64,000 bases of DNA from the NCBI GenBank assembly GCA_032622095.1, contig CP136064.1:148430864-148494863 (forward strand), in the 5' to 3' direction. Origin of the DNA: Siphonodentalium dalli. Its lineage: Eukaryota > Mollusca > Scaphopoda > Gadilida > Siphonodentaliidae. Positions 1 through 64,000 of this stretch are shown piece by piece; position 1 is the first letter of the stretch; each line of letters begins with the position of its first letter. The notes beneath the pieces were generated by a model. The model was not told the origin of the DNA. It did no database searches and saw only the letters and a program-made list of their open reading frames with translations. A program made the position numbers and the translations under genes.

Positions 1-2255
1 TCGTTCCCATCTACATGTTAATATTAACATCCATGATAAATATCATGATGATCAGACAAACAGTACGACCTGTAGCCCGTGCCAATGGATTGAATTTTGA
101 AATCCAAGATGGCTGCCAGCGGCCATGTTTTTTGGCCGTATGACCCCAAAATGACTCGTTCCCAATTACATGTCAATATCAATATTCATGACAAATTTCA
201 TGAAGTTCTGATCAAAGCTACAACCTGTAGTCCGCGCCAAAGAATTTAGTCACGCAAAGAGTAAAATCCAAGATGGCTGCTGGCGGCCATGTTTTTCGGC
301 TGAACGACCCCAAAATCACTCGTTCCCATCTACATGTCAATATTAACATCCATGACAAATTTCATGATGATCAGACGAACAGCACGACCTGTAGCCCGCG
401 CCAATGGATTGAATTTTGAAATCCAAAATGGCCACCAGCGGCCATGTTTTTTGGCCGAATGACCCCAAAATGACTCGTTTCCCATCTACATGTCAATGTC
501 AACATTCATGACAAAATTCATAAAGATCAGACCATAGGTACAACCTGTAGCCCGCGCCAAAGGATTTAGTCATGCAAAGATTAAAATCCATGATGGCTGC
601 TGGCGGCCATGTTTTTTGGCCGAACAACCCCAAAATCACTCGTTCCCATCTACATGTCATTGTTAACATCCATGACAAATTTCATGAAGTTCTGATCAAA
701 ACTACGACCTGTTGCCTGCGCCAAAGGATTTAGTCATGCAAAGAGTAAAATCCATGATGGCTGCTGGCAGCCATGTTTTTTGGCCGTATGACCCCAAAAT
801 GACTCGTTCCCATATACATGTCAATATCAATATTCATGACAAATTTCATAAAGGTCAGACCAAAGGTACGACCTGTAACCCGCGCCAAAGAATTTAGTCA
901 TGCAAAGAGTAAAATCCAAGATGGCTGCTGGCGGCCATGTTTTTCGGCTGAACGACCCCAAAATCACTCGTTCCCATCTACATGTCAATATTAACATCCA
1001 TGACAAATTTCATGATGATCAGACGAACAGCACGACCTGTAGCCCGCGCCAATGGATTGAATTTTGAAATCCAAAATGGCCACCAGTGGCCATGTTTTTT
1101 GGCCGAATGACCCCAAAATGACTCGTTCCCATCTACATGTCAATGTCAACATTCATGACAAAATTCATAAAGATCAGACCATAGGTACAACCTGTAGCCC
1201 GCGCCAAAGGATTTAGTCATGCAAAGATTAAAATCCATGATGGCTGCTGGCGGCCATGTTTTTTGGCCGAACAACCCCAAAATCACTCGTTCCCATCTAC
1301 ATGTCATTGTTAACATCCATGACAAATTTCATGAAGTTCTGATCAAAACTACGACCTGTAGCCTGCGCCAAAGGATTTAGTCATGCAAAGAGTAAAATCC
1401 AAGATGGCTGCCAGCGGCCATGTTTTTTGGCCGAACGACCCCAAAATGACTCGTTCCCATCTACATGTCAATATTAACATCCATGACAAATTTCATAATG
1501 ATCAGACGAACAGTACGACCTGTAGCCCGCGCCAATGGATTGAATTTTGAAATCCAAAATGGCCACCAGCGGCCATGTTTTTTGGCCGAATGACCCCAAA
1601 CTGACTCGTTCCCATCTACATGTCAATGTCAACATTCATGACAAATTTCATAAAGATCAGACCAAAGGTACGACCTGTAGCCCGCGCCAAAGGATTTAGT
1701 CATGCAAAGAGTAAAATCCAAGATGGCTGCTGGCGGCCATGTTTTTTGGCCGAACAACCCCAAAATCACTCGTTCCCATCTACATGTCATTGTTAACATC
1801 CATGACAAATTTCATGAAGTTCCGATCAAAATTACGACCTGTAGCCTGCGCCAAATGATTTAGTCATGCAAAGAGTAAAATCCAAGATGGCTGCTGACGG
1901 CCATGTTTTTTGGCCGAACGACCCCAAAATGACTCGTTCCCATCTACATGTCAATATTAACATTCATGACAAATTTCATGATGATCAAACGAACAGTACG
2001 ACCTGTAGCCCGCGCTAATGGATTGAATTTTGAAATCCAAGATGGCCACCAGCGGCCATGTTTTTTGGCCGAATGACCCCAAAATGACTCGTTCCCATCT
2101 ACATGTCAATGTCAACATTCATGCAAAATTTCATAAAGATCAGACCAAAGGTACGACCTGTAGCCCGCGCCAAAGGAAATTGTTGACGGACACACGGACG
2201 ACGGACGCCAAGCCATGGCAATAGCTCAAACTTACAAAAGTAAGTTGAGCTAAAA
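1..2255 (+). mobile_element. Hairpin-ended array of ~162 bp units (family F1), 5' end outside window
   Basis: About 14 head-to-tail units of ~160-162 bp fill this stretch. Each has the landmarks AAGATGGC, CGTTCCCATCTACATGTC and ACGACCTGTAGCC. Two unit types alternate, one continuing AATTTTGAAATCC and the other GGATTTAGTCATGCAAAGAG. The array ends in a GACGGACG-type stretch (2186-2205) and a terminal hairpin at 2222-2252. Reading frames of 60-70 codons here recur once per unit and are by-products of the repeat, not genes. Satellite-like units plus a terminal hairpin resemble bivalve pearl/HINE-type non-autonomous elements. That assignment is inference from architecture. Confidence 0.85.
2222..2252 (+). 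repeat. Terminal hairpin of F1 array
   Basis: TAGCTCAAACTTAC and GTAAGTTGAGCTA pair across an AAAA loop with one bulged base. The same structure closes the second F1 copy near 16306-16340. The sequence next to it changes abruptly to copia-like coding DNA, so this hairpin marks the element's 3' end. Confidence 0.8.
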
Positions 2256-2264
2256 AATGATGCA

Positions 2265-4298
2265 GTGACGATGTTTGGTAAAAGTATTCCACTTGAGTTT
2301 ACCTCCAGTGGGCATTACTGCATCAACCTCATGGACAAGGTAAATACTTATCACGATAGTTTAACTTCCAAACATGTGTTAATTAATTTTGCCTTGTTTT
2401 CTGATGAGGAAAAGAGAAAGACTTTGACGAAACTTCACAAACAATTTGCGCATGCTTCAATTGTTAAATTAACAAGTTTACTCAGGAAAGCTGATGAATC
2501 ACTGGATTTATCCCTTATCGAACCAATTCTCAAAGATATAATTTCTCGTTGTGAAACTTGCTGCAAGTACAAACAAACTCCTCCTCGTCCAGCAGTAAGT
2601 TTACCTTTAGCTTCAAGATTCAATGAAACTGTAGCTGTAGATTTACATCAACTTGAGAACAATCTCTGGTATCTACATATTATAGACTTATTCACAAAAT
2701 TTAGTGCTGCCTGCTTGATGGAATGTAAATCTCCGTCGCTATTTGTTGATAATTTTATGTAACACTGGATAGCAATTCATGGTGCTCCGGCTAAACTTTT
2801 CAGTGATTTAGGAGGAGAATTCAATAATGCTGTTGTACATGACATGGCTGGGAATTTCAATATTGAAATCAAAACTACTGCAGGATTTAGCCCGTTTAGC
2901 AATGGAATTTGTGAACGCCATAACAAATATCTTACAGAGTTACTCACCAAAGTGAAATACGACACGAAAAGCAAATGGCAAACTGCTTTGAGCTGGGCAC
3001 TCATGGCAAAAAATGCCCTTTCAAACATTCAAGGATTCAGCCCATTTCAACTTGTTTATGGAATAAACACAAATTTACCATCAACTCTGATTGACAAACC
3101 TCCAGCATTGGAAGGTTCAACTGCAAGTTCTGTGATTGGTGAGCATATTGTGTCTCTTCAAAATGAACATTATGTTACAGGAGACAAAGTCTATTACAAA
3201 CTGCCCAACATCGACAAATGGAAAGGACCTGGTATAGTGATTGGACAGGAAAGTGCAGTTGTTTTTGTCAGACATGGTGGATTACTGGTGAGAGTGCATG
3301 AAAGTAGATTGAAGAAAGAAACTTTTTTAGATAATTCAAACATTTCTTCAAACACAACATGTATAAAGAAACCTGTTGTATCTCCTCTGAATGACAAATT
3401 TGATCAGTTTGATGACTCAGACATTCCTAATTCTCCAATTGATGTCAACGATTCAGAGTTGGAATCAGAAACCAGCCAGGTTTCAACAAATTTCTCATCT
3501 GTACATCCTGATTCTGTACATAAACTTAGATCTGGACAAATAGTTTCATACACAAATGTTGATACTGGTGAAAAAGTCGAAGCCAAAATTCTTGGTCGTG
3601 CTGGAAAATCTACTGGAAGAAACAAAAATTGGTTCAACATAGAAATTGTTCAACCATCTGCATTGGAATCCTCACAAATATCGATTGACTTAGGGAAAGT
3701 GCATAACCTGTTAGAATCTTCTGGAAATCCTACAGAAAATGATATTAATTCTGTCATTGGTAGTGTGTCTGATGATTATTGCCTCATTACAAGTGACATC
3801 TTTGACGAGGCTAAATCTACAGAGCTAAAAAACTGGATTGAGAACAGTGTATATGAACGTGTTCCTGATACCAATCAGAAATGTGTGTCCACCCGATGGG
3901 TATGTACTTTTAAAGAAATTGATGAAAACAACAGAGTTCCTAAAGCAAGGCTTGTCGCTCGAGGATTCGAGGAAATTGATAAGGACTCTCTGATAAAAGA
4001 TTCTCCAACATGTTCAAGTGATTCCCTACGTTTAATACTTTCTATTTTTGCACAAAAACATTGGCAACCAGCATCAATAGACATTAAAGCCGCATTCTTA
4101 CAAGGATCAGACATCATACGAGATGTTTATATTCGACCACCTTCTGAGGCCAGTGAAAAACATGTAGTATGGCGTCTACTCAAATGTGTTTATGGACTGA
4201 CAGATGCATCATATCATTGGTACATTAAAGTAAATGAAGTTCTTACAAGTTGTGGGGCAACATGTTCTGTTATTGATCCAGCTGTTTATTACTTCAGG
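2265..4298 (+). pseudogene. Truncated copia-type (Ty1/copia) retrotransposon polyprotein: integrase and partial reverse transcriptase
   Basis: One frame carries an integrase zinc site: HxxxxH at 2436-2453, then CxxC at 2550-2561. The catalytic core follows, with Asp at 2640 and 2805 and Glu at 2913; the last two have exactly 35 residues between them (DD35E). A reverse transcriptase of copia order follows, with RWVCTFKE, KARLVARGFEE and the motif DIKAAFLQG (4080-4106), whose first Asp is catalytic. The integrase-before-RT order is typical of Ty1/copia. An in-frame TAA at 2760-2762 breaks the integrase core. Gag and protease are absent, because homology begins right at the F1 hairpin. RT homology is lost at about 4298, before the second catalytic (VDD) box, so there is no RNase H. 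The ATG at 2271 is not a native start. No LTRs are visible. This is a dead internal fragment. Confidence 0.9.
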
Positions 4299-4655
4299 TG
4301 GGACTGTCGCATTGGGACTAAGTTCAGTGCAATTGGGCTACATTAAGGTTAACCATATTAAAATATTAGTATTAAAAAAAGACATTAACTTTGTTAAAAC
4401 AAGAGTTGGAATGTCGTCCGGTGCATGTGGTTCTTGTCAAACTCACTTAAAACAAGTACTTCTAACCAGGGACATAGCTAGAGCAAGGAGTTAACACGTT
4501 CACTGCCGAAAACCAATGGGTAATTCCATCCCATATGCCAACATGGGATTGCGTGTTTAGCCAATAGTAGTTGATGTATAATGTATGTAGGACTGATGGT
4601 TCGACCAATATCATGTCCTTAATCTCTTATGATCAATGGTCAAGAGAATTCTAAG
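4299..4655. other. Unassigned spacer after copia fragment
   Basis: A short frame runs through both strands here, but I see no family motif, splice-flanked exon or repeat structure. Confidence 0.5.
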
Positions 4656-5420
4656 TTGTTTTAATAATTACTATTATGGAAAGATTTATGTCCCTGGCTC
4701 CATCCATAATTGACCCGGTGACCCAATTTGAACAAATTTGAATCCCAGTCACACAAGGAACCACCATAACAAATATAAGCTAAATCGGCCTAATGGATCT
4801 TGATTTCAGAATTGCTATGGTGGGAAAGAGTTATGTTCCAGGCACGGACATTATTTGACTTGGTGACCCCATTTGACCAAATCAGAATCACAGTCACCTA
4901 GATATTATCCCCACCAAATATGACCTCTTTCGGTCTTGCGGTTCTGGAGAAGATGTTTTAAGAATTACTATGGAGGGAAAAAGTTATGTCCCTGGCTAGG
5001 GGGGGGGGTGCAGGAAAGGGAAAGTCTAATGAGTGTCAGTGATTTCATCAAAGATTTCATAACTCTGCAGATGTTTAATGACTTCAATTTTTTTTATATC
5101 TGTTTTCAAATGAAATATTTAATTGAGTAACTAACTAGTTAAATTTCAATTAAATGTATAAACAAGTTACTAGTATTAACATTTGTTTTTTTAAATTATT
5201 TATTATTTTAATTTTTCGTTAAATTTATCTAAGGAGTTCAATGTAGTTCAAAGAGTTATGGCCCTGGATTCATAATTATTTGACCTGGTGACCTCATTTG
5301 AACAAATCTGAATGTGAGTCACATAGGGAACATCCACACAAAATATGAACCCATTCAGTCCTATGGTTCTTGAGAAGATGATTCTTGATGGAAAAATGGA
5401 TTTCATCTCAGGTGAGCTAA
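4656..5420 (+). repeat. Dispersed tandem family F2, copy 1
   Basis: Diverged units of ~150-190 bp recur, with the landmarks GAATTACTATGG, AGTTATGTCCCTGGC and GACCTGGTGACCCCATTTG. The copy ends with TCTCAGGTGAGCT (5406-5418), one arm of the hairpin that closes F2 at 10950-10988. An AT-rich stretch (5080-5230) interrupts it. Non-coding. Confidence 0.75.
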
Positions 5421-5740
5421 AAACCTGAACAAAACGAATGAACACTCCATTAAATGTCCTCATAGTAGTGAACATCCATTCCAAATTTCATTGAGATCTG
5501 ACCACCGGTGGTGGAGATATCTGCCGTGAGAGACAAAAAGCCAACATTTCCAGATGAACAAAGATGAATATCTCTAGAACGGAAAACCTGAACAAAACGA
5601 TTAAACACTAAATTGAATGTACTCATTGTAGTGAACATCCATGCCAAATTTTATTGAGATCTGGGCACAGCTGTTCAAATTACAAGTGCACCGCTGGGCG
5701 GAGGTAACGTCCCCGACTGTACAATCAGAGAGGATTTTTC
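5421..5740 (-). repeat. Tandem family F3, inverted copy
   Basis: About two units read on the - strand as ...TAGAGATATTCATCTTTG..., GGAAATGTTGGCTTTTTG and ...GATCTCAATGAAATTTGG. The same family appears on the + strand at 57045-57880. Unit length is ~170 bp. It sits back to back with F2 and has no coding content. Confidence 0.75.
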
Positions 5741-5880
5741 TTATTTTTGTGCAAATACTTATTAAATGGCGCTTTGTAAAGTTATGTTATTCATGAGTAT
5801 TTAGTACGATAGAGGATGACTTGTTAAAATATGACAACACTTACAGAGACCTCACACGCAAGCAATATTAATGATGAAAA

Positions 5881-6473
5881 CCTGAATTTTCTAAGTCCAA
5901 AAAGGGGCGTAACTCTGGAAAAAATGGGCGGACGAAACCACGGCTATGGGGAAATATTGTCCCCCCGGCTGGTCTATTGGCATACCAAAGATCAACTGAA
6001 TTGAATTAGCGAAACCAAAGTTATGAGTTGAAACGTTCGTATGGACGGAATTTTCTAAGTCCAAAAAGGGGCGTAACTCTGGAAAAAATGGGCGGACGAA
6101 ACCGCAGTTAGGGGAAATCTTGTCCCCCGGCTGGTCTATTAGCATACCAAAGATCAACTGAATTGAGTTAGCGAAACCAAAGTTATGAGTTGAAACGTTC
6201 GTACGGACGGAATTTTCTAAGTCCAAAAAGGGCGTAACTCTGGAAAAAATGGGCGGACGAAACCGCAGTTATGGGGAAATCTTGTCCCCCCGGCTGGTCT
6301 ATTAGCATACCAAAGATCAACTGAATTGAGTTAGCGAAACCAAAGTTATGAGTTGAAACGTTCGTCCGGACGGAAGGACGGAAGGATGGACGGGCGGACA
6401 GACGGACGGAAGGACGGACGGACGGAGGGCTCCACTATATACCCCCAAATCTCCATCGGAGATCGGGGGCATA
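5881..6473 (+). mobile_element. Hairpin-ended tandem element F4
   Basis: Three units start near 5883, 6049 and 6209 (periods ~166 and 161 bp) and are nearly identical. They share GGGCGTAACTCTGG, GGGCGGACGAAACC and AAGTTATGAGTTGAAACG. A (GACGGA)n stretch follows at 6362-6427, then a hairpin at 6438-6473 pairing CCCCCAAATCTCC with GGAGATCGGGGG. The order repeats, GACGG run, hairpin matches other families in the window. Confidence 0.85.
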
Positions 6474-6899
6474 ATAATCTGAACAGACATTAGATGGATA
6501 GACGTACACCCCAACGAGCAGACAAATGGATGGACAGTATACCCCCATTTTCTTTTTAAAGTAGGAGGACCTAGTCAGTTTTTTAACTTGATCAGGACTT
6601 TGTTAACCGAATATAAAATAAATCAGTTGAAATTTGTTCAGGTTATGACGCTATCATGATCAACATTTATGAAACTAATTAAAGGCCATAAATCTTCTCA
6701 AATTAAGCGGACCTTGTCCCATATACCAAATATCAACAAAACAAGTTGATATTTGTTCAAGTTATCACCAGTTGGTAGACGCCGCCATCGACTGCCTGCA
6801 AACCAACTATGCCAAACTATAGGTTAGAGCCCTGCAAAGTTCTGAGATTTGATTTGCGAGTCAGCCATACTGAAGATATCATATTTTAACTATAGGTCT
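6474..6899. other. Unassigned spacer
   Basis: It holds degenerate tails of F4-type sequence (a ATGGATGGACAG run near 6525) and otherwise AT-rich DNA. No gene is supported. Confidence 0.5.
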
Positions 6900-7275
6900 A
6901 TTAAAGACATAAATGTACTTGTTCTGATGCGTAAAACTGATAAGTTAGTACTCAGGCACTATGCCAACTGGAGGAATGTAACATTCTACTAACATCGCTG
7001 AAATTCTGAAGCAAAACGACCATACCACTCATAGAAAACATTGTCTGAACTACACTCAATTGTAAATATTTACTACTCGATTCCGGACACATCTATCTGC
7101 AATAAACTGACGAAAACGATTTCATCATTGAGAGTCACTGCATTAAATTGATATATAAGAATGGCTGTGTGTGTTGTCAATTTTGATATAAATTTGTAAA
7201 ATTTACTACTTTGAACAAGATTATTCTCTATTTCTATTCAATCACCCTGCTGGAGTGTTACACATCACTTTAAAA
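6900..7275 (+). repeat. Dispersed repeat A, copy 1 (second copy 52285-52672)
   Basis: About 380 bp is collinear with 52285-52672 in direct orientation, 45 kb away. Shared blocks are AACTGATAAGTTAGTA, CTATGCCAACTGGAGGAATG, GAAAACATTGTCTGAACT and CTACTTTGAACAAGATT. I see no terminal repeats or long open frame. Family unknown. Confidence 0.8.
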
Positions 7276-7639
7276 TAATGCTGAAATTTTAGTCTAACTC
7301 GCTGCATTGATTTGTACCAAGCCTCCCAACAATGTGAAGTAATACAGTGTATTTCTCATCTGATCACACAAATGTAGGGACTCTTTGGAAATAATGAAAA
7401 AATTTATGATTGGGAACATCTTGATCAATCAGAAATGCATGAATGTTCAAATAGGAATTATTGAATGTACTTGCAGACTTACAATGTTCCTAATTTTCGA
7501 AACAGAAAAGGTACACAGTTTTAAAATTTGCAATTTTTTTGCAATTGAACTCCATCACCAATTGGATGCCCTTGTAATTGCATACCGGTATATATTTACA
7601 TCATCATTTATCTCAGAACAAGTCATTTGATATTTAGTT

Positions 7640-7993
7640 CAGATACAATTTTGAATAAATTAATGGATTAGCATAATATGCATATGAGTGTGATTCGTAA
7701 TCATACTTCAAGTGATAGAAGTAAGCATCTGTGTTAGTCTTAAATTCATAGTTCGATGATATGGTCTGGCAGACTATTCCAGGATGAAACCACACGCTGC
7801 GTAAAAATGTACTTTCCAACATTCTTGTTGAAATGTTGTCTATATAATTTCCTGCTATTTTCTCTTGTTGTGTATGGTGACATTTGGAAAAGGCAGATGT
7901 GTCCAAATTGTAGTGTCCATTTAACAATCTAATGGAGGGTTGAGTGTTAAGTTCAACTCTGCCCTTTTTTACAGGCCAACCACATTTAAACAT
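7640..7993 (-). pseudogene. LINE reverse-transcriptase C-terminal fragment
   Basis: On the - strand around 7748-7810 one frame reads FTQRVVSSWNSLPDHIIEL followed by a stop. This is the signature of the extreme C-terminus of CR1/Jockey-type LINE polyproteins (FxxRVxxxWNxLP). The upstream part sits in another frame (7634-7993), so at least one frameshift is present. A degraded 3' fragment. Confidence 0.7.
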
Positions 7994-8537
7994 ATTTGAA
8001 TCTCACTATCCAAATTCAGTCTTGCGGTTCTGGAGAAGACCATTTAAGAATTACTATGGCGGGAAAGTGTTATGTCCCTGTCCCCGCTTTGACCTGGTGA
8101 TCCCATTTGTACAAATTTTAAATATAAGCCAAATTGGACTCACGGTTCTTGAGAAGCCATTTTAAGAATTACTATTGGGGAGGGGAAATCAAATATGACC
8201 CCATTCAGTTTTGTTTTTCTGGAGGAGACGACCTTCTAAGATTAGGCCTACTATGGAGGGAAAGAGTTCTGTTCTTGGCTTCGCCCTTATTTGACCTGGG
8301 GACCCCATTTGATTCTCAGTCACCCAAGGAATCTCCATACCAAATCTAAGCTAAATAGGACTGACCTTCTAATTGGGAAGAAGACATTTTAAGAATTACT
8401 ATAAAATGAAAGAGTTATGACCCCTATTTGACCTGGTGACCCCATTTGAACACATCTGAATACCAGTCAACTATGCCTATCCCCACCAAATATTGCCCCA
8501 TTCGGTCTTGCGGTACTGGAGAAGACAATTGTTGACA
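7994..8537 (+). repeat. Tandem family F2, copy 2, left part
   Basis: Three to four units carry GTTCTGGAGAAGACCATTT, AAGAATTACTATGG, GACCTGGTGACCCCATTTG and CCATTCAGTTTTG. The copy stops at TGTTGACA (8530-8537), the target site duplicated by the hAT insertion, and resumes at 10921. Confidence 0.85.
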
Positions 8538-10920
8538 CAGGCCCCAAGCTAGGAGGCGACTAGGACGAAGTTCTCGCCTTCTCACCGCCGACTTCGCCCT
8601 CAGATGTCCGCAAGGCGAAAACGAAGTCGCCTTCCAAATTTGACCAAACTAGCTTTGGGATTTACGGTAATTTTACCGGTGGACTTGTTTTGTAAAAATA
8701 TATATAGTCTTAAAACTGTTCTAACGAGGCATTTTTAATTATACGTTGTACATTGTGTACTGTGTCCACGTATTCTAATCATATTGAGTGCTTTTGGAAA
8801 CGGCAAATTGCGCTTTGCAACGAAGTTTATGATGAGGTACTAGTACGTCTCAAGAAGACGTTAAGTCGTTACTTTGTTCTGGCAGGTCATTTTGCAACCA
8901 CAAATTGTATACCCGTAGCCGATCATGCAGTAACCTATGTAAACAATTAAAGCATGCTGTCTTTTTAATGTCTATGCATTTAAACTCTTAAAATATCCAT
9001 GAATTTTAAATTTAACGAAAGTAATTTGTGTCTGACTCTGTTTCCCAATCCAACGTTTTTACGTTTGGGAGTTGCAGATTTATTATGTAAACAAGCAGTC
9101 GCAGACGGCGGTATCCCCCGCCGAATTGTGCAGTTGGGGAAGTGCATTCTCAATATTGTTTGCGTTCTCAGTATGTGCTAAACAAGAGGTGGGATTTTGT
9201 CAAAAAGCCTGGCTTGCGAACTCATTTTAGGTACTGGTCATGGGAACGAATATACCAAAAATCTTTTAAATCTGTTGACATTCGTGGAAATTAGCCCTGT
9301 GACGTCGTCCATTAGCACACAAAAAAATAAACAAAGTCCAATAACTCTGCTGAAAATATCCGGCCGGACCTGGTTTGCGAACTCGTTCTAGATACTGGTC
9401 ATGTGAACTCATATCCAAAAAATCTTTGAAATCCGTTGACATTTGTGAAAATGAGCCCTGTGAAGTCGTCCATTTGCACACAAAAAAATAAACAAAGTCC
9501 AATAACTCTGCTGAAAATATCCGGCCAGACCTGGTTTGCGAACTCGTTCTAGATACTGGTCATGTGAACTCATATACCAAAAATCTTTTAAATTCGTTGA
9601 CATTTGTGGAAATGAGCCCTGTGATGTTGTACAAAAAAATAAACAAAGTCCAATAACTCTGCTGAAAATATTCGGCCAGACCTGGTTTGCGAACTCATTC
9701 TAGATACTGGTCATATGAACTCATATACCAAAAATATTTGAAATCCGTTGATATTTGTGGAAATGAGCCCTGTGACGTCATCTATTTTATTTGGTAAATT
9801 AGACAAAATTAATAAACAAAGTCCAATAACTCAGGTAAAAATAACCGGCCAGACCTGGCTTGCGAACTCATTCTAGGTAATGGTCAGGTGAACTCATATA
9901 CCACAAATCTTTGAAATCCGTATACATATGTTCAAGTTATGACTCTTACAAATTCGGGACGGACGGACGGTACAACAGACGGACGGAACCTATTCCTATA
10001 TCCCCCGCAAATTTTCAATTTGGCGGGGGATAACAATAGCACATGCTTGCTTACTATTCAAAATAGAGCATTGAATGTGCATTGAAAGTACTTAATTTAA
10101 TGTTCTTAGTTAAAACAAAGATCTGCATGAGAAACTAATACTATTCAAACTCCTTTAAAAAGGATTAATTTGTGTCAAAATGGTGTGTTTGCAAATTATA
10201 ATTGTTGTCAATCTATCGGCTGCCCACGTGCTTTAAGTTTTATGCCAGGTGTGTGAAGTCTCACTCCAAAATCATGAGAGTTATCATTTCTGTCAATCGT
10301 TGTAAATTAATTGCATGTACTTGGTTACAATGCAGGTATTTAAATACCTGTTTGTGTATATTATAAGCTCCACTGGTCTTTGTTAAGAAAACTTTAATCA
10401 CTATTGTAACACAGCTATCCAACTTGTCAAGTTTATTGCTTTAATCGGATTATCATTACTGATTATACGGTCCACGTTGGTATTCATACATTCTTTAGAA
10501 AAAAATTAAAAGCTTTTACAACTCCTTGATTAGTCTTTGTTTATTTTAACTGGACACCCACATTACAGCAGTGACCAAATGCCGTTTCCAAAAATTTTAA
10601 ATTTATAATAATTAATTTCTTCAGACATTAAAAGTTGATCATTATTGAGTCAACATTTTTTATTTTTAAATAAAAATTATAAATTTAACAAATACAATTT
10701 CATGTTATCTATCTATACAGGTACTATACTTGCGCTATATTTTATTTTGGTAACCATGTTTTATCATGGTATTTAATCTATTTATTTATGTGATAAACCG
10801 ATAAATAAAAAGTGTTTTTTTAAGTCTCTCCACTTGTCCCTATTTTGGGGTGAAGTCTCCCTAAAATCTCCAGAGGGAGAAGTCACTTCTCCCTGTTTTC
10901 AACCCCTAGCTTGGGCCCTG
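8538..10920. mobile_element. hAT-superfamily element, non-autonomous, with exact 8-bp target duplication
   Basis: The ends are CAGGCCCCAAGCTAGG (left) and, reversed, CAGGGCCCAAGCTAGG (right). They are flanked by identical TGTTGACA at 8530-8537 and 10921-10928. CAG-starting inverted ends plus an 8-bp duplication are diagnostic of hAT. Removing 8538-10920 rejoins an F2 element that then runs into its hairpin. Both subterminal zones are rich in GAAGTCGCC / AGAAGTCACTTCTCCC-like motifs. No BED finger or hAT dimerisation domain is visible in any frame, so I infer a non-autonomous copy. It carries the F5 array inside it. Confidence 0.9.
9105..10032 (+). mobile_element. Hairpin-ended tandem element F5, nested in the hAT
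   Basis: About five units of ~160 bp start near 9206, 9368, 9527, 9678 and 9848. Landmarks are GACCTGGTTTGCGAACTC, GATACTGGTCATGTGAAC and AACAAAGTCCAATAACTC. A GGACGGACGG stretch (9958-9985) and a hairpin at 9999-10032 (TATCCCCCGC against GCGGGGGATA) close it. The left edge carries the matching GGTATCCCCCGCCG at ~9112. Open frames on both strands here are repeat artefacts. Confidence 0.85.
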
Positions 10921-10990
10921 TGTTGACAGACAGACAAGTAGTAATGACTGTAGCTTCACCTGAGATTTTGTCTCAGGTGAGCTGAAAAAA
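10921..10990 (+). repeat. F2 copy 2, right end with terminal hairpin
   Basis: After the duplicated TGTTGACA comes a CAGACAGAC run, then AGCTTCACCTGAGA / TCTCAGGTGAGCT paired around TTTTG at 10950-10988. This is the 3' terminal hairpin of F2, separated from its array by the hAT insertion. Confidence 0.8.
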
Positions 10991-11491
10991 GTAGGATAAA
11001 TCTGTCTGCCACAGGCATTTATGCACAGGAACCCCTACAAGACCACTACACTGCTGAATCAAGGTGCCCGACCCATATAAATGAGAGGCCGATCATGATC
11101 AGAAGATATTTAACCCACACCTTCAGACATACTGACTACCACAATCAAAATCAAAACCAAAACTGAGTATACACCTGTACACTAAAAGTGAAGATGATGG
11201 GAAAGAGACATTATATGGCAAAAGACCAGAATCTATCCACATGTGCTAAGTGTCAAAGTACATTAACTTATATATGTTTATCAATAGTAATATGAAGGAT
11301 ATCATGATGTTTTCGACTATCAAACATGTAGTTGTTCTATTTATATCTAGTCTGATTCAATAAGACTGTTCTCGCAGTGAGGAAATCACAATATGTTGAT
11401 GATAGAAAAAGATTGTTATATAATAATATCATACCTATATCTGACCCCTTCACTTTCTAAAATGTATAACCAAGTTGCACACAATACTCAC
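10991..11491. repeat. Intergenic or intronic DNA with a possible SINE-like block
   Basis: 11050-11145 contains GGTGCCCGACCC and GAGAGGCCGATCATGATC, followed by TTTAACCCACACCTT. A related block lies inverted at 44880-45010, and GGTGCCCGACAC recurs near 37430. This suggests a short interspersed element. I could not identify clear A and B boxes. The rest shows nothing. Confidence 0.4.
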
Positions 11492-11808
11492 TTCTTATTA
11501 CGCTGTCCTGTTGACTTGCTGATATAACTTCTACCGCCTTGTTGACAACGGATATCAATTTCATAGAATTTCAGCTCCGGATTGAACTGCCTGTTAGATC
11601 TCTGGCTGGGTCCAATTTTTCTTGAGTTCCTGATGTATAGTTTGCAGAAGTTTAATTTTTCATAGCTTTGTAAAACCTCCTCCAATTTTGTGTAAGAATC
11701 AAATATTTGATCCTTGGAGAAGACACTTGCCACAATGGTATGAGTCATTTTTCTTTCAAGATGTCAGTCTAGTTTCATTCCTGGGTCAAGTAGCAATAAC
11801 TCTCCAAT
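11492..11808 (-). CDS. 5' coding exon of a ZSWIM1/3-like protein
   Basis: On the - strand a 3' splice site (TTTTAACTTTTCACAG) precedes the exon. Translation starts at the ATG at 11748-11746, which has an in-frame TGA five codons upstream. The exon ends at a strong donor GTGAGT (GT at 11491-11490), giving 85 codons plus two bases (phase 2). The peptide includes FDSYTKLEEVLQSYEKLNFC, then an Arg/Lys/Asn stretch, then LKFYEIDIRCQQGG. From memory this matches the FAR1-like N-terminal DNA-binding region of ZSWIM1/ZSWIM3 proteins (charged helix, then LKYYxIxYxCxxGG). The SWIM finger and the rest would lie on further exons at lower coordinates; none is recognisable in the window. A domesticated or active MULE-type transposase with the same N-terminal domain is the main alternative. 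Confidence 0.6.
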
Positions 11809-11964
11809 CTGTGAAAAGTTAAAATTAGTGGATCTTTATTTTCACAAGAAATTTGTGTGGAATCTGTGGATATACAGAAATGTCATCATAGACAGAAGAG
11901 TGCGCTGCTAAATTTAAAGTATATATATGCATTTCTTCCTAACAAGTCCTACATGTAAAGTACA

Positions 11965-12128
11965 TATAATAAAGTATATGACCCTTTAACCACGACAGAA
12001 TCATGTTATGGGAAAAATTTCAGGATTTAGCCGATGAATGGCAACAAGCCATATTTCCAACAAAATCCTGAATTTTTTTCCATAATTCTACTGTGGTTTA
12101 GGGGTCAATTATTTAGGACATTACTGTA
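11965..12128. mobile_element. MITE with CAGTAATGCCC-type ends, copy 1
   Basis: It is a palindromic ~160 bp block with ATGACCCTTTAACCAC on the left and GTGGTTTAGGGGTCAATT on the right, ending ATTACTGTA. TTTCAGGATTTAGCCGATGAA on the left is mirrored by CAAAATCCTGAA. The same family is at 26434-26560 (left half) and 41290-41386. TA at the outer edge suggests a TA target site (mariner-type). Confidence 0.75.
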
Positions 12129-12250
12129 TATGGGCCATTCCATGTCACGTGTGTTATATTTGGCATGAAATTTTTGTGATATTTTCAAGCAGCATTTGGT
12201 GTGCATTCAATATAATATAAAATGATTTACAAGTTTAGGCATTACATTCT

Positions 12251-12851
12251 CAGACGACTTAACCTGGGCTACACACATCAAGAAGACAGCAAAAAAGGCT
12301 AGCTGTGCGTTGGGTCTACTCAGACGGAACATTCGCCATGCACCAGATACCTGTAAAAAAGAAGCCTAAATAGAGAAGGTGCAAAGAAGAGCCCCACGGT
12401 TCATAAAGAACAAATACAGACGAGATGATGGATCAGTCACAGGCATGCTGTCTGAGCTAAAGCTCACACCCCTCGAAGAAAGAAGGAAAGAACAGCGACT
12501 GGTTCAATACCACAAAATAGTCAAGGGGTTGGTCCCAGCCCTTCCTAAGTCTGATTATCTAAAACACAAGAAGAAAGACACAAGGAAAATAAAGCCAACA
12601 AAATTTGAGGACTGTGTCAGTCAAAATCCGCTGGAGAAGGAGGTGTACTATTATTAAACAACACATAATCGTTCCAACTTCTGCGTACCAGCAGCTCACA
12701 GTACGAACACTCCTTCTTTGTTAAAACAACTGTGGACTGGAACCACCTGGAACAGTTGGTTGTTGATATCAGTGACACTGACGGTTTTCTATCTGCTCTG
12801 CGAGGGGAACAACCAGACACTGATCCTGTTGCAGCGCCAACACCAACCTGA
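12251..12851 (+). pseudogene. LINE (CR1/L2-type) polyprotein C-terminus, degraded
   Basis: It reads DLTWATHIKKTAKKASCALG then LLRRNIRH, a frame break near 12362, then VQRRAPRFIKNKYRRDD, LTPLEERRKEQRL and YHKIVKGLVP. After a further frame change it reads VKTTVDWNHLEQLVVD, ending in TGA at 12849-12851. This order (WxxHI, RRN, VQRRAxRF, LExRR, DWNxL) is the standard end of CR1/Jockey-group LINE reverse transcriptases. The segment between RRN and VQRR, normally ~35 residues, is missing. Confidence 0.8.
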
Positions 12852-12871
12852 CATCATCATCCTCCTCTTCT

Positions 12872-14024
12872 AGACGATTGGTACCTTGGACGTTTGGTAC
12901 CTGGATGTTTCGTACCCACAGGTCGATTGGTACCTGGACGTTTCGTACCCTGTGGACGATTGGTACTATTTCAGTGTGGATGATTGGTACCATATAAAAT
13001 TGTGTTGGGTTAATTATATTTAAAGTTACTTGTGATAGTGTTTTACAGTTTTATTGGAATATATCATATATATCATATACACTGACAACAATAACAACAA
13101 ATCAAGTAAAAACAAAAGAAAACAATATATATAGTAGCCCACTGTTTAAATTACGATCTATCAAGCGCAACGAGAGAACACTTAGTTATCAATTCATGAC
13201 AACATATACATGTATATCTGATTTACAACGACGAAGAAGCTTTTGGTGCGAAGAGTTTGGAGCATGATTTCAGCAGCTGGCTAGTGGAAAGTCCGTTGGA
13301 TCCATCTTCATATTCAGCCCAAAGCGTGAAAAGTTGTGCCTGGTTTTCCTGATGTCGGAGCCTCTGATACCGCTTCAATTTCTTTTCACCAACGAGCTTG
13401 ACATTTATGTCAGTGATCACAGTCTTGTCGAATAATCGAACTTGTGGTTGTTTTTATTGTGACCAGTTATCCTCAGATCAAAGCCTGGTGATTACAACTC
13501 GGTGATTACAGCTCAGTTAGTGATTAAGAATCAAGACACCTTTATGATTTATCGCTAGCTAAAACAAACATGCGCTGTGTCCAAACAATTCACCGCATAA
13601 GCAATCATAAAGGAAAGATATTGGGCCTGTACGTTGCTGCAAAAGTTACAAATATTGACATTAAAGACTCACCAAAGACTGAAAGAGATAAATAAATATA
13701 CTAAGATTAATAAAATATTCACTTAAATTTATTTTATGTAGATGTGTTTGAGGCCAATTTATATTATAATCATAATTATCTAAATTATCTATATTCCTAT
13801 ACATCTGCTGCAAAAATGACCTTATAAGGTCCAATTGTCTAGTGTAAGTCAAACTACTGATATAACACCATAATATGTACATATATATTCGTAAAACATT
13901 AAATAAATTATCTGGTACAAATCGTCTTCCCTGACTTGGTACCAACCGTCCAAACCAGACTGGTACCAATCGTCCCGTGGGTATGAAACGTCCAGGTACC
14001 AATCGTCCAAGGTACCAATCGTCT
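12872..14024. mobile_element. Foldback element with GGTACC minisatellite arms
   Basis: The left arm (12872-12990) repeats GACGATTGGTACC / TGGACGTTTCGTACCC in ~22-25 bp steps. The right arm (13912-14024) is its reverse complement (GGTACCAATCGTCC ...). The arms point inward and enclose ~920 bp that includes the open frame at 13223-13445. Palindromic GGTACC occurs in most steps. It begins ~20 bp after a LINE stop codon, so insertion into the LINE 3' region is likely. No transposase is visible. Confidence 0.75.
13223..13445 (-). CDS. Small open frame of unknown function inside foldback element
   Basis: On the - strand one frame opens after TAA near 13455 and runs to TAA at 13223. It has about 74 codons, such as LVGEKKLKRYQRLRHQENQ and LFTLWAEYEDGSNG. 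The mixed, charged composition without the low complexity typical of AT-rich noise looks coding. A possible 3' splice site (AACAACCACAAG) lies at its 5' end, so it could be a terminal exon or captured gene piece. I recognise no domain. Confidence 0.3.
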
Positions 14025-14325
14025 TGTTTCCGCCTAAAGCCGTAATCGGCTCCTGCATTGTATGATTGTAATAATACATACAGATACAGATAGATAGTTA
14101 AACTTAATGATGTATGTCCAGGATAATGAATAATCACGACGCCACATGATAAGCAACTCAATATTCCTGACACAAATAAAGGAAACTTGAATATTGCATA
14201 GTCATATATACCACTATAACAGTGGAATACCACTATTATGTGATTATAATAATAATAATACAGTAATAGTGGAATTCAGGATGTGCCTGACCTGGTGAGA
14301 CTCAGAGAGAAAGAAAGCAAGCAAA
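14025..14325. other. Spacer between foldback and F1 copy
   Basis: AT-rich DNA with a short ATAATAATAATA run near 14248. Nothing else is seen. Confidence 0.5.
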
Positions 14326-16345
14326 ATGAAAGTGTCAATGACACTGTAGCTCAACTTGGAAAGGGAATAATTTCATGTGTTAAAGTCAATGGAGTGATTA
14401 GGAATGTGAAAAGTTGAAAGGTCTAGTTATGCAAAGAGTAAAATCTAAGATGGCCGCTGGCAGCCATGTTTTTTTGCCAAATGACCCCAAAAAGACTCGT
14501 TCCCATTTACATGACATTATTAACATCCAGTACAAATTTCATGATGATCTGACAAATGATACGACCTGTAGCCTGTGTCAAAGGATTTAGTCATGCAAAG
14601 AGTAAAATCCAAGATGGCAGCTGGCAGCCATGTTTTTTGGCCAAATGACTCCAAAATGAATAATTCCCATCTACATGTCATTGTTAACATCCGTAACAAA
14701 TTTCATGAAGATCTGACCAAAGCTACGACCTGTAGGCAGCGCCAAAGGATTTTAGTCATGCAAAGATATAATCCAAGATGGCTTCTGGTGAACATTTTTT
14801 TTGGCCGAATGACCCCAAAATGACTCGTTCCCATCTACATGTAAATATTAACATCCATGACAAATTTCATGATGATCAGACGAGCAGTATGACCTGTAGC
14901 CCGCGCCAATCAATTGAATTTGAAATCCAAAATGGCCGCTGGTGGCCATGTTTTTTGGCCGAATAACCCCAAAATAACTCATTCCCATCTACATGACAAT
15001 GTCAACATTCATGACAAATTTCATAAAGATCGGACCAAAGGTACGACTTGTAGCCCGTGCTAATGGATTGAATTTTGAAATCTAATGGCCGCTGGCGGCC
15101 ATGTTGTTTGTCCGAATGACCCGAAAATGACTCGTTCCCATCTACATTCCAATTTCAACAGACATGACAAATTTCATGATGATCAGACTAAAGGTACGAC
15201 CTGTAGCCCGTGCTAAAGGATTTAGTCATACAAAGAGTAAAACCAATATGGCTGCGGGCGGCCATGTTTTTGTGCCAAATGACCCCAAAATTACTCGTTC
15301 CCATCTACATGTCATTGTTAACATCCATGACATATTTTATGATGATCCGACCAAAGGTACGACCTGTAGGCCGTGCCAAAGAATTTAGTCATGCAAAGAG
15401 TAAATCTAAGATGGCTGTCGGCGGCCATGTTTTTGGGCCGAATGACCCCAAAATTACTCGTTCCTATCTACATGCCAATGTTAACATTCATGATAAATTT
15501 CATTATGATCAGACCAAAGGTACGACCTGTAGCCCGTGCTAATGGATTGAATTTTGAAATCCAAGATGGCCGCTGGCAGCCATGTTGTTTGTCCGAATGA
15601 CCCCAAAACGACTCATTCCCATCTACATACCAATTTCAACAGCCATGACAAATTTCATGATGATCAGACTAAAGGTACGACCTGTAGCCCGTGCTAAAGG
15701 ATTTAGTCATACAAAGAGTAAAATCCAAAATGGCTGCTGGCAGCCATGTTTTTTTGCCGAATGACCCCAAAATTACTCGTTCCCATCTACATGTCATTGT
15801 TAACATCCATGACACATTTTATGATGATCCGACCAAAGCTACGACCTGTAGGCCATGCCAAAGAATTTAGTCATGCAAAGAGTAAATCTAAGATGGCTGC
15901 CGGCGGCCATGTTTTTGGGCCGAATGACCCCAAAATTACTCGTTCCCATCTACAATGGCTGCCGGTGGCCATATTTTTTGGCCGAACAACCCCAAAATTA
16001 CCCGTTCCCATCTACATGTCAATATTAACATCCATGACAAATTTCATGATGATCAGACGAACAGTACGACCTGTAGCCCGTGCTAATGGATTGAATATTG
16101 AAATCCAAGATGGCCACTGGCGGCCATGTTTTTTTCCTGAATGACCCCAAAATGACTCATTCCCATCTACATGTCAATGTTAACATTCATGATAAATTTC
16201 ATAATGATCCGACCAAAGGTACGACGTCACCTGTAGCCCGTGCTAAAGGAAATTGTTGACGCATCACGCACACACACACGCACACACGGACGACAAAGCC
16301 ATGGCAATAGCTCAAACTTTACAAAGTAAAGTTGAGCTAAAAATG
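14326..16345 (+). mobile_element. F1 hairpin-ended tandem element, apparently complete copy
   Basis: It begins with GAAAGTGTCAATGACACTG (containing the palindrome GTGTCAATGACAC) and TAGCTCAACTTGG. This start is shared, inverted, by 59700-59850, so it is the family's 5' end. About eleven ~160 bp units of the 1-2255 type follow. The array closes with CACACACGCACACAC (16266-16290) and the hairpin TAGCTCAAACTTTAC / GTAAAGTTGAGCTA at 16306-16340. Units are more diverged than in the first copy. One unit is truncated near 15953, where CATCTACA runs straight into ATGGCTGCC. Confidence 0.85.
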
Positions 16346-16653
16346 GATACGTCTAATTTTTCGACCACATTATCTGCCATATATGAAAGGGCTTTGTGGA
16401 CCCAATTTTTCCAAAATTTATTTGATTCTTAGATATGGACTTTGTTTTTCAATCTTGGACCATTGCCTGTAAATTTTATTTTTTTAAATCTCAATAAAGT
16501 TCACATTTTGTATTTCTAACATAATCCACCATGAAGTATACTCTCAAAATGTTGCATCAATGGGCATGGTTTCTATTATTACTAATATACATGAACAGAA
16601 TCCTTTATTTGGACTGAAATTTTGAAAACATTGGGTCCACAAATTTTAAGCCC
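16346..16653. other. Unassigned AT-rich spacer
   Basis: No repeats, exon signals or motifs recognised. Confidence 0.5.
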
Positions 16654-16657
16654 TTAA

Positions 16658-16931
16658 AGGCACGTGAGGCCTTAGTTGTCGAAAATATTCATATTTGTTC
16701 TATTCTAATCACCGTAAACAGAAAAACATTAAAACGCATACAGTTTCGTTCATATATACCATGACCATCACGTAAACAGCATGTTATCATAAAGACCTAC
16801 TATATTTTACCTAAGCAAGAGCATGATTGTGTTACAGAAGACAGCACAATGCTACTGGCTTATAATATAATCACACACAAATGGCATAAAGTTAAACGCT
16901 CTTTATTAGATCTAGTTCCAACTTCCATATC
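16658..16931 (+). mobile_element. TTAA-type element, short copy lacking the LINE (paralogous empty site)
   Basis: Starting after TTAA (16654-16657) with AGGCACGTGAGGCCTT, it matches the reverse complement of 21195-21311 and then, without a gap, of 19805-19940. The junction at 16790/16791 (GTTATCAT | AAAGACC) is therefore an empty version of the LINE insertion site at 19940-21195. The right end is lost where the copy meets the MULE-like repeat at 16942. Confidence 0.8.
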
Positions 16932-17069
16932 ACGGGAGCTCATAAAAGGCGAACACAACCGAACATAACCGAACACAAGTCCAAATAATGGGAAATTTCA
17001 CAAATAAAGTTCATAGGCATATGTATTCATGTTCACACTATTACTATACGAAGTTTGGTGGAGTTTGGT

Positions 17070-18154
17070 CATGGATTAGTTTATCCGCTGATAGGTGATA
17101 ATTAATATCTGCCAGATGGGATTTGGCAGGCTTTATTCGCTTTAACCCCCCCCCCCCCCCCCCCCCCCCATTTATTATTACAGTCCATTTGTACAATATG
17201 GAAGTTTAGATGGATCATAGTGCAGAGAAGGATCCAGGGATGTTTTGATACCTGTTACAGGTTTGGGTGCCCAAACTATAGAGACCCAAATGTCCCCAAA
17301 TTCCATGTAGATAGTATTTATTCAAGTTGGATCTTCCATATTTTCAAGGAATTTTTCTATAATTCAACAAAATGTACTAGTAATGCAAATCATCAGCCTG
17401 CAGATGATATATAGTCTATAATATGGAGCCTTTATTTGCACAATGAAGTATCCAGTACTGAATATTTTAACATCCAAATTTATATGGGCACATACTCAAA
17501 TACAGAACAGGTGTCCCCAAAAATTATCTGGATCCTTCCCTGTCATAGTGGACAAATGGGAACATATCAGCACGCCCGGACTTCTAAGAAGTAGTAAATC
17601 GGTTGCTGAGTTAAGATACTCATGCGGAAATGGTTCGGAGAGTATAATACAAACCACAAAACAAATAATTTTCAAATAGTTTATTGCAATCATAAGTAAA
17701 CATTGTAAAATTATATATATGCAAAACATAGATCTTTGTTACTGTACTCTTCTCTATTCATGACCACCGACTAGCTCTTTTGTTTTCACCGATCACCATC
17801 TGTTTTTTGTATTTTTTTTTTATCACCATGCCTGTTATTTGGATTTACAGTTGTTATTTGTGACATCGTGTCGACATGTCCTGGTTCATAGATATAATGA
17901 TTAACATGCTGCAGCAATTTCTGATAGCTGTATGACGACACTGATATTGGTTTTCGTCACGTATGTTTATACACCGACAGACCGTTATTAGGTTCTTCGT
18001 CGTAACACCAGGACATGTATGTGTCTGGCCAACATCCAATCAGGCGATATCTTCATATGTTTGTTATAGATCTGGCGATTCTACGTCGTGTTATAGTTGG
18101 CGACATAACATCTCTTGGTGATGGTGCAAGGAATTCTGGTGGAATTGATGTCAA
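17070..18154. repeat. Non-coding interior with poly-C run
   Basis: A run of ~24 C lies at 17147-17170, a likely length-variable site and assembly risk. CCAGGACATGT near 18007 mirrors ACATGTCCTGG at 17874-17884. CAATATACTATA repeats occur at 18175-18202. Scattered frames show no recognisable protein. Confidence 0.5.
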
Positions 18155-18749
18155 TCATAGTATATGTTCAATGTACAATATACTATACAATATACTATAT
18201 ATAGTCTGACATGGCTTCTTGGCAATAGCCGCGGTTTTCGGTATCGTCAAACGTCCGTCAGTCGAAATTTGTAATTTTGCCGAAGATTCTGGAAGATATG
18301 ATATTAGTCGGTTAAATCTTCTGTCGCGTTGGTCAGCCGTCATGTTCGTCCATGTCTGATTTTTCACTCTTAGAGCAGTTGAATGTTTTGCTAGACCTGT
18401 CATAGTTTCCACAGCCATGCAATGCTCCTCGAATATCTCGCATCTGATCGTCAACTATTTCAGAAAGATTGTCCGTCAAGTCTGTCGGTCGAAGAACTTT
18501 CCAGTTGTTTTCTAGTTTTATAATATTATTTAGACTTTCACAATTATTATTTGTCCACAATTTAGGAATGGAAGAATTTTTATGACGAGCATTAAAAACT
18601 TTAAGTTTTAACCTTTCCATGAAGTTAAATAAATATTTATTTTTGTAATTGTTGGTTATGTCTGTTGTGACCTCTTCGTAAATTAAGCGTTTGTCTATTG
18701 TGAGGAGACCTTTCTCACTGTTAAAAATTTTACCAACTAATTTGCTCAC
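18155..18749 (-). pseudogene. MULE-like transposase C-terminal part (copy A)
   Basis: Two overlapping - strand frames join across a frameshift near 18360-18410. The first reads FMERLKLKVFNARHKNSSIP, WTNNNCESLNNIIKLENNW and DQMRDIRGALHGCGNY. The second reads NMTADQRDRRFNRLISYLP, LQISTDGRLTIPKTA and AIAKKPCQ. The order WxNNNCESxNxxIK, W, RDxRxALxGxGxY, SxDGxLxxPxTxxxAKKPxQ is what I remember for Mutator-like transposases abundant in mollusc genomes, where NNxCE lies near the catalytic acidic residue. The upstream catalytic Asp boxes are missing; the frame starts ~25 bp from the inner MULE's left end, consistent with disruption by that insertion. Confidence 0.7.
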
Positions 18750-19479
18750 CTTTTCTTGACTCTCAGTCCACTGTTACTGGACATAATTCATAGGGTCCTA
18801 CTAAACAACGAACACAAACGAACACAAACGAACATAAACGAACACAGGTCCAAAAAGCGGAGTAGAAGGGTGAAATTTGGTTTGTGGGTGCGCGTGGGTC
18901 CATTCTATGTGTATGTGGTGTTATTTCCAACTTTGATGATTTATTTTTTGAGTTATTAGCATTATTTGAATACAAAACTACTAAACAACGAACACAAACG
19001 AACATAAGATTAGCGGCAGTGCAGAGGCTACCATGCAGGTGTTAATTAACTACGGCTTACTCTGTCTCCTTGTTTTTATTGCAAGATGATTGTCAATTTT
19101 ATCACTGATGGCAATACAAACACGGGGAAACATCAGAGGTCGGCGTTTTAATGCATAGCTAACAAAACATTTGAGTGAATGTGAGTGAGTCATTGTTGTC
19201 AGTCTCTGAGATGACTATATATATATTTTCTCAGTCTCGGAGATCACTCTGGTAAATGCTATTTCTGCTTGCTTTCCCGATACACGCATACACTATGTAC
19301 CAGGCATCTTAAGGAAAATCTCAATCGTAATTTAAGTAAAACAGACAGTGATCAAACTGTCAATACGATGGAAAAGTATTCAATAGCGAGAGCGGCTTGG
19401 TAACAATAAAAAACAAAATCATTTATGACGAATTACAGACAGACATAATTGACAAATATATGTGACAACAGACGATACC

Positions 19480-19575
19480 TTACATTTATGAAAAGACTAA
19501 AGACGAAAGTTTTCAATGCTAGAAAACAAAATTCAACAATTCCGAAATGTTGGACAAATAACAATTATGAAAGCA
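19480..19575 (+). pseudogene. MULE-like transposase relic (copy B), first piece
   Basis: The + strand reads FMKRLKTKVFNARKQNSTIP then KCWTNNNYESI, collinear with copy A (FMERLKLKVFNARHKNSSIP, KLWTNNNCESL). The conserved Cys after TNNN is Tyr here. The reading stops at the TTAA target site (19576-19579) of the inserted element. Confidence 0.75.
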
Positions 19576-19579
19576 TTAA

Positions 19580-21311
19580 AGGTGCGGGAGTCCTTGGCAG
19601 TGGGTATATGCTGTGAAAATTTTCCAACGGTCAAAAACCGACACAAAAAGGACAATGTAGACAGACTTTGTCCGTATACAAATAAGTATGTTATTGTCAT
19701 ACAGTATGTTATTGTCATATGTTTGACCATTGTGTAAACAAAAGCATAAAAAGTTACTTTCCTGGTGTTTGTTTATATTATGATGGTAAACATAAAGAGC
19801 GTTCTTTGTTGCTGAATACCTGATATGGAACTAATAAAGAGCGTTTATATCATTTGTGTGTGATTAGCCAGTAACACGTACGGTGCTGTCTTCTGTAACA
19901 CAATCAGACTCTTGCTTAGGTAATATATAGTAGGTCTTTAAGATAAGATAAGATAAGATAAGATAGTTTATTACAATACACCAGTGCAGGCAGTTGCAAA
20001 TAACATAAAGTACAAGTAAATTAAACATAATACATAATATATGTGCATATAACAGTAAACAAACCTATAACTACATCATACATACGATTCTTAATGAAAT
20101 ATAAATTTCCCATAATTTTCATTTCCCCATATTTATATTTGGTCTCCTTTGGAAGAATAACCGGATAATGTTGCACACGGAATTCATAATTACTTCGTCT
20201 TCATTTTTCATTATAAAAATGAATTTATCATCATCGTTCATGTTTGTAAAGTGTATGTTATTAGTGTTAGCAACATCAAATAATTCTTTCCTGAGGTCAG
20301 TGTACGCACTGCATTCCATTATGAAATGTTTTTCAGTTTCAACTTTTTTCCCATCACACATGAGACAAATTCTGTCTTTTAATAACGTCTTTGGTTGTGT
20401 GTGTCGGCCTTTTTCTATAGCTAATATATGATTGCTAACACGCAGTCGGGTGGACATTTCTCTTGCCGTTGGTGATCGGACGTGTTTGAGGTATGGTTCT
20501 ATTTCATATTTGTCTTTGAACGTTCTATATGTTCGTAGTTTATTAGCACCATTCTTTTTGTCGTCATCGAATATATCTTTTTTGAAATTATTTACATGTT
20601 CTGATTTTAGTCTCTCAATTATAAGTTTGTCGGTGAATCCTATCGTTTTATTAGACTGTGATATATTGATACCTCTTTTTGCAAGATGTGTGTCCCACGT
20701 TGGAAGATTACATAATAGAGATTCTGTGAACGAATCATGTATTATATTTCCCGGTTGTGCAAAACGAAGTTTATTTAGATATTTGAACATATTCCCGATG
20801 GCATTAACTGCTATGGGGTATCGACCTAGTTCAGCCCTCGAAGCATGATTTGACGCTTTTCTATTGAGTTGTAGTATATTTTTACAGAACTTTAAATGTG
20901 TCTGCTCAAGAGGGTATAGTTATCAACAAACGGAAATTTCAATTCAGCAGCCCATATTTCGCAACCATACAACAGAATAGCCATTATTAATTTGTCAAAC
21001 AATTTACATTTTGTACTGAGAGACAATTCTGTCTGTGAATTCAATGAATTCGTCATGAAATACATAGCCTTTGAAGCTCGCCCGCTCAAGTTTTCACAAG
21101 CTCTCTCCATTTTACCGTCAAAACTGAAAATGAGACCCAAGTATTTATATTCTTCAACTACTTCTAACGACTCACCATTTATATAAAACTTATTTATGAT
21201 AGCATGCTGTTTACACGATGAACGAAACTGTATGCGTTTTAGTGTTTTTCTGTTTACGGTGATTGGAACAAATATGAATATTTTCGACAACTATTAAGGC
21301 CTCCCGTGTCT
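19580..21311 (-). mobile_element. TTAA-duplicating DNA transposon (piggyBac-like ends) inside MULE B
   Basis: AGGTGCGGGAGTCCTTGG starts after TTAA (19576-19579). The far end, reversed, is AGACACGGGAGGCCTT before TTAA (21312-21315). Deleting the element rejoins the MULE transposase around GAAAGCATTAATAATAT, matching the uninterrupted copy A. A 4-bp TTAA duplication is typical of piggyBac-type elements. No piggyBac transposase is visible, so it is non-autonomous. It contains a LINE copy (19940-21195); without that it would be ~480 bp. Confidence 0.75.
19940..21195 (-). pseudogene. 5'-truncated LINE, 3' end with (TTATC)n tail
   Basis: On the - strand a reverse-transcriptase C-terminal half reads FYINGESLEVVEEYKYLGLI, LFDKLIMAILLYGCEIW, then across a one-base shift near 20920 LKFCKNILQLNRK and ELGRYPIAV. 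The zinc region CLMC ... EKHFIMEC follows and the stop is at ~20119. A non-coding tail ends in TATC repeats (19940-19966). The 5' end at ~21195 and 3' end at ~19940 are fixed by comparison with the empty copy at 16790/16791. The leftward frame 21196-21290 is transposon sequence fused by chance. The clade is I/Jockey-like by general pattern; exact clade not determined. Confidence 0.85.
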
Positions 21312-21333
21312 TTAATAATATAATTAACAAAAA

Positions 21334-21640
21334 AATTGACTGAGTTTACAGACAATTTAAATGAAACAGTGACTGACCAACTGCGTGACATTCGAGTGGA
21401 GGGGATTTCACATTACCAGGCATTGCATCATCTTTGGAAGTGAGACACGAAATTTAAACAAATATATGACGGCCGAACAACGAGACAGACTAATGCGAAG
21501 ACTTCTTAATTTTGTGAGTGACAATTCCAAATTCCAAACTTCAACTGACGACAATTAACTATACCCAAAACTACCGCTCTCGCAAAAAAAAACTGGACAA
21601 AAAAAAGGAAAGAGTGAAGGCATCAAAAACCAAGACGATC
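21334..21640 (+). pseudogene. MULE-like transposase relic (copy B), second piece
   Basis: The + strand reads LTEFTDNLNETVTDQLRDIR, then a stop, then across frame changes YMTAEQRDRLMRRLLNFV and FQTSTDDN. These match DLTDNLSEIVDDQMRDIR, NMTADQRDRRFNRLISYL and LQISTDGR of copy A in order. Multiple stops and shifts make it dead. Confidence 0.7.
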
Positions 21641-22242
21641 ACCAATGAACGACAGAAAGTTAGCATATAGTATGGAAATATACATAGAGGATCTCACATG
21701 AGTTTCTATTTTATACGGAATTTATCAACCGAGTTAACTAAATTCGATTTGAGTCGAGGTTTACCGAGTGCACTGACTTCAAGGAGAACAAACTCTGCCC
21801 ATCGTTCCGCCGGGGCCGAGTCAGTGTAAAATAATAAATAAATATTCGATTGTATATAAAACAAACTTTGATTCTAGTACCTGAAGCTCTACTGAAAGAG
21901 CAGTGTGATGTCAGGGAAGTTAAACGAAGTAATAATAAGACAAACTAACTAAGTCAAAACAACTCAGTGACAAAGAGACAGAGTATAAGCCATAGAGTAT
22001 GCGGTAGTTAATTAACACCTTTGCTAATCTCATGTTCGTTTGTGTTCGTTGTTTAGTAGCTTTGCATTCAAATAATGCTTATAACTCGAAAAATAAGTCA
22101 TCAAAGTTTGAAATAACACCACATACACATATAATGGACCCACACGCACCCACAAACCAAATTTCACCCTTCTATTCCGCTTTTTAGACCTGTGTTCGTT
22201 TATGTTCGTTTGTGTTCGTTGTTTAGTAGGACCGAATTCATA

Positions 22243-22410
22243 AAGTCCCAAAAATAAGGTTTTAATCGAGTTTAGAAATCGGTATCCTTATATAACGATA
22301 GGCCTATCGTTATATAATTATAAGGATACCGATTTCTAAACTCGATTAAAACCTTCGTTATATAAGGATACCGATTTCTAAACTCGATTAAAACCTTATT
22401 TTTGGGACTT
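22243..22410. mobile_element. Palindromic MITE in right MULE arm, TA duplication
   Basis: A near-perfect ~57 bp inverted repeat begins AAGTCCCAAAAATAAGG and ends CCTTATTTTTGGGACTT, around the centre TAGGCCTA. It is flanked by TA (22241-22242 and 22411-22412). The left MULE arm at 18780-18795 lacks it, giving an empty site. The right arm has an extra ~42 bp copy of the CGTTATATAAGGATACC...ACCTT block. Confidence 0.85.
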
Positions 22411-22614
22411 TATGTCCAGTAACTGTCTGTGGCCGAACACAGAACGCGTTTTACAAAATATCGAATAAAACACTTATTATTGGCCCGAACTCCACCAAAC
22501 TTCGTATAGTAATAGTGTGAACATGAATACACATGCCTATCAACTTTATTCGTTACATTTCCCATTATTTGGACTTGTGTTCGGTTATGTTCGGTTGTGT
22601 TCGGCTTTTATACG

Positions 22615-23048
22615 TACCGCCATATCACTATTGAGTTTCCATAAAATATTAGTTGGCAGTTACCGATTCAAATCGAAACGGTAAGTGGTAATTGACATCT
22701 GAGTTATTGTGAAGTATATTTCCGCCGTTTTTGGCGGCCATGACTCTTCTCGAGTAATCATTTAACCGAAGTACGTCAAATTATCTTTTCAACGACCTCC
22801 TAATCTACAGAAACCTCGAGCTGTTTCGTATTCAAATCAATACCGTAATAATACACAATCATCATGTTAGAAGTATTCGATTATTATGTTGATCATGCGG
22901 TTTATGATGACGTTAAAAACGCCAATTTCGGAATCGCAGTCGGACACGACTTCGGTTGTTCAGAGGCGCCCTGCATGGTCAGATGGTTGACACACACATG
23001 ATATAAAATTAATAGGCTGACTGATGAAAGATCGAGAGCAAAACGGTT
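22615..23048. other. Unassigned spacer
   Basis: No repeat pairs or coding motifs identified apart from short frames. Confidence 0.5.
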
Positions 23049-23460
23049 GCTAACACTGAAGCTAATGGGGTCGTTGTCGTAACGTTTTATACATAAATGC
23101 ACACCAGTCGGCGCGAGATTGAAACGTTAGTCATTCAGGCGTCTGCTTCAATTCATAACTATTTTTCTTCCGAAGTTCTGATAAAGGCATTCTTTTATCA
23201 CAATTATCGAAACTGCAATAAGATTGGTTATCGGTCTCATATTTTTCTTAGTATTAAACAGGGACGGAAAGAACTGCATGGTTGTTTGGTCGATGAACGG
23301 AAGAAAATAAACTTACAAAAAATATCAAAACGTGTGCATTTATGTAGAAAACACTACGACAATGACCCTGCCACACGACACTACGCGAGACTGGTGTGCA
23401 TTTATGTATAGTGTGCATCTATGTATAAAACATTACGACAACGACCCCATTAGCAACACT
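23049..23460. mobile_element. Foldback element with GGGGTCGTTGTCGTAA arms
   Basis: Left GCTAATGGGGTCGTTGTCGT (23061-23080) with ATACATAAATGCACAC is mirrored by GTGTGCATCTATGTAT and ACGACAACGACCCCATTAGC (right, ending 23454). A second, more diverged right-arm copy lies at 23334-23375 (CATTTATGTAGAAAACACTA). The ~220 bp centre has no recognised protein. Confidence 0.75.
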
Positions 23461-23511
23461 GAACAGTTGGCTGAAAACAATATCACAAAATGATTTTATT
23501 TTTAATATACC

Positions 23512-24370
23512 AATAACTTGATTTTGGAGGGCGTTATGGTTTATTAAGGTATCCAGCTAACTGGGACCTTGGCTAACTGGGACCTTGGTTAACTGGGACC
23601 TCAAGTCAGGCTAACTGGGACCTTGGCTAACTGGGACCTTCTGGCTAACTGGGACCTTGGCTAACTGGGACCTTCAGATATATTATTAATCATTTCATTA
23701 AAATCAATTTTTATTAAGTCATGAGAAAGTTAAAAACAAATGAAATGTTAACATTTTAGATAAATAACATTAAAAAAACAGTAAAAACACAATAATCTTG
23801 AAGCCACTGTGTGTTGATTTGACTGGAGTCTTAGTTTTGGTTCTTTACAGGCCGAAGTTCTGCTAAAATTTTCAATTGTGGGGGGGTGGGTTCTGCTCAA
23901 ATTTTCAATTGTTGATGACTGGTCAGTTACAAGTGAACACATAGTCCAGGCACCTTAGACATGGAAGTGGAAAAGTAAGGAAATAAATCGGGGAAAGCTG
24001 ATTTTTTTTATATTATTTTGGCCATAACTAATTAATTAATTAATTGATCTACACATGACTGCATTCCCATATGGCCTGATGGAGATTTAATAAATATAAC
24101 CAAGGTCCCAGTTAGCCAAAGGTCCCAGTTAGCCAAGGTCCCAGTTGGTCATGGTCCCAGTTAGCCAAGGTCCCAGTTAGCCCAAGGTCCCAGTTAGCCA
24201 AGGTCCCAGTTAGCTGACATTCGTTTATTAACGGCCCTCCAGAAATGATTAACAGCCCGAGGGTTCATTAAAGGCCCGAGACGAAGTCGAGGGCCTTTAA
24301 TGGCCCGAGGGCTGTTAATCATTTCTGGAGGGCCGTTAATAAACCATAACGCCCGACAAAATCAAGTTAT
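23512..24370. mobile_element. Foldback element with GGTCCCAGTTAGCC minisatellite arms
   Basis: Outer ends AATAACTTGATTTTG and CAAAATCAAGTTATT, each next to GGGCGTTATGGTTTATTAA, define it. Inside, seven copies of GCTAACTGGGACCTT (23553-23678) face seven copies of the reverse complement AAGGTCCCAGTTAGCC (24103-24218), with ~420 bp of unique AT-rich DNA between. A further palindrome (24224-24343) sits inside the right end. No transposase seen. Confidence 0.8.
24224..24343. repeat. 120 bp near-perfect palindrome
   Basis: TTTATTAACGGCCCTCCAGA ... and its complement ... TCTGGAGGGCCGTTAATAAA pair over ~53 bp, with an ~11-nt loop at GAGACGAAGTC. It is likely an insertion in the right arm of the foldback element, since the left arm lacks it. 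Confidence 0.85.
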
Positions 24371-24767
24371 TACTATTATTACCACTTTCTGAAATGAAAC
24401 CCAACTAGAACATAGATGAGTGAGTAGGCAACAATATGTCAAATGAAATACATGTAATAACTCTTTTTTTTCAAAACGATCACAATTCAAACCATGTGTC
24501 GTCTGTTCGTTGTCAAACAAATTGTCACGTGACTAATTATATTATTTACCACGAAAATAGGGACATATCTAACGAAAATTCAGTCAGAAATCTAATTTAT
24601 TCCATTTGTTAGGCAACACTTACTTGTTGTTGGTCTGTTATTACATCATTTACATCTACTACAGTAAAAGTTCAGTTTTATTCGTAATAATATACTATAA
24701 ACTTGTTTTAACAGAAATTCCGAAATCCGAAATAAGGTTGCGTTCGATTGGATTTCTAGCAAATCGC

Positions 24768-24814
24768 AAACCGGATGCGGGCCGTTAATATCGTTAACGG
24801 CCCGCATCCGGTTT
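24768..24814. repeat. Perfect 21-bp-arm hairpin
   Basis: AAACCGGATGCGGGCCGTTAA, loop TATCG, then the exact reverse complement. GGGCGTTATGG follows at once, a motif shared with the foldback ends at 23530 and 24350. Weaker outer pairs, TATTATTACCACTTT (24377) and AAAGTGGTAATAATG (24881), enclose it. Confidence 0.85.
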
Positions 24815-24899
24815 GATGCCGGGCGTTATGGCTTTTTACCGTTCGGGTAAAATACTGTTAATCTACTAGAGAACGCCCTCTAAAGTGGTAATAATGATA

Positions 24900-25605
24900 A
24901 TTAATCACGAGATCTAGTCTATGTCATTAGATTAATTTAAATAGTCTGGTGTCAAATTCATTCCATTTGATTTAGGTACCGTATGTGAGTCGTGACAGAA
25001 ATGTTCAAACTTCACTTCAGTAAATATGAAGATGCATGGATCATTGGATGTGTGATGGGGAAATGAAATTTCCTTCAAAAAGACCCATCGTTGAATTGAG
25101 TCAGCCATACATTATATACCGGTACGGTCATTTATAGGCCCACCTCTGAAAAACCTACATTTTTGTCTGCCGCTGGAGTTAATTAGGCCTATACCACTGA
25201 CACAATGTTACCATCCAATGTAGCCTAGCCTAATGTCCAGTGGAAAATGTCAAAATTTAATGGCCTTATTGCCCTTAAATTTAATACCTACTTTTTATGT
25301 GTCTTCAAAAACATAAAAAGATGTACGTGTTAGCATCCGATCCATAGATTATTACTTAAAATTTTGCTGATATAAAATTATGTTTCCGCACATCATGTGA
25401 ATTCATGCATTGATGGGCATGATTTTTTGTGATTTTAATTTCCTGAGAGTTGATCTCAGGCCTGCTTTATTCCTTGTTTGGGAAATATCAACAGACATGG
25501 TGGGTTAAATTGTATCGGTAGATATATTAATAGCCTAATAAGAGGTTAGATGGTGGGGATATAACTACTGTTTCCAAAAAACAGGCATGCTATAGCACAA
25601 TTAAT
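24900..25605. other. Unassigned AT-rich spacer
   Basis: Nothing recognised; no long frames or repeat pairs. Confidence 0.5.
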
Positions 25606-26366
25606 TATACCCCCCGCAACGAAGTTAGGGGGGGTATACTGGAGTCAGCTTGTCCGTCGTCCGTCCGTGGACACAAATTTGTCCGGAGTTTTTCTCAGTT
25701 GTTTTTTGATCAATTTCCGTGAAACTTGGCACAGACATCAACCACCATGGTAACCTGTGCACCTGCGATTATGACGTCTGTCGGACTTTCTTTGGTGGAG
25801 TTATCCCCCCCATTTTCGACTTAGAAAATTTTCGCAACAAGTATACTTTTGTCCGAGCTTTTATTCCTACATTTTTCGGTCAATTTTTTTAAAACGTGGC
25901 ACAGATATTTAGTACCATGGGAACTTGTGCACCTGCGATTATGACGTCTGTCCGACATTTTTTGGTGGAGTTATCCCCCTTTTTCGACTTAGAAACTTTT
26001 TTGCAACATGCATAATTTTGTTCGAGCTTTTATTCCTACATTTTTCGGTCAATGTTTTTTAATCTTGGCACTGATATTGAGTACCATGGGAACCTGTGCA
26101 CCTGCGATTATGACATCTGTCCGACATGTTTTGTGTGGAGTTATTCCCCTTTTTCGACTTAGAATTTTTTTCGCAACATACATAATTTTGTCCAAGCTTT
26201 TATTCCTACATTTTTTGATCAATAGGTTTAAGATTAGGGTTATGGTTGTACACCTGCAATGGGAACTGTTTATTATTTTAACTAAATGTTTACTGACATG
26301 TGAAACATCTTAGTATTTTAAAAACAGGGGGGTATCCGTAGTCCCATTGGGACAGTCACACCTCTA
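25606..26366 (-). mobile_element. Hairpin-ended tandem element F6
   Basis: The hairpin TATACCCCCCC ... GGGGGGGTATA (25606-25638) is followed by GTCCGTCGTCCGTCCGTGG. About four units of ~170 bp follow, at 25680, 25850, 26019 and 26190, with CGAGCTTTTATTCCTACAT, CACCTGCGATTATGAC and TTTTTCGACTTAGAAA. The distal end GGGGGGTATCCGTAGTCCC, with TGGGACAG, is at 26326-26350. The order is reversed relative to F4 and F5, hence - orientation. Confidence 0.85.
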
Positions 26367-26433
26367 GTTTTATATATATGGCTAAACCCCCCAGTTAATT
26401 AATGAATAAATTAACAAGAATTGCGCATTTGAT

Positions 26434-26560
26434 ACAGTAATGCCCAAAGTAATTGACCACTTAACCACAGCAGAATTATGGGTAATTTTTCAGGATTTAG
26501 TCGGAAATATGGCTTGTTGACATTCATCGGAAAGCTCTCGGCATAATTTTGGCGGCTTCA
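26434..26560. mobile_element. CAGTAATGCCC MITE, partial copy 2
   Basis: ACAGTAATGCCCAAAGTAAT and CCACTTAACCACAGCAGAAT, then TTTCAGGATTTAGTC, match the left half of the copies at 11965 and 41290. The right half is missing after ~26550. Confidence 0.7.
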
Positions 26561-26978
26561 ATTTGAAGTTCAGCATGTTTAATGCTTTTAACTTTAACAA
26601 GAGCGGCTGCTTGTCAGACAATACATATATCAAACTAAATTAAACCCAGACATGCTGTCCATCAATGCTTTAATAGCACCCCTCCAATACAGGTATCGAT
26701 GTGACAAATTCAATGCTCGTTGTAATATGAAGATTGCCAAATTTGAGAAAAACTGGTTCCTGATAGAAAGCGCTATAACTAAAAAAAAAACTTACATTTC
26801 TTGATATATACTAATCAGACTCGCGCTTTTTCCTTTAAGAATTATGTTTCCGTTCTACCTCTTACTCTCTTCAATTATAGTAATTATAGTCACCCTTCAG
26901 TTGAGTGTCGTGCTAAACCGAAACAAAAAAAGAAAGAAAAAAACTTCAAATCATTCTCTGTTGTTCATGTACTCTTGG
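26561..26978. other. Unassigned spacer
   Basis: Poly-A-rich DNA (26780-26795, 26925-26945). No feature supported. Confidence 0.5.
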
Positions 26979-27150
26979 GTGCCAAATAAACGTGCTGGCA
27001 CGCTTATTAATTTTGGAAGAATATGCTAGCCATCACTATTATTTGGTCATGATATATATAGTGAAAATGCCAGCACTATTAATAATTTTAGGGGTAAAAT
27101 CGGTAAATGTAAGCCAGCACGTTTATTCAGCCATCACGTTTATTTGGCAC
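26979..27150. mobile_element. MITE with GTGCCAAATAAACGTG ends
   Basis: GTGCCAAATAAACGTGCTGGC (one A/C difference) is mirrored by GCCATCACGTTTATTTGGCAC at 27130-27150. The 172 bp body has secondary copies (GCTAGCCATCACTATTATTTGG, GCCAGCACTATTAATAAT) that make it largely self-complementary. Confidence 0.8.
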
Positions 27151-27540
27151 CTGAGAGTATATCATGATTTCAATTACAATATAAAAGATTGCCCGATCGC
27201 CTGTTTAGGGCCACTGAATGCCCATTGATGTAAGTAAGAGTGCAAGTGTGAGCACGTGAATGAGTGTATTAAGATAATAAGAAGGATTAAGATAATCGTA
27301 AATGTCCAAATATTAAAATATATCTTAATCCGAATAGTCTAATTTGTTGGACCTACCCTAATTTTTTCACACCGTTAGCGGAAACATACCGGTACTATCT
27401 TTTTTTTTGGCTTTATCTAAATTCAGGTATTTGGTCCCAGCAATTTTCTATTGCTCCTGCTGACCTTGCTTCTTCTGACCTTCATACTGAATTTAAAGGC
27501 TGAACTTGAACTTTTACCCATTTCACTCATATCTGGGAAT

Positions 27541-28679
27541 CAGGGTTGGGGTAATCGTAATCAAAGTAATCGATTACAAAATTTGGAGTAATCATCTGTA
27601 ATCAGTAATCATGACATTTCTTGATTACAAGTAATTGTAATCGTAATCGAATACTTTCAAAAGTACCTGTAATCATGATTACATTTTGATTACTTTTACC
27701 AAAATATCCATATGGATGGCTATTGTATAATCAGTCTCATACTTTGGTACTGTGGAGTGTGCAACGATACAAACAACATATTAGAAAGTTATTACAATTC
27801 TGTCATTTGTTATGTCAGTGGTACAGTGTATGTACATTCTGGCAGTGGACACAGAAAACAACACACAAATGTTGAATACAGCATGAATGGCAATAAACTT
27901 GTGATACAGACAATGAAATGTTCTAATATGAATAAATAGGCTAGGATTAAATTGAATTGGGACTGCTGCAGACAATGGCTGTAAGAGTCACACTAGTACA
28001 ATAGGGCTAATTAACTGAACAAAGCAGGTGTGATGTACACAGGTAGACCTAATTAGCTGGTTTGTCATTTACTGCACTCATTGAGTTAAGCTGCATTTAA
28101 TTCTCATCAGGATTAACAACCGATGATCATCAAATAAATCTTAGTGTTATCTTCATTGTGTTGGGTATTGAATCTAACAGAACATGAAAATAATTTCTAA
28201 ATTTTTCTAGTGATATTTTCATAAATATTATACGCTAGTTTAAATCCATGTAAGAAAATTAAAAATATATTAAAATATATTACATAAATAAATACACATA
28301 AAACATAATGTATTCCCAATAAGTTGGTGCATAACTTCATGTTGAAACCTTTCCAATACATGTAAATGTAAAAAGTTTATATGTTTATCATTGCTTGCTT
28401 CTTTCTATTGTTTCAGTCGTTTCTATTTTCCATGTTATGCAGTGATGTCTTTATTCAATCAAATTTGATGTGTTATTTTTAATTATTTCATTATTTATTC
28501 CTATGCGATCAAAATGGTTGGAAACTAACAATTGCAATCAGATGTAATCGAAAAGTAATTGATTACATTTACTAAAGTAATTGTAATCGATTACATAGAA
28601 AAAAATGTAATCAGTAATCGTAATCATGTAAATCAAAAGTAATTGTAATCGATTACATTGGCATGTAATCACCAATCCG
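27541..28679. mobile_element. hAT-like element with GTAATCGATTAC-rich ends
   Basis: It starts CAGGGTTGGGGTAATCG and ends, reversed, CGGATTGGTGATTACATG. The first ~150 and last ~150 bp are packed with TAATCGATTAC, GTAATC and CAAAGTAATC in both orientations. The ~850 bp AT-rich centre has one 75-codon frame (27712-27939) without known motifs. A CAGGGTTGG start suggests hAT. The flanking 8 bp do not match, so the ends may have decayed. Confidence 0.6.
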
Positions 28680-29690
28680 ATTCGATGGTCCTCATATAAT
28701 CAGATTCCATTAACAACATTTTTAGAAATGCGCTTCAGTTATCTGAATTGATTAATTGTCCAAAAATAATGCTAACCACTGCCAACTATAGTATAAAATC
28801 GCCCGAAATGTGTTCTTTAACAACATGATGTTCGGCGAAATTTGGCCTTATTGTCAAAAGAAAGCCTCTTGATTTTAGAGTTATCCATCTTCATCTGCAA
28901 TTTGGTCCAAGTCCATCAGCTCGTCGACTGGGCCACTATTAATTCTCGATGGTGAAAAGGAAAAGATTTCAAAAATCGATATCTAATAACTGTCAGCTTT
29001 GATAGGTGGGTTCCTTGACTCAATCAAAATTTGTTTACCCCAGAATCCAAATAAATAATAATTGGATTATGCATCTTTAATATAATTTTCATTTGGCATA
29101 ACAAAATTAAATGACAAGTCCAACACAAAATAACCGTTATTCGTATTATGCCAGGGTTTTGAATATACAGTATAAATTTTAACCAGCCAAAAGTAGGAAC
29201 ACTTTTATTGACAGAAAATCATGACGTTGTTTTGTCATGTCCCTATTCCATGGAATTTGGAAAACTCATAGTAAAATTAATTTACATGTATCTTATACCA
29301 GTTTGATGTTATACTCAATTAGTCCGGGAGCTAATAGGGGTACTCTTGCACCCTCCCCCCTGGAACTTAACTTCACCGCACTCATTTTGTTTCTTAGTAC
29401 AGTGGACAAACTCAAAAAGCTCACTAGTTAGAAGTAGGAGTTTAGTCCATCGGCACCACACACAGGCTTGTGATACACCATTTTGAAGGTTATGACATTG
29501 TGCACCGGATAGGACCCGGTGTGAAATATACAAATAATGCAAAAGATGATTTTGAGAGGTTTAAGCGGTAAAAATCGCTATTTTTTATAAATGCGGCTAA
29601 AAGCGACACAATTGTAGAGAAACGCGATTTTTTTACGCCAAGATATTGTATTTTACATACTTCTATATTTCCTATATGATAGTGCTCGAT
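28680..29690. other. Intergenic DNA without clear features
   Basis: Short frames only. 29310-29370 has a C-rich stretch (CCCTCCCCCCTGG). No splice-flanked exon recognised. Confidence 0.4.
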
Positions 29691-30330
29691 TTCGTTGAAA
29701 GTTATGAGATTTTTTGTAAAAATGGACCAAAAAAAACAGATGGAATTTTTTTTATACGGAGTTATTAACCCTTTTCGACTTAGAAAATTTCAATAATTTA
29801 TTTTATTTCTTTAACAAAGCGGCATCGACTTGCCACGTTTTTGGCGGACACTGTGGTCAGCGGACCTTTTATTTTTGTGGATCAGTCATATCAAGATCCA
29901 GGTTGAGTTTGAATTTAACTATGGACTTTTTTGGACTATTTTTCTTTGGTTTCCGGATGATAACTATGATAAATAAAAAATTTTTTTTACTGAGTTTATT
30001 AACCCTTTTCGACTTGGAAAATTTCAACATTTTTTTTAATTTCTTTAACAAAGCGGCATCGACTTGCCACGTTTTTGGGGGACACTGTGCAGGGATAATC
30101 TTGGGCAGGGATAATCTGATTCAGTTGTGCTTTGGTTTAACTTTGGTGATAGCACAGCTTTGGGAAAAGGATACTGACTTAGTAGTACTGGTTTCGTCCA
30201 TTCATTTTAACCAAAGTTATAGCCTTGGGAATTTCTTATTTTGGTGTCTGTATGAAAATTTCAGCTTGTAACTTGGGCATGGATCATCACCTTTGGTTGT
30301 GCTTAGGTGTTTTGATAGCCCAGTTTAGGG
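29690..30330 (+). repeat. Diverged tandem duplication with the CGACTTAGAAA core
   Basis: TTATTAACCCTTTTCGACTT at ~29762 and ~29996 begins two copies (~234 bp apart), each with TTTAACAAAGCGGCATCGAC and TTGCCACGTTTTTGG. The core is shared with F6, F7 and F9. No terminal hairpin was found. Confidence 0.65.
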
Positions 30331-30833
30331 GGAAAGGTTACCCACTTCTTGGATCCATCCATACAAATATTTAGTATTGCACACTCTCTAAATTGAGCAT
30401 ATGCCACACTTGGTGTTTCATTTGTTTGTCCAGATGTATATTCACTGATTTCAAGTCGGCGCTATTGGCCTTTCATTGTGAATAGTTATTTATTCTGTTC
30501 TAAATTGAATAACGATTTTGATTGTTGTAGTCGGTATGGTCAAACGTATGGCCTATGTGTAAAATTTACGGTGATTGTGATCGCGGCCTCTTGTTTACTT
30601 AATCATAGTTTTTGCATTGTCCAAATGATAATTTGATAAATATTGAACAGAATTTCTTGAAATTTGGTATGTGCTTCACATTTGAGAAAATGCAGGCCAA
30701 GTTTGATTATACCTCTTTTTCAACTGCCACCTCGTTTTGTGGGACATGGGATCTGTGACCTTTTATTAATATTGGATGTCTTGTTTCTGAAGTTTCTCTT
30801 TTGTTACCTGATATAATATTTTGTCTTCCTCAG

Positions 30834-31042
30834 TGAAAAAACAAATATGAGGTTTCAAAGTCATAAAACCTTCAAGAAAAAAGGTGAAGCTGTATTTAAG
30901 TTGTCTGACTGTGGAGGAGATGGAGAAAGCAGTGGGAAGTTCCTTTGCGGTTTCTGTGACCTGGATTTTACCCTTGGATCAGCAAAGGATCTAATATCAC
31001 ATACACAACTAGTTCATGTAAACAACGGCGTCTTTGTTGGAG
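30834..31042 (+). CDS. Zinc-finger gene, exon A (C2H2 finger)
   Basis: The exon lies between a pyrimidine-rich acceptor (TTTTGTCTTCCTCAG) and a donor (GAG|GTAATG). It enters in phase 2 and leaves in phase 1. A basic stretch (FQSHKTFKKKG) and an acidic Ser/Gly linker precede a finger reading CGFCDLDFTLGSAKDLISH then TQLVH (C-x2-C-x14-H-x4-H). The tail VNNGVFVG follows. The spacing is wider than a classical C2H2 (x12), and exon E ends with a similar H-x3-G-V tail. The exit phase fits exon B (33108) exactly. Such fingers bind DNA, RNA or protein; the target cannot be read from sequence. Earlier exons were not found. The gene is unidentified. Confidence 0.7.
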
Positions 31043-31671
31043 GTAATGACTAAGAAACAGTTCTAAGTGAATAACATATCCAGTATAACTCTCGTGAAAT
31101 TGATATATATACAGGTCTGTAGTTGAAATTTTTTCCATGCAGTTAGAAAAAACGCGTTATACCAGTCTCAAACTGCTGAGTCGGGAGATTTTTGTGCACA
31201 GGATTTCCGTGGATGAAACTACTGATGCTCCGAGATCCCGTGCTATGGTACTATATAATTAATGGGTCCCTCTGTGGATTTCATATTCTGCAATTCATTT
31301 TGATATTACGATTTTACAACGATGCACGTGTTCACATTTCCCGCCAAAACTCAATTATATTTTATAACATGTTGGCTAAAACTCTGTTCTATAGCGGCAG
31401 TCATCACTATAGTTGTTGGACTAATACAGACTATTGAACAAGCTACGCGTTCCGATTTCGTTCGAAAGATTTCGCTACCATTCACATTACGCCGCTATAA
31501 ATATCCCCTGTAGATAAACCCTGCAGTATGATGTCACAGCGCACAAATAATTTTACGATTGACAGAATATATCCTTTCAGTTTCTTTTTCACGGAAGCTA
31601 CTTGAAATTCTAAGAAATACTTAATTCAATTCTCCTTGCTAGGTATTATTGGTCAATACATAGACGCTTTT
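31043..31671 (+). other. Intron between exons A and B, proximal part
   Basis: AT-rich intron DNA with no features beyond short frames. Confidence 0.5.
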
Positions 31672-32638
31672 TATACGCCCTTTTGAAAAAAAGGCCGTAT
31701 TATAGTATTGGTCTGTCCGTCCGGGCGTCGAGCCGTCCGTCCGTCCGTCCGTCCGTCCGTTAACCTGTTGTCCGGATGATAACTTTAGTTAGAGTGAACC
31801 AAAATTAGTAAAATTCGGTATGTGGGTTTATTAGCCGAAAAGTAAGTTCAAGTTCGAATTTGGGTTCCGCCCGCCAATTTTCACCGGAGTTATGCCCCTT
31901 ATTTAACGTTTTTTGACTTAGAAAATCCTTGAAATTTGTTGTCCGGATGATAACTTTAGTATAGTTTATCGGAATGAATCCAAATTTGTTATATTACTTT
32001 CTCCCACCAAAACACAGGTCAAGTTCGAACTTGGGTTCTGTCCGACCATTTTTGGCAGAGTTATGCCCCTTTTTCGACTCAGAAAATTCAGTTTTTCTTA
32101 TGTTTTTTGGTTTCCGGATGATAACTCGATTTTGGAATGTTTATACGCAAAACCCGTATTTTTGTGGATTACATATATCGAAATACAGCTCAAGTCCGAA
32201 TTTCGTTTTAATCCGATAATTTTTGCGAGAGTTATGGCCCCTTTTTTGACGTAATTTGACTTAGAAAATCCATGAAATTTGTTGTCCGGATGATAACTTT
32301 AGTTAGAGTGAACCGATTTGGTATGTGGGTTTATTAGGAGAAAAGACAGCTCAAGTTCGAATTTGGGTTCCGTCCGCCAATTTTCACCGGAGTTACGCCC
32401 CTTATTTGACGTAATTTGACTTAGAAAATCCCTGAAATTTGTTGTCCGCATGATAACTTTACTAGAGCTTATCGGATTCAATGATAATTTGGTATATTAC
32501 TTTCTCCCACCAAAACACAGGTCAAGTTCAAATTTGAGTTCCGTCCGCCAATTTTTACCAGAGTTATGTCCCTTTTTTACCAGTTTCCGCCGACCCAAGA
32601 GAGGGCGTATATTGCACGCCCAGCGTAGCTCTTGTTAG
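31672..32638 (-). mobile_element. Hairpin-ended tandem element F7, inside intron A-B
   Basis: Hairpin TATACGCCC ... GGCCGTATTATA (31672-31703), then (GTCC)n at 31711-31765. About five units of ~170 bp begin TTGTCCGGATGATAACTTTA near 31768, 31938, 32112, 32281 and 32440, with AGAGTTATGCCCC and GACTTAGAAAAT. The distal end is GAGGGCGTATATTGCACGCC (32602). Frames here are repeat artefacts. Confidence 0.85.
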
Positions 32639-33107
32639 TGTTTAGTACAATTATACCTGTCGGAATCATATTGTAAGTTATAAATTTGTAAACGCTGTAA
32701 CTTGTTCATTTATTTATTCTTCACTCAGACAGCAGTCCTACGTGCGTAATTACATGATGAGTTGATCTGGATACCATCAACACAATTAATGCACCCACGG
32801 AAATGATCGACTTGCGTAACATACTTTGCTTTGGATTGCTTTGTGATTATCTCAGGTGCAAGGAAATGGCTACTTTTCAGTGACAAATAACAAAATGTTC
32901 ACCCAACGGGACGAACCATGGTCTTCCCATCGAGTTATATGTTTCCCCAATACGGACTCATTAAAATACCCCTGGGGAAACCCTGACTGTTCTTGTTCTC
33001 CAACACTCAATACTGGGGTATTCATTCAACATTATTTCATACATGTATTAAACTTGAAGCCTAACTATTATGTTACTAATCTAATTCTTGAATTTATTTA
33101 TTATCAG
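32639..33107 (+). other. Intron with a possible cryptic exon
   Basis: An acceptor-like TTGTGATTATCTCAG at 32839-32853 is followed by an open frame to ~33000 (QGNGYFSVTNNKMFTQRDEP ...). Entry phase from exon A would hit a stop at once, so it is not part of the A-B splice. No family match. Confidence 0.3.
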
Positions 33108-33247
33108 AATATATGATCATCCAGTGTTTGCTGAAATGTGGCACTTTTACCAAATCCAGTCACTTTCACTGTCCATATTGTGAACGCCTTACAGCTGGAA
33201 CACAAATGAAGTTTGCTGAACATCTGTTTACACACCGAGAAAAGCTG
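33108..33247 (+). CDS. Zinc-finger gene, exon B (CPYC finger)
   Basis: Acceptor TTATTTATTATCAG, donor CTG|GTAAAT; enters in phase 1 (completing a Glu codon with exon A) and leaves in phase 0. It reads LLKCGTFTKSSHFHCPYC then ERLTAGTQMKFAEHLFTH, a C-x2-C-x13-H-x3-H finger preceded by another Cys. It is the same type as the finger at the start of exon D (HCPKC-x13-H-x3-C), with the same entry and exit phases. The A-to-B order may be an ancestral two-exon module that was duplicated. Confidence 0.7.
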
Positions 33248-33538
33248 GTAAATCTGTTCTTCTACTTCTTACAGAATTTATGGTTCATAATGTGACATTC
33301 AGCCTTCTCAATGCAAAATTTTCTAAATGTACCATTACATCATATTGTTGTGGTCAGCTTAATCGGCAATTGCAACATACAGGAATTATGTTCTCTTTCA
33401 TATTTAATAGCTGTTTATACAAGATTCCAGTAATTATAATGTTAATTTATTTATTTTGACTGTAAACTGTTTACTATCAAGTTAAAGTTGGCCATTGTAT
33501 CATCCACACATTTAGTCCAAATGATCCCAGAGCATTAT

Positions 33539-35837
33539 TAGTCCAGTGCATTTATGAGAAAAAATGCCAAACCCGGAACTAATTGCAACAGAATATTTTT
33601 TTGCTGGAGTAAGTACATAAACCCTCCATAAACAACATACTAAAAATCGGCAAAAATCGGAAAAAGGGAAATTGGTGAATTTCGTGAAATAAATTTGGGG
33701 AAATTTGGTCAAATCATCAATTTATGGATTTTCATGGATGTTTATAAAAACAATAAAATTCACAAATCCTACAAAAAGGATGTGTATTGTGTCGTCCTCA
33801 GTTTCCTGAACCCAGTACTGAAAACCAGTCCCAGATTCATTACGTATTTTTCGAGTTGTGTGCCTTCAAAAATGCAAGTTTACCTGATTTCGGCCCATTT
33901 TCGGGGCCTCACTTTCGAAGAATGAGCCAAAATGCCTTATTAATGATTAATTATTAAAAAAAAACTAGAGCAAACTGAAGGGATTTTTCACTGTTTTAGT
34001 AATTTCCTCACTAGATTAAACACAAAATATGATTAATATGTGCATCTATAATTAAGGAGAAGATTATATTCTCAAACAAAATGTGTGTTCCATTGTATGG
34101 ACTTAGCCAATTTTGCCTCTGACACTGAACGTGTGTGATGAAATGCAATATTTGAGGTCATGTAACTCAATAATTTAATACCAATATGCCATGCGTTTCT
34201 TATAACCTTTTAAGTATGTTGGATTGAACAAATTGTAAAGGTATTAACAGGACATTATTTAAGAAAATCAACTTATGGCCCTTTGAATACTTAGTCTTAG
34301 CTTGTTTCCAAAGATGCCAGTTTGAGGCATTTTTGTCCATTCTAAAAGGATTTGGGCCATAAAAACAAAAAACAAAGGGTGTTCTAATGTGTAAAATTAT
34401 TTGAACTTTCCTTCCACAACACGTAAGTGATAAAAAATTAGCCTTACATTGGTTATGCCATAGTATGTCACTAGATTTCTTTCATTTTTCAGGAAACTGA
34501 CTCCAAATTTTAACGTTGGTATAGGGGTAGGAAAAATCACAAAATGCAATCTTATCACCAAATTACAGCCATTTCAGACACAATGTTGTTTTCTTCCAGT
34601 TTGTGTACATTCCTGTTGCATTATAAAACTGCTTAATACGTTATCGGACGTTGATTTAGAACTTTATGGTTATGTTGTATAAAAACAATCTCAAAATGCC
34701 AATTTGACATTTCACTGCCAAATTATGACAACAAATATTATAGCTCTGGCAATAAACATAAACAAAGGAAATATGAAATTATGCATGAAAGAACAATGTA
34801 AGCAGAAGCTGTTAATATAAAGTTTTATGCTTCAAGATGCATAATTTTGAAGTTTTTGTTGATATGCTTTCCCCTACCCCATTGTTCTGCCGTTCAAATT
34901 TGGAGTAAGTTTCCATAATGATGAGTGAAATCCAGTGACATTCATTGGTATAACCATTGAAATGCTATTTTCTCAACAAAAAAATGATTTAAGAGGACAG
35001 ATCACATAATTTTACACAATAAACTTTCGTTAATTATTCTTAATATGCCTAAAATCCTTTTAAAATTGACAAAAACGCCCCACAATAGCATTTTCGGAAA
35101 AGAGGCTAGACTAAGAGTTCATAGGACCATAATTTTATTTTATTCACCAATGTATTTGGAAATTACTTCACAATTTCTTCAATCTAGTATTCTCAAAATG
35201 TTATGAGAAAAGCAGAGCATATGGATATTAATTTATTGAGTTACATGACCTCAAATATGGCATTTCATCACACAAGTTCTGTGGCAAGGAAAATTTGGCT
35301 AAGTCCATACAATGGAACACACATTTTGTTTGAGAATATTTTATTCTCCTTATTCATAGATGCACATATTAAACATATTTTGTGTTTAATCTAGTGATTA
35401 AAACAGTGAAAAGGTCATTAATTTGGCACTAGTTTTTTAAATAATTAACCATATAATACGGCATTTGGCTCATTCTGCGAAATTAAGGCTCCAAAATCAG
35501 GTAAACTCGCGTTTTTGAAAGCACACAACTCGAAAAATACTTAAGGAATCTGGGAATGGTTTCCAGTTCTGGATTCAGGAAAATGTGGTCGACAAAATAG
35601 GAATGATATTTGTAGGACTTGTAAATTTGAATTTTTTATATACATTCATGAAAATCCATATATTGATGATTTGACCAAATTTTCCCAATTTATTTTCCAC
35701 GAAATTCACTAATTTCCCTTTTTCCGATTTTTGCCGATTTTTAGTATGTTGTTTACGGAGGGTATATGTACCAATTCCAGCAAAAAAAAATTCTGTTGCA
35801 ATTAGTTCTGGGTAAAACCATAAATGCACTGGACTAT
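33539..35837. repeat. 2.3 kb imperfect palindrome with ~1 kb arms
   Basis: The left arm (33539 to ~34560) and right arm (~34850-35837) are diverged reverse complements. Shared blocks in order are GTCCAGTGCATTTATG, AACTAATTGCAACAGAAT, ACATACTAAAAATCGGCAAA, TTTTTCGAGTTGTGTGC, CTAGATTAAACACAAAATAT, CAAAATGTGTGTTCCATTGT and ACTCCAAATTT. The ~290 bp spacer is unique. It lies in the intron between exons B and C. No transposase; a long-TIR element or an old inverted duplication. Confidence 0.85.
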
Positions 35838-36364
35838 ATGTAACATTTCATTTGAGTGCATAATCCAATCCTGTGTATCCTTACCCACTTTTGCCAATAG
35901 GCTTCGCCACATTCTGTAAAAATATGTACCAATATTTTATCACGATAAATCTCCAATGACGAGATGTTGTGTGTTAAAATCTTTGTTATGAAAACAATAC
36001 TGTTACAGTGCTAGCCATTTTATAAACAAATAGTTCAGCAAACTCTGATCAAATCATGAATGTTTATATTATAAATATTATAAAAGTTCAGAGGAATGAA
36101 AATTATTCCAGAAAACACAGATTTTCAATTAAAACATTTGATTTGCAATTGCCATTGGTGATTTTTGTCGATTAAATGACTTTCACTGCAACAGTAATGT
36201 TTACATAACAATGTCTTCAACATGCGCAATCTTGTCATTGGAGATTTGTCAGGGGTTCCACAATTATTTGTGCATGACCAAAGAACTCTTTAGTCTTATC
36301 CACCGGGGTGGGGTGGGGGAGGGGAATTGTTTTTGGTTAGGTATACACATAGATATATGGTTAT

Positions 36365-36790
36365 TATACCCCCCGATATTAGTCGGCGGGTATATAGTTG
36401 ACGTCTTGAGCCGTCCGTGCGTCCGTCCATACAAACATTTTGCATTATAACTCAAGAGTCGGTTGTCATATTTTGATGCCCTATGGCATGGTGACGGACC
36501 AGAAATGGGGAACGAATATGCATAATATCACGAGTTGTGACTATCAATGCCTACCTGAGTTATGTGCCCTGTTCGACTTTATGAAATTGAGTCAGTCCGT
36601 ACAAAGTTTTTGCAATATAAGTTAAGTGTCGGTTGTCGAATTTTGATGTGGTTTGGTATGGTGATAGACCAGAATGATCGGGGAAGGATGTATGTACATA
36701 TTACTGCATATCACAGGTTTCGCCTGTCAATGCATACCAGAGTTACCGGCCTTGTTCCATCTGTAAACACAAGAAGGAATTAATTTGATT
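36365..36790 (-). mobile_element. Hairpin-ended tandem element F8
   Basis: Hairpin TATACCCCCCGA ... TCGGCGGGTATA (36365-36394), then CCGTCCGTGCGTCCGTCC. Two ~169 bp units follow (36431, 36600), each with AAGTGTCGGTTGTC-type sequence and TATGGTGA..GACCAGAA. Confidence 0.8.
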
Positions 36791-37560
36791 ACATGCCAGA
36801 ACAAGACAGTATATCAGACATTAGAAATTTATGAGATACCCTTTTCAATTTCATGTTATGTAACAATCAGGTTAATGATATCTAGTCATCATTGAGTATT
36901 CACCATGTAGTATCCAATTTGTGATACAGTTTTTTTTGTTTTATTACTTTTATTCAGGTAATATATTAATTTTGTTACTAAATATTTCTTCCGTTGATCA
37001 TAAGTTTCCTGAATGATATTACGGTGGTCCACTGTGCAGTGGGCCGGGATCCTGTGAAATCCAGAATGTTGCTATATCTGATGCTTAAGAGTCACTATAG
37101 CTGCCTATATAGCCCTATACCAACAAGCATGGTACTAACATGCTTGCAAACAACATTACATGATGAGTACTTGTAAATTGTTTGAAGAAAAAAACATTTT
37201 GGAAAAAATTTACAAGCACAATTTTTTCGGCCTCTGGGCCACCCACCCACCCCCCCCCCCCCACCCCAGCCCTATATACGGAATTATTTTGCAGACCCCC
37301 CCCCCCCCTGTTTAAATCAAGATTTTTTTTCATTTAAATGGATTTATTTGATTTTTTTTCTATTTTGTATATAAGATGGTGTCTGTACATCCAACCGAAA
37401 GCCAATGACTGGCGGTAGCGTATGTTCCAAGGTGCCCGACACTATATATGCTATAAATTTGGATAGTCACTGTAAGCTAGTGTTTCGTGTCTATTTTTAT
37501 TCGCCGACTACTCGTCAGGGGGAGGCGATTTAATTAGATAAGTTGACATTTTATATGTCT
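36791..37560. repeat. Intron DNA with poly-C runs
   Basis: C-rich runs at 37242-37270 and 37297-37308 are likely length-variable. AATGTTGCTATATCTGATG and other AT-rich DNA show no features. GGTGCCCGACAC near 37430 matches the SINE-like block at 11061. Confidence 0.5.
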
Positions 37561-37724
37561 GTTAACATGTATTCCATGTGTATATAGTTTGGGCCACGTC
37601 ATGTGGTTTTGTTGGATTTGCAAATTTCATGCAATCATTCTTGTTAACATGTATTACATGTGTATATAGTTTTTGCCACGTCATGTGGGATTGTAGGATT
37701 TGCAATTTTCATGCAATCATTCTG
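37561..37724 (+). repeat. 82-bp tandem duplication
   Basis: GTTAACATGTATTCCATGTG starts copy 1 at 37561 and GTTAACATGTATTACATGTG starts copy 2 at 37643. Both continue through GCCACGTCATGTGG and TTCATGCAATCATTCT with a few differences. Confidence 0.9.
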
Positions 37725-37735
37725 TTGGATGGTTT

Positions 37736-37890
37736 GTAGTTTCAACCTCTCAGCGTTTGCTGCCGATGTGAAGACTGCATGTCGGGTCGCTTTAAGATAG
37801 ACATATTTCTGACTGTAGCGTCAGTAGTTTCAACCTCTCCGCGTTCGTTGCCGATGTGAAGACTGCATGTTTCCGATATTTTAATATGTG
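37736..37890 (+). repeat. 88-bp direct duplication
   Basis: GTAGTTTCAACCTCTCAGCG (37736) and GTAGTTTCAACCTCTCCGCG (37824) both lead into TGCCGATGTGAAGACTGCAT. ACATATTTCTGACTGTAGCG recurs at 37801 and near 38108. Confidence 0.85.
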
Positions 37891-38754
37891 TATAGTATAT
37901 AGCCAGCACGTGGCAGTTCAGCCGTCAATCACGCTTTAAGGCGTGTCCAATGGCTTTAGTGCCCAGTCGAGTCAAGCTAACATAAGTTGGTTAGGTCATG
38001 TGACGATATATGCCACATATGTGGTGTGAAATTGATACCGCTGATGTTGCGATAAGGAATTAATCACTTCTTTAATGTCTTATTTGACTCGCCGTTAATC
38101 TTAGTCTGACATATTTCTGACTGTAGCGTCAAGAATGAATTGATTACCATTAATTGGCACATATGTTTTCAGTCTAGTCTCTGTCCAAGGTTTTTGGATT
38201 TCGAAGTTTGGCCAAGTTTAAATAATGCCAAAACATTTATTTAGGTTTATGTGACTTCTTCGGGTTGCATATTTTATGCAGTCTGCATATTGCATGCAAT
38301 ATATATGTCATATTCTTGGTGGAATACATCGGATTCAGTTTAAATTTGCATATTATATGCCATCTGTATGTTACTTCCATGTTAGCGAAAGAGCGTAACA
38401 TCCACCACTCATCCCAAAGATATGGGTTGAAATAAATGGTAAATGCCAGTAGGCCCAGCATGTGTGCAAATCCAGTCAAGATAGAGCATAGAATCAAATT
38501 GGATTGTCCAAATGAACTAGTGGGCCATAGGTTCTTGCTGGCATGCCAGAACATGATACCAATTACGAATTTATCATTCTATAGGTAACAGTGGGTTCTA
38601 AATAGCACATGCATCGCTTATGGATGAGAATTAATTCATGAGTATTGTCCAGACATCATCGATCGTCTACACATCTAGGTGCACCCATTAATTTGGGATA
38701 ATAATGTGTATAGCTATAGTGATAATATAGCTGTATATTTAGCGTGTATCATTA

Positions 38755-38885
38755 GCTCAGCCCTTTTAATTCAGATTGTTTGGCTTCGGCAATCTGCTAC
38801 GGCAACCCTTTATCGTGGCCCAGTTTGCTTCAGCAAATGGCTTCGGCATTGCCGATTGCCGTAGCCAATTATGAGGGCTGTTAGC
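38755..38885 (+). repeat. Dispersed repeat C, copy 1 (inverted copy 49475-49575)
   Basis: TTTTAATTCAGATTGTTTGG, GGCAAC and CCCAGTTTGCTTCAGC, then GTAGCCAATTATGAG, match the reverse complement of 49475-49575. The second copy lacks ~25 bp in the middle. It begins TCAGCCC and ends GGGCTGTTAGCT, hinting at short inverted ends. Confidence 0.75.
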
Positions 38886-38934
38886 TATAATGTACCATTG
38901 TAAGTTTGTGACTCGAGCGTGTACTCGTGGTGTA

Positions 38935-39186
38935 ATATGCACAATTGTAGTGCGCCCGTTCAGTTGGGTATTTTATATGTATAGCTATATCAATGATATA
39001 GCATTGTTACTGGAAACTACCGTTTCGGTATAGTTTATTCAATTAGTCAATCCTAACACAATATGCACAATTGTAGTGCGCCCGTTCAGTGGGGTATTTT
39101 ATATGTATAGCTATATCAATCATACAGCATTGTTACTGGAAACTACCGTTTCGGTATAGTTTATTCAATTAGTCCATCCTAACACC
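38935..39186 (+). repeat. 126-bp tandem duplication
   Basis: Copies 38935-39060 and 39061-39186 differ at only a few sites. Both hold ATATGCACAATTGTAGTGCG and GAAACTACCGTTTCGGTATA. A third, diverged copy starts near 39310. Confidence 0.9.
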
Positions 39187-41289
39187 AAGGCTGGCGCAAA
39201 TCCGTTGATAAGCGGGTCCTTGAAATGTCATGTGTATATCTAACGTGTACCGTTAGCTATAAGAATAATACAGCATTATTAGTTAGTGACCCGAGCGTAT
39301 TCACGTGGTGGTATATACACATTTGTAGTGTGCCCATTTAGGGATATTTGTTTAAGTATAGTTATTATAGCTATAATATAGCATTGTATCATGAATTGTA
39401 TAGTGACTTATCCAAGCATATTCGGATCACCAGAGAACAACACAGCCATCCAGTCGAAGCAGTCAGGATACCTGGTAATTAAACCAGTTATTCAACAGGA
39501 TTACTATTACTGTTATGAAAATATGTAATTGTGCAATTTCTCTGATAAATAAGGTTGCTTATTATATTCAAGGCTGGATTAATCAGAACTCTATGATTAT
39601 TTTTTATTGTTTTTTTGTATACCAAAGAAACATACAAATAGCATGGCAGTACAGCTATAGCGACCATGTGCTTTGGGCCAAAAAAAAAACGTCTCTGTTT
39701 CCGGTACCCGGCCTGGCTGAGATTTTCTTGCCGGCCTCAATTTTTTTTTTAATTTTCATGAAGTCCATAGTAACCTGTCTGTCTGAGTTAATGGCTATGG
39801 TTTTCCCAATACCAACAGCAGAACTAACCACCAATCGCGATCGCGCATTCTAGATATAAATAAGACAACTAGGTCGGCCATGCTACGCAGTGAATACCGT
39901 GGCGTAAATCAAACTCTACCCCGACGAGTCACAACGGAAATCCCCCCGTCTTTTGTGGGCTGTGTATTTTAAAAAGTAGTTACAGTACAATGTATTAATT
40001 ATACCGGTAGCTCCCTTAACTTCCTTCACCTAATTGGGGGCAAAACTTGCCTGAAAGACCATCTGTTCGCGACAAAATTAAACAGTGAAAAGCATGTGCG
40101 TTTTTAGCGGGGAAAATGACAGTCCGTATTACGTTATCAGTCCTGGAAATTAGCGTCATCAAAAGCCGAAATCACCATCACCATTGACAAGACGAAATTG
40201 TCATCAAAGATTAAAATGCATTGGCATCCTTGAATATTCACATAAACCCGATTTTAACCCACTTTAAATAAACAACTGTTATGAATGACACAACAACTGG
40301 GTCACTGTGTCACCAGACTCACCAACCAAACGAATCATGCAGTGGGTCAGGTGAATAAACTCTGTGTTTATGACACTCTCTTTGATGTTTTCCGACCAAG
40401 CGGCAGATACCACTGATAGAAACAACTCGCACTGTATGAAAGGATTAAACACGCATTGCTGATCATCTGATGTGCATACATGTACTGCATGTAAGGATTA
40501 TTTGATAACTTCCTGTTAATTATACTGAAAGTTGGCAGGTAATCAATTCTGCTATTTAAAACTTTCCGGGATTGAACAGGATTGAAACAAAATATGTCGG
40601 AAATAGGTGACTTTAAACCACAATACTAGTTTGTGATTTGGTAATATGGACAAGTTGTCACTGAAAAATAATGATCATCTATGAAGAGAAATAAGAGGGG
40701 ATGAAAATACAATAGGTTTTATTGAAATGGCAAATATTTATTCCATAAAACGATCTCTGTCAACACCAACACCTGTAAATTTGCGTAGGTAGTGATGAAT
40801 AGAATGGCATAACATGTGTAACCTCAGGCCCATCTACACCAGAGATATTCAGGGAAAGATTGGAACAAAACATGTTTATTTCTGCATATCCAAGAACAGT
40901 CAGTAACATTGTTCTGGTCACATGTAATTTGTAAATAAAGGTATCAGATACTACTGTTGCATTGTGGGCTGGTAGCTGCATGGACTACATGTATGTAAGA
41001 GGAATAACTCGAAACCCATGGCCATAGCCTAATACATTGAATTTTCACACTGGAGCACATAATAGAGCTAGAAAATATCTTTAACACCTAATACATGACA
41101 TAATAGTCCAGCAAGCTGCATAATATATTACCAGTTAGCATGTATAAAAGCATGCCAATTTTATAATACATGTTATTTTATCACTTTCAAATGGCCGGTT
41201 AAAAAAAAAAAAAAAAAAACCCTGCCTGCCTACCTGGAAAATTTTCCCCATGTTATCGGAAACAGACATTGGCCTTATGCATACACTAA
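39187..41289. other. Large intron region, no supported feature
   Basis: Short frames only (39515-39853 +, 40760-40981 -), with no motif or splice pattern. A poly-A run of ~19 lies at 41201-41219. Confidence 0.4.
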
Positions 41290-41386
41290 CAGTAATGCCC
41301 TAAGTAATTGACTCCTGATGATTTTATGATTAAGTTACCCATAATTCTGCTGTGGTTAAGGGGTTGATTATTTAGGGCATTACTGT
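41290..41386. mobile_element. CAGTAATGCCC MITE, complete copy 3
   Basis: ACAGTAATGCCCTAAGTAAT and ATTATTTAGGGCATTACTGT are inverted ends of a 97 bp palindromic element; TA at the right edge suggests a TA target site. The centre has TTACCCATAATTCTGCTGTG. Confidence 0.85.
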
Positions 41387-41559
41387 AGCTCCATGTGGGT
41401 TCCAATGTTCTGAAATCTGGAAAGGTAGAGCTGTGCTTAAACTTTTACTAATAAATTTAGTCAATTTTAGATGAAAACTGAATATATTTATAAATCACGC
41501 TTGCTCTCAGTGACTTGAGGACATACCGTAATCAAACTACATATATATATCAAGTATAG

Positions 41560-42420
41560 GCAAGTAGTCCTTATGTCGAAAAAATGTTGCGCATTTTCGG
41601 AATGTTAAAAGCGATAGGAGAACGGTTTCTATACCACCAGTGTGTCTATTTTCAGAATCGACCTGTTTCCAGCTTGATATTTTAGTGGAAACAGGTTTGT
41701 GTGAGGCTTTTGTTTGTGCACCCCTCTATTTTTTCCCTGTCCACCTGGTAATAAAAAATATGCTATTACGCATAGCAAGTTCGGTAAGTGGCTTTATTTG
41801 TTCTGGAAATTGAAAAATAGGGAGAGATCTTGCTACAAATTGCATATCTTAATGTGGAATTTTATCATAAAATCATCAGATGAATTGTATTTATGACTGC
41901 ATTTTCAATTTCCAAATATTAAGGTATTGTATATTCTTAAAATCAGCTACATCACAGATAGACGAACATGAACAATCTTCAAGAATATCTTGATCATATG
42001 TCACAAACAAAACAAATTTCGGAATGTCAAACACGACATGCAAACGGTTTATTTATCAATAGCGTGTCTACTTTCAAAGTCTACCTGTGTCCAGTTGAAA
42101 TTTTATTGGAAAAAGTGTTTTTGGACTGTTTTAAGAATTTAAAGAGCCTTTACTTATTATACAAATATTAATCCTCATAACTAACCTTCTGGTTGTCTGT
42201 GTGAGTTGAAAATAACAAACATATCAAATATGGTGGTCTACTTTCAGACTCTACCTTTTTCCAGTCTGACATTTTAGTGGAAACAAATTGTTTGGACGGT
42301 TTCAAGAATTTAAAGAGCGTTTCCTGGTTATAAAAAATATTAACTAACACGATTAGCCTTTATATCATGAATTGTGCAATTTGAAATTATGTACATATAT
42401 CAAGTATGACTCTGAGATGT
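41560..42420 (+). repeat. Diverged tandem block
   Basis: Three loosely related units share TGTCTAYTTTCAGARTC, CCTGTTTCCAG / CTTTTTCCAGTCTGA, ATTTTAGTGGAAACA and TTTAAAGAGCRTTT. CTACAGTTGCGATAAAATAT at 42470 is the reverse of a motif at 48510-48530. Confidence 0.55.
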
Positions 42421-42956
42421 ATTTTTGAGAATATAGGTGTCATCAGATAAGTCTCCGCGGGTTCAGTACTACAGTTGCGATAAAATATTTAACATTGAAC
42501 CCTATAGAGAGTTTGACAATTTACTCAAATGTTCACAGTGATGTAACTTATATATGCATGACTCTTACTTATAACTACTGTAACTATATGTGATTTTACA
42601 AAATTAACTTGCAATATAATCAGGCCACCAGATACCGTTATTGATAAAAATGTGTTTCGCATCAATAATATACATCACAATCACGTGCTTCAGTGATAAT
42701 GTCCACTATTCTACAAATGTAATGCTTATCAAGACTAAAGTTTCAGGATGTCGTTTTAAATTGATTGATGGTGTTTTTTTCATCAATTGACAACATTAAG
42801 GTTTATTGCCAGGACGAGGTACCGCATAATAAGCAGTTGTGTGGTAACAAATCTGCAAGTCATATTTATGTAAGTGTCTGTCACTGTTTGTTAAAATTGT
42901 TGGGTCATGTAGAATTTTTTATATTTTCATGCCAAGCTTATGGATCATTCTTTTTA

Positions 42957-44520
42957 TGTGTACCCATACCATGTATGGTACACATAATGCCGACATCCGG
43001 ATCAACCATCCGTCGTTCGTCCATCCGTCTGTCATTATATCCGATTCGATTGATATCCGATTCGATTACTCGAATATTTTTAATCGTATCGTGTTCAAAT
43101 TTTATGTGCATGTTTATGATGACACACTCCTCACCAGTATAGTTTTTGGTATCGATCGGTTGATCAGTTTAGAAATTATTAACACTTTGCATCCGCACAT
43201 AGGCATGAGCTATCCGATGCTGTAACCAAAGTATTTTTTGTCCGATTGTGTTCATATTTGATATGTAGGTTTATGATGACACACACACACCTCACCAGTA
43301 TAATTTTTGGTATCGATTGGTTGATCGGTTTAGAAAATAATTAACCCTGCACACAAATGCTATCTGATGCATCTAAGTCAAACAATTTTCTTCTGATATG
43401 CCTAATATTTCTTACCTAGGTTGTTCTTAGCACGTTCTTCATCTGTATGGTTATTGGTATCGTTTAGTTAACCCTTTCTGCTCTTGTTTTTAAATAGAAT
43501 TCATCCAAGCTGTGTTGACTTAAAATATTTTTCATCTGATCTCCACCAAATTTGGTACATATGGTCCTTACCCCGAAATACAGAGTTATGGCCATTTAAA
43601 ATTCAAGTAACTGATAATGTAATCAATGCCTGCACTGTGACTGAGCTTAGAAGAGAAGAGAACTTTTGGCATAGCACAGAGTGTATTATTGGAAATTGAG
43701 TTATGTTTCACTGGACACTAAATAGAGATACTGGTAGATAGCATGGATATAGCAGAGTCTGTTGATAACACTTGTCAAAACTGTGATTGATGACTCTGTT
43801 TTCTGTGCAGTATTTAGTTAACCCCTTTGTTGAAACAGGTTCATGACATTAGACACTGACTTATTGTATACATGGGTTTCTAAATCCAATGACATGCTTT
43901 TTATGGACTTTTTGTGTTTATCAGTTCATTAGTTTGGGTAAGTTTAACCCCATTCTATCCGATTCATAACTCAAATATTTCCCTTGATTATGTTTATAGC
44001 TCTTGGCATAGTTTATGATAACACACCCCTAACCTGCATAGTGAGGTTCGTTTGGTTTATTTGCTTAAAAATATTAACATCCTCCACCAATCCTGTTGAC
44101 ACAATGTGATAACTAAATATTATTCACATGGTCGCTATATAAATAATTGCAACCATGTTAATGATGATACATTCTTCACCTGTATAGATTTTGGTAAATA
44201 TTAACCATAACTTTAATTATATTTCTGCTGTTTACATACATTATATCTTTCCAATGATCAGCTTAGAAGAAAATTAACCCACCCCATTCCATAGTCATAC
44301 AGTATGCTATCCAATGTAATGAATCTAATATTTTCAATCTGACCAATCTCATATCCTACCTCCAGCTATCTGAAAATTCTGCATTAAAACATTTTATATC
44401 CAATCATTATCAATCATTTTATATCCAGGTCCATACATCCCTCACTTGTATAGATGTTCAGGTATTGATTGGTTTTTTGATTGGGAAATATTAACCATTT
44501 TCTCCCATCTAAATGATCCC
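42957..44520 (-). mobile_element. Hairpin-ended tandem element F9, copy 1
   Basis: Hairpin TGTGTACCCATACCATG / TATGGTACACAT at 42957-42984, then ATCCGTCGTTCGTCCATCCG. Diverged ~165-180 bp units follow with TATGATGACACAC, TTTTTGGTATCGATCGG and AGAAATTATTAAC, fading towards 44520. The family recurs at 53838 and 63586. Confidence 0.75.
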
Positions 44521-44759
44521 ATGAATTTTTAATATGCAGCTAACACAAAACTTAATAAAAAAAATAACAATAATAAAAAAAACATAATATGTTATGTCTC
44601 ACATTCCAATGTAATAAGCAAATAAATGGAGTTGCTATGATGTTTATCTACTTAATGTCTTAACTATTTTGTCTTTAACTGCTTTGGTGCTTCTCTCTGA
44701 CTATTGATTGAGCTTAATTAGCTTTATCACTCTATAAGACATATCTGTGTTGGAGTGAC

Positions 44760-45010
44760 CTAATAGTTTGAAATCGTATGCCACATCCATGTTCCTATAG
44801 TGTTTATGTGAGCAAGGTGCCCAATAAGTCTGATTCCACTTGTGACCTTAATAGTAAGGTGTGAATTGTTGAAACTTTTGCACTCATGAAAAGGTTGGTG
44901 TAAGGATTTATTAAAATAGCTAATCGGTATCGCCAAGGTATGGGTTAAACATCTGCCGATCGTGATCGGCCTCTCGTTTAGTATTAAATTTGGAGAAACC
45001 CGACCAACAT
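44760..45010 (-). repeat. SINE-like block, inverted relative to 11050
   Basis: On the - strand TAAACGAGAGGCCGATCACG leads to GATGTTTAACCCATACCTTG, similar to GAGAGGCCGATCATGATC and TTTAACCCACACCTT at 11085-11125. GGGCACCTTGCTCACAT is near its far end. No clear promoter boxes were found. Confidence 0.4.
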
Positions 45011-45980
45011 TAATGGAACAACAACAACAACTCATCTATGTCAATGATATGTTTAGCCATACATGTGAATAGGGTGGTATTGCTTCAAATTTTTAAATAA
45101 TGTTATCATGTCCATATGTATTGCTAAATATTGCTGGGCATAGATTAGTTGTTGTTCTAAAAGTCCTAGTCGGGTTTATCGAAATTGTGAGTTGAAATTA
45201 TGTTGATCTGATGATAAAGAAGACATTTCTCCATCCACTTAATACATCCACCCAGGATACATGTTTCACATACGAAATTAACATCATAGTCAACATAACA
45301 AATCACTCCCTCAAATCCTTGGCCACAAGAATAAAAATAAATTGTCAGTATAAATAGGCAAGAGATCTCTGGACAATTTCTAAGAGAGAATTTATTTATA
45401 AGAAGACATATATGTGCATTATGTGCTTGGTCTTATATATAGTGCAACACATAAAGATGCAAGTGACACAGAGTGTGTGCAAAGCTTAAAAACTCTTACA
45501 TATGAATCACGATTAATGGGATAGAATAATAATGACACTTGTTGTCAATTTCACCATGTCTACTACAAAATGAAGTCATAAATTCTGTATTTGTGTGCAT
45601 GTGTGAGAACTGTGGGTCCTAACAAAAACAATAACTTTGTTGTATTATTATATGGTGATAAAGTTTACTATAATTCTCTAATTTTGCGACAAGTTTACGT
45701 GCCTTTACTGGTTGGACAATTGTCGATATTGTGGATTGTACAGCATTTTTGTTTATATTGTGAGGAGAGGGTTCAATATATCTTTATAGGCTGGCATGAT
45801 ATTAATGGCGCAACAAGATTGCGAAGAGACATGAAGTCGTGCATAGTGGTTTTCTGAATACCACTTGTTGATACTAGCAAAGTGTCGAAGAACATAGTTG
45901 AGGGGATCCTTCCATCATCCTTCATAATGTATCATGACTCCATCTGTTGTGAACAAACCATTGACTTAAGCTTAATGGAT
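45011..45980. other. Unassigned intron DNA
   Basis: No repeats or exon signals recognised. Confidence 0.4.
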
Positions 45981-46526
45981 CGTTCTCCCCCAAGGATATA
46001 CTTGGGCTTTGAACCGTGACGCCCCATGGCGATCAACACTCTGGGCCTTGCATTTTCCCGTTAATTATATAGTGTCTATAGTCTGATGATAGTGGTTATG
46101 TTCAAATGGTGACACAGACATGAAACTGTACAGGTTTGTGCCCCATGGGCCATTGATCATGATAAGATCGAGAAACTTAGCCTTGGCATTAAAATTTTGA
46201 CTGGAAATTGCCATTATAGCTTATTATAGTGTCGTGATTCGATGCCAGTGTTTGCGTTTCAGATGCAATTAAATACCTGACCATCGGAGTGAACCAAATG
46301 TCTTATTTAAGGGTAGCAACGGTTGCTAATCAAATACCACAATGGTGTTCTAATCATTCATTGGTATTTTTGCCTTAATTTAGTCAGTGTCTACTCACAT
46401 GGAGCTGGTTTTATTCAAAGTTATGTCTAAAACTGTGCAGGCATGTTCTGCATAGGCCATCGATCGTTTTAAGATCGGGAGACTTTGCCGCCACCCGATG
46501 TCTCCTTAGTAACGGTTACTAAGCAC
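45981..46526 (-). repeat. Hairpin-ended repeat F10, split by the 46527 hAT
   Basis: TCCCCCAAGGATATACTTGG (hairpin, 45985-46007) precedes two diverged units ~305 bp apart, at 46113 (GACATGAAACTGTACAGG) and 46418 (TATGTCTAAAACTGTGCAGG). Each has TAAGATCGRGARACTT. The unit continues after the hAT at 47774 (CTACCAGGAATTTGCAGG). Confidence 0.6.
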
Positions 46527-47765
46527 TAGGGACTGACGAATCGGCAATTTCAACATCGAATTGAATCACTATAATGTTTCGAAATCGAATCGAATCGAGA
46601 ATCAAATCTTTTTCACACTTTAGTAGATTGGCGGTACCGATCAGTGGGGGGGGGGGGGGGTGGGGTATGGGGTAGGAGCAAAAATGGGGGCAATAGTCCA
46701 ATGATTTTATAACGTCGGTGAGATAACTCAGATTACGAAGGAGGTTCATTAAACTTAATTTCTATGACATGATATGAACAATATTTAATCAGGGTTTAAA
46801 CAGTTTAATATATGAGAATGGCACGCCATCATTTCATATTTTTGACACTGCCACTATTCGTGAAGTTCGTGAAAGTAAGCAGTTTGGAACTTTGGAGTCA
46901 ATGGAGTCTGATTCGAGTCATTGCAAACGGAAACTCTTCTGCGCATGTACGCTTCACCCTGTCGCGCACAGCAGGCACGCGCGATATCAAAATTGCGCAT
47001 CGTGACTTGGCAAACGGGATTACAGGAACTATGTAATGTATAGTATCCCAACTTGGGCCTGTCCATCGGATCAATTGAGTTGTCATGAAAGCTAAATGGT
47101 CATCCATATTCCATTTCCCGGATAACATATTCTGTATAAAGATGTTGATCGAATTTAGACACGACATGTTGGAGCCCAGAATGTTTATTTAATATATTTA
47201 TATCGTGTTAAGTTTTAAAATTAAAAAAATAATATATATTATTTGATTGAGCTGAGTAACACAATATAGGTTTTTCTGGTATAAGAATATCAAATACCGA
47301 TATACAAATATGTCTCACAAGAAATTCACTCGCTTCTGCAGCTGTGGCCTGGCAAAATCGCCACAATGCTGGTTTTATGTGGTGGAGGAAACCCGTGTGC
47401 GCTGCGATTATGGTACAACCGTGATGAACACGCGAACCACCACAGACATACCAGCAGGTCGCACGAGTAACCCACCGACCTGCCACGAGTAACCCTCTCT
47501 GGGACTGGGAGGGCAATATATATATATGAGCAGTGGGCTATTGGACAACTTACCCTGTACACATTGGACCACGAAGTTCCCAGTTGGTCGCGGAAGGAGC
47601 CTCAATTTAAGAATTGGGGATATAATTAATGTTTTGTATATATAATGCAGTCTATTCCCGGCGATAAAGGACTTGTATACAGCGATTCGAAATATCCCGA
47701 ATCACACGACCGCTATCGAATCGGAACGTAAGATTCGAAATCGAATCGAATCGAATCGGTCCCTA
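46527..47765. mobile_element. hAT-superfamily element 2, exact 8-bp target duplication
   Basis: Ends TAGGGACTGACGAATCGG and, reversed, TAGGGACCGATTCGATTCG are flanked by identical CTAAGCAC (46519-46526 and 47766-47773). The 1239 bp body has subterminal GAATCGAATCGAAT repeats, a poly-G run (46646-46661) and no hAT transposase motifs; non-autonomous. Short frames on both strands near 46850-47600 have no recognised domain. Confidence 0.9.
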
Positions 47766-47773
47766 CTAAGCAC

Positions 47774-48440
47774 CTACCAGGAATTTGCAGGAAAATGCAA
47801 TCATAGTTGATATCTATTTTACTCATTAAGCTCTACTTTATTTGACAATTCAAATTTACTTGATTGTCACAGCTGTAGATGAAGCGTGAAGATTAATTGT
47901 GGTTAGAATATTGATGGTGAATATTGGGTTTCAGTCGCTGTACTGAAGTTCACCAAATATAAATGGTGTGGGAAGTGTGAAAGCAAAGCCTATACTGCTA
48001 TAGTAAAGATCTCAGCTGCACCAAAATGTCCATTTGTCAGTAGCACAAATCCTGCGAAAACACAGAATCTCCCAGTGTATGTGGAATAGACTCTGGTGAC
48101 AACGATGGAGTTAATGACTATGAACAACTAACACTATAACTGTGTATGTGTTGCACTACATCCCGTTATGAGCAACGATGTGGCTTCAAAAAAACTAGTC
48201 AATGGACAACAAGACAGACAAGTATCAATAAAACAATATTTAATATGTAATCACATCTTGAAACTTCAGTCTTGTTGGGAATATTTTCGTTTGACTCAAC
48301 AGACTGCATATTATCGAAATTACAAAACCATTACACACTTACTTTTGCCAATTACTGTATCTTGAGGCATAACTATATCATATATTGCATCTATTAGTTA
48401 CAGTGGGTCAAACACGAGTGTTAATCTTCATATATAGTTG
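47774..48440. other. Intron DNA, no supported feature
   Basis: Nothing recognised. Confidence 0.4.
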
Positions 48441-48770
48441 CACATGATCGCCAATATGTGATATTACAGTCAACGATTGAGCATAATACGAAATTCTCCA
48501 TTGGGTTCAGTGTTAAATTTTTATCGCAACTGTAGCCAGCGAGAATCATCCTATCACATCCAATCTTTTTAAAACTACAGCTGTGTTTCATACGTAGTAT
48601 TTTTTAGGAATATCAGTACGCGCATATCATCATATGCAAAATGGTGCTATTTATCCAAAATACTAGAATCTCCATAGGGCTCAGTGTTAAATTTTTGTCG
48701 CAACTGTAGCCAGTTAGAATGAACTGATCACATCAAAATGTTCAAAAACACTTGTAAGGGCCATAGCTAG
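48441..48770 (+). repeat. ~180-bp diverged tandem duplication
   Basis: GTTCAGTGTTAAATTTTTAT (48506) and GCTCAGTGTTAAATTTTTGT (48687), each followed by CGCAACTGTAGCCAG and a CACATC block. An inverted relative lies at 42455-42515. Confidence 0.75.
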
Positions 48771-50089
48771 TAGTTTTGAGAACTTTCAATTCACACCAAT
48801 CACCATACGCCAGATGGCGCCATTTATCGTTTTCTGTAAATACGAACGCTCTCTAAATTAAGTTGACCCCGATTTAGGGTGACCCGCCAATACTCAAGAA
48901 TGGAAACAAGTCAATCCTGAAAACACACCTACTAGGCATTCATAATCCGTTTTCAGATCGCTTTTAACAAACCAAAAATGCAAAATGACATAAGGAATCC
49001 AACTAAAGAGACAACTAGAGTAGTTAGATGGCAGAGTATATGGTAGAGCTACTCAGTTAGCATTTACATGTATGGCAATGAGAAAAGGGGGAAAGAAAAT
49101 TAAACAGTGTATAGTGAGGCATGCTGAATCTGAGTGTAGTTTCAAACAATACGAACAATGCTATAAAGCGGAACAGGGCATTGCTGGAACAGTAAATGCG
49201 GGTACCATGCAGAATGCCTGTAGTTTCTATAGGGTTGATAATTAATGTATAATTTCATATCTAATATCCAATTTATATATTGTTTAATCATACTCATGTT
49301 TTAGTATACAGAAACCTAGTTAGATATTGCAGTTCTTGACTTGTTATCATCATTTGAAATTTGTTTATTCAATTTAATCGCTTGATTTAAATCAGCCAAC
49401 CCTGTTCATTTTCGTTGTATATTTTATGCTATAATTTCCAACTCTTGACAGGCTTTTGTAAAAATAATAGAGCAGCGCTCATAATTGGCTACAGCTGAAG
49501 CAAACTGGGCCTCGCTGCTGCAAAGGGTTTCCATAGCGTATTGCCAAAACAAAACAATCTGAATTAAAAAGGCTGATAAAGCGTGTTTATTGTAAAGTGC
49601 TTACATTCTATTTGACAGCAAGTGCTCTATTATAACTTATATAACGCCATAATAATGGTACTCATACAATTGCAAGAAACAGTTTAGCTTCATTTATCTT
49701 AATGGTTAATTTGTTGAGTTTTGTAATTGAGAAGAAAGTTACTTCATTGATATTAAACTTTATTGAACTCAGTTGATGTTACAGTGGTTATACTGTTCCA
49801 GTGTTAATCATTGCACAGTTATATTTCTGGCACATATAATTCCTAGGAGATTATGTGATTTGTTTTAACTAGAAAATTGCAAGCTATATTCAGCTGCCAT
49901 CTATTATTTCAATTGCAATCTCAAAAACTATAATTCTGACCCTGATATGATTACTCTTACTGATTACTGGAAAGATTACTGGAAAATAATTACATTGATA
50001 AATTTTATCTGAACATTTATATGGACATATGAACAGATTTTTCATTTCAAATGTTGTTTGTAGCACTTCTTTTTTCTTTTTATTAAAAG
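48771..50089. repeat. Intron DNA with inverted copy of repeat C
   Basis: 49475-49575 is the reverse-complement copy of repeat C (see 38755). The rest is AT-rich without features. Confidence 0.6.
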
Positions 50090-50156
50090 GGCACAGATTT
50101 TCCAAAAGTATCATTCCCAAAAGGCATTATCAAGAAAGAATCAATTACGTGTGAAG
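50090..50156 (+). CDS. Zinc-finger gene, exon C (short linker exon)
   Basis: A 67 nt exon with acceptor TTTTTCTTTTTATTAAAAG and donor AAG|GTGAGT. Only one frame fits the neighbours: it enters in phase 0 (as exon B leaves) and exits in phase 1 (as exon D enters). It encodes GTDFPKVSFPKGIIKKESIT then CE, a basic linker with one Cys. The other frames stop or give unmatched phases. It is short and lacks a domain, so support rests on splice consensus and phase. Confidence 0.5.
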
Positions 50157-50869
50157 GTGAGTTTCTATAAAATAATTGCCTGCCTCATATGCATGATATA
50201 CAACTTTGATCCCATCTTTAGTGCATGTGATCAATAATACATCTCCACTCACAAGGAGTATGGTACTTATACATATACTGGATTACATGGGTTACTGGAT
50301 GTTAATAAAATTTGTTGTGGATGCTCATCATACTTTCAAAATGACACCATTATGGCATATGTGACGTTGCTAATAATTTGTTCAAAATCTACCTAGCAAA
50401 ATGAGAACACAATACGTAGAAATTAATGGTGCTAAATCTCTGAGTATTTTATACAATGTGGTGTCCCACAAGGGTATATATGTATGTTTTATTCACACAA
50501 TAATTAGGTTACAACAAAGCAACAATAATAACTAAAATATCAGGTGTAATTATTGTTAAGGAGTGGCATAACCAGGAGTGGCTGTCTTCCTTTCACTCCC
50601 GTTGTCAATAGAATAAGTAATTTATCAATGGCATAACCTCAAGTTGAGGTGCTAATAAAGAAATACTGGAATCTATAATATCAAAATATTGTATTATGTA
50701 CATATACATGTATAGTTACGGTTATGAAGGCGTGTGTATGGCAATTAATGAACACTTTCTAATAGTAAGTCACTTAAATAACACTGATATTAAATGCGTA
50801 TATGATATGAGTGTATTTTAGGTCTTTTACTCTTTCCCTGATATGTAAATGATATGCACAGAAGCACTG

Positions 50870-51790
50870 TCTTAAATTTACTCTCCTTTGCAGATCATGC
50901 CAGATGACACCACTGTTTAATTGTCAGGCAATAACTTAGCAACAATGTTTCGCCAGGCAAATGCTGAACTGAAAAAAATATATGATTGGTGTAAAGTTAG
51001 CTCTAAATACTAAGAAGACAAAGTATATGCTTATACAGCCTCAAGATGAAATATATTCATGTGGGAATTGTCAGTTGTTTATTAATAAAGGATCCATTAA
51101 GCGCATCGTTAATGACTGTTCTACTAAACATTATAGAATCCTTGGCATCAATATGGATGATAACCTAAATTTCAAACCTATATTCCAGTTATTATTCAGG
51201 TATGAATAGAGTGAAGCATTTCCTACCCTAAGATTGTCTCAAGACATTGTACTATGTCATTTATTATATGAGATATCGGTAGAAACTAAGTCATTTATTA
51301 TATGAGATACCGGTAGAAACTTGGGGAAATTCAAAGTCTAACGTTCATTTGATAACATTTCAGAAAAAATCTGATACAATACTTAAAAATAATAAAATAT
51401 TTAGGAATCACACAGACCCAATCTTTGCAACTAATACAATTCTAAAGATACAAGATTGATATGAGTTAAGTGTAAACCTACTAGTTTTTGGCTCGAAAAA
51501 TAAATAACACTCTGCCCTCTTCTCTTCATCCATATCTAAATTTGGCAAAATGGATGGATAAACTTTGAAAATCAGCACCGAAGCTCGAGGAGAGAATTCT
51601 CTGAGCATCTACCTCTACATAACATTCGAAGATTGTGGAACAAAATGGATGCAAACATCCAGCTTATACAACTTTGCAATGATTTTAAATGTACCCTAAC
51701 CAAGAAACTACTAAATAAATATCCATTAATATTCCGATGTAAAAATAAGTTCTGTCCCGACTGTGTTCCGCTATAATATATCAATAAATA
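50870..51790 (+). pseudogene. Degraded LINE reverse transcriptase and C-terminal region
   Basis: Around 50894 the sequence reads PDDTTV followed by a stop, where active LINEs have ADDT. It continues NNLATMFRQANAELKKIYDW, LNTKKTKYMLIQ, STKHYRILGINMDDNLNF, then VETWGNS, FRNHTDPIFATNTILKIQD and near the end NIRRLWNKMDAN. This order is the palm/thumb and C-terminus of a Jockey/CR1-group LINE. Several stops and frame changes and a ~45 bp tandem duplication (51257-51318) make it dead. Confidence 0.75.
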
Positions 51791-52284
51791 CATTTCAAAT
51801 ATAATTGATAGGCGGAAAATATAATTAAAGGAATAAAATAAAATGAGCCCACCATATCCATGGAACAAACTAGTGCTGGGCAGTTTCCCGATTAATCGAC
51901 AACACCCGCTTAAAATTTCAATATCATCTAAAATAAAATAATCGTAATATCATCGGCAATCAGCCTACTTCAATGAACATTAATCTCATCATTTTGCTTT
52001 CCACCACAAAGAACCTGACTGGTATACGAATGTCAAATCGCGTCCACTTGATAAGAACTAAGCTGAACATGACCTGTTATCAGTTTGACAGGCTTCAGGA
52101 CACATCGTATTAATAAACAATCACAGGTGGCTGACCTAGTTATTGACCAAAACTCAGTCATCGATCATCATGGACCTACATGTACATGGTGCATTAATTG
52201 GATTAATTCTGGTATGGTCACTGCTATCGTCTTAATTATTGGACACACTTGTATTTTGTTTTATGGATGCTAATGTCAATGTGA
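51791..52284. other. Intron DNA, no supported feature
   Basis: AT-rich; nothing recognised. Confidence 0.4.
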
Positions 52285-52672
52285 ATATAATTAAAGATAT
52301 ATTATGTACTTGCTCGGGTCCGTGAAACTGATAAGTTAGTATTCAGTTGCTATGCCAACTGGAGGAATGTAGCATTCTACTGACATCACCGGAAATCTCA
52401 AGCAAATCGACCGTACCACTTCATAGAAAACATTGTCTGAACTGCACTAAATTGTAAATATTTAATACTCGAATCGGGACGCTTCTATCGGCGATAAACT
52501 AACGAAAACGATTTTGCCATCGGCAGTCATTACATTTAATTAATATATAAGAATGACGGTTTGTGTTGTCAATTTAGATATAATATTTGTAAAAATAACT
52601 ACTTTGAACAAGATTTTATTCTCCATTTCTATTTGATCACCCTACCGGAGTGTTTCATATCACTTTAAACAT
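52285..52672 (+). repeat. Dispersed repeat A, copy 2
   Basis: Collinear with 6900-7275 in direct orientation (see that entry); similar length, ~15-20% visibly different positions. Ends near CACTTTAAACATTATTATG. Confidence 0.8.
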
Positions 52673-53837
52673 TATTATGTGTGATTTGGAGATAAATCAC
52701 TGGAGAGACTGACAATGATGACGCACCGATTCACTCGCTATGTTTATTGGACATTCCTATTATCTGGTTATCTAATTATACACAAGCATTGTTCCCTCAT
52801 CATTTGAGTCACTGTTAGACACACAAAATGTTATATTTATCCCGGGTATTTGTCTAACCTTTTAGGGGAATCATTACCATTTGGAATTTGGTTTATTCCT
52901 TGAATGCATGCGAAATTGCCGAAATGCCTGTCTGTGTCCGGAATGCCAGTCTGTGTAGTGCGTGGGCAACTTCAGAGACACCGACAATGCATGCAAGCGA
53001 GACGTCAGTCTGTAGATATGTGATTGTCACTCTTCGGATTGACATTTACATGATCCACAGACTGATTTTAGATTGCAGTAATGGGATTCTCACTAAGTCA
53101 CCAATCCTTGTCGGCTTACTCATTATTTAAAGACAGGATCTTTTAATAGCCATATATCTGCTCTATAGTTATTTGTTAATTTTTTTAAAATGCGATAATA
53201 TCGTTAACGTGACTTTATTTTCCAATATCACGGTTTTTATTTTTGTTAATATCATCCAGCCCTAGAACAAACCCCCATAGGAAGAAAGTAATACAACTCC
53301 TGTGCAATTTTACTTTAACATCCAGATTTTCAGTGTGTTTGGCAGCACAGCAGGTTCTCTTCTTATGCATCAGGATGTGTAGGAAGACGACCAGTTGGTC
53401 ATACATATCCCGGTCAAATAACCCATCCAATAATATCATTTTAGTATTCATATACAGTTTATACCTTAATTATCTCCCTCAATGTAAACTTGGTTATTCT
53501 GTTTACTCTGGTTATTTGATGAAATAAATATTTATTGATTGATTGATGGCTTTCAAAGGAGTGTCAAATGTTGTTTGCATCTTCCATTCATTCGATTGAA
53601 TACACTTTATTAATACTGTGTTCTCACGCACTCTGCTCATTACTCAAAAATTCAAATTATAAATTTGTTCAGAATTTTCAATGGATTCACAACTCAATCT
53701 CGATTTATAGACAAATATAAATGAAGTTGGGTTCCTGTTGAAAATCATTGGTTGAAATACTAGGTAGGATGATATATTCTATAGGTTACTTGGAAAATGC
53801 TAGGATTTTATTCCATAAGACTGTCCTTTACTTTTTA
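52673..53837. other. Intron DNA, no supported feature
   Basis: Short frames on both strands near 53215-53527 lack motifs. ATTGATTGATTGATGG at 53535 is a short tetranucleotide run. Confidence 0.4.
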
Positions 53838-54720
53838 TGTTACCCATACCATAGTATGGTAAACATAGTGTCAACGTCCGGATTGACCACTCGTCGTAAG
53901 TCTGTCTGTCTGTCCGTCTGTCCGTAGACACTTTACGCATAATGCGATAACTGAAACATTTTCTATTCGATCAGAACCAAATTTGGTATGTGAGTTTCTC
54001 GGCCCAAAATACAGTTCTAATATGGGTTTGATCAGTTTTTTTTACAGAGCTATGGCCCTTTTTCGACTTAGAATTCACGCATTCTGCCATAACTCAAACA
54101 GTTTTTATCTGATTGGAACCAAATTTGGTATGTGAGTTTCTCAACCCAAAATATTAATAGAGTTCGAATATGGGTTTGATCCAATTTATTTGAAAGGAAT
54201 TATGACCCTTTTTTTGCTCAATTTAACAAAACAAAAATTAATACAAATTTTTTTTTTAACTTTTATATAATAAAAAAATAATTATTTTTTTTTTTTAAAT
54301 GTCGTTGACACTTTCGTTTGTTTTCATTTAGATATTGATGATTATGATACAAGTTGATTAAAAGGTTCCCAATGTGTCCCTTTAAATATTTAGTAATTGG
54401 TTAGATGAAGTCAAACATAAACAACACTGCTGGCATCTGTCAAATTTGACTAATGGCAACATGAAACTCTGGTTTCTCCTATTGAAATTCCATTACAGGG
54501 TGTGATGTCCCTCACCTATATATACAGTGTCTTCTATATCCCATTGATATGCTTAGAAAATAATTAACCCATTCCAAGGTTCCCATAGACATATATAATG
54601 TACAAAGACTCTTCCTCATATCTCTTATCTATGATTATCTTTGCACACTAGTCACTTCTATTGATTTTGGTATTGACTGATTAATTGACTTTTGAAAAAT
54701 ATATTAATTAACCCATCAGG
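53838..54720 (-). mobile_element. Hairpin-ended tandem element F9, copy 2
   Basis: Hairpin TGTTACCCATACCATAG / TATGGTAAACATA (53838-53868), then GTCTGTCTGTCCGTCTGTCC. Units carry AACCAAATTTGGTATGTGAG (53977, 54118) and GGCCCTTTTTCGACTTAGAA (54055). Later units match the F9 tail (AGAAAATAATTAACCC). Confidence 0.8.
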
Positions 54721-55550
54721 CACATGCTTCAATGTGAAATTAAAATAATGGCTGATAGCCAATTTGATTTATCTATGAAATAGGTAACAGGCAGATAAAT
54801 CTACATGATTATTGTAAGTGATGCCTTTTTTGAAAATCAAGATGATAGATCATAGATGTTGTTAATATTTCCAGGAACCTTATATTCCCATTTGTTCATA
54901 TTGTCATGGTTGATTGAATTTTAGGGCCCACAGAGCACTTATAAGTTTAACATTGAAGGCTATGGATTTTAGTGTCCAAGGTACATGTAAAACATGTAAT
55001 GTGTGAAACCATTTGATTGAAGGCTACTTACTTTCTTTTATATGAACTATGGTAATCTGTTTCGATTTAGGGGTCATAGGGGCCAGCATCCTCATCATAT
55101 TATGTCTGTATAACATTATATAGATAACACTTTTGTATTATATTGTATAAACTACATATATTTTTGAAAACCATACACCCCTGTTATGAAACACTTAAAC
55201 TTGCATGTACCTAACAATATAAGCATTCATTATTACACATGTCAGATCTGATCATATTTGTCTGACATGTTTGATAAACAAATAACAACTGGGGAGAATG
55301 GGTGGGGGGTGTAATTAAAGTACAATTTAAATATGAGATAGAATCCCATGCATATATGTTGTTCTAAGCAGTCTGTCTTGTCAACAAATTATAATTTCTC
55401 TTTAGAAGTGAATGAATTTTGAATATCTGGCAAAAGACTTACTCCCTCACTCAATTTTTAATTTGTAATTGCCTATGAACACTGGTATTTATTTGACTCA
55501 ACTCAGCATTATTCTCGACTTTCTTGTTTTACTGACCACTTGTATTTCAG
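54721..55550 (+). other. Intron C-D, distal part
   Basis: No features apart from the acceptor of exon D (ACCACTTGTATTTCAG). Confidence 0.5.
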
Positions 55551-56845
55551 GGAAGACAATACTGATTTCTGACAAATGCTGTGACAACAGAAAGCATGTG
55601 CACTGTCCGAAATGCAACATATATCTCAAATGTGAAATGGCTGCCTTGACGGGACACTTTCGAAAATGCATTGCCGTGAAAACAGTGGTCACTGATACAG
55701 GTTCAAATGTCACGCCGACTCATCCCACAGCTGCTACAGATACCGGTAATACTAATTCTAAAGCTAAAGATTTGTCAAACATGGCAAGGAAAGGTCAATC
55801 AATCGAAACAAATAAGTCTCATCAACAAGGAGTTAGCACTCGTTCAGGCAGGAAATCTGTGGGTTCTGTTCCTGATAAGAAAAATTCAGAATCATCTCAG
55901 AAAATGTCAATTCAACGAGTTAGCACACGCTCAGGCAAACAATTAGAGACTGCAGTTCATACACAGAAATATTTGGATTTCTCTGAAAGTATACCATCCC
56001 AAACTGGAAAAGCTGTTGATGGCGTCAATTCTCTCCCTGCATCAGTGAAAACAGGAAAAAGTTTGCAGTTGCTGCCTAATGAAACCATTGATAAGGATTT
56101 CAATAGAGAATCTTCTAATCCAAAAGACAGTAGTGTAGTAAAAGATATAAAGGAAAGAAATACTGGAAAGCCTGAAACTGGAGGCAGCAGTTCTACGGAT
56201 GAAGCGGGAACAGATGAAGAGAGCGAGCAAAGCTCTAAGATATATACTAAAGAGACACCTGTCAAACGGAAGATTTTAGCAATACCTGTGCAGATGGTGA
56301 AAGATGCCTCTGTTAATGAAGGCCCAGCAAGGACAAAGTTGCAGTCTATTCTAAAGCAATCTAATTTAAAATTTGAAGTGCAAAATGTCGCTGAAAGAAA
56401 TAATCAGTTGGATTCACCACCTTCAAAAATGAAGAAATTTGAACAACCTTCAACATCGATTGAGACTCCTAATGCAAGCACTGCCGCTGAAACGGTGTCA
56501 GTCATATCTTCTTCGAACGACTCAACATTGTTGCAAGTCAATGTGGTTAAAAAAGATGGCAATATTTCACAGAGCCTTGTCTCTTTAACGAACCCTCAGA
56601 CTATTGTTTCGAAACAGATTATTAGAAGCCAAGCATCAAAGAGGACTCTAAGTCAGGTGTCTACCTCTCTTCACGAGAAAGATGTTGAAAAATACCAGAG
56701 GATGTGTCAGGTGTTGGGTGGACCAAACCCTGGTCCTCAGATGCTAAACTTGATGATGGGTCATAAACTGAATGTGGTCCAAACGAAACTACGGGAGCAT
56801 TTAACGACTCTGATGGAAGAGGATGTGGCACTCTTATCAGAAACA
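55551..56845 (+). CDS. Zinc-finger gene, exon D (large exon: C2HC finger and disordered region)
   Basis: A 1295 nt exon, acceptor TATTTCAG and near-perfect donor GTAAGT; enters in phase 1, leaves in phase 0. The start completes a Gly codon with exon C. KTILISDKCCDNRKHVHCPK leads into C-x2-C-x13-H-x3-C (CPKC ... GHFRKC), the same layout as exon B with Cys in place of the last His. About 330 Ser/Thr/Lys-rich residues follow, probably disordered, with the motif VSTRSGRK / VSTRSGKQ twice (~55840 and ~55920) and several basic KRK/KMKK patches that could be nuclear signals. The last ~60 residues (EKYQRMCQVLGGPNPGPQM ... LREHLTTLMEEDVALLSE) look helical and conserved. The frame extends upstream of the acceptor to 55469, but that part lacks support. 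Function unknown; a nuclear chromatin or RNA-binding role is inference only. Confidence 0.8.
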
Positions 56846-57044
56846 GTAAGTCATGGATGTAAAATAACTACCATTAAAGATAACTAACATTGGCATTGCA
56901 ATATGCTTTCATTGTGATATACCTTTTCTCTATCCAAGGACTCATCCAAAAACAAGTTATTTGCAAATTAAACCAGGATCTCCTCCTAAGAGTTTGATAC
57001 TGTCACAGTATACCTAGAATTCCAACAAATTATATAGTTTGCTT

Positions 57045-57880
57045 AATTATACAAAAGGGGGGTATACTGTTTTGCACCTGTCCGTCCGTCGAGCCGTCTG
57101 TGCGTCCGTCCGTACGTCCGTCCGATGTCTGTTCATGTCATAACTTGAACAGTAGTGCTCGGATCTCAATGAAATTAGGTATGGATGTTCACTACTATGA
57201 GGACATTAAATAGAGGGTTCCATCGTTATGTTCGGATTTTCCATTCTAGAGTTATTCATCTTTGTTTATCTGGAAATGTTGGCTTTTTGGTCTGTCTGGT
57301 GTCTGTTCATGTCGTAACTTCAACAGTTGTGCTGAGATCTCAATGAAATTTGGTACGGATGTTCACAACTATGAGGACATTAAATACAGGGTTCCATCTT
57401 TTTGTTCGGATTTTCCATTCTAGAGTTATTCATCTTTGTTTATCTGGAAATGTTGGCTTTTTGGTCTGTCTGGTGTCTGTTCATGTCGAAACTTCAACAG
57501 TTGTGCTGGGATCTCAATAAAATTTGGTATGGATGTTCCTACTATGAGGACATTCAATAGAGGGTTTCATTGTTCTGTTCTGCTTTTCCATTCTAGAGTT
57601 ATTCATCTTTGTTTATCTGGAAATGTTGGCTGTTTGGTCCATCCGATGTCTGTTCATGTCATAACTTGAACAGTAATGCTCGGATCTCAATGAAATTTTG
57701 TCTCATGGATGTTCACCACTATGAGGACATTTAATGGCACATTCAACTGTTTTGTTTTGGGTTTTTGTTCTATAGTTATTCATCTTTGTTTATATGAAAA
57801 TGCTAATTTTTGTGTCCATTTGTCTGAGTATAGCAGTCATAAGTTATAGATATGCCACACTATGTGGTATGCCACAAGGG
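57045..57880 (+). mobile_element. Hairpin-ended tandem element F3, copy 2
   Basis: ATTATACAAAAGGGGGGTAT (57046) and a (GTCC)n stretch with CCGTCGAGCCGTCTG open it. Four ~172 bp units follow near 57126, 57300, 57473 and 57646, with TGTCTGTTCATGTC, GATCTCAATGAAATTTGG, TTCACTACTATGAGGACATT and AGAGTTATTCATCTTTG. The right end has TATGCCACAAGGGGGTATGC (~57877). Same family as 5421-5740. Confidence 0.85.
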
Positions 57881-58019
57881 GGTATGCACCGGACGACAGT
57901 CCATCTCGTTTTAGCAATTTTTATGCCCGTTAGCGTGATAACTTTAACAAATGTCAACCGATTCCATTCATTTTTATGTGACCACTCGTCGTTCGTCTGT
58001 CTGTCTGTTCGTCCGTCTG

Positions 58020-58290
58020 TCCGTCAAGAATCATCTCCTCCAGAACCGTAAGATGGAATGGGTTCATATTTGGTGTGGATGTTCCCTAGGTGAATCACAT
58101 TGAGATTTGTTCAAATGAGGTCACCCGGTCAAATAGTTGCGAAGCTAGGACCATAACTCTTACAACGACTTCTTCTCAAATTTTATTGGGCCGAATGGGT
58201 TCATATTTGGTACAAAGGGTCCTTGGGGGACTGTGATTCAGATTTGTTCAAATGAGGTCACTGGGTCGAATGTGGGCGAAGCCAGTGACT
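58020..58290 (-). repeat. Tandem family F2, inverted copy
   Basis: After GTCTGTCTGTTCGTCCGTCTG (57990-58022), two units read on the - strand with GACCTGGTGACC-like and GAGAAGA / ATGAACCCATTC motifs of F2. Confidence 0.7.
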
Positions 58291-58696
58291 TAACTAAAAA
58301 AAAAAAAATTGTTAAATTCAGATTTTTGGAATTTTCACCTTGCTCAATTTAACAAACAAACAAATTATTTTTAAAACATGTTATAAAATTTGAAAAAAGT
58401 GACACCATTATAACATCTGCAGAGTTATGAAACTTTAGTCTTTAATGAAATTTCGGAATTCCATCCTCCCTCCCACATGGCCCAGACCCAACCTTCTCTC
58501 CCCCACCCTGCACCCAACCAACATCCCTTCCAACCGATATCATCTCCAACTTTAATACCTGTTCTATCCAGAAGCAGATATATCTCGGCAGAGAGACAGA
58601 GAGAAAGAGACACAGGTCATTAATCTAGATTAGAATAATATATGTCATCTGGCAGCTTTGTGTAAACAACACTGCTAGCAAATTAAAACAATCTGC
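58291..58696. other. Intron DNA, no supported feature
   Basis: A pyrimidine-rich C stretch (58465-58530) and a GAGAGACAGAGAGAAAGAGA run (58590) only. Confidence 0.4.
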
Positions 58697-59069
58697 CTGA
58701 ATTTAGTGTGTCTGACATTTGCAGAATGAGGTCCCCAGAGGTCGAATTTAGTATTGCTAGCTGTACAGCAGGCTCGCATCACCAAATACACCCTCCAGGG
58801 ACCTAATTCTGCTTAGGCATCATCTTCTGGGGAGTATATTAAGTGTCAAATTGAAATTTTGTTTTAGTTACTTTTTGAGTTTTCCCCTTCTGTTCAGTTT
58901 CTATGTCCCCCTAATTTGCAAAAGATAATATGCATAATTGAGGTGCTCAATGCGTGTGCATTACAAACTTCAACTGTAGAACTTCAATCTGTTCCTAGGT
59001 TTCCCATGGCTGTTGGGGACTAATCAGACTGACGATGAATTCTGCAAATGTCAGACACACTAAATTCAG
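58697..59069. mobile_element. MITE with TGAATTTAGTGTGTCTGACA ends
   Basis: CTGAATTTAGTGTGTCTGAC (58697) and its reverse complement (59039-59069) bound a 373 bp element. Its first internal segment (58721-58812) is a palindromic hairpin that also occurs alone at 60011-60103. Confidence 0.85.
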
Positions 59070-59129
59070 ACTTGGCTGGCATATTATTTTCTTAACCACC
59101 ACTTATCCAGATGAAATCATACCCTGATT

Positions 59130-59260
59130 TTTCAAAGAAAAATTGGGGGGTATATTGGATTGAATTTGTCTTCTGTCTGTCAGGCGGTGCACTTTTTTCC
59201 AGAATTATGACCCTTTGCCAGAGTTATGACCTAGGGTTGAACTGAGAGAAATGCCCCACT
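59130..59260 (-). repeat. Hairpin-type repeat fragment F11
   Basis: TTTTTCAAAGAAAAATTGGGGGGTATATT resembles the terminal hairpins of the tandem families; TCTGTCTGTCAGGCGGTGCA and CAGAGTTATGACC follow. Truncated by the F1 copy. Confidence 0.5.
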
Positions 59261-59339
59261 ATTACTTCATTTTCTCTCTAAATATAGCCAATACTCAGCA
59301 TACAGTCGGGGCATTGCCCTTGTTTGAGAATTTACAGGC

Positions 59340-59850
59340 ATGTTTACGATTGCCTCTAGATGGGAATTTTTTTATGAAAACCATTTTGGATTTTATTCTT
59401 TGCATAACTAAATCCTTTGGCACACCCTACAGACTACATCCATCATCCCATCATCATCAAACTTCATATGGATCTTCAGGCTGAACTTTAGATGGATGCC
59501 AGCAATTTTTTGCAAATTACGTTGAAGCCATCGTCCATCTTGAATTTTACTCTTTCCATTACTAAATCCTTCGGCATGCCCTGCAGACGACATCCCTCAT
59601 CTGATCATCACCAGACTTCATATGGAACTTCTTGGTGACCACTAGACTGGAGCCATCAAATTTTTCCGTAATTTGTTGAAACACATGGCTGCCTGCGGGC
59701 ATCTCGGATTTTAATTTATGAAAAACTCTTCATGTTTACGTTTAGTTTTATTTAGGCATTTAACTTTTCTCATTCCTAATCGGTTCATTGACTGAAACAC
59801 ATGAAATCATCCCCTCTCCAAGTTGAGTTACAGTGTCATTGACACTTTCA
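59340..59850 (-). mobile_element. F1 tandem element, inverted short copy
   Basis: On the - strand it starts GAAAGTGTCAATGACACTG (59850-59830) and AACTCAACTTGG, as at 14332. About three units with GGATTTAGTAATG and AAGATGGCC-type sequence follow. It ends near 59340 without the hairpin. Confidence 0.8.
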
Positions 59851-60010
59851 TTACCTAGGCCCCTTCATCGCTGAAAAAAGGGCTAGTACCGGTACTAATA
59901 TGTAGTGAAACCTGTTTTGTGAGTGACATCACTCATAATTTTGCCAACAAAAAATATTCTTTAACCGTTGATGGTCCAGGCCAAGCCTTGAAATAGCGTG
60001 CATGTCATTT

Positions 60011-60103
60011 GCAGAATGAGGTCCCCAGCGGGTGAATTTAGTGATGCTACCCTGCATAGCAGGCTAGCATCACCAAATTCACCCTCTGGGAACCTCATTC
60101 TGC
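60011..60103. repeat. 93-bp near-perfect palindrome
   Basis: GCAGAATGAGGTCCCCAGCG ... CTCTGGGAACCTCATTCTGC folds over ~44 bp with few mismatches around TGCATAGCA. It is ~85-90% alike to 58721-58812. It lies ~215 bp upstream of exon E. Confidence 0.9.
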
Positions 60104-60317
60104 TGAGTTGTAAGTTGGAATTTTTTTTGAGTCTGCTTAATGGAAACCCTCGTACTCCTCTTACTACTAGAAAATTCAGAAAACAAACTATTATTGCTCC
60201 TATTTGTGGTCCTACAATGGTCCTCTTTCCTTTATGTTGTCTAATCTTGTTTCCTCTCTATTCTAGTTTAGTCTCCTCTACTAACTTGTTAAAAATCATA
60301 CATGTGTTCTATATTAG

Positions 60318-60498
60318 TTTTCAGAACCTCGGAAACATAAAAGTATTATGAGGAAAGGTGAAATCTTGAATATTCCAAGACCATCTGTGGAAGGTGAAAA
60401 GACCTGCTGCTCTATTTGTGGTGAGAATTTTGTCAGCAGAATAACTGTGCAGGAACATGTGGAAACTCAGCATATATACCATGGTGTTTGGATAAAAG
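60318..60498 (+). CDS. Zinc-finger gene, exon E (C2H2 finger)
   Basis: Two nearby 3' splice sites exist. AG at 60316-60317 gives entry phase 0, which matches exon D. AG at 60323-60324 (TTTTCAG) has the better context but gives phase 1 and would need another exon in between. The donor AAAG|GTCAGT leaves in phase 1. It encodes PRKHKSIMRKGEILNIPRP and CSICGENFVSRITVQEH then VETQH (C-x2-C-x12-H-x4-H), with the tail YHGVWIKG. The finger, the H-x3-GV tail and the exit phase parallel exon A, so a B/D-type exon is expected next, beyond the window or unrecognised. Confidence 0.7.
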
Positions 60499-60569
60499 GT
60501 CAGTATTATCAAAAATGTCTAAGTTAATGCAAATATTGCCTATCTTGGTAGGGGACAAGGTGGCTTAGT

Positions 60570-60912
60570 CATATTATGGCTGAAGGGGTCACTCTCACCA
60601 AAAAAGGTGCTGAAGGGTACACAGGTTTTGGAAAATGTGCTGAAGAGTACACAGGGTTTGTGATCGGCACTAACACCGTTTCTAAAACTGTATTTCTGAA
60701 AGTCTGATGCCCATTAGCAGTTTGTTTTCTGTTCATTTTAATGTTCATTGGAACGCAAACAATCATTCTCTAACAGAAATCATGGCAGATACGAATACTA
60801 AACGTCATTTAAAACGAGATTTCAAAACCTATGTACCCTTCAGCACATTTTGAAATCCTGTGTACCCTTCAGCACTTTTTTTGGTGAGAGTGACCCCTTC
60901 AGCCATATTATG
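60570..60912. mobile_element. MITE with ~88 bp inverted ends
   Basis: CATATTATGGCTGAAGGGGT and AGGTGCTGAAGGGTACACAG on the left mirror CTGTGTACCCTTCAGCAC and ACCCCTTCAGCCATATTATG on the right. GTGCTGAAGRGTACAYAGG occurs twice in each arm. It is 343 bp long and lies just 3' of exon E. Confidence 0.85.
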
Positions 60913-60954
60913 CATAGTATAAATATGACAACGGAGTGGTACTGTGACATTCCG

Positions 60955-61015
60955 TTCTCGAGCGGGTGACAAATCTCAATGTCTCCCGAGAAGAAGGGCG
61001 ACAACTGTTTTGTTT
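60955..61015 (+). repeat. Direct repeat left of the Crypton relic
   Basis: CGAGCGGGTGACAAATCTCA and AGAAGGGCGACAACTGTTTT resemble 63441-63500 (AGCGACAAATCCCTGTGTC, CAAGGGTGACAACTTATTTG) in the same orientation. Confidence 0.6.
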
Positions 61016-61282
61016 CCCATATCATTCACTCACCGAGACACCCCTGGATAGTTGAACTTACTTTACAAATGCTTTATAGAGCATATATTTTGCAGTGTGC
61101 ACTTTCTTTTCTGCATAGACGAGCCAGTCGTATTCATAATTTATTGAACAAGATAAATTCAACAAAAACAACTAGAAGAACATTTGACCATAGAACCATA
61201 ATTATTCTATTAAAGTCCCTATTCCAACAGCATTGAAAAACACAAGTTTGCTTCAGCCAACGATACTGCATGTATGTGAATT
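61016..61282. other. Spacer
   Basis: AT-rich DNA; the stop of the Crypton frame lies at its right edge. No other feature. Confidence 0.4.
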
Positions 61283-63000
61283 TTAGTTATCCTTATTTTG
61301 ATTATTATTAATGTTAATTGTGACACTGCAGTTACTTGAGAACACAGGTGTGAAATTGAAGCTTCCCTCTGGTTTCACACATAGAGCTTTAGATACAGGT
61401 TCAGTATCAACATTTTCTTCCGAGAAATCATTTATCAGTTCAGATATGGGGACATTGTCAGTGTAACCCAACGAAGATACTGAAGCCGATTGATGTATGT
61501 TATTCTTCGTCATCAGCGCATTGTTCAGTGTTCCAGATATCTCTCGTTTCTGTCTGTCAGTAACATGCTGTGAATAGTGTTTGAGACTGGTTTCACTTCA
61601 ATGTCCTGATATGCGCATAATATGGCGATCACTTATTCCAGCGCGATCCAGAATAGTGATGCTTGTTGCTCGAATAGAGTGGTTGGTATATTCCCGGGAT
61701 AACTTCCCTGCTTTGGAAATAGTGCACATGAGAACTCCAAGGGGATTTTTCCCGACAGGTGCAGCACAGTACCACTCAGCATCGTCGTCTATGAATGAAT
61801 CGCGTGGTCGCTGCCACAAACAGTCAATGTCACCATTTAGCTTTGATATATATTTCCTGAACGAGGCCACAGGACATTGTGCTTCTCCTGAAAATAGAGT
61901 CGAATAAGGCTATTAGAGTCCAATCTAGCAATGCAAAGATGTATATTCGGTAAAAGAAATCAAACAATTTAGGAATTGACCTACAAGAGCTGCCTTCGCC
62001 TTGTGGATATTTTTGAGCACGTCGATATTAATTTCCGAATGTACATGTCGATTTCCAGGGCAGTGGGGCACAGACATGTCGATTTCACAAACGCAGGTGC
62101 ATCTTATGTGACGTCGTATTTGGGATACTGGCATTGCTGTCGAAGAATTAGCTGTGTGAATAAAAGTGTGTGTACAGTTGTACAGGCATACGCATTCATA
62201 GATTCACGGTGATGTCGACTGTCATTTGAGAAAACCATTCATCACGCCCACACTGCATATACATTTAGACATAACTATATATTGTACCATTGGGAAAGAT
62301 TTGTTGATAATATGAAAAGACACATACCTTTCAATTCGTATATCCTGCCTTCAGTTGGTAAATCATTCGAGCAACTTTCCCCACGGTGATTTTTATCAAT
62401 CTCATCCTTATGCTGGTAAACATATTCCAACCCGTCGTCATCTCTGGCTATTCTGAATGTATCTCCGAACATTTCTCTGAGATTTTCTCTTCCCCTCCGA
62501 CACAAGTACAACATCAGTCGAACCATACCTTTCTTTGAAGTCCAACTGGAGTGTTGATGTCGAATACATGTGTTTGTCCGCTGTACAATTTTTTCAGATC
62601 TCCTTCGGAAATCGGCGGATGGTGATCGACACTTCCAAGGCCCTTTTTCTTCAGATCAGTCGCCACTGCACGGAATACGGAATTGCTGGAAGCAAATGAA
62701 CTATCCGTAACGATATCAATGTCCCGTTGGTCCTTAAGAAAACGCATACCTACTGGAAACGATAGCAGATTTCTTGAACATTTCTCCATCACCCCGCTTG
62801 GCACCTGCGTAGAACTCCCTGAGAAACACGTCAAGTTCCTTAATCTCAAAGTTCTCAAAAGTAGGATCCCTGCCAGTTTCGAGAAGATACTGTCTAAAAC
62901 ATTTCACGGCACCTGTGGTCACCCTCTTGGTATTTATGGCATCCTTTGTGTCCAACAACCCTTTTATATATTCCTCGGAAGGTTTCGTGAATCGAGCCAT
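61283..63000 (-). pseudogene. Crypton-type tyrosine recombinase (KIAA1958/DUF3504-like), with one intron and three disruptions
   Basis: The - strand frame begins ATG at 63000 (MARFTKPSEEYIKGLL). It reads CFRQYLLETGRDPTFENF, ELDVFLREFYAGAKRG, LKKKGLGSVDHHPPIS, DLKKLYSG, KVWFD, LYLCRRGRENLREM. Across an intron (donor GTATGT at 62327, acceptor TTTTCAG ending 61888, phase 1 on both sides) it continues CPVASFRKYISKLNGD, EWYCAAPVGKNPLG, SREYTNHSIRATS (the HxxR box), RISGH and, after a stop, LKHYSQ with the presumed catalytic Tyr (61574-61576). An N-terminal SAM-like half and C-terminal catalytic half in this order are the mark of Crypton recombinases and their domesticated relatives. Breaks: a one-base gain or two-base loss near 62745, a one-base loss near 62516, and TGA at 61598-61600 where CGA would be expected, a CpG-type change. 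Dead copy; the intron is intact. Confidence 0.9.
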
Positions 63001-63249
63001 GATGATCACTCGTCTGCTCTGAACAGACCGCGGGAAAACAATATTGCGAAATAGTTGCTACGGGAGGTAACTCTAATGATAGTTCTGGCAGAAGTAGACT
63101 CAGAGATTTGTATTAATAGTAAACGGACACCTCGGGGTTGGTTTCTCTGAAAGCGTTGGGGTTATAAGCACAAACAAAAATTTGTTTATTGAGAACTCGG
63201 CAACGATGGGTGATAGGACGCATGTCGATAGAAGTATTGCTACATACAA

Positions 63250-63500
63250 CACACCGGGCGACAGTGTATTTGTCGCCCGCTCAACCGGGCGACAGCGTGA
63301 TTTGTCACCCGCCATGTGACCTGGTTCCAGCCAATGAAAGTGGAGATTGTGGGTAGCAGGGTAACAATGTACAGTTGGTGCCCACGCTTGAGTGACACAG
63401 AGATTTGTTGCCCACTCGAGACCTGGAATGTCACCCGAGGGTCGAGAGCAAAGCGACAAATCCCTGTGTCTCACAAAAACAAGGGTGACAACTTATTTGT
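63250..63500. repeat. GGGCGAC / GTCGCCC inverted-repeat cluster
   Basis: CCGGGCGACAGTGTATTTGT, GTCGCCCGCTCAACCGGGCG and TTGTCACCCGCC, then GTCACCCGAGGGTCGAGAG and CAAGGGTGACAAC, form alternating short inverted repeats. The last part is a direct repeat of 60971-61010 on the other side of the Crypton relic. Confidence 0.65.
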
Positions 63501-63585
63501 TATCTGGCAAAGGAGTGCACACTAATTGCATGTGTATATTTAATCTAGTTTGAATAGTTCATTTTATGCTGAAATCATCGCCTTT

Positions 63586-64000
63586 TATACATGTATGGTA
63601 CACATAATGCCGAAAATCCAGATCAACCATCCGTCGTTCATCTGTCCGTCTCTCTTGTCTGTAGACACTTTCAATCTGACGCAATAACTCAAGTATTTTT
63701 CATCGATATCATGTCCATATTTTTGCATGTTTATGATGACACACCCCTCACCTGTACAATTTTTGGTATCGATCAGTTGATTGGTTTAGGAATTATTAAC
63801 ACTTTCCATCCACCAGTAGACATCATCATCATGTTCTACAGGACAAGTCTATGAAGACTTTCCGTCCCGGTAACAATTACATGTTATGTTGATTATGGTT
63901 ATGAATGCCACACAGAAATGTTCTATTTCCATGATCATCGTATTGATATTGATTGCTGTATGAATACCCATCGAGTCGTAGTTTGAACTCTTCAGTCGTG
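63586..64000 (-). mobile_element. Hairpin-ended tandem element F9, copy 3 (continues past window)
   Basis: TTATACATGTATGGTACACA and ATCCGTCGTTCATCTGTCCG begin it, followed by units with TATGATGACACACCCCTCAC and TTTTTGGTATCGATCAG. Nearly the same as 42957-43200. Confidence 0.8.

Follow-up and report, generated by a model that had tools for sequence, protein, structure and literature searches.

The closest described counterparts of the elements analysed here are the Cg_HINEs of the oyster Crassostrea gigas. According to the accessible text of the oyster paper (PMC7492417), they carry a 5' subterminal inverted repeat (subTIR), a complementary inverted repeat (IR), a GTCC-type microsatellite and constant-orientation tandem repeats mostly of 140-180 bp, followed by a 3' subTIR and a 3' palindrome, and they insert at TT without duplication. 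The same text names Pearl elements, DTC84 and MgE of bivalves, which are alike by description, with short arrays of ~160-bp repeats and a microsatellite. DINE-1/HINE elements and Helentrons of arthropods share these terminal features, with Helentron proteins containing Rep, helicase and endonuclease, and there the HINEs are tied to autonomous partners through end identity (PMC4067079, accessible portion). Canonical Helitrons such as Helraiser present a 3' hairpin near a CTAG-type end and no target-site duplication, as here (PMC4778049, PMC5876387, accessible portions). The bacterial IS608/IS200-IS605 elements, which serve as an analogy only, transpose as single strands by an HUH-type reaction and depend on or target lagging-strand DNA, which makes them a model for orientation bias (PMC5876387, PMC4778049 and PMC6006769, in their accessible portions).

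HINE anatomy in the Siphonodentalium dalli window

The window is the whole 64-kb stretch of S. dalli DNA analysed. Its tandem families are read here as HINEs (rolling-circle transposons of the Helentron branch that are non-autonomous), with unit families mostly diverged from one ancestral ~160-bp unit and with insertion or retention biased by a directional property of the chromosome; to this joint reading we give a probability of about 0.88. The elements are of a known kind, with the anatomy published for Cg_HINE, in a different genome, and the families are new (compared with the accessible text of PMC7492417).

From 5' to 3' the build comprises a hairpin and a GTCC tract, then tandem units of 150-191 bp, and after these the inner hairpin arm once more, a short palindrome and CTNG at the end, with TT following. 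The element starts with TTAT, then come the outer arm, the loop, the inner arm and the GTCC microsatellite; the 3' ends are CTAG, CTTG or CTCG. A second inner-arm copy lies near the 3' end, which would give the outer arm two possible pairing partners.

In the window, tandem arrays with a period of 154-174 bp adjoin GTCC tracts and hairpins, TATACCCCC is present 7 times where 0.32 would be expected, and GACGGACGG 12 times against an expected 0.07. Hairpin, tract and units are present together in seven elements (E1-E7), and an eighth (E8) has a decayed outer arm. The features are as follows.

1-2252, minus strand: E1; 13.5 units of 164 bp at 1-2177, GTCC-type tract 2185-2207, TAGCTCAA-type 5' hairpin arms 2222-2235/2240-2252; 3' end beyond the window; all unit-profile matches on the minus strand
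5261-5682, minus strand: decayed unit cluster beside E2; 3 unit-profile matches, minus strand
5878-6473, minus strand: E2; 3 units of 162 bp at 5884-6375, tract 6367-6426, hairpin arms 6438-6446/6465-6473; 3' end not found
9092-10032, minus strand: E3; 4.4 units of 161 bp at 9208-9921, tract 9958-9986, hairpin arms 9999-10008/10023-10032; arm copy 9112-9121, CTTG end at 9092
about 14325-16339, minus strand: E4; 164-bp units 14417-16222, tract about 16257-16290, hairpin arms 16308-16322/16326-16339; arm copy 14347-14357, palindrome 14331-14345, exact 3' terminus uncertain
16222-25679, no strand: orientation-switch interval, minus to plus; filled by nested inverted-repeat elements
25605-26367, plus strand: E5; hairpin arms 25606-25615/25629-25638, tract 25651-25667, 3 units of 170 bp at 25722-26223; arm copy 26327-26336, palindrome 26341-26353, CTCTAG end 26362-26367
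30614-30711, plus strand: single decayed unit (unit profile E=4.4e-6)
31670-32634, plus strand: E6; hairpin arms 31672-31680/31693-31704, tract 31711-31760, 4.3 units of 171 bp at 31766-32577; arm copy and palindrome GGGCGTATATTGCACGCCC 32603-32621, CTCTTG end 32629-32634
36364-36764, plus strand: E7; hairpin arms 36365-36374/36385-36394, tract 36411-36428, two diverged units; 3' end not found
43055-43592, plus strand: decayed unit cluster; 3 unit-profile matches
50285-50343, plus strand: weak unit match (unit profile E=8.8e-4)
53944-54223, plus strand: two units without recognised ends (unit profile E=1e-19)
57047-57907, plus strand: E8; decayed hairpin 57048-57066, tract 57080-57124, 3.9 units of 174 bp at 57126-57802; arm copy 57878-57886, palindrome 57891-57902, ATCTC end 57903-57907
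57926-58330, plus strand: E9, fragment of the TAGCTCACC family; tract 57988-58025, diverged 154-bp units, without hairpin
59130-59322, plus strand: E10, a remnant (fragment); half hairpin 59145-59154, one partial unit, palindrome GGGGCATTGCCC 59308-59319, CTTG end (read by eye)
59381-59720, plus strand: fragment with E1/E4-type units; 1.9 units of 154 bp, without ends; strand assigned by eye, no profile match at E<=1e-3

The 5' subTIR with its complementary IR, which forms the hairpin, was found in all eight elements, and the microsatellite is the GTCC tract 3' of the hairpin, by which the genome sample described below was itself chosen. The 3' subTIR followed by a palindrome was present in E3, E4, E5, E6 and E8 and, as judged by an exact end, in 12 of 35 sampled loci; it was looked for in E2 and E7 and not found. 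The HINE/pearl precedent named by the first-pass annotation is thus borne out by the full published anatomy.

Pfam matches among 10 ORFs of the window were limited to a reverse transcriptase of copia type and a weak zinc finger, and a PDB search with a 472-aa ORF gave no match. No tRNA or Rfam family was found in the window.

Genome-wide spread of the architecture

Counting overlaps, the 2.23-Gb assembly matches the exact 16-mer (GTCC)x4 at 13,090 places, compared with 82 for the reversed pattern. We sampled 35 distinct GTCC tracts, all from the first 20 Mb of one contig (C1): 15 came from 26 listed loci, 11 of which were left out because they overlapped tracts already covered, and 20 from 36 further listed tracts. 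Using a unit profile partly built from those same loci, a match was found at most 700 bp 3' of the tract on the same strand in 34/35 cases and on the opposite strand in 1, while the stretch upstream of the tract matched in 1/34. A perfect stem of at least 9 bp lay within 105 bp before the tract in 17/35 loci, against a background of 1.4% of shuffles and 10/105 other stretches from the same loci; several further loci have interrupted stems there. These tracts with units, together with the window elements, uphold the earlier proposal of many families with one build. Its assignment of many ends to one hairpin was not confirmed: TATACCCCC/GGGGGTATA is one of about eight hairpin types seen.

Orientation of neighbouring elements

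When elements of different families are separated by no more than about 50 kb, they mostly share one direction in this genome. After removal of a 22.9-kb tandem duplication, pairs of consecutive elements from different families at a distance of 5-20 kb were on the same strand in 31/35 cases. At 20-50 kb the concordance was 47/68 for consecutive pairs and 32/47 for the cross-family ones, and the effect fades by 100-200 kb. Within single families, 5-100 kb apart, 19/26 (A), 29/37 (C), 11/19 (T) and 3/8 (G) pairs agreed. The strand of a family added later agreed with the existing map in 17/20 cases, and with the nearest neighbour at 20-50 kb in 11/17 (p=0.17); other unit clusters within the sampled 2.4-3-kb loci were on the same strand in 3 cases and on the opposite one in 2. 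A fit of domain length gave a mean of 175 kb (bootstrap 52-458 kb). Concordance at 200-1000 kb lies under one half (0.41-0.46), which may reflect real alternation or inflated variance. In the window there is one switch only, between 16.2 and 25.7 kb: of 58 unit matches, grouped by script into 4 + 8 clusters, the 35 on the minus strand all end by 16222 and the 23 on the plus strand all start from 25679. The GC skew of flanks relative to element strand was not used, since 35 upstream flanks had a mean of -0.066 (12/35 positive, p=0.033) but p was 0.68 for the 15 long flanks and 0.38 for 13 downstream flanks.

Therefore, some directional property of the chromosome appears to bias insertion or retention, as if its cause were replication or transcription polarity. 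By analogy with IS608, HINE orientation could be a fossil record of replication-fork direction, a reading that we hold at somewhat short of even odds: the transposition complex would join the strand into the single-stranded lagging-strand template. If this is true, plus domains would correspond to rightward forks, minus domains to leftward forks and each minus-to-plus switch to a replication initiation zone, and the window would therefore hold one at 16.2-25.7 kb.

It is also possible, at a slightly lower probability, that the domains come from transcription, through entry into the single-stranded DNA of transcribed regions or through intronic selection against one orientation, so that HINEs would follow the gene strand. 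The mean domain length is also a plausible scale for gene neighbourhoods in a 2.2-Gb genome, and the only gene-like, not evidently mobile-element ORF in the plus half of the window (55469-56884) is on the plus strand. Two control repeats, compared with HINE strand in few pairs, had no such effect (6/13, 20/32 and 31/61 by distance), which speaks against general selection in introns; compared with themselves, they offered few close pairs, of which 2/9 and 14/29 were concordant. In addition, concordance above 80% at 5-20 kb would be stronger than expected if intergenic insertions were frequent.

The concordance could also arise secondarily from composite or tandem elements, with HINE blocks dispersed or duplicated together, but this is unlikely. 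The removed duplication is one such case, and Helentron copies, which are not independent of each other, carry several HINEs on one strand (27/27 unit clusters, 23/23 ends). Nevertheless, only 4/102 same-strand pairs at 5-50 kb match, within 150 bp, the spacing of another pair drawn from the same families, and the concordance persists at 20-50 kb.

No mention of orientation domains was found in the accessible text of the Cg_HINE paper (PMC7492417). If they held in other chromosomes and species, HINEs would be, as far as the literature searched shows, the first eukaryotic rolling-circle transposon reading chromosome directionality. Their target mechanism would become testable, and where a genome lacks functional data they would allow the polarity of replication or transcription to be mapped from sequence alone.

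Homology and shared length of the units

The first-pass annotation regarded the families as unrelated and their nearly constant unit length as a sign of constraint on geometry, for example nucleosome-scale units. In pairwise comparison of 13 unit types, 28/78 pairs exceeded all 100 shuffles in sense and 0/78 in antisense. In a leave-one-out profile, for which the unit rotation and 4/13 unit choices were set by hand, 12/13 types exceeded all 200 shuffles in sense and 1/13 in antisense. These 12 types have sequence in common in the same order and orientation; TAGCTCACC (7.6 vs 3.8 bits) and TAGCTCAACTT (6.0 vs 4.8 bits) pass narrowly, and the TCGGAGGACTAT-hairpin type (191 bp) fails, its score being reached by 3/200 shuffles.

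The simpler account, from sequence comparison, is that most of the units diverged from one ancestral ~160-bp unit while keeping a fixed orientation relative to the hairpin. Hairpins and tails would have diverged faster than the three conserved boxes of the unit, so that the common length would be inherited. Because 12/13 types beat all shuffles, common descent and not geometry best accounts for the shared length, and with families that are not unrelated no geometric constraint is needed. The length itself is constant only loosely (150-191 bp), and at the threshold of the array finder 17 of the 35 sampled loci showed no array with a period of 120-230. The proposed alignment of ends, run in part, showed end sequences that differ among families on a conserved architecture, with this modest scatter of lengths.

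Repeated capture of unrelated ~160-bp sequences by HINE ends, retained for their length (nucleosome-scale spacing or replication geometry), would explain why unit lengths cluster at 150-191 bp and why one type has no detectable similarity. The oyster paper, in its accessible text, argues for several independent acquisitions, with 51.41% of monomers at 160-180 bp (PMC7492417). We disfavour this account as quite improbable here, given the order and orientation of sequence kept in 12/13 types. Most Cg_HINE monomer groups are treated as unrelated there, with two conserved segments between CL4 and group 1, whereas most S. dalli unit types fall in one profile (PMC7492417, accessible text). With a common unit it is no longer puzzling that lengths agree where sequences differ, and this speaks for diversification of the HINE families along with their repeats, not via repeated capture.

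Four short unit strings also occur in one unrelated paper. An exact match to the box GAGTTATGGCCCTTTTTCGACTTAGAA was sought in viral contigs and none was found.

Autonomous Helentrons

The genome has 151 matches to PF14214, including a group with ORFs up to 2,864 aa. One Helentron analysed contains OTU, DUF6570, Rep and PIF1, with Pfam E-values of 1.8e-23 (PF14214), 9.8e-30 (PF05970) and 4.8e-9 (PF02338, OTU), and a sub-threshold match to the Exo_endo_phos endonuclease (PF03372, E 8.4e-4, 19.6 bits, Pfam cut-off 24.5 bits). OTU and DUF6570 distinguish it from the arthropod set in the accessible portion of PMC4067079. Helentron-type RepHel genes are thus candidates for the autonomous partner asked for earlier, but their ends could not be matched: a search with two 99% identical copies (A, B), the ends of one further copy and two more families (P, Q) gave no match to the HINE families, and stretches of as much as 29 kb did not reveal the termini of the Helentrons themselves. 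This differs from the end identity described for arthropods (PMC4067079, accessible portion). Homology between the copies extends beyond every 3'-side stretch examined. The examined loci are full of HINE ends, and whole HINEs look nested, also around the ORFs. A candidate 5' module shared by HINE and Helentron, suggested by the position of a HINE 3' end immediately upstream of the A/B ORF, was dropped because homology goes on upstream of the arrays.

Insertion sites, ends and copy number

Paralogous empty sites for three insertions are precise, without target-site duplication, and all fit TTAT...CTNG before TT (L045 and L046 compared with L010 and a second copy in L046; L009 with 40/40 scored places, three of them read). 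Such sites came from 2/16 joined flanks matched among the compared loci and 1/5 in the genome search, where all 40 scored candidates belonged to that one. Of the three targets, one is A^TT and the other two are within a T run. A DDE transposase moving foldback or MITE-type elements would fit the terminal inverted sequences and the 5' hairpin, yet we consider this reading highly improbable: the asymmetric ends, the insertion before TT and the missing duplication refute it here, unless other insertions have duplications.

A canonical Helitron, with a 5'-TC start, a CTRR end and insertion between A and T, did not fit either. The S. dalli elements lack the TC start and the A^T target rule, and Helitrons do not share their 5' hairpin, arm copy and microsatellite (PMC4778049, PMC5876387, accessible portions).

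The earlier suggestion of a common rolling-circle machinery acting on terminal hairpins is supported by the full HINE anatomy (as given in the accessible text of PMC7492417). A Helentron RepHel protein supplied in trans would nick the 5' end of the element, the nicked strand would be peeled off during its replacement, the 3' palindrome would act as the termination signal, and the single strand (or a circle) would be joined into T-rich DNA.

None of three exact 3' ends was found in 23 of the 35 sampled loci. Genome-wide, these ends occur 4,552 (that of E5), 8,394 and 2,271 times, against 1, 2 and 1 for the reversed controls, and one hairpin occurs 4,455 times against 0. In the E8 family, all 24 separate copies compared end within 11 bp, and 20/24 start within 18 bp.

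Build and ends of the tandem elements

The first-pass annotation had proposed at least ten unrelated tandem families in the window, sharing one build of hairpin, GACG/GTCC tract and units of about 160-170 bp. Reading the loci, with scripted coordinates, showed hairpin, tract and units together in seven elements; one further element has a decayed outer hairpin arm, and three more are fragments. The common build was thus recovered, as was a roughly similar unit length, the arrays of the main families having periods of 154-174 bp; the lack of kinship between sequences was not. The counts of the hairpin half TATACCCCC and of the tract GACGGACGG in the window far exceed chance. DNA folding gave stable 5' hairpins for four of five ends, with z from -6.6 to -1.9, and z = -1.65 for the fifth. 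Among five folded 3' ends, two reached z of about -2 and three were no better than shuffles; the 3' palindromes are therefore supported by sequence, not by energy.

In the assembly (2.23 Gb, nine contigs), (GTCC)x4 has 13,090 overlapping matches compared to 82 for the reversed pattern. We sampled 35 distinct tracts, all from the first 20 Mb of one contig, C1; 15 of them derive from the 26 loci returned, and 20 were taken from another 36 listed. The unit profile, built partly from these loci themselves, matched within 700 bp after the tract in the same orientation for 34/35 tracts, on the opposite strand for 1/35, and in 1/34 upstream stretches. The same-orientation matches argue against families without common ends, and unit lengths are not widely scattered, yet they spread over 150-191 bp across families.

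In every family with a located end, a second copy of the 5' hairpin's inner arm lies on the 3' side, then a palindrome and CTNG before TT. The exact 3' ends were:

CTCTAG: L009, L037, L052 and L054 (loci elsewhere in the assembly) and window element E5 (25605-26367, +)
CTCTTG: L023, L040, L050
CTCTCG: L035, L039, L043, L045, L046

The other 23 of the 35 sampled loci showed no exact 3' end (decay, other families or too short a stretch). L010 contains an unoccupied copy of the repeat that hosts the insertions in L045 and L046, and L046 itself holds a second one. With the L009 element, the two flanks joined together matched 40/40 scored places, of which the three inspected are identical. All three insertions are consistent with a TTAT...CTNG element sitting 5' of TT, without duplication, the junctions being ambiguous by 1-2 bases owing to T runs. 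In the family of E8 (57047-57907, +), 24 separate copies were compared: all end inside an 11-bp range and 20 begin inside an 18-bp range. Ends, tract, units and insertion mode fit HINEs, non-autonomous Helentrons, so the HINE/pearl precedent named earlier was apt. The first-pass observation is partly confirmed, and we regard the elements as new families of this known kind.

Kinship of the units

One unit per hairpin type was compared (n = 13; nine array consensuses and four hand-cut stretches after the tract). Sense comparisons exceeded all 100 dinucleotide shuffles in 28/78 pairs, antisense ones in 0/78, and the sense score was the higher in 69/78. With leave-one-out profiles, 12 of the 13 types scored above all 200 shuffles in sense and one in antisense (5.1 vs 3.3 bits). 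The 191-bp TCGGAGGACTAT type was the sole sense failure, and the TAGCTCACC and TAGCTCAACTT types passed narrowly. Conserved boxes follow in the order ATAACT, AAATTTGGTATG, AGAGTTATGCCCCTTTTTCGACTTAG. Sense-strand similarity therefore joins most of the unit types described as unrelated. Judged from these alignments, inheritance from one ancestral unit best explains the shared length; the geometric constraint suggested earlier found no support, since an inherited unit leaves no need for it.

Orientation domains

The window has 58 unit-profile matches in 12 clusters, four minus (to 16,222) and eight plus (from 25,679), with one switch; the chance of at most one switch among 12 randomly oriented clusters is 24/4096. 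Nested inverted repeats fall within the switch interval:

16942-22611: repeats 127 and 198 bp long that are 94% complementary and contain CGAACACAAC-type motifs

On C1, strand data came from the first 100 places listed for each of five markers (the tract, one hairpin and three 3' ends), one duplicated block being excluded. Among the matches listed, tract and 3' ends formed same-strand pairs in 39/50 cases at 5-20 kb, 61/89 at 20-50 kb, 82/139 at 50-100 kb and 114/224 at 100-200 kb. The previously unused TAGCTCACC-hairpin family, added afterwards, agreed in strand with the closest other-family reference element in 17/20 cases at 5-20 kb (p = 0.0013), 11/17 at 20-50 kb and 7/15 at 50-100 kb, again among matches listed. 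Consecutive listed elements of four end-defined families shared a strand in 48/57 cases at 5-20 kb (cross-family 31/35), 47/68 at 20-50 kb (32/47) and 34/56 at 50-100 kb (16/32). Under a switching model, domains average 175 kb (bootstrap 52-458), with a log-likelihood gain of 21. Spacing recurred in only 4/102 pairs. The excluded block is a tandem duplication with a step of 22,920 bp (C1:9459012 and C1:9481932), detected through two element families.

Two unrelated repeats did not agree with HINE strand (6/13, 20/32, 31/61), nor did the first of them with itself (2/9, 14/29), all small numbers. Counting against domains are single-family agreement on C1 (family T 11/19, family G 3/8) and other unit clusters within sampled loci (three same, two opposite strand). 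Around Helentron ORFs, 27/27 unit clusters and 23/23 ends lie on the ORF strand, in copies that are related.

Something directional, at tens to a few hundred kb, orients HINE insertion or survival. Replication-fork polarity would be an attractive source, because related bacterial HUH transposons are described as using lagging-strand DNA (PMC5876387, PMC4778049), and the Helraiser authors suggest that single-stranded DNA could come from either replication or transcription (PMC4778049, PMC5876387). Transcription polarity is its main rival. Base-composition skews of the flanks did not help to tell them apart. A search of the open-access literature gave no recognisable paper on Helitron orientation domains. 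The strand distribution was unexpected.

Transposition machinery

A PF14214 search of the assembly gave at least 151 matches (150 of 457 candidates scored). One group is canonical Helitron by motif (L001), following a rule described in PMC4067079; in the second, ORFs reach 2,864 aa. Helentron copy A, one of two 99% identical loci, encodes OTU, DUF6570, Rep and PIF1 domains, with an Exo_endo_phos match below threshold. ORFs with Rep and PIF1 indicate that Helentron machinery exists in the genome as a candidate mover of HINEs. Machinery of the kind proposed earlier is thus present as genes, but complete HINEs appear nested inside the Helentron loci, and Helentron termini to match with HINE ends were not reached in the loci examined. 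The oyster study likewise leaves the autonomous partner open (PMC7492417).

A 2,739-aa Helentron ORF, which includes OTU and DUF6570 domains, runs from L055 4005 to L056 2221. Directly upstream of its ATG lies a stretch similar to the 3' terminus of E1/E4-family HINEs, then polypyrimidine-AG, as if a HINE tail might supply the splice acceptor. Many family-A copies have a 154-bp unit array upstream of the Helentron ORF (L068 1878-3253; matches at ~154-bp steps, query bases 5-68).

Other features of the window

55469-56884, +: 472-aa open reading frame with a cysteine/histidine cluster, no match in Pfam at E<=0.01 or in PDB at E<=0.1
12872-14024: foldback-like element whose 63-72-bp inverted arms, built of a GGACGATTGGTACCTTG-type minisatellite, are separated by about 1 kb
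23554-24216: second foldback-like element; one side carries seven copies of GCTAACTGGGACCTTG, the opposite side its reverse complement
2244-4343: remnant of a copia-type retrotransposon (RVT_2, weak zf-H2C2), adjoining the hairpin of E1, a minus-strand HINE
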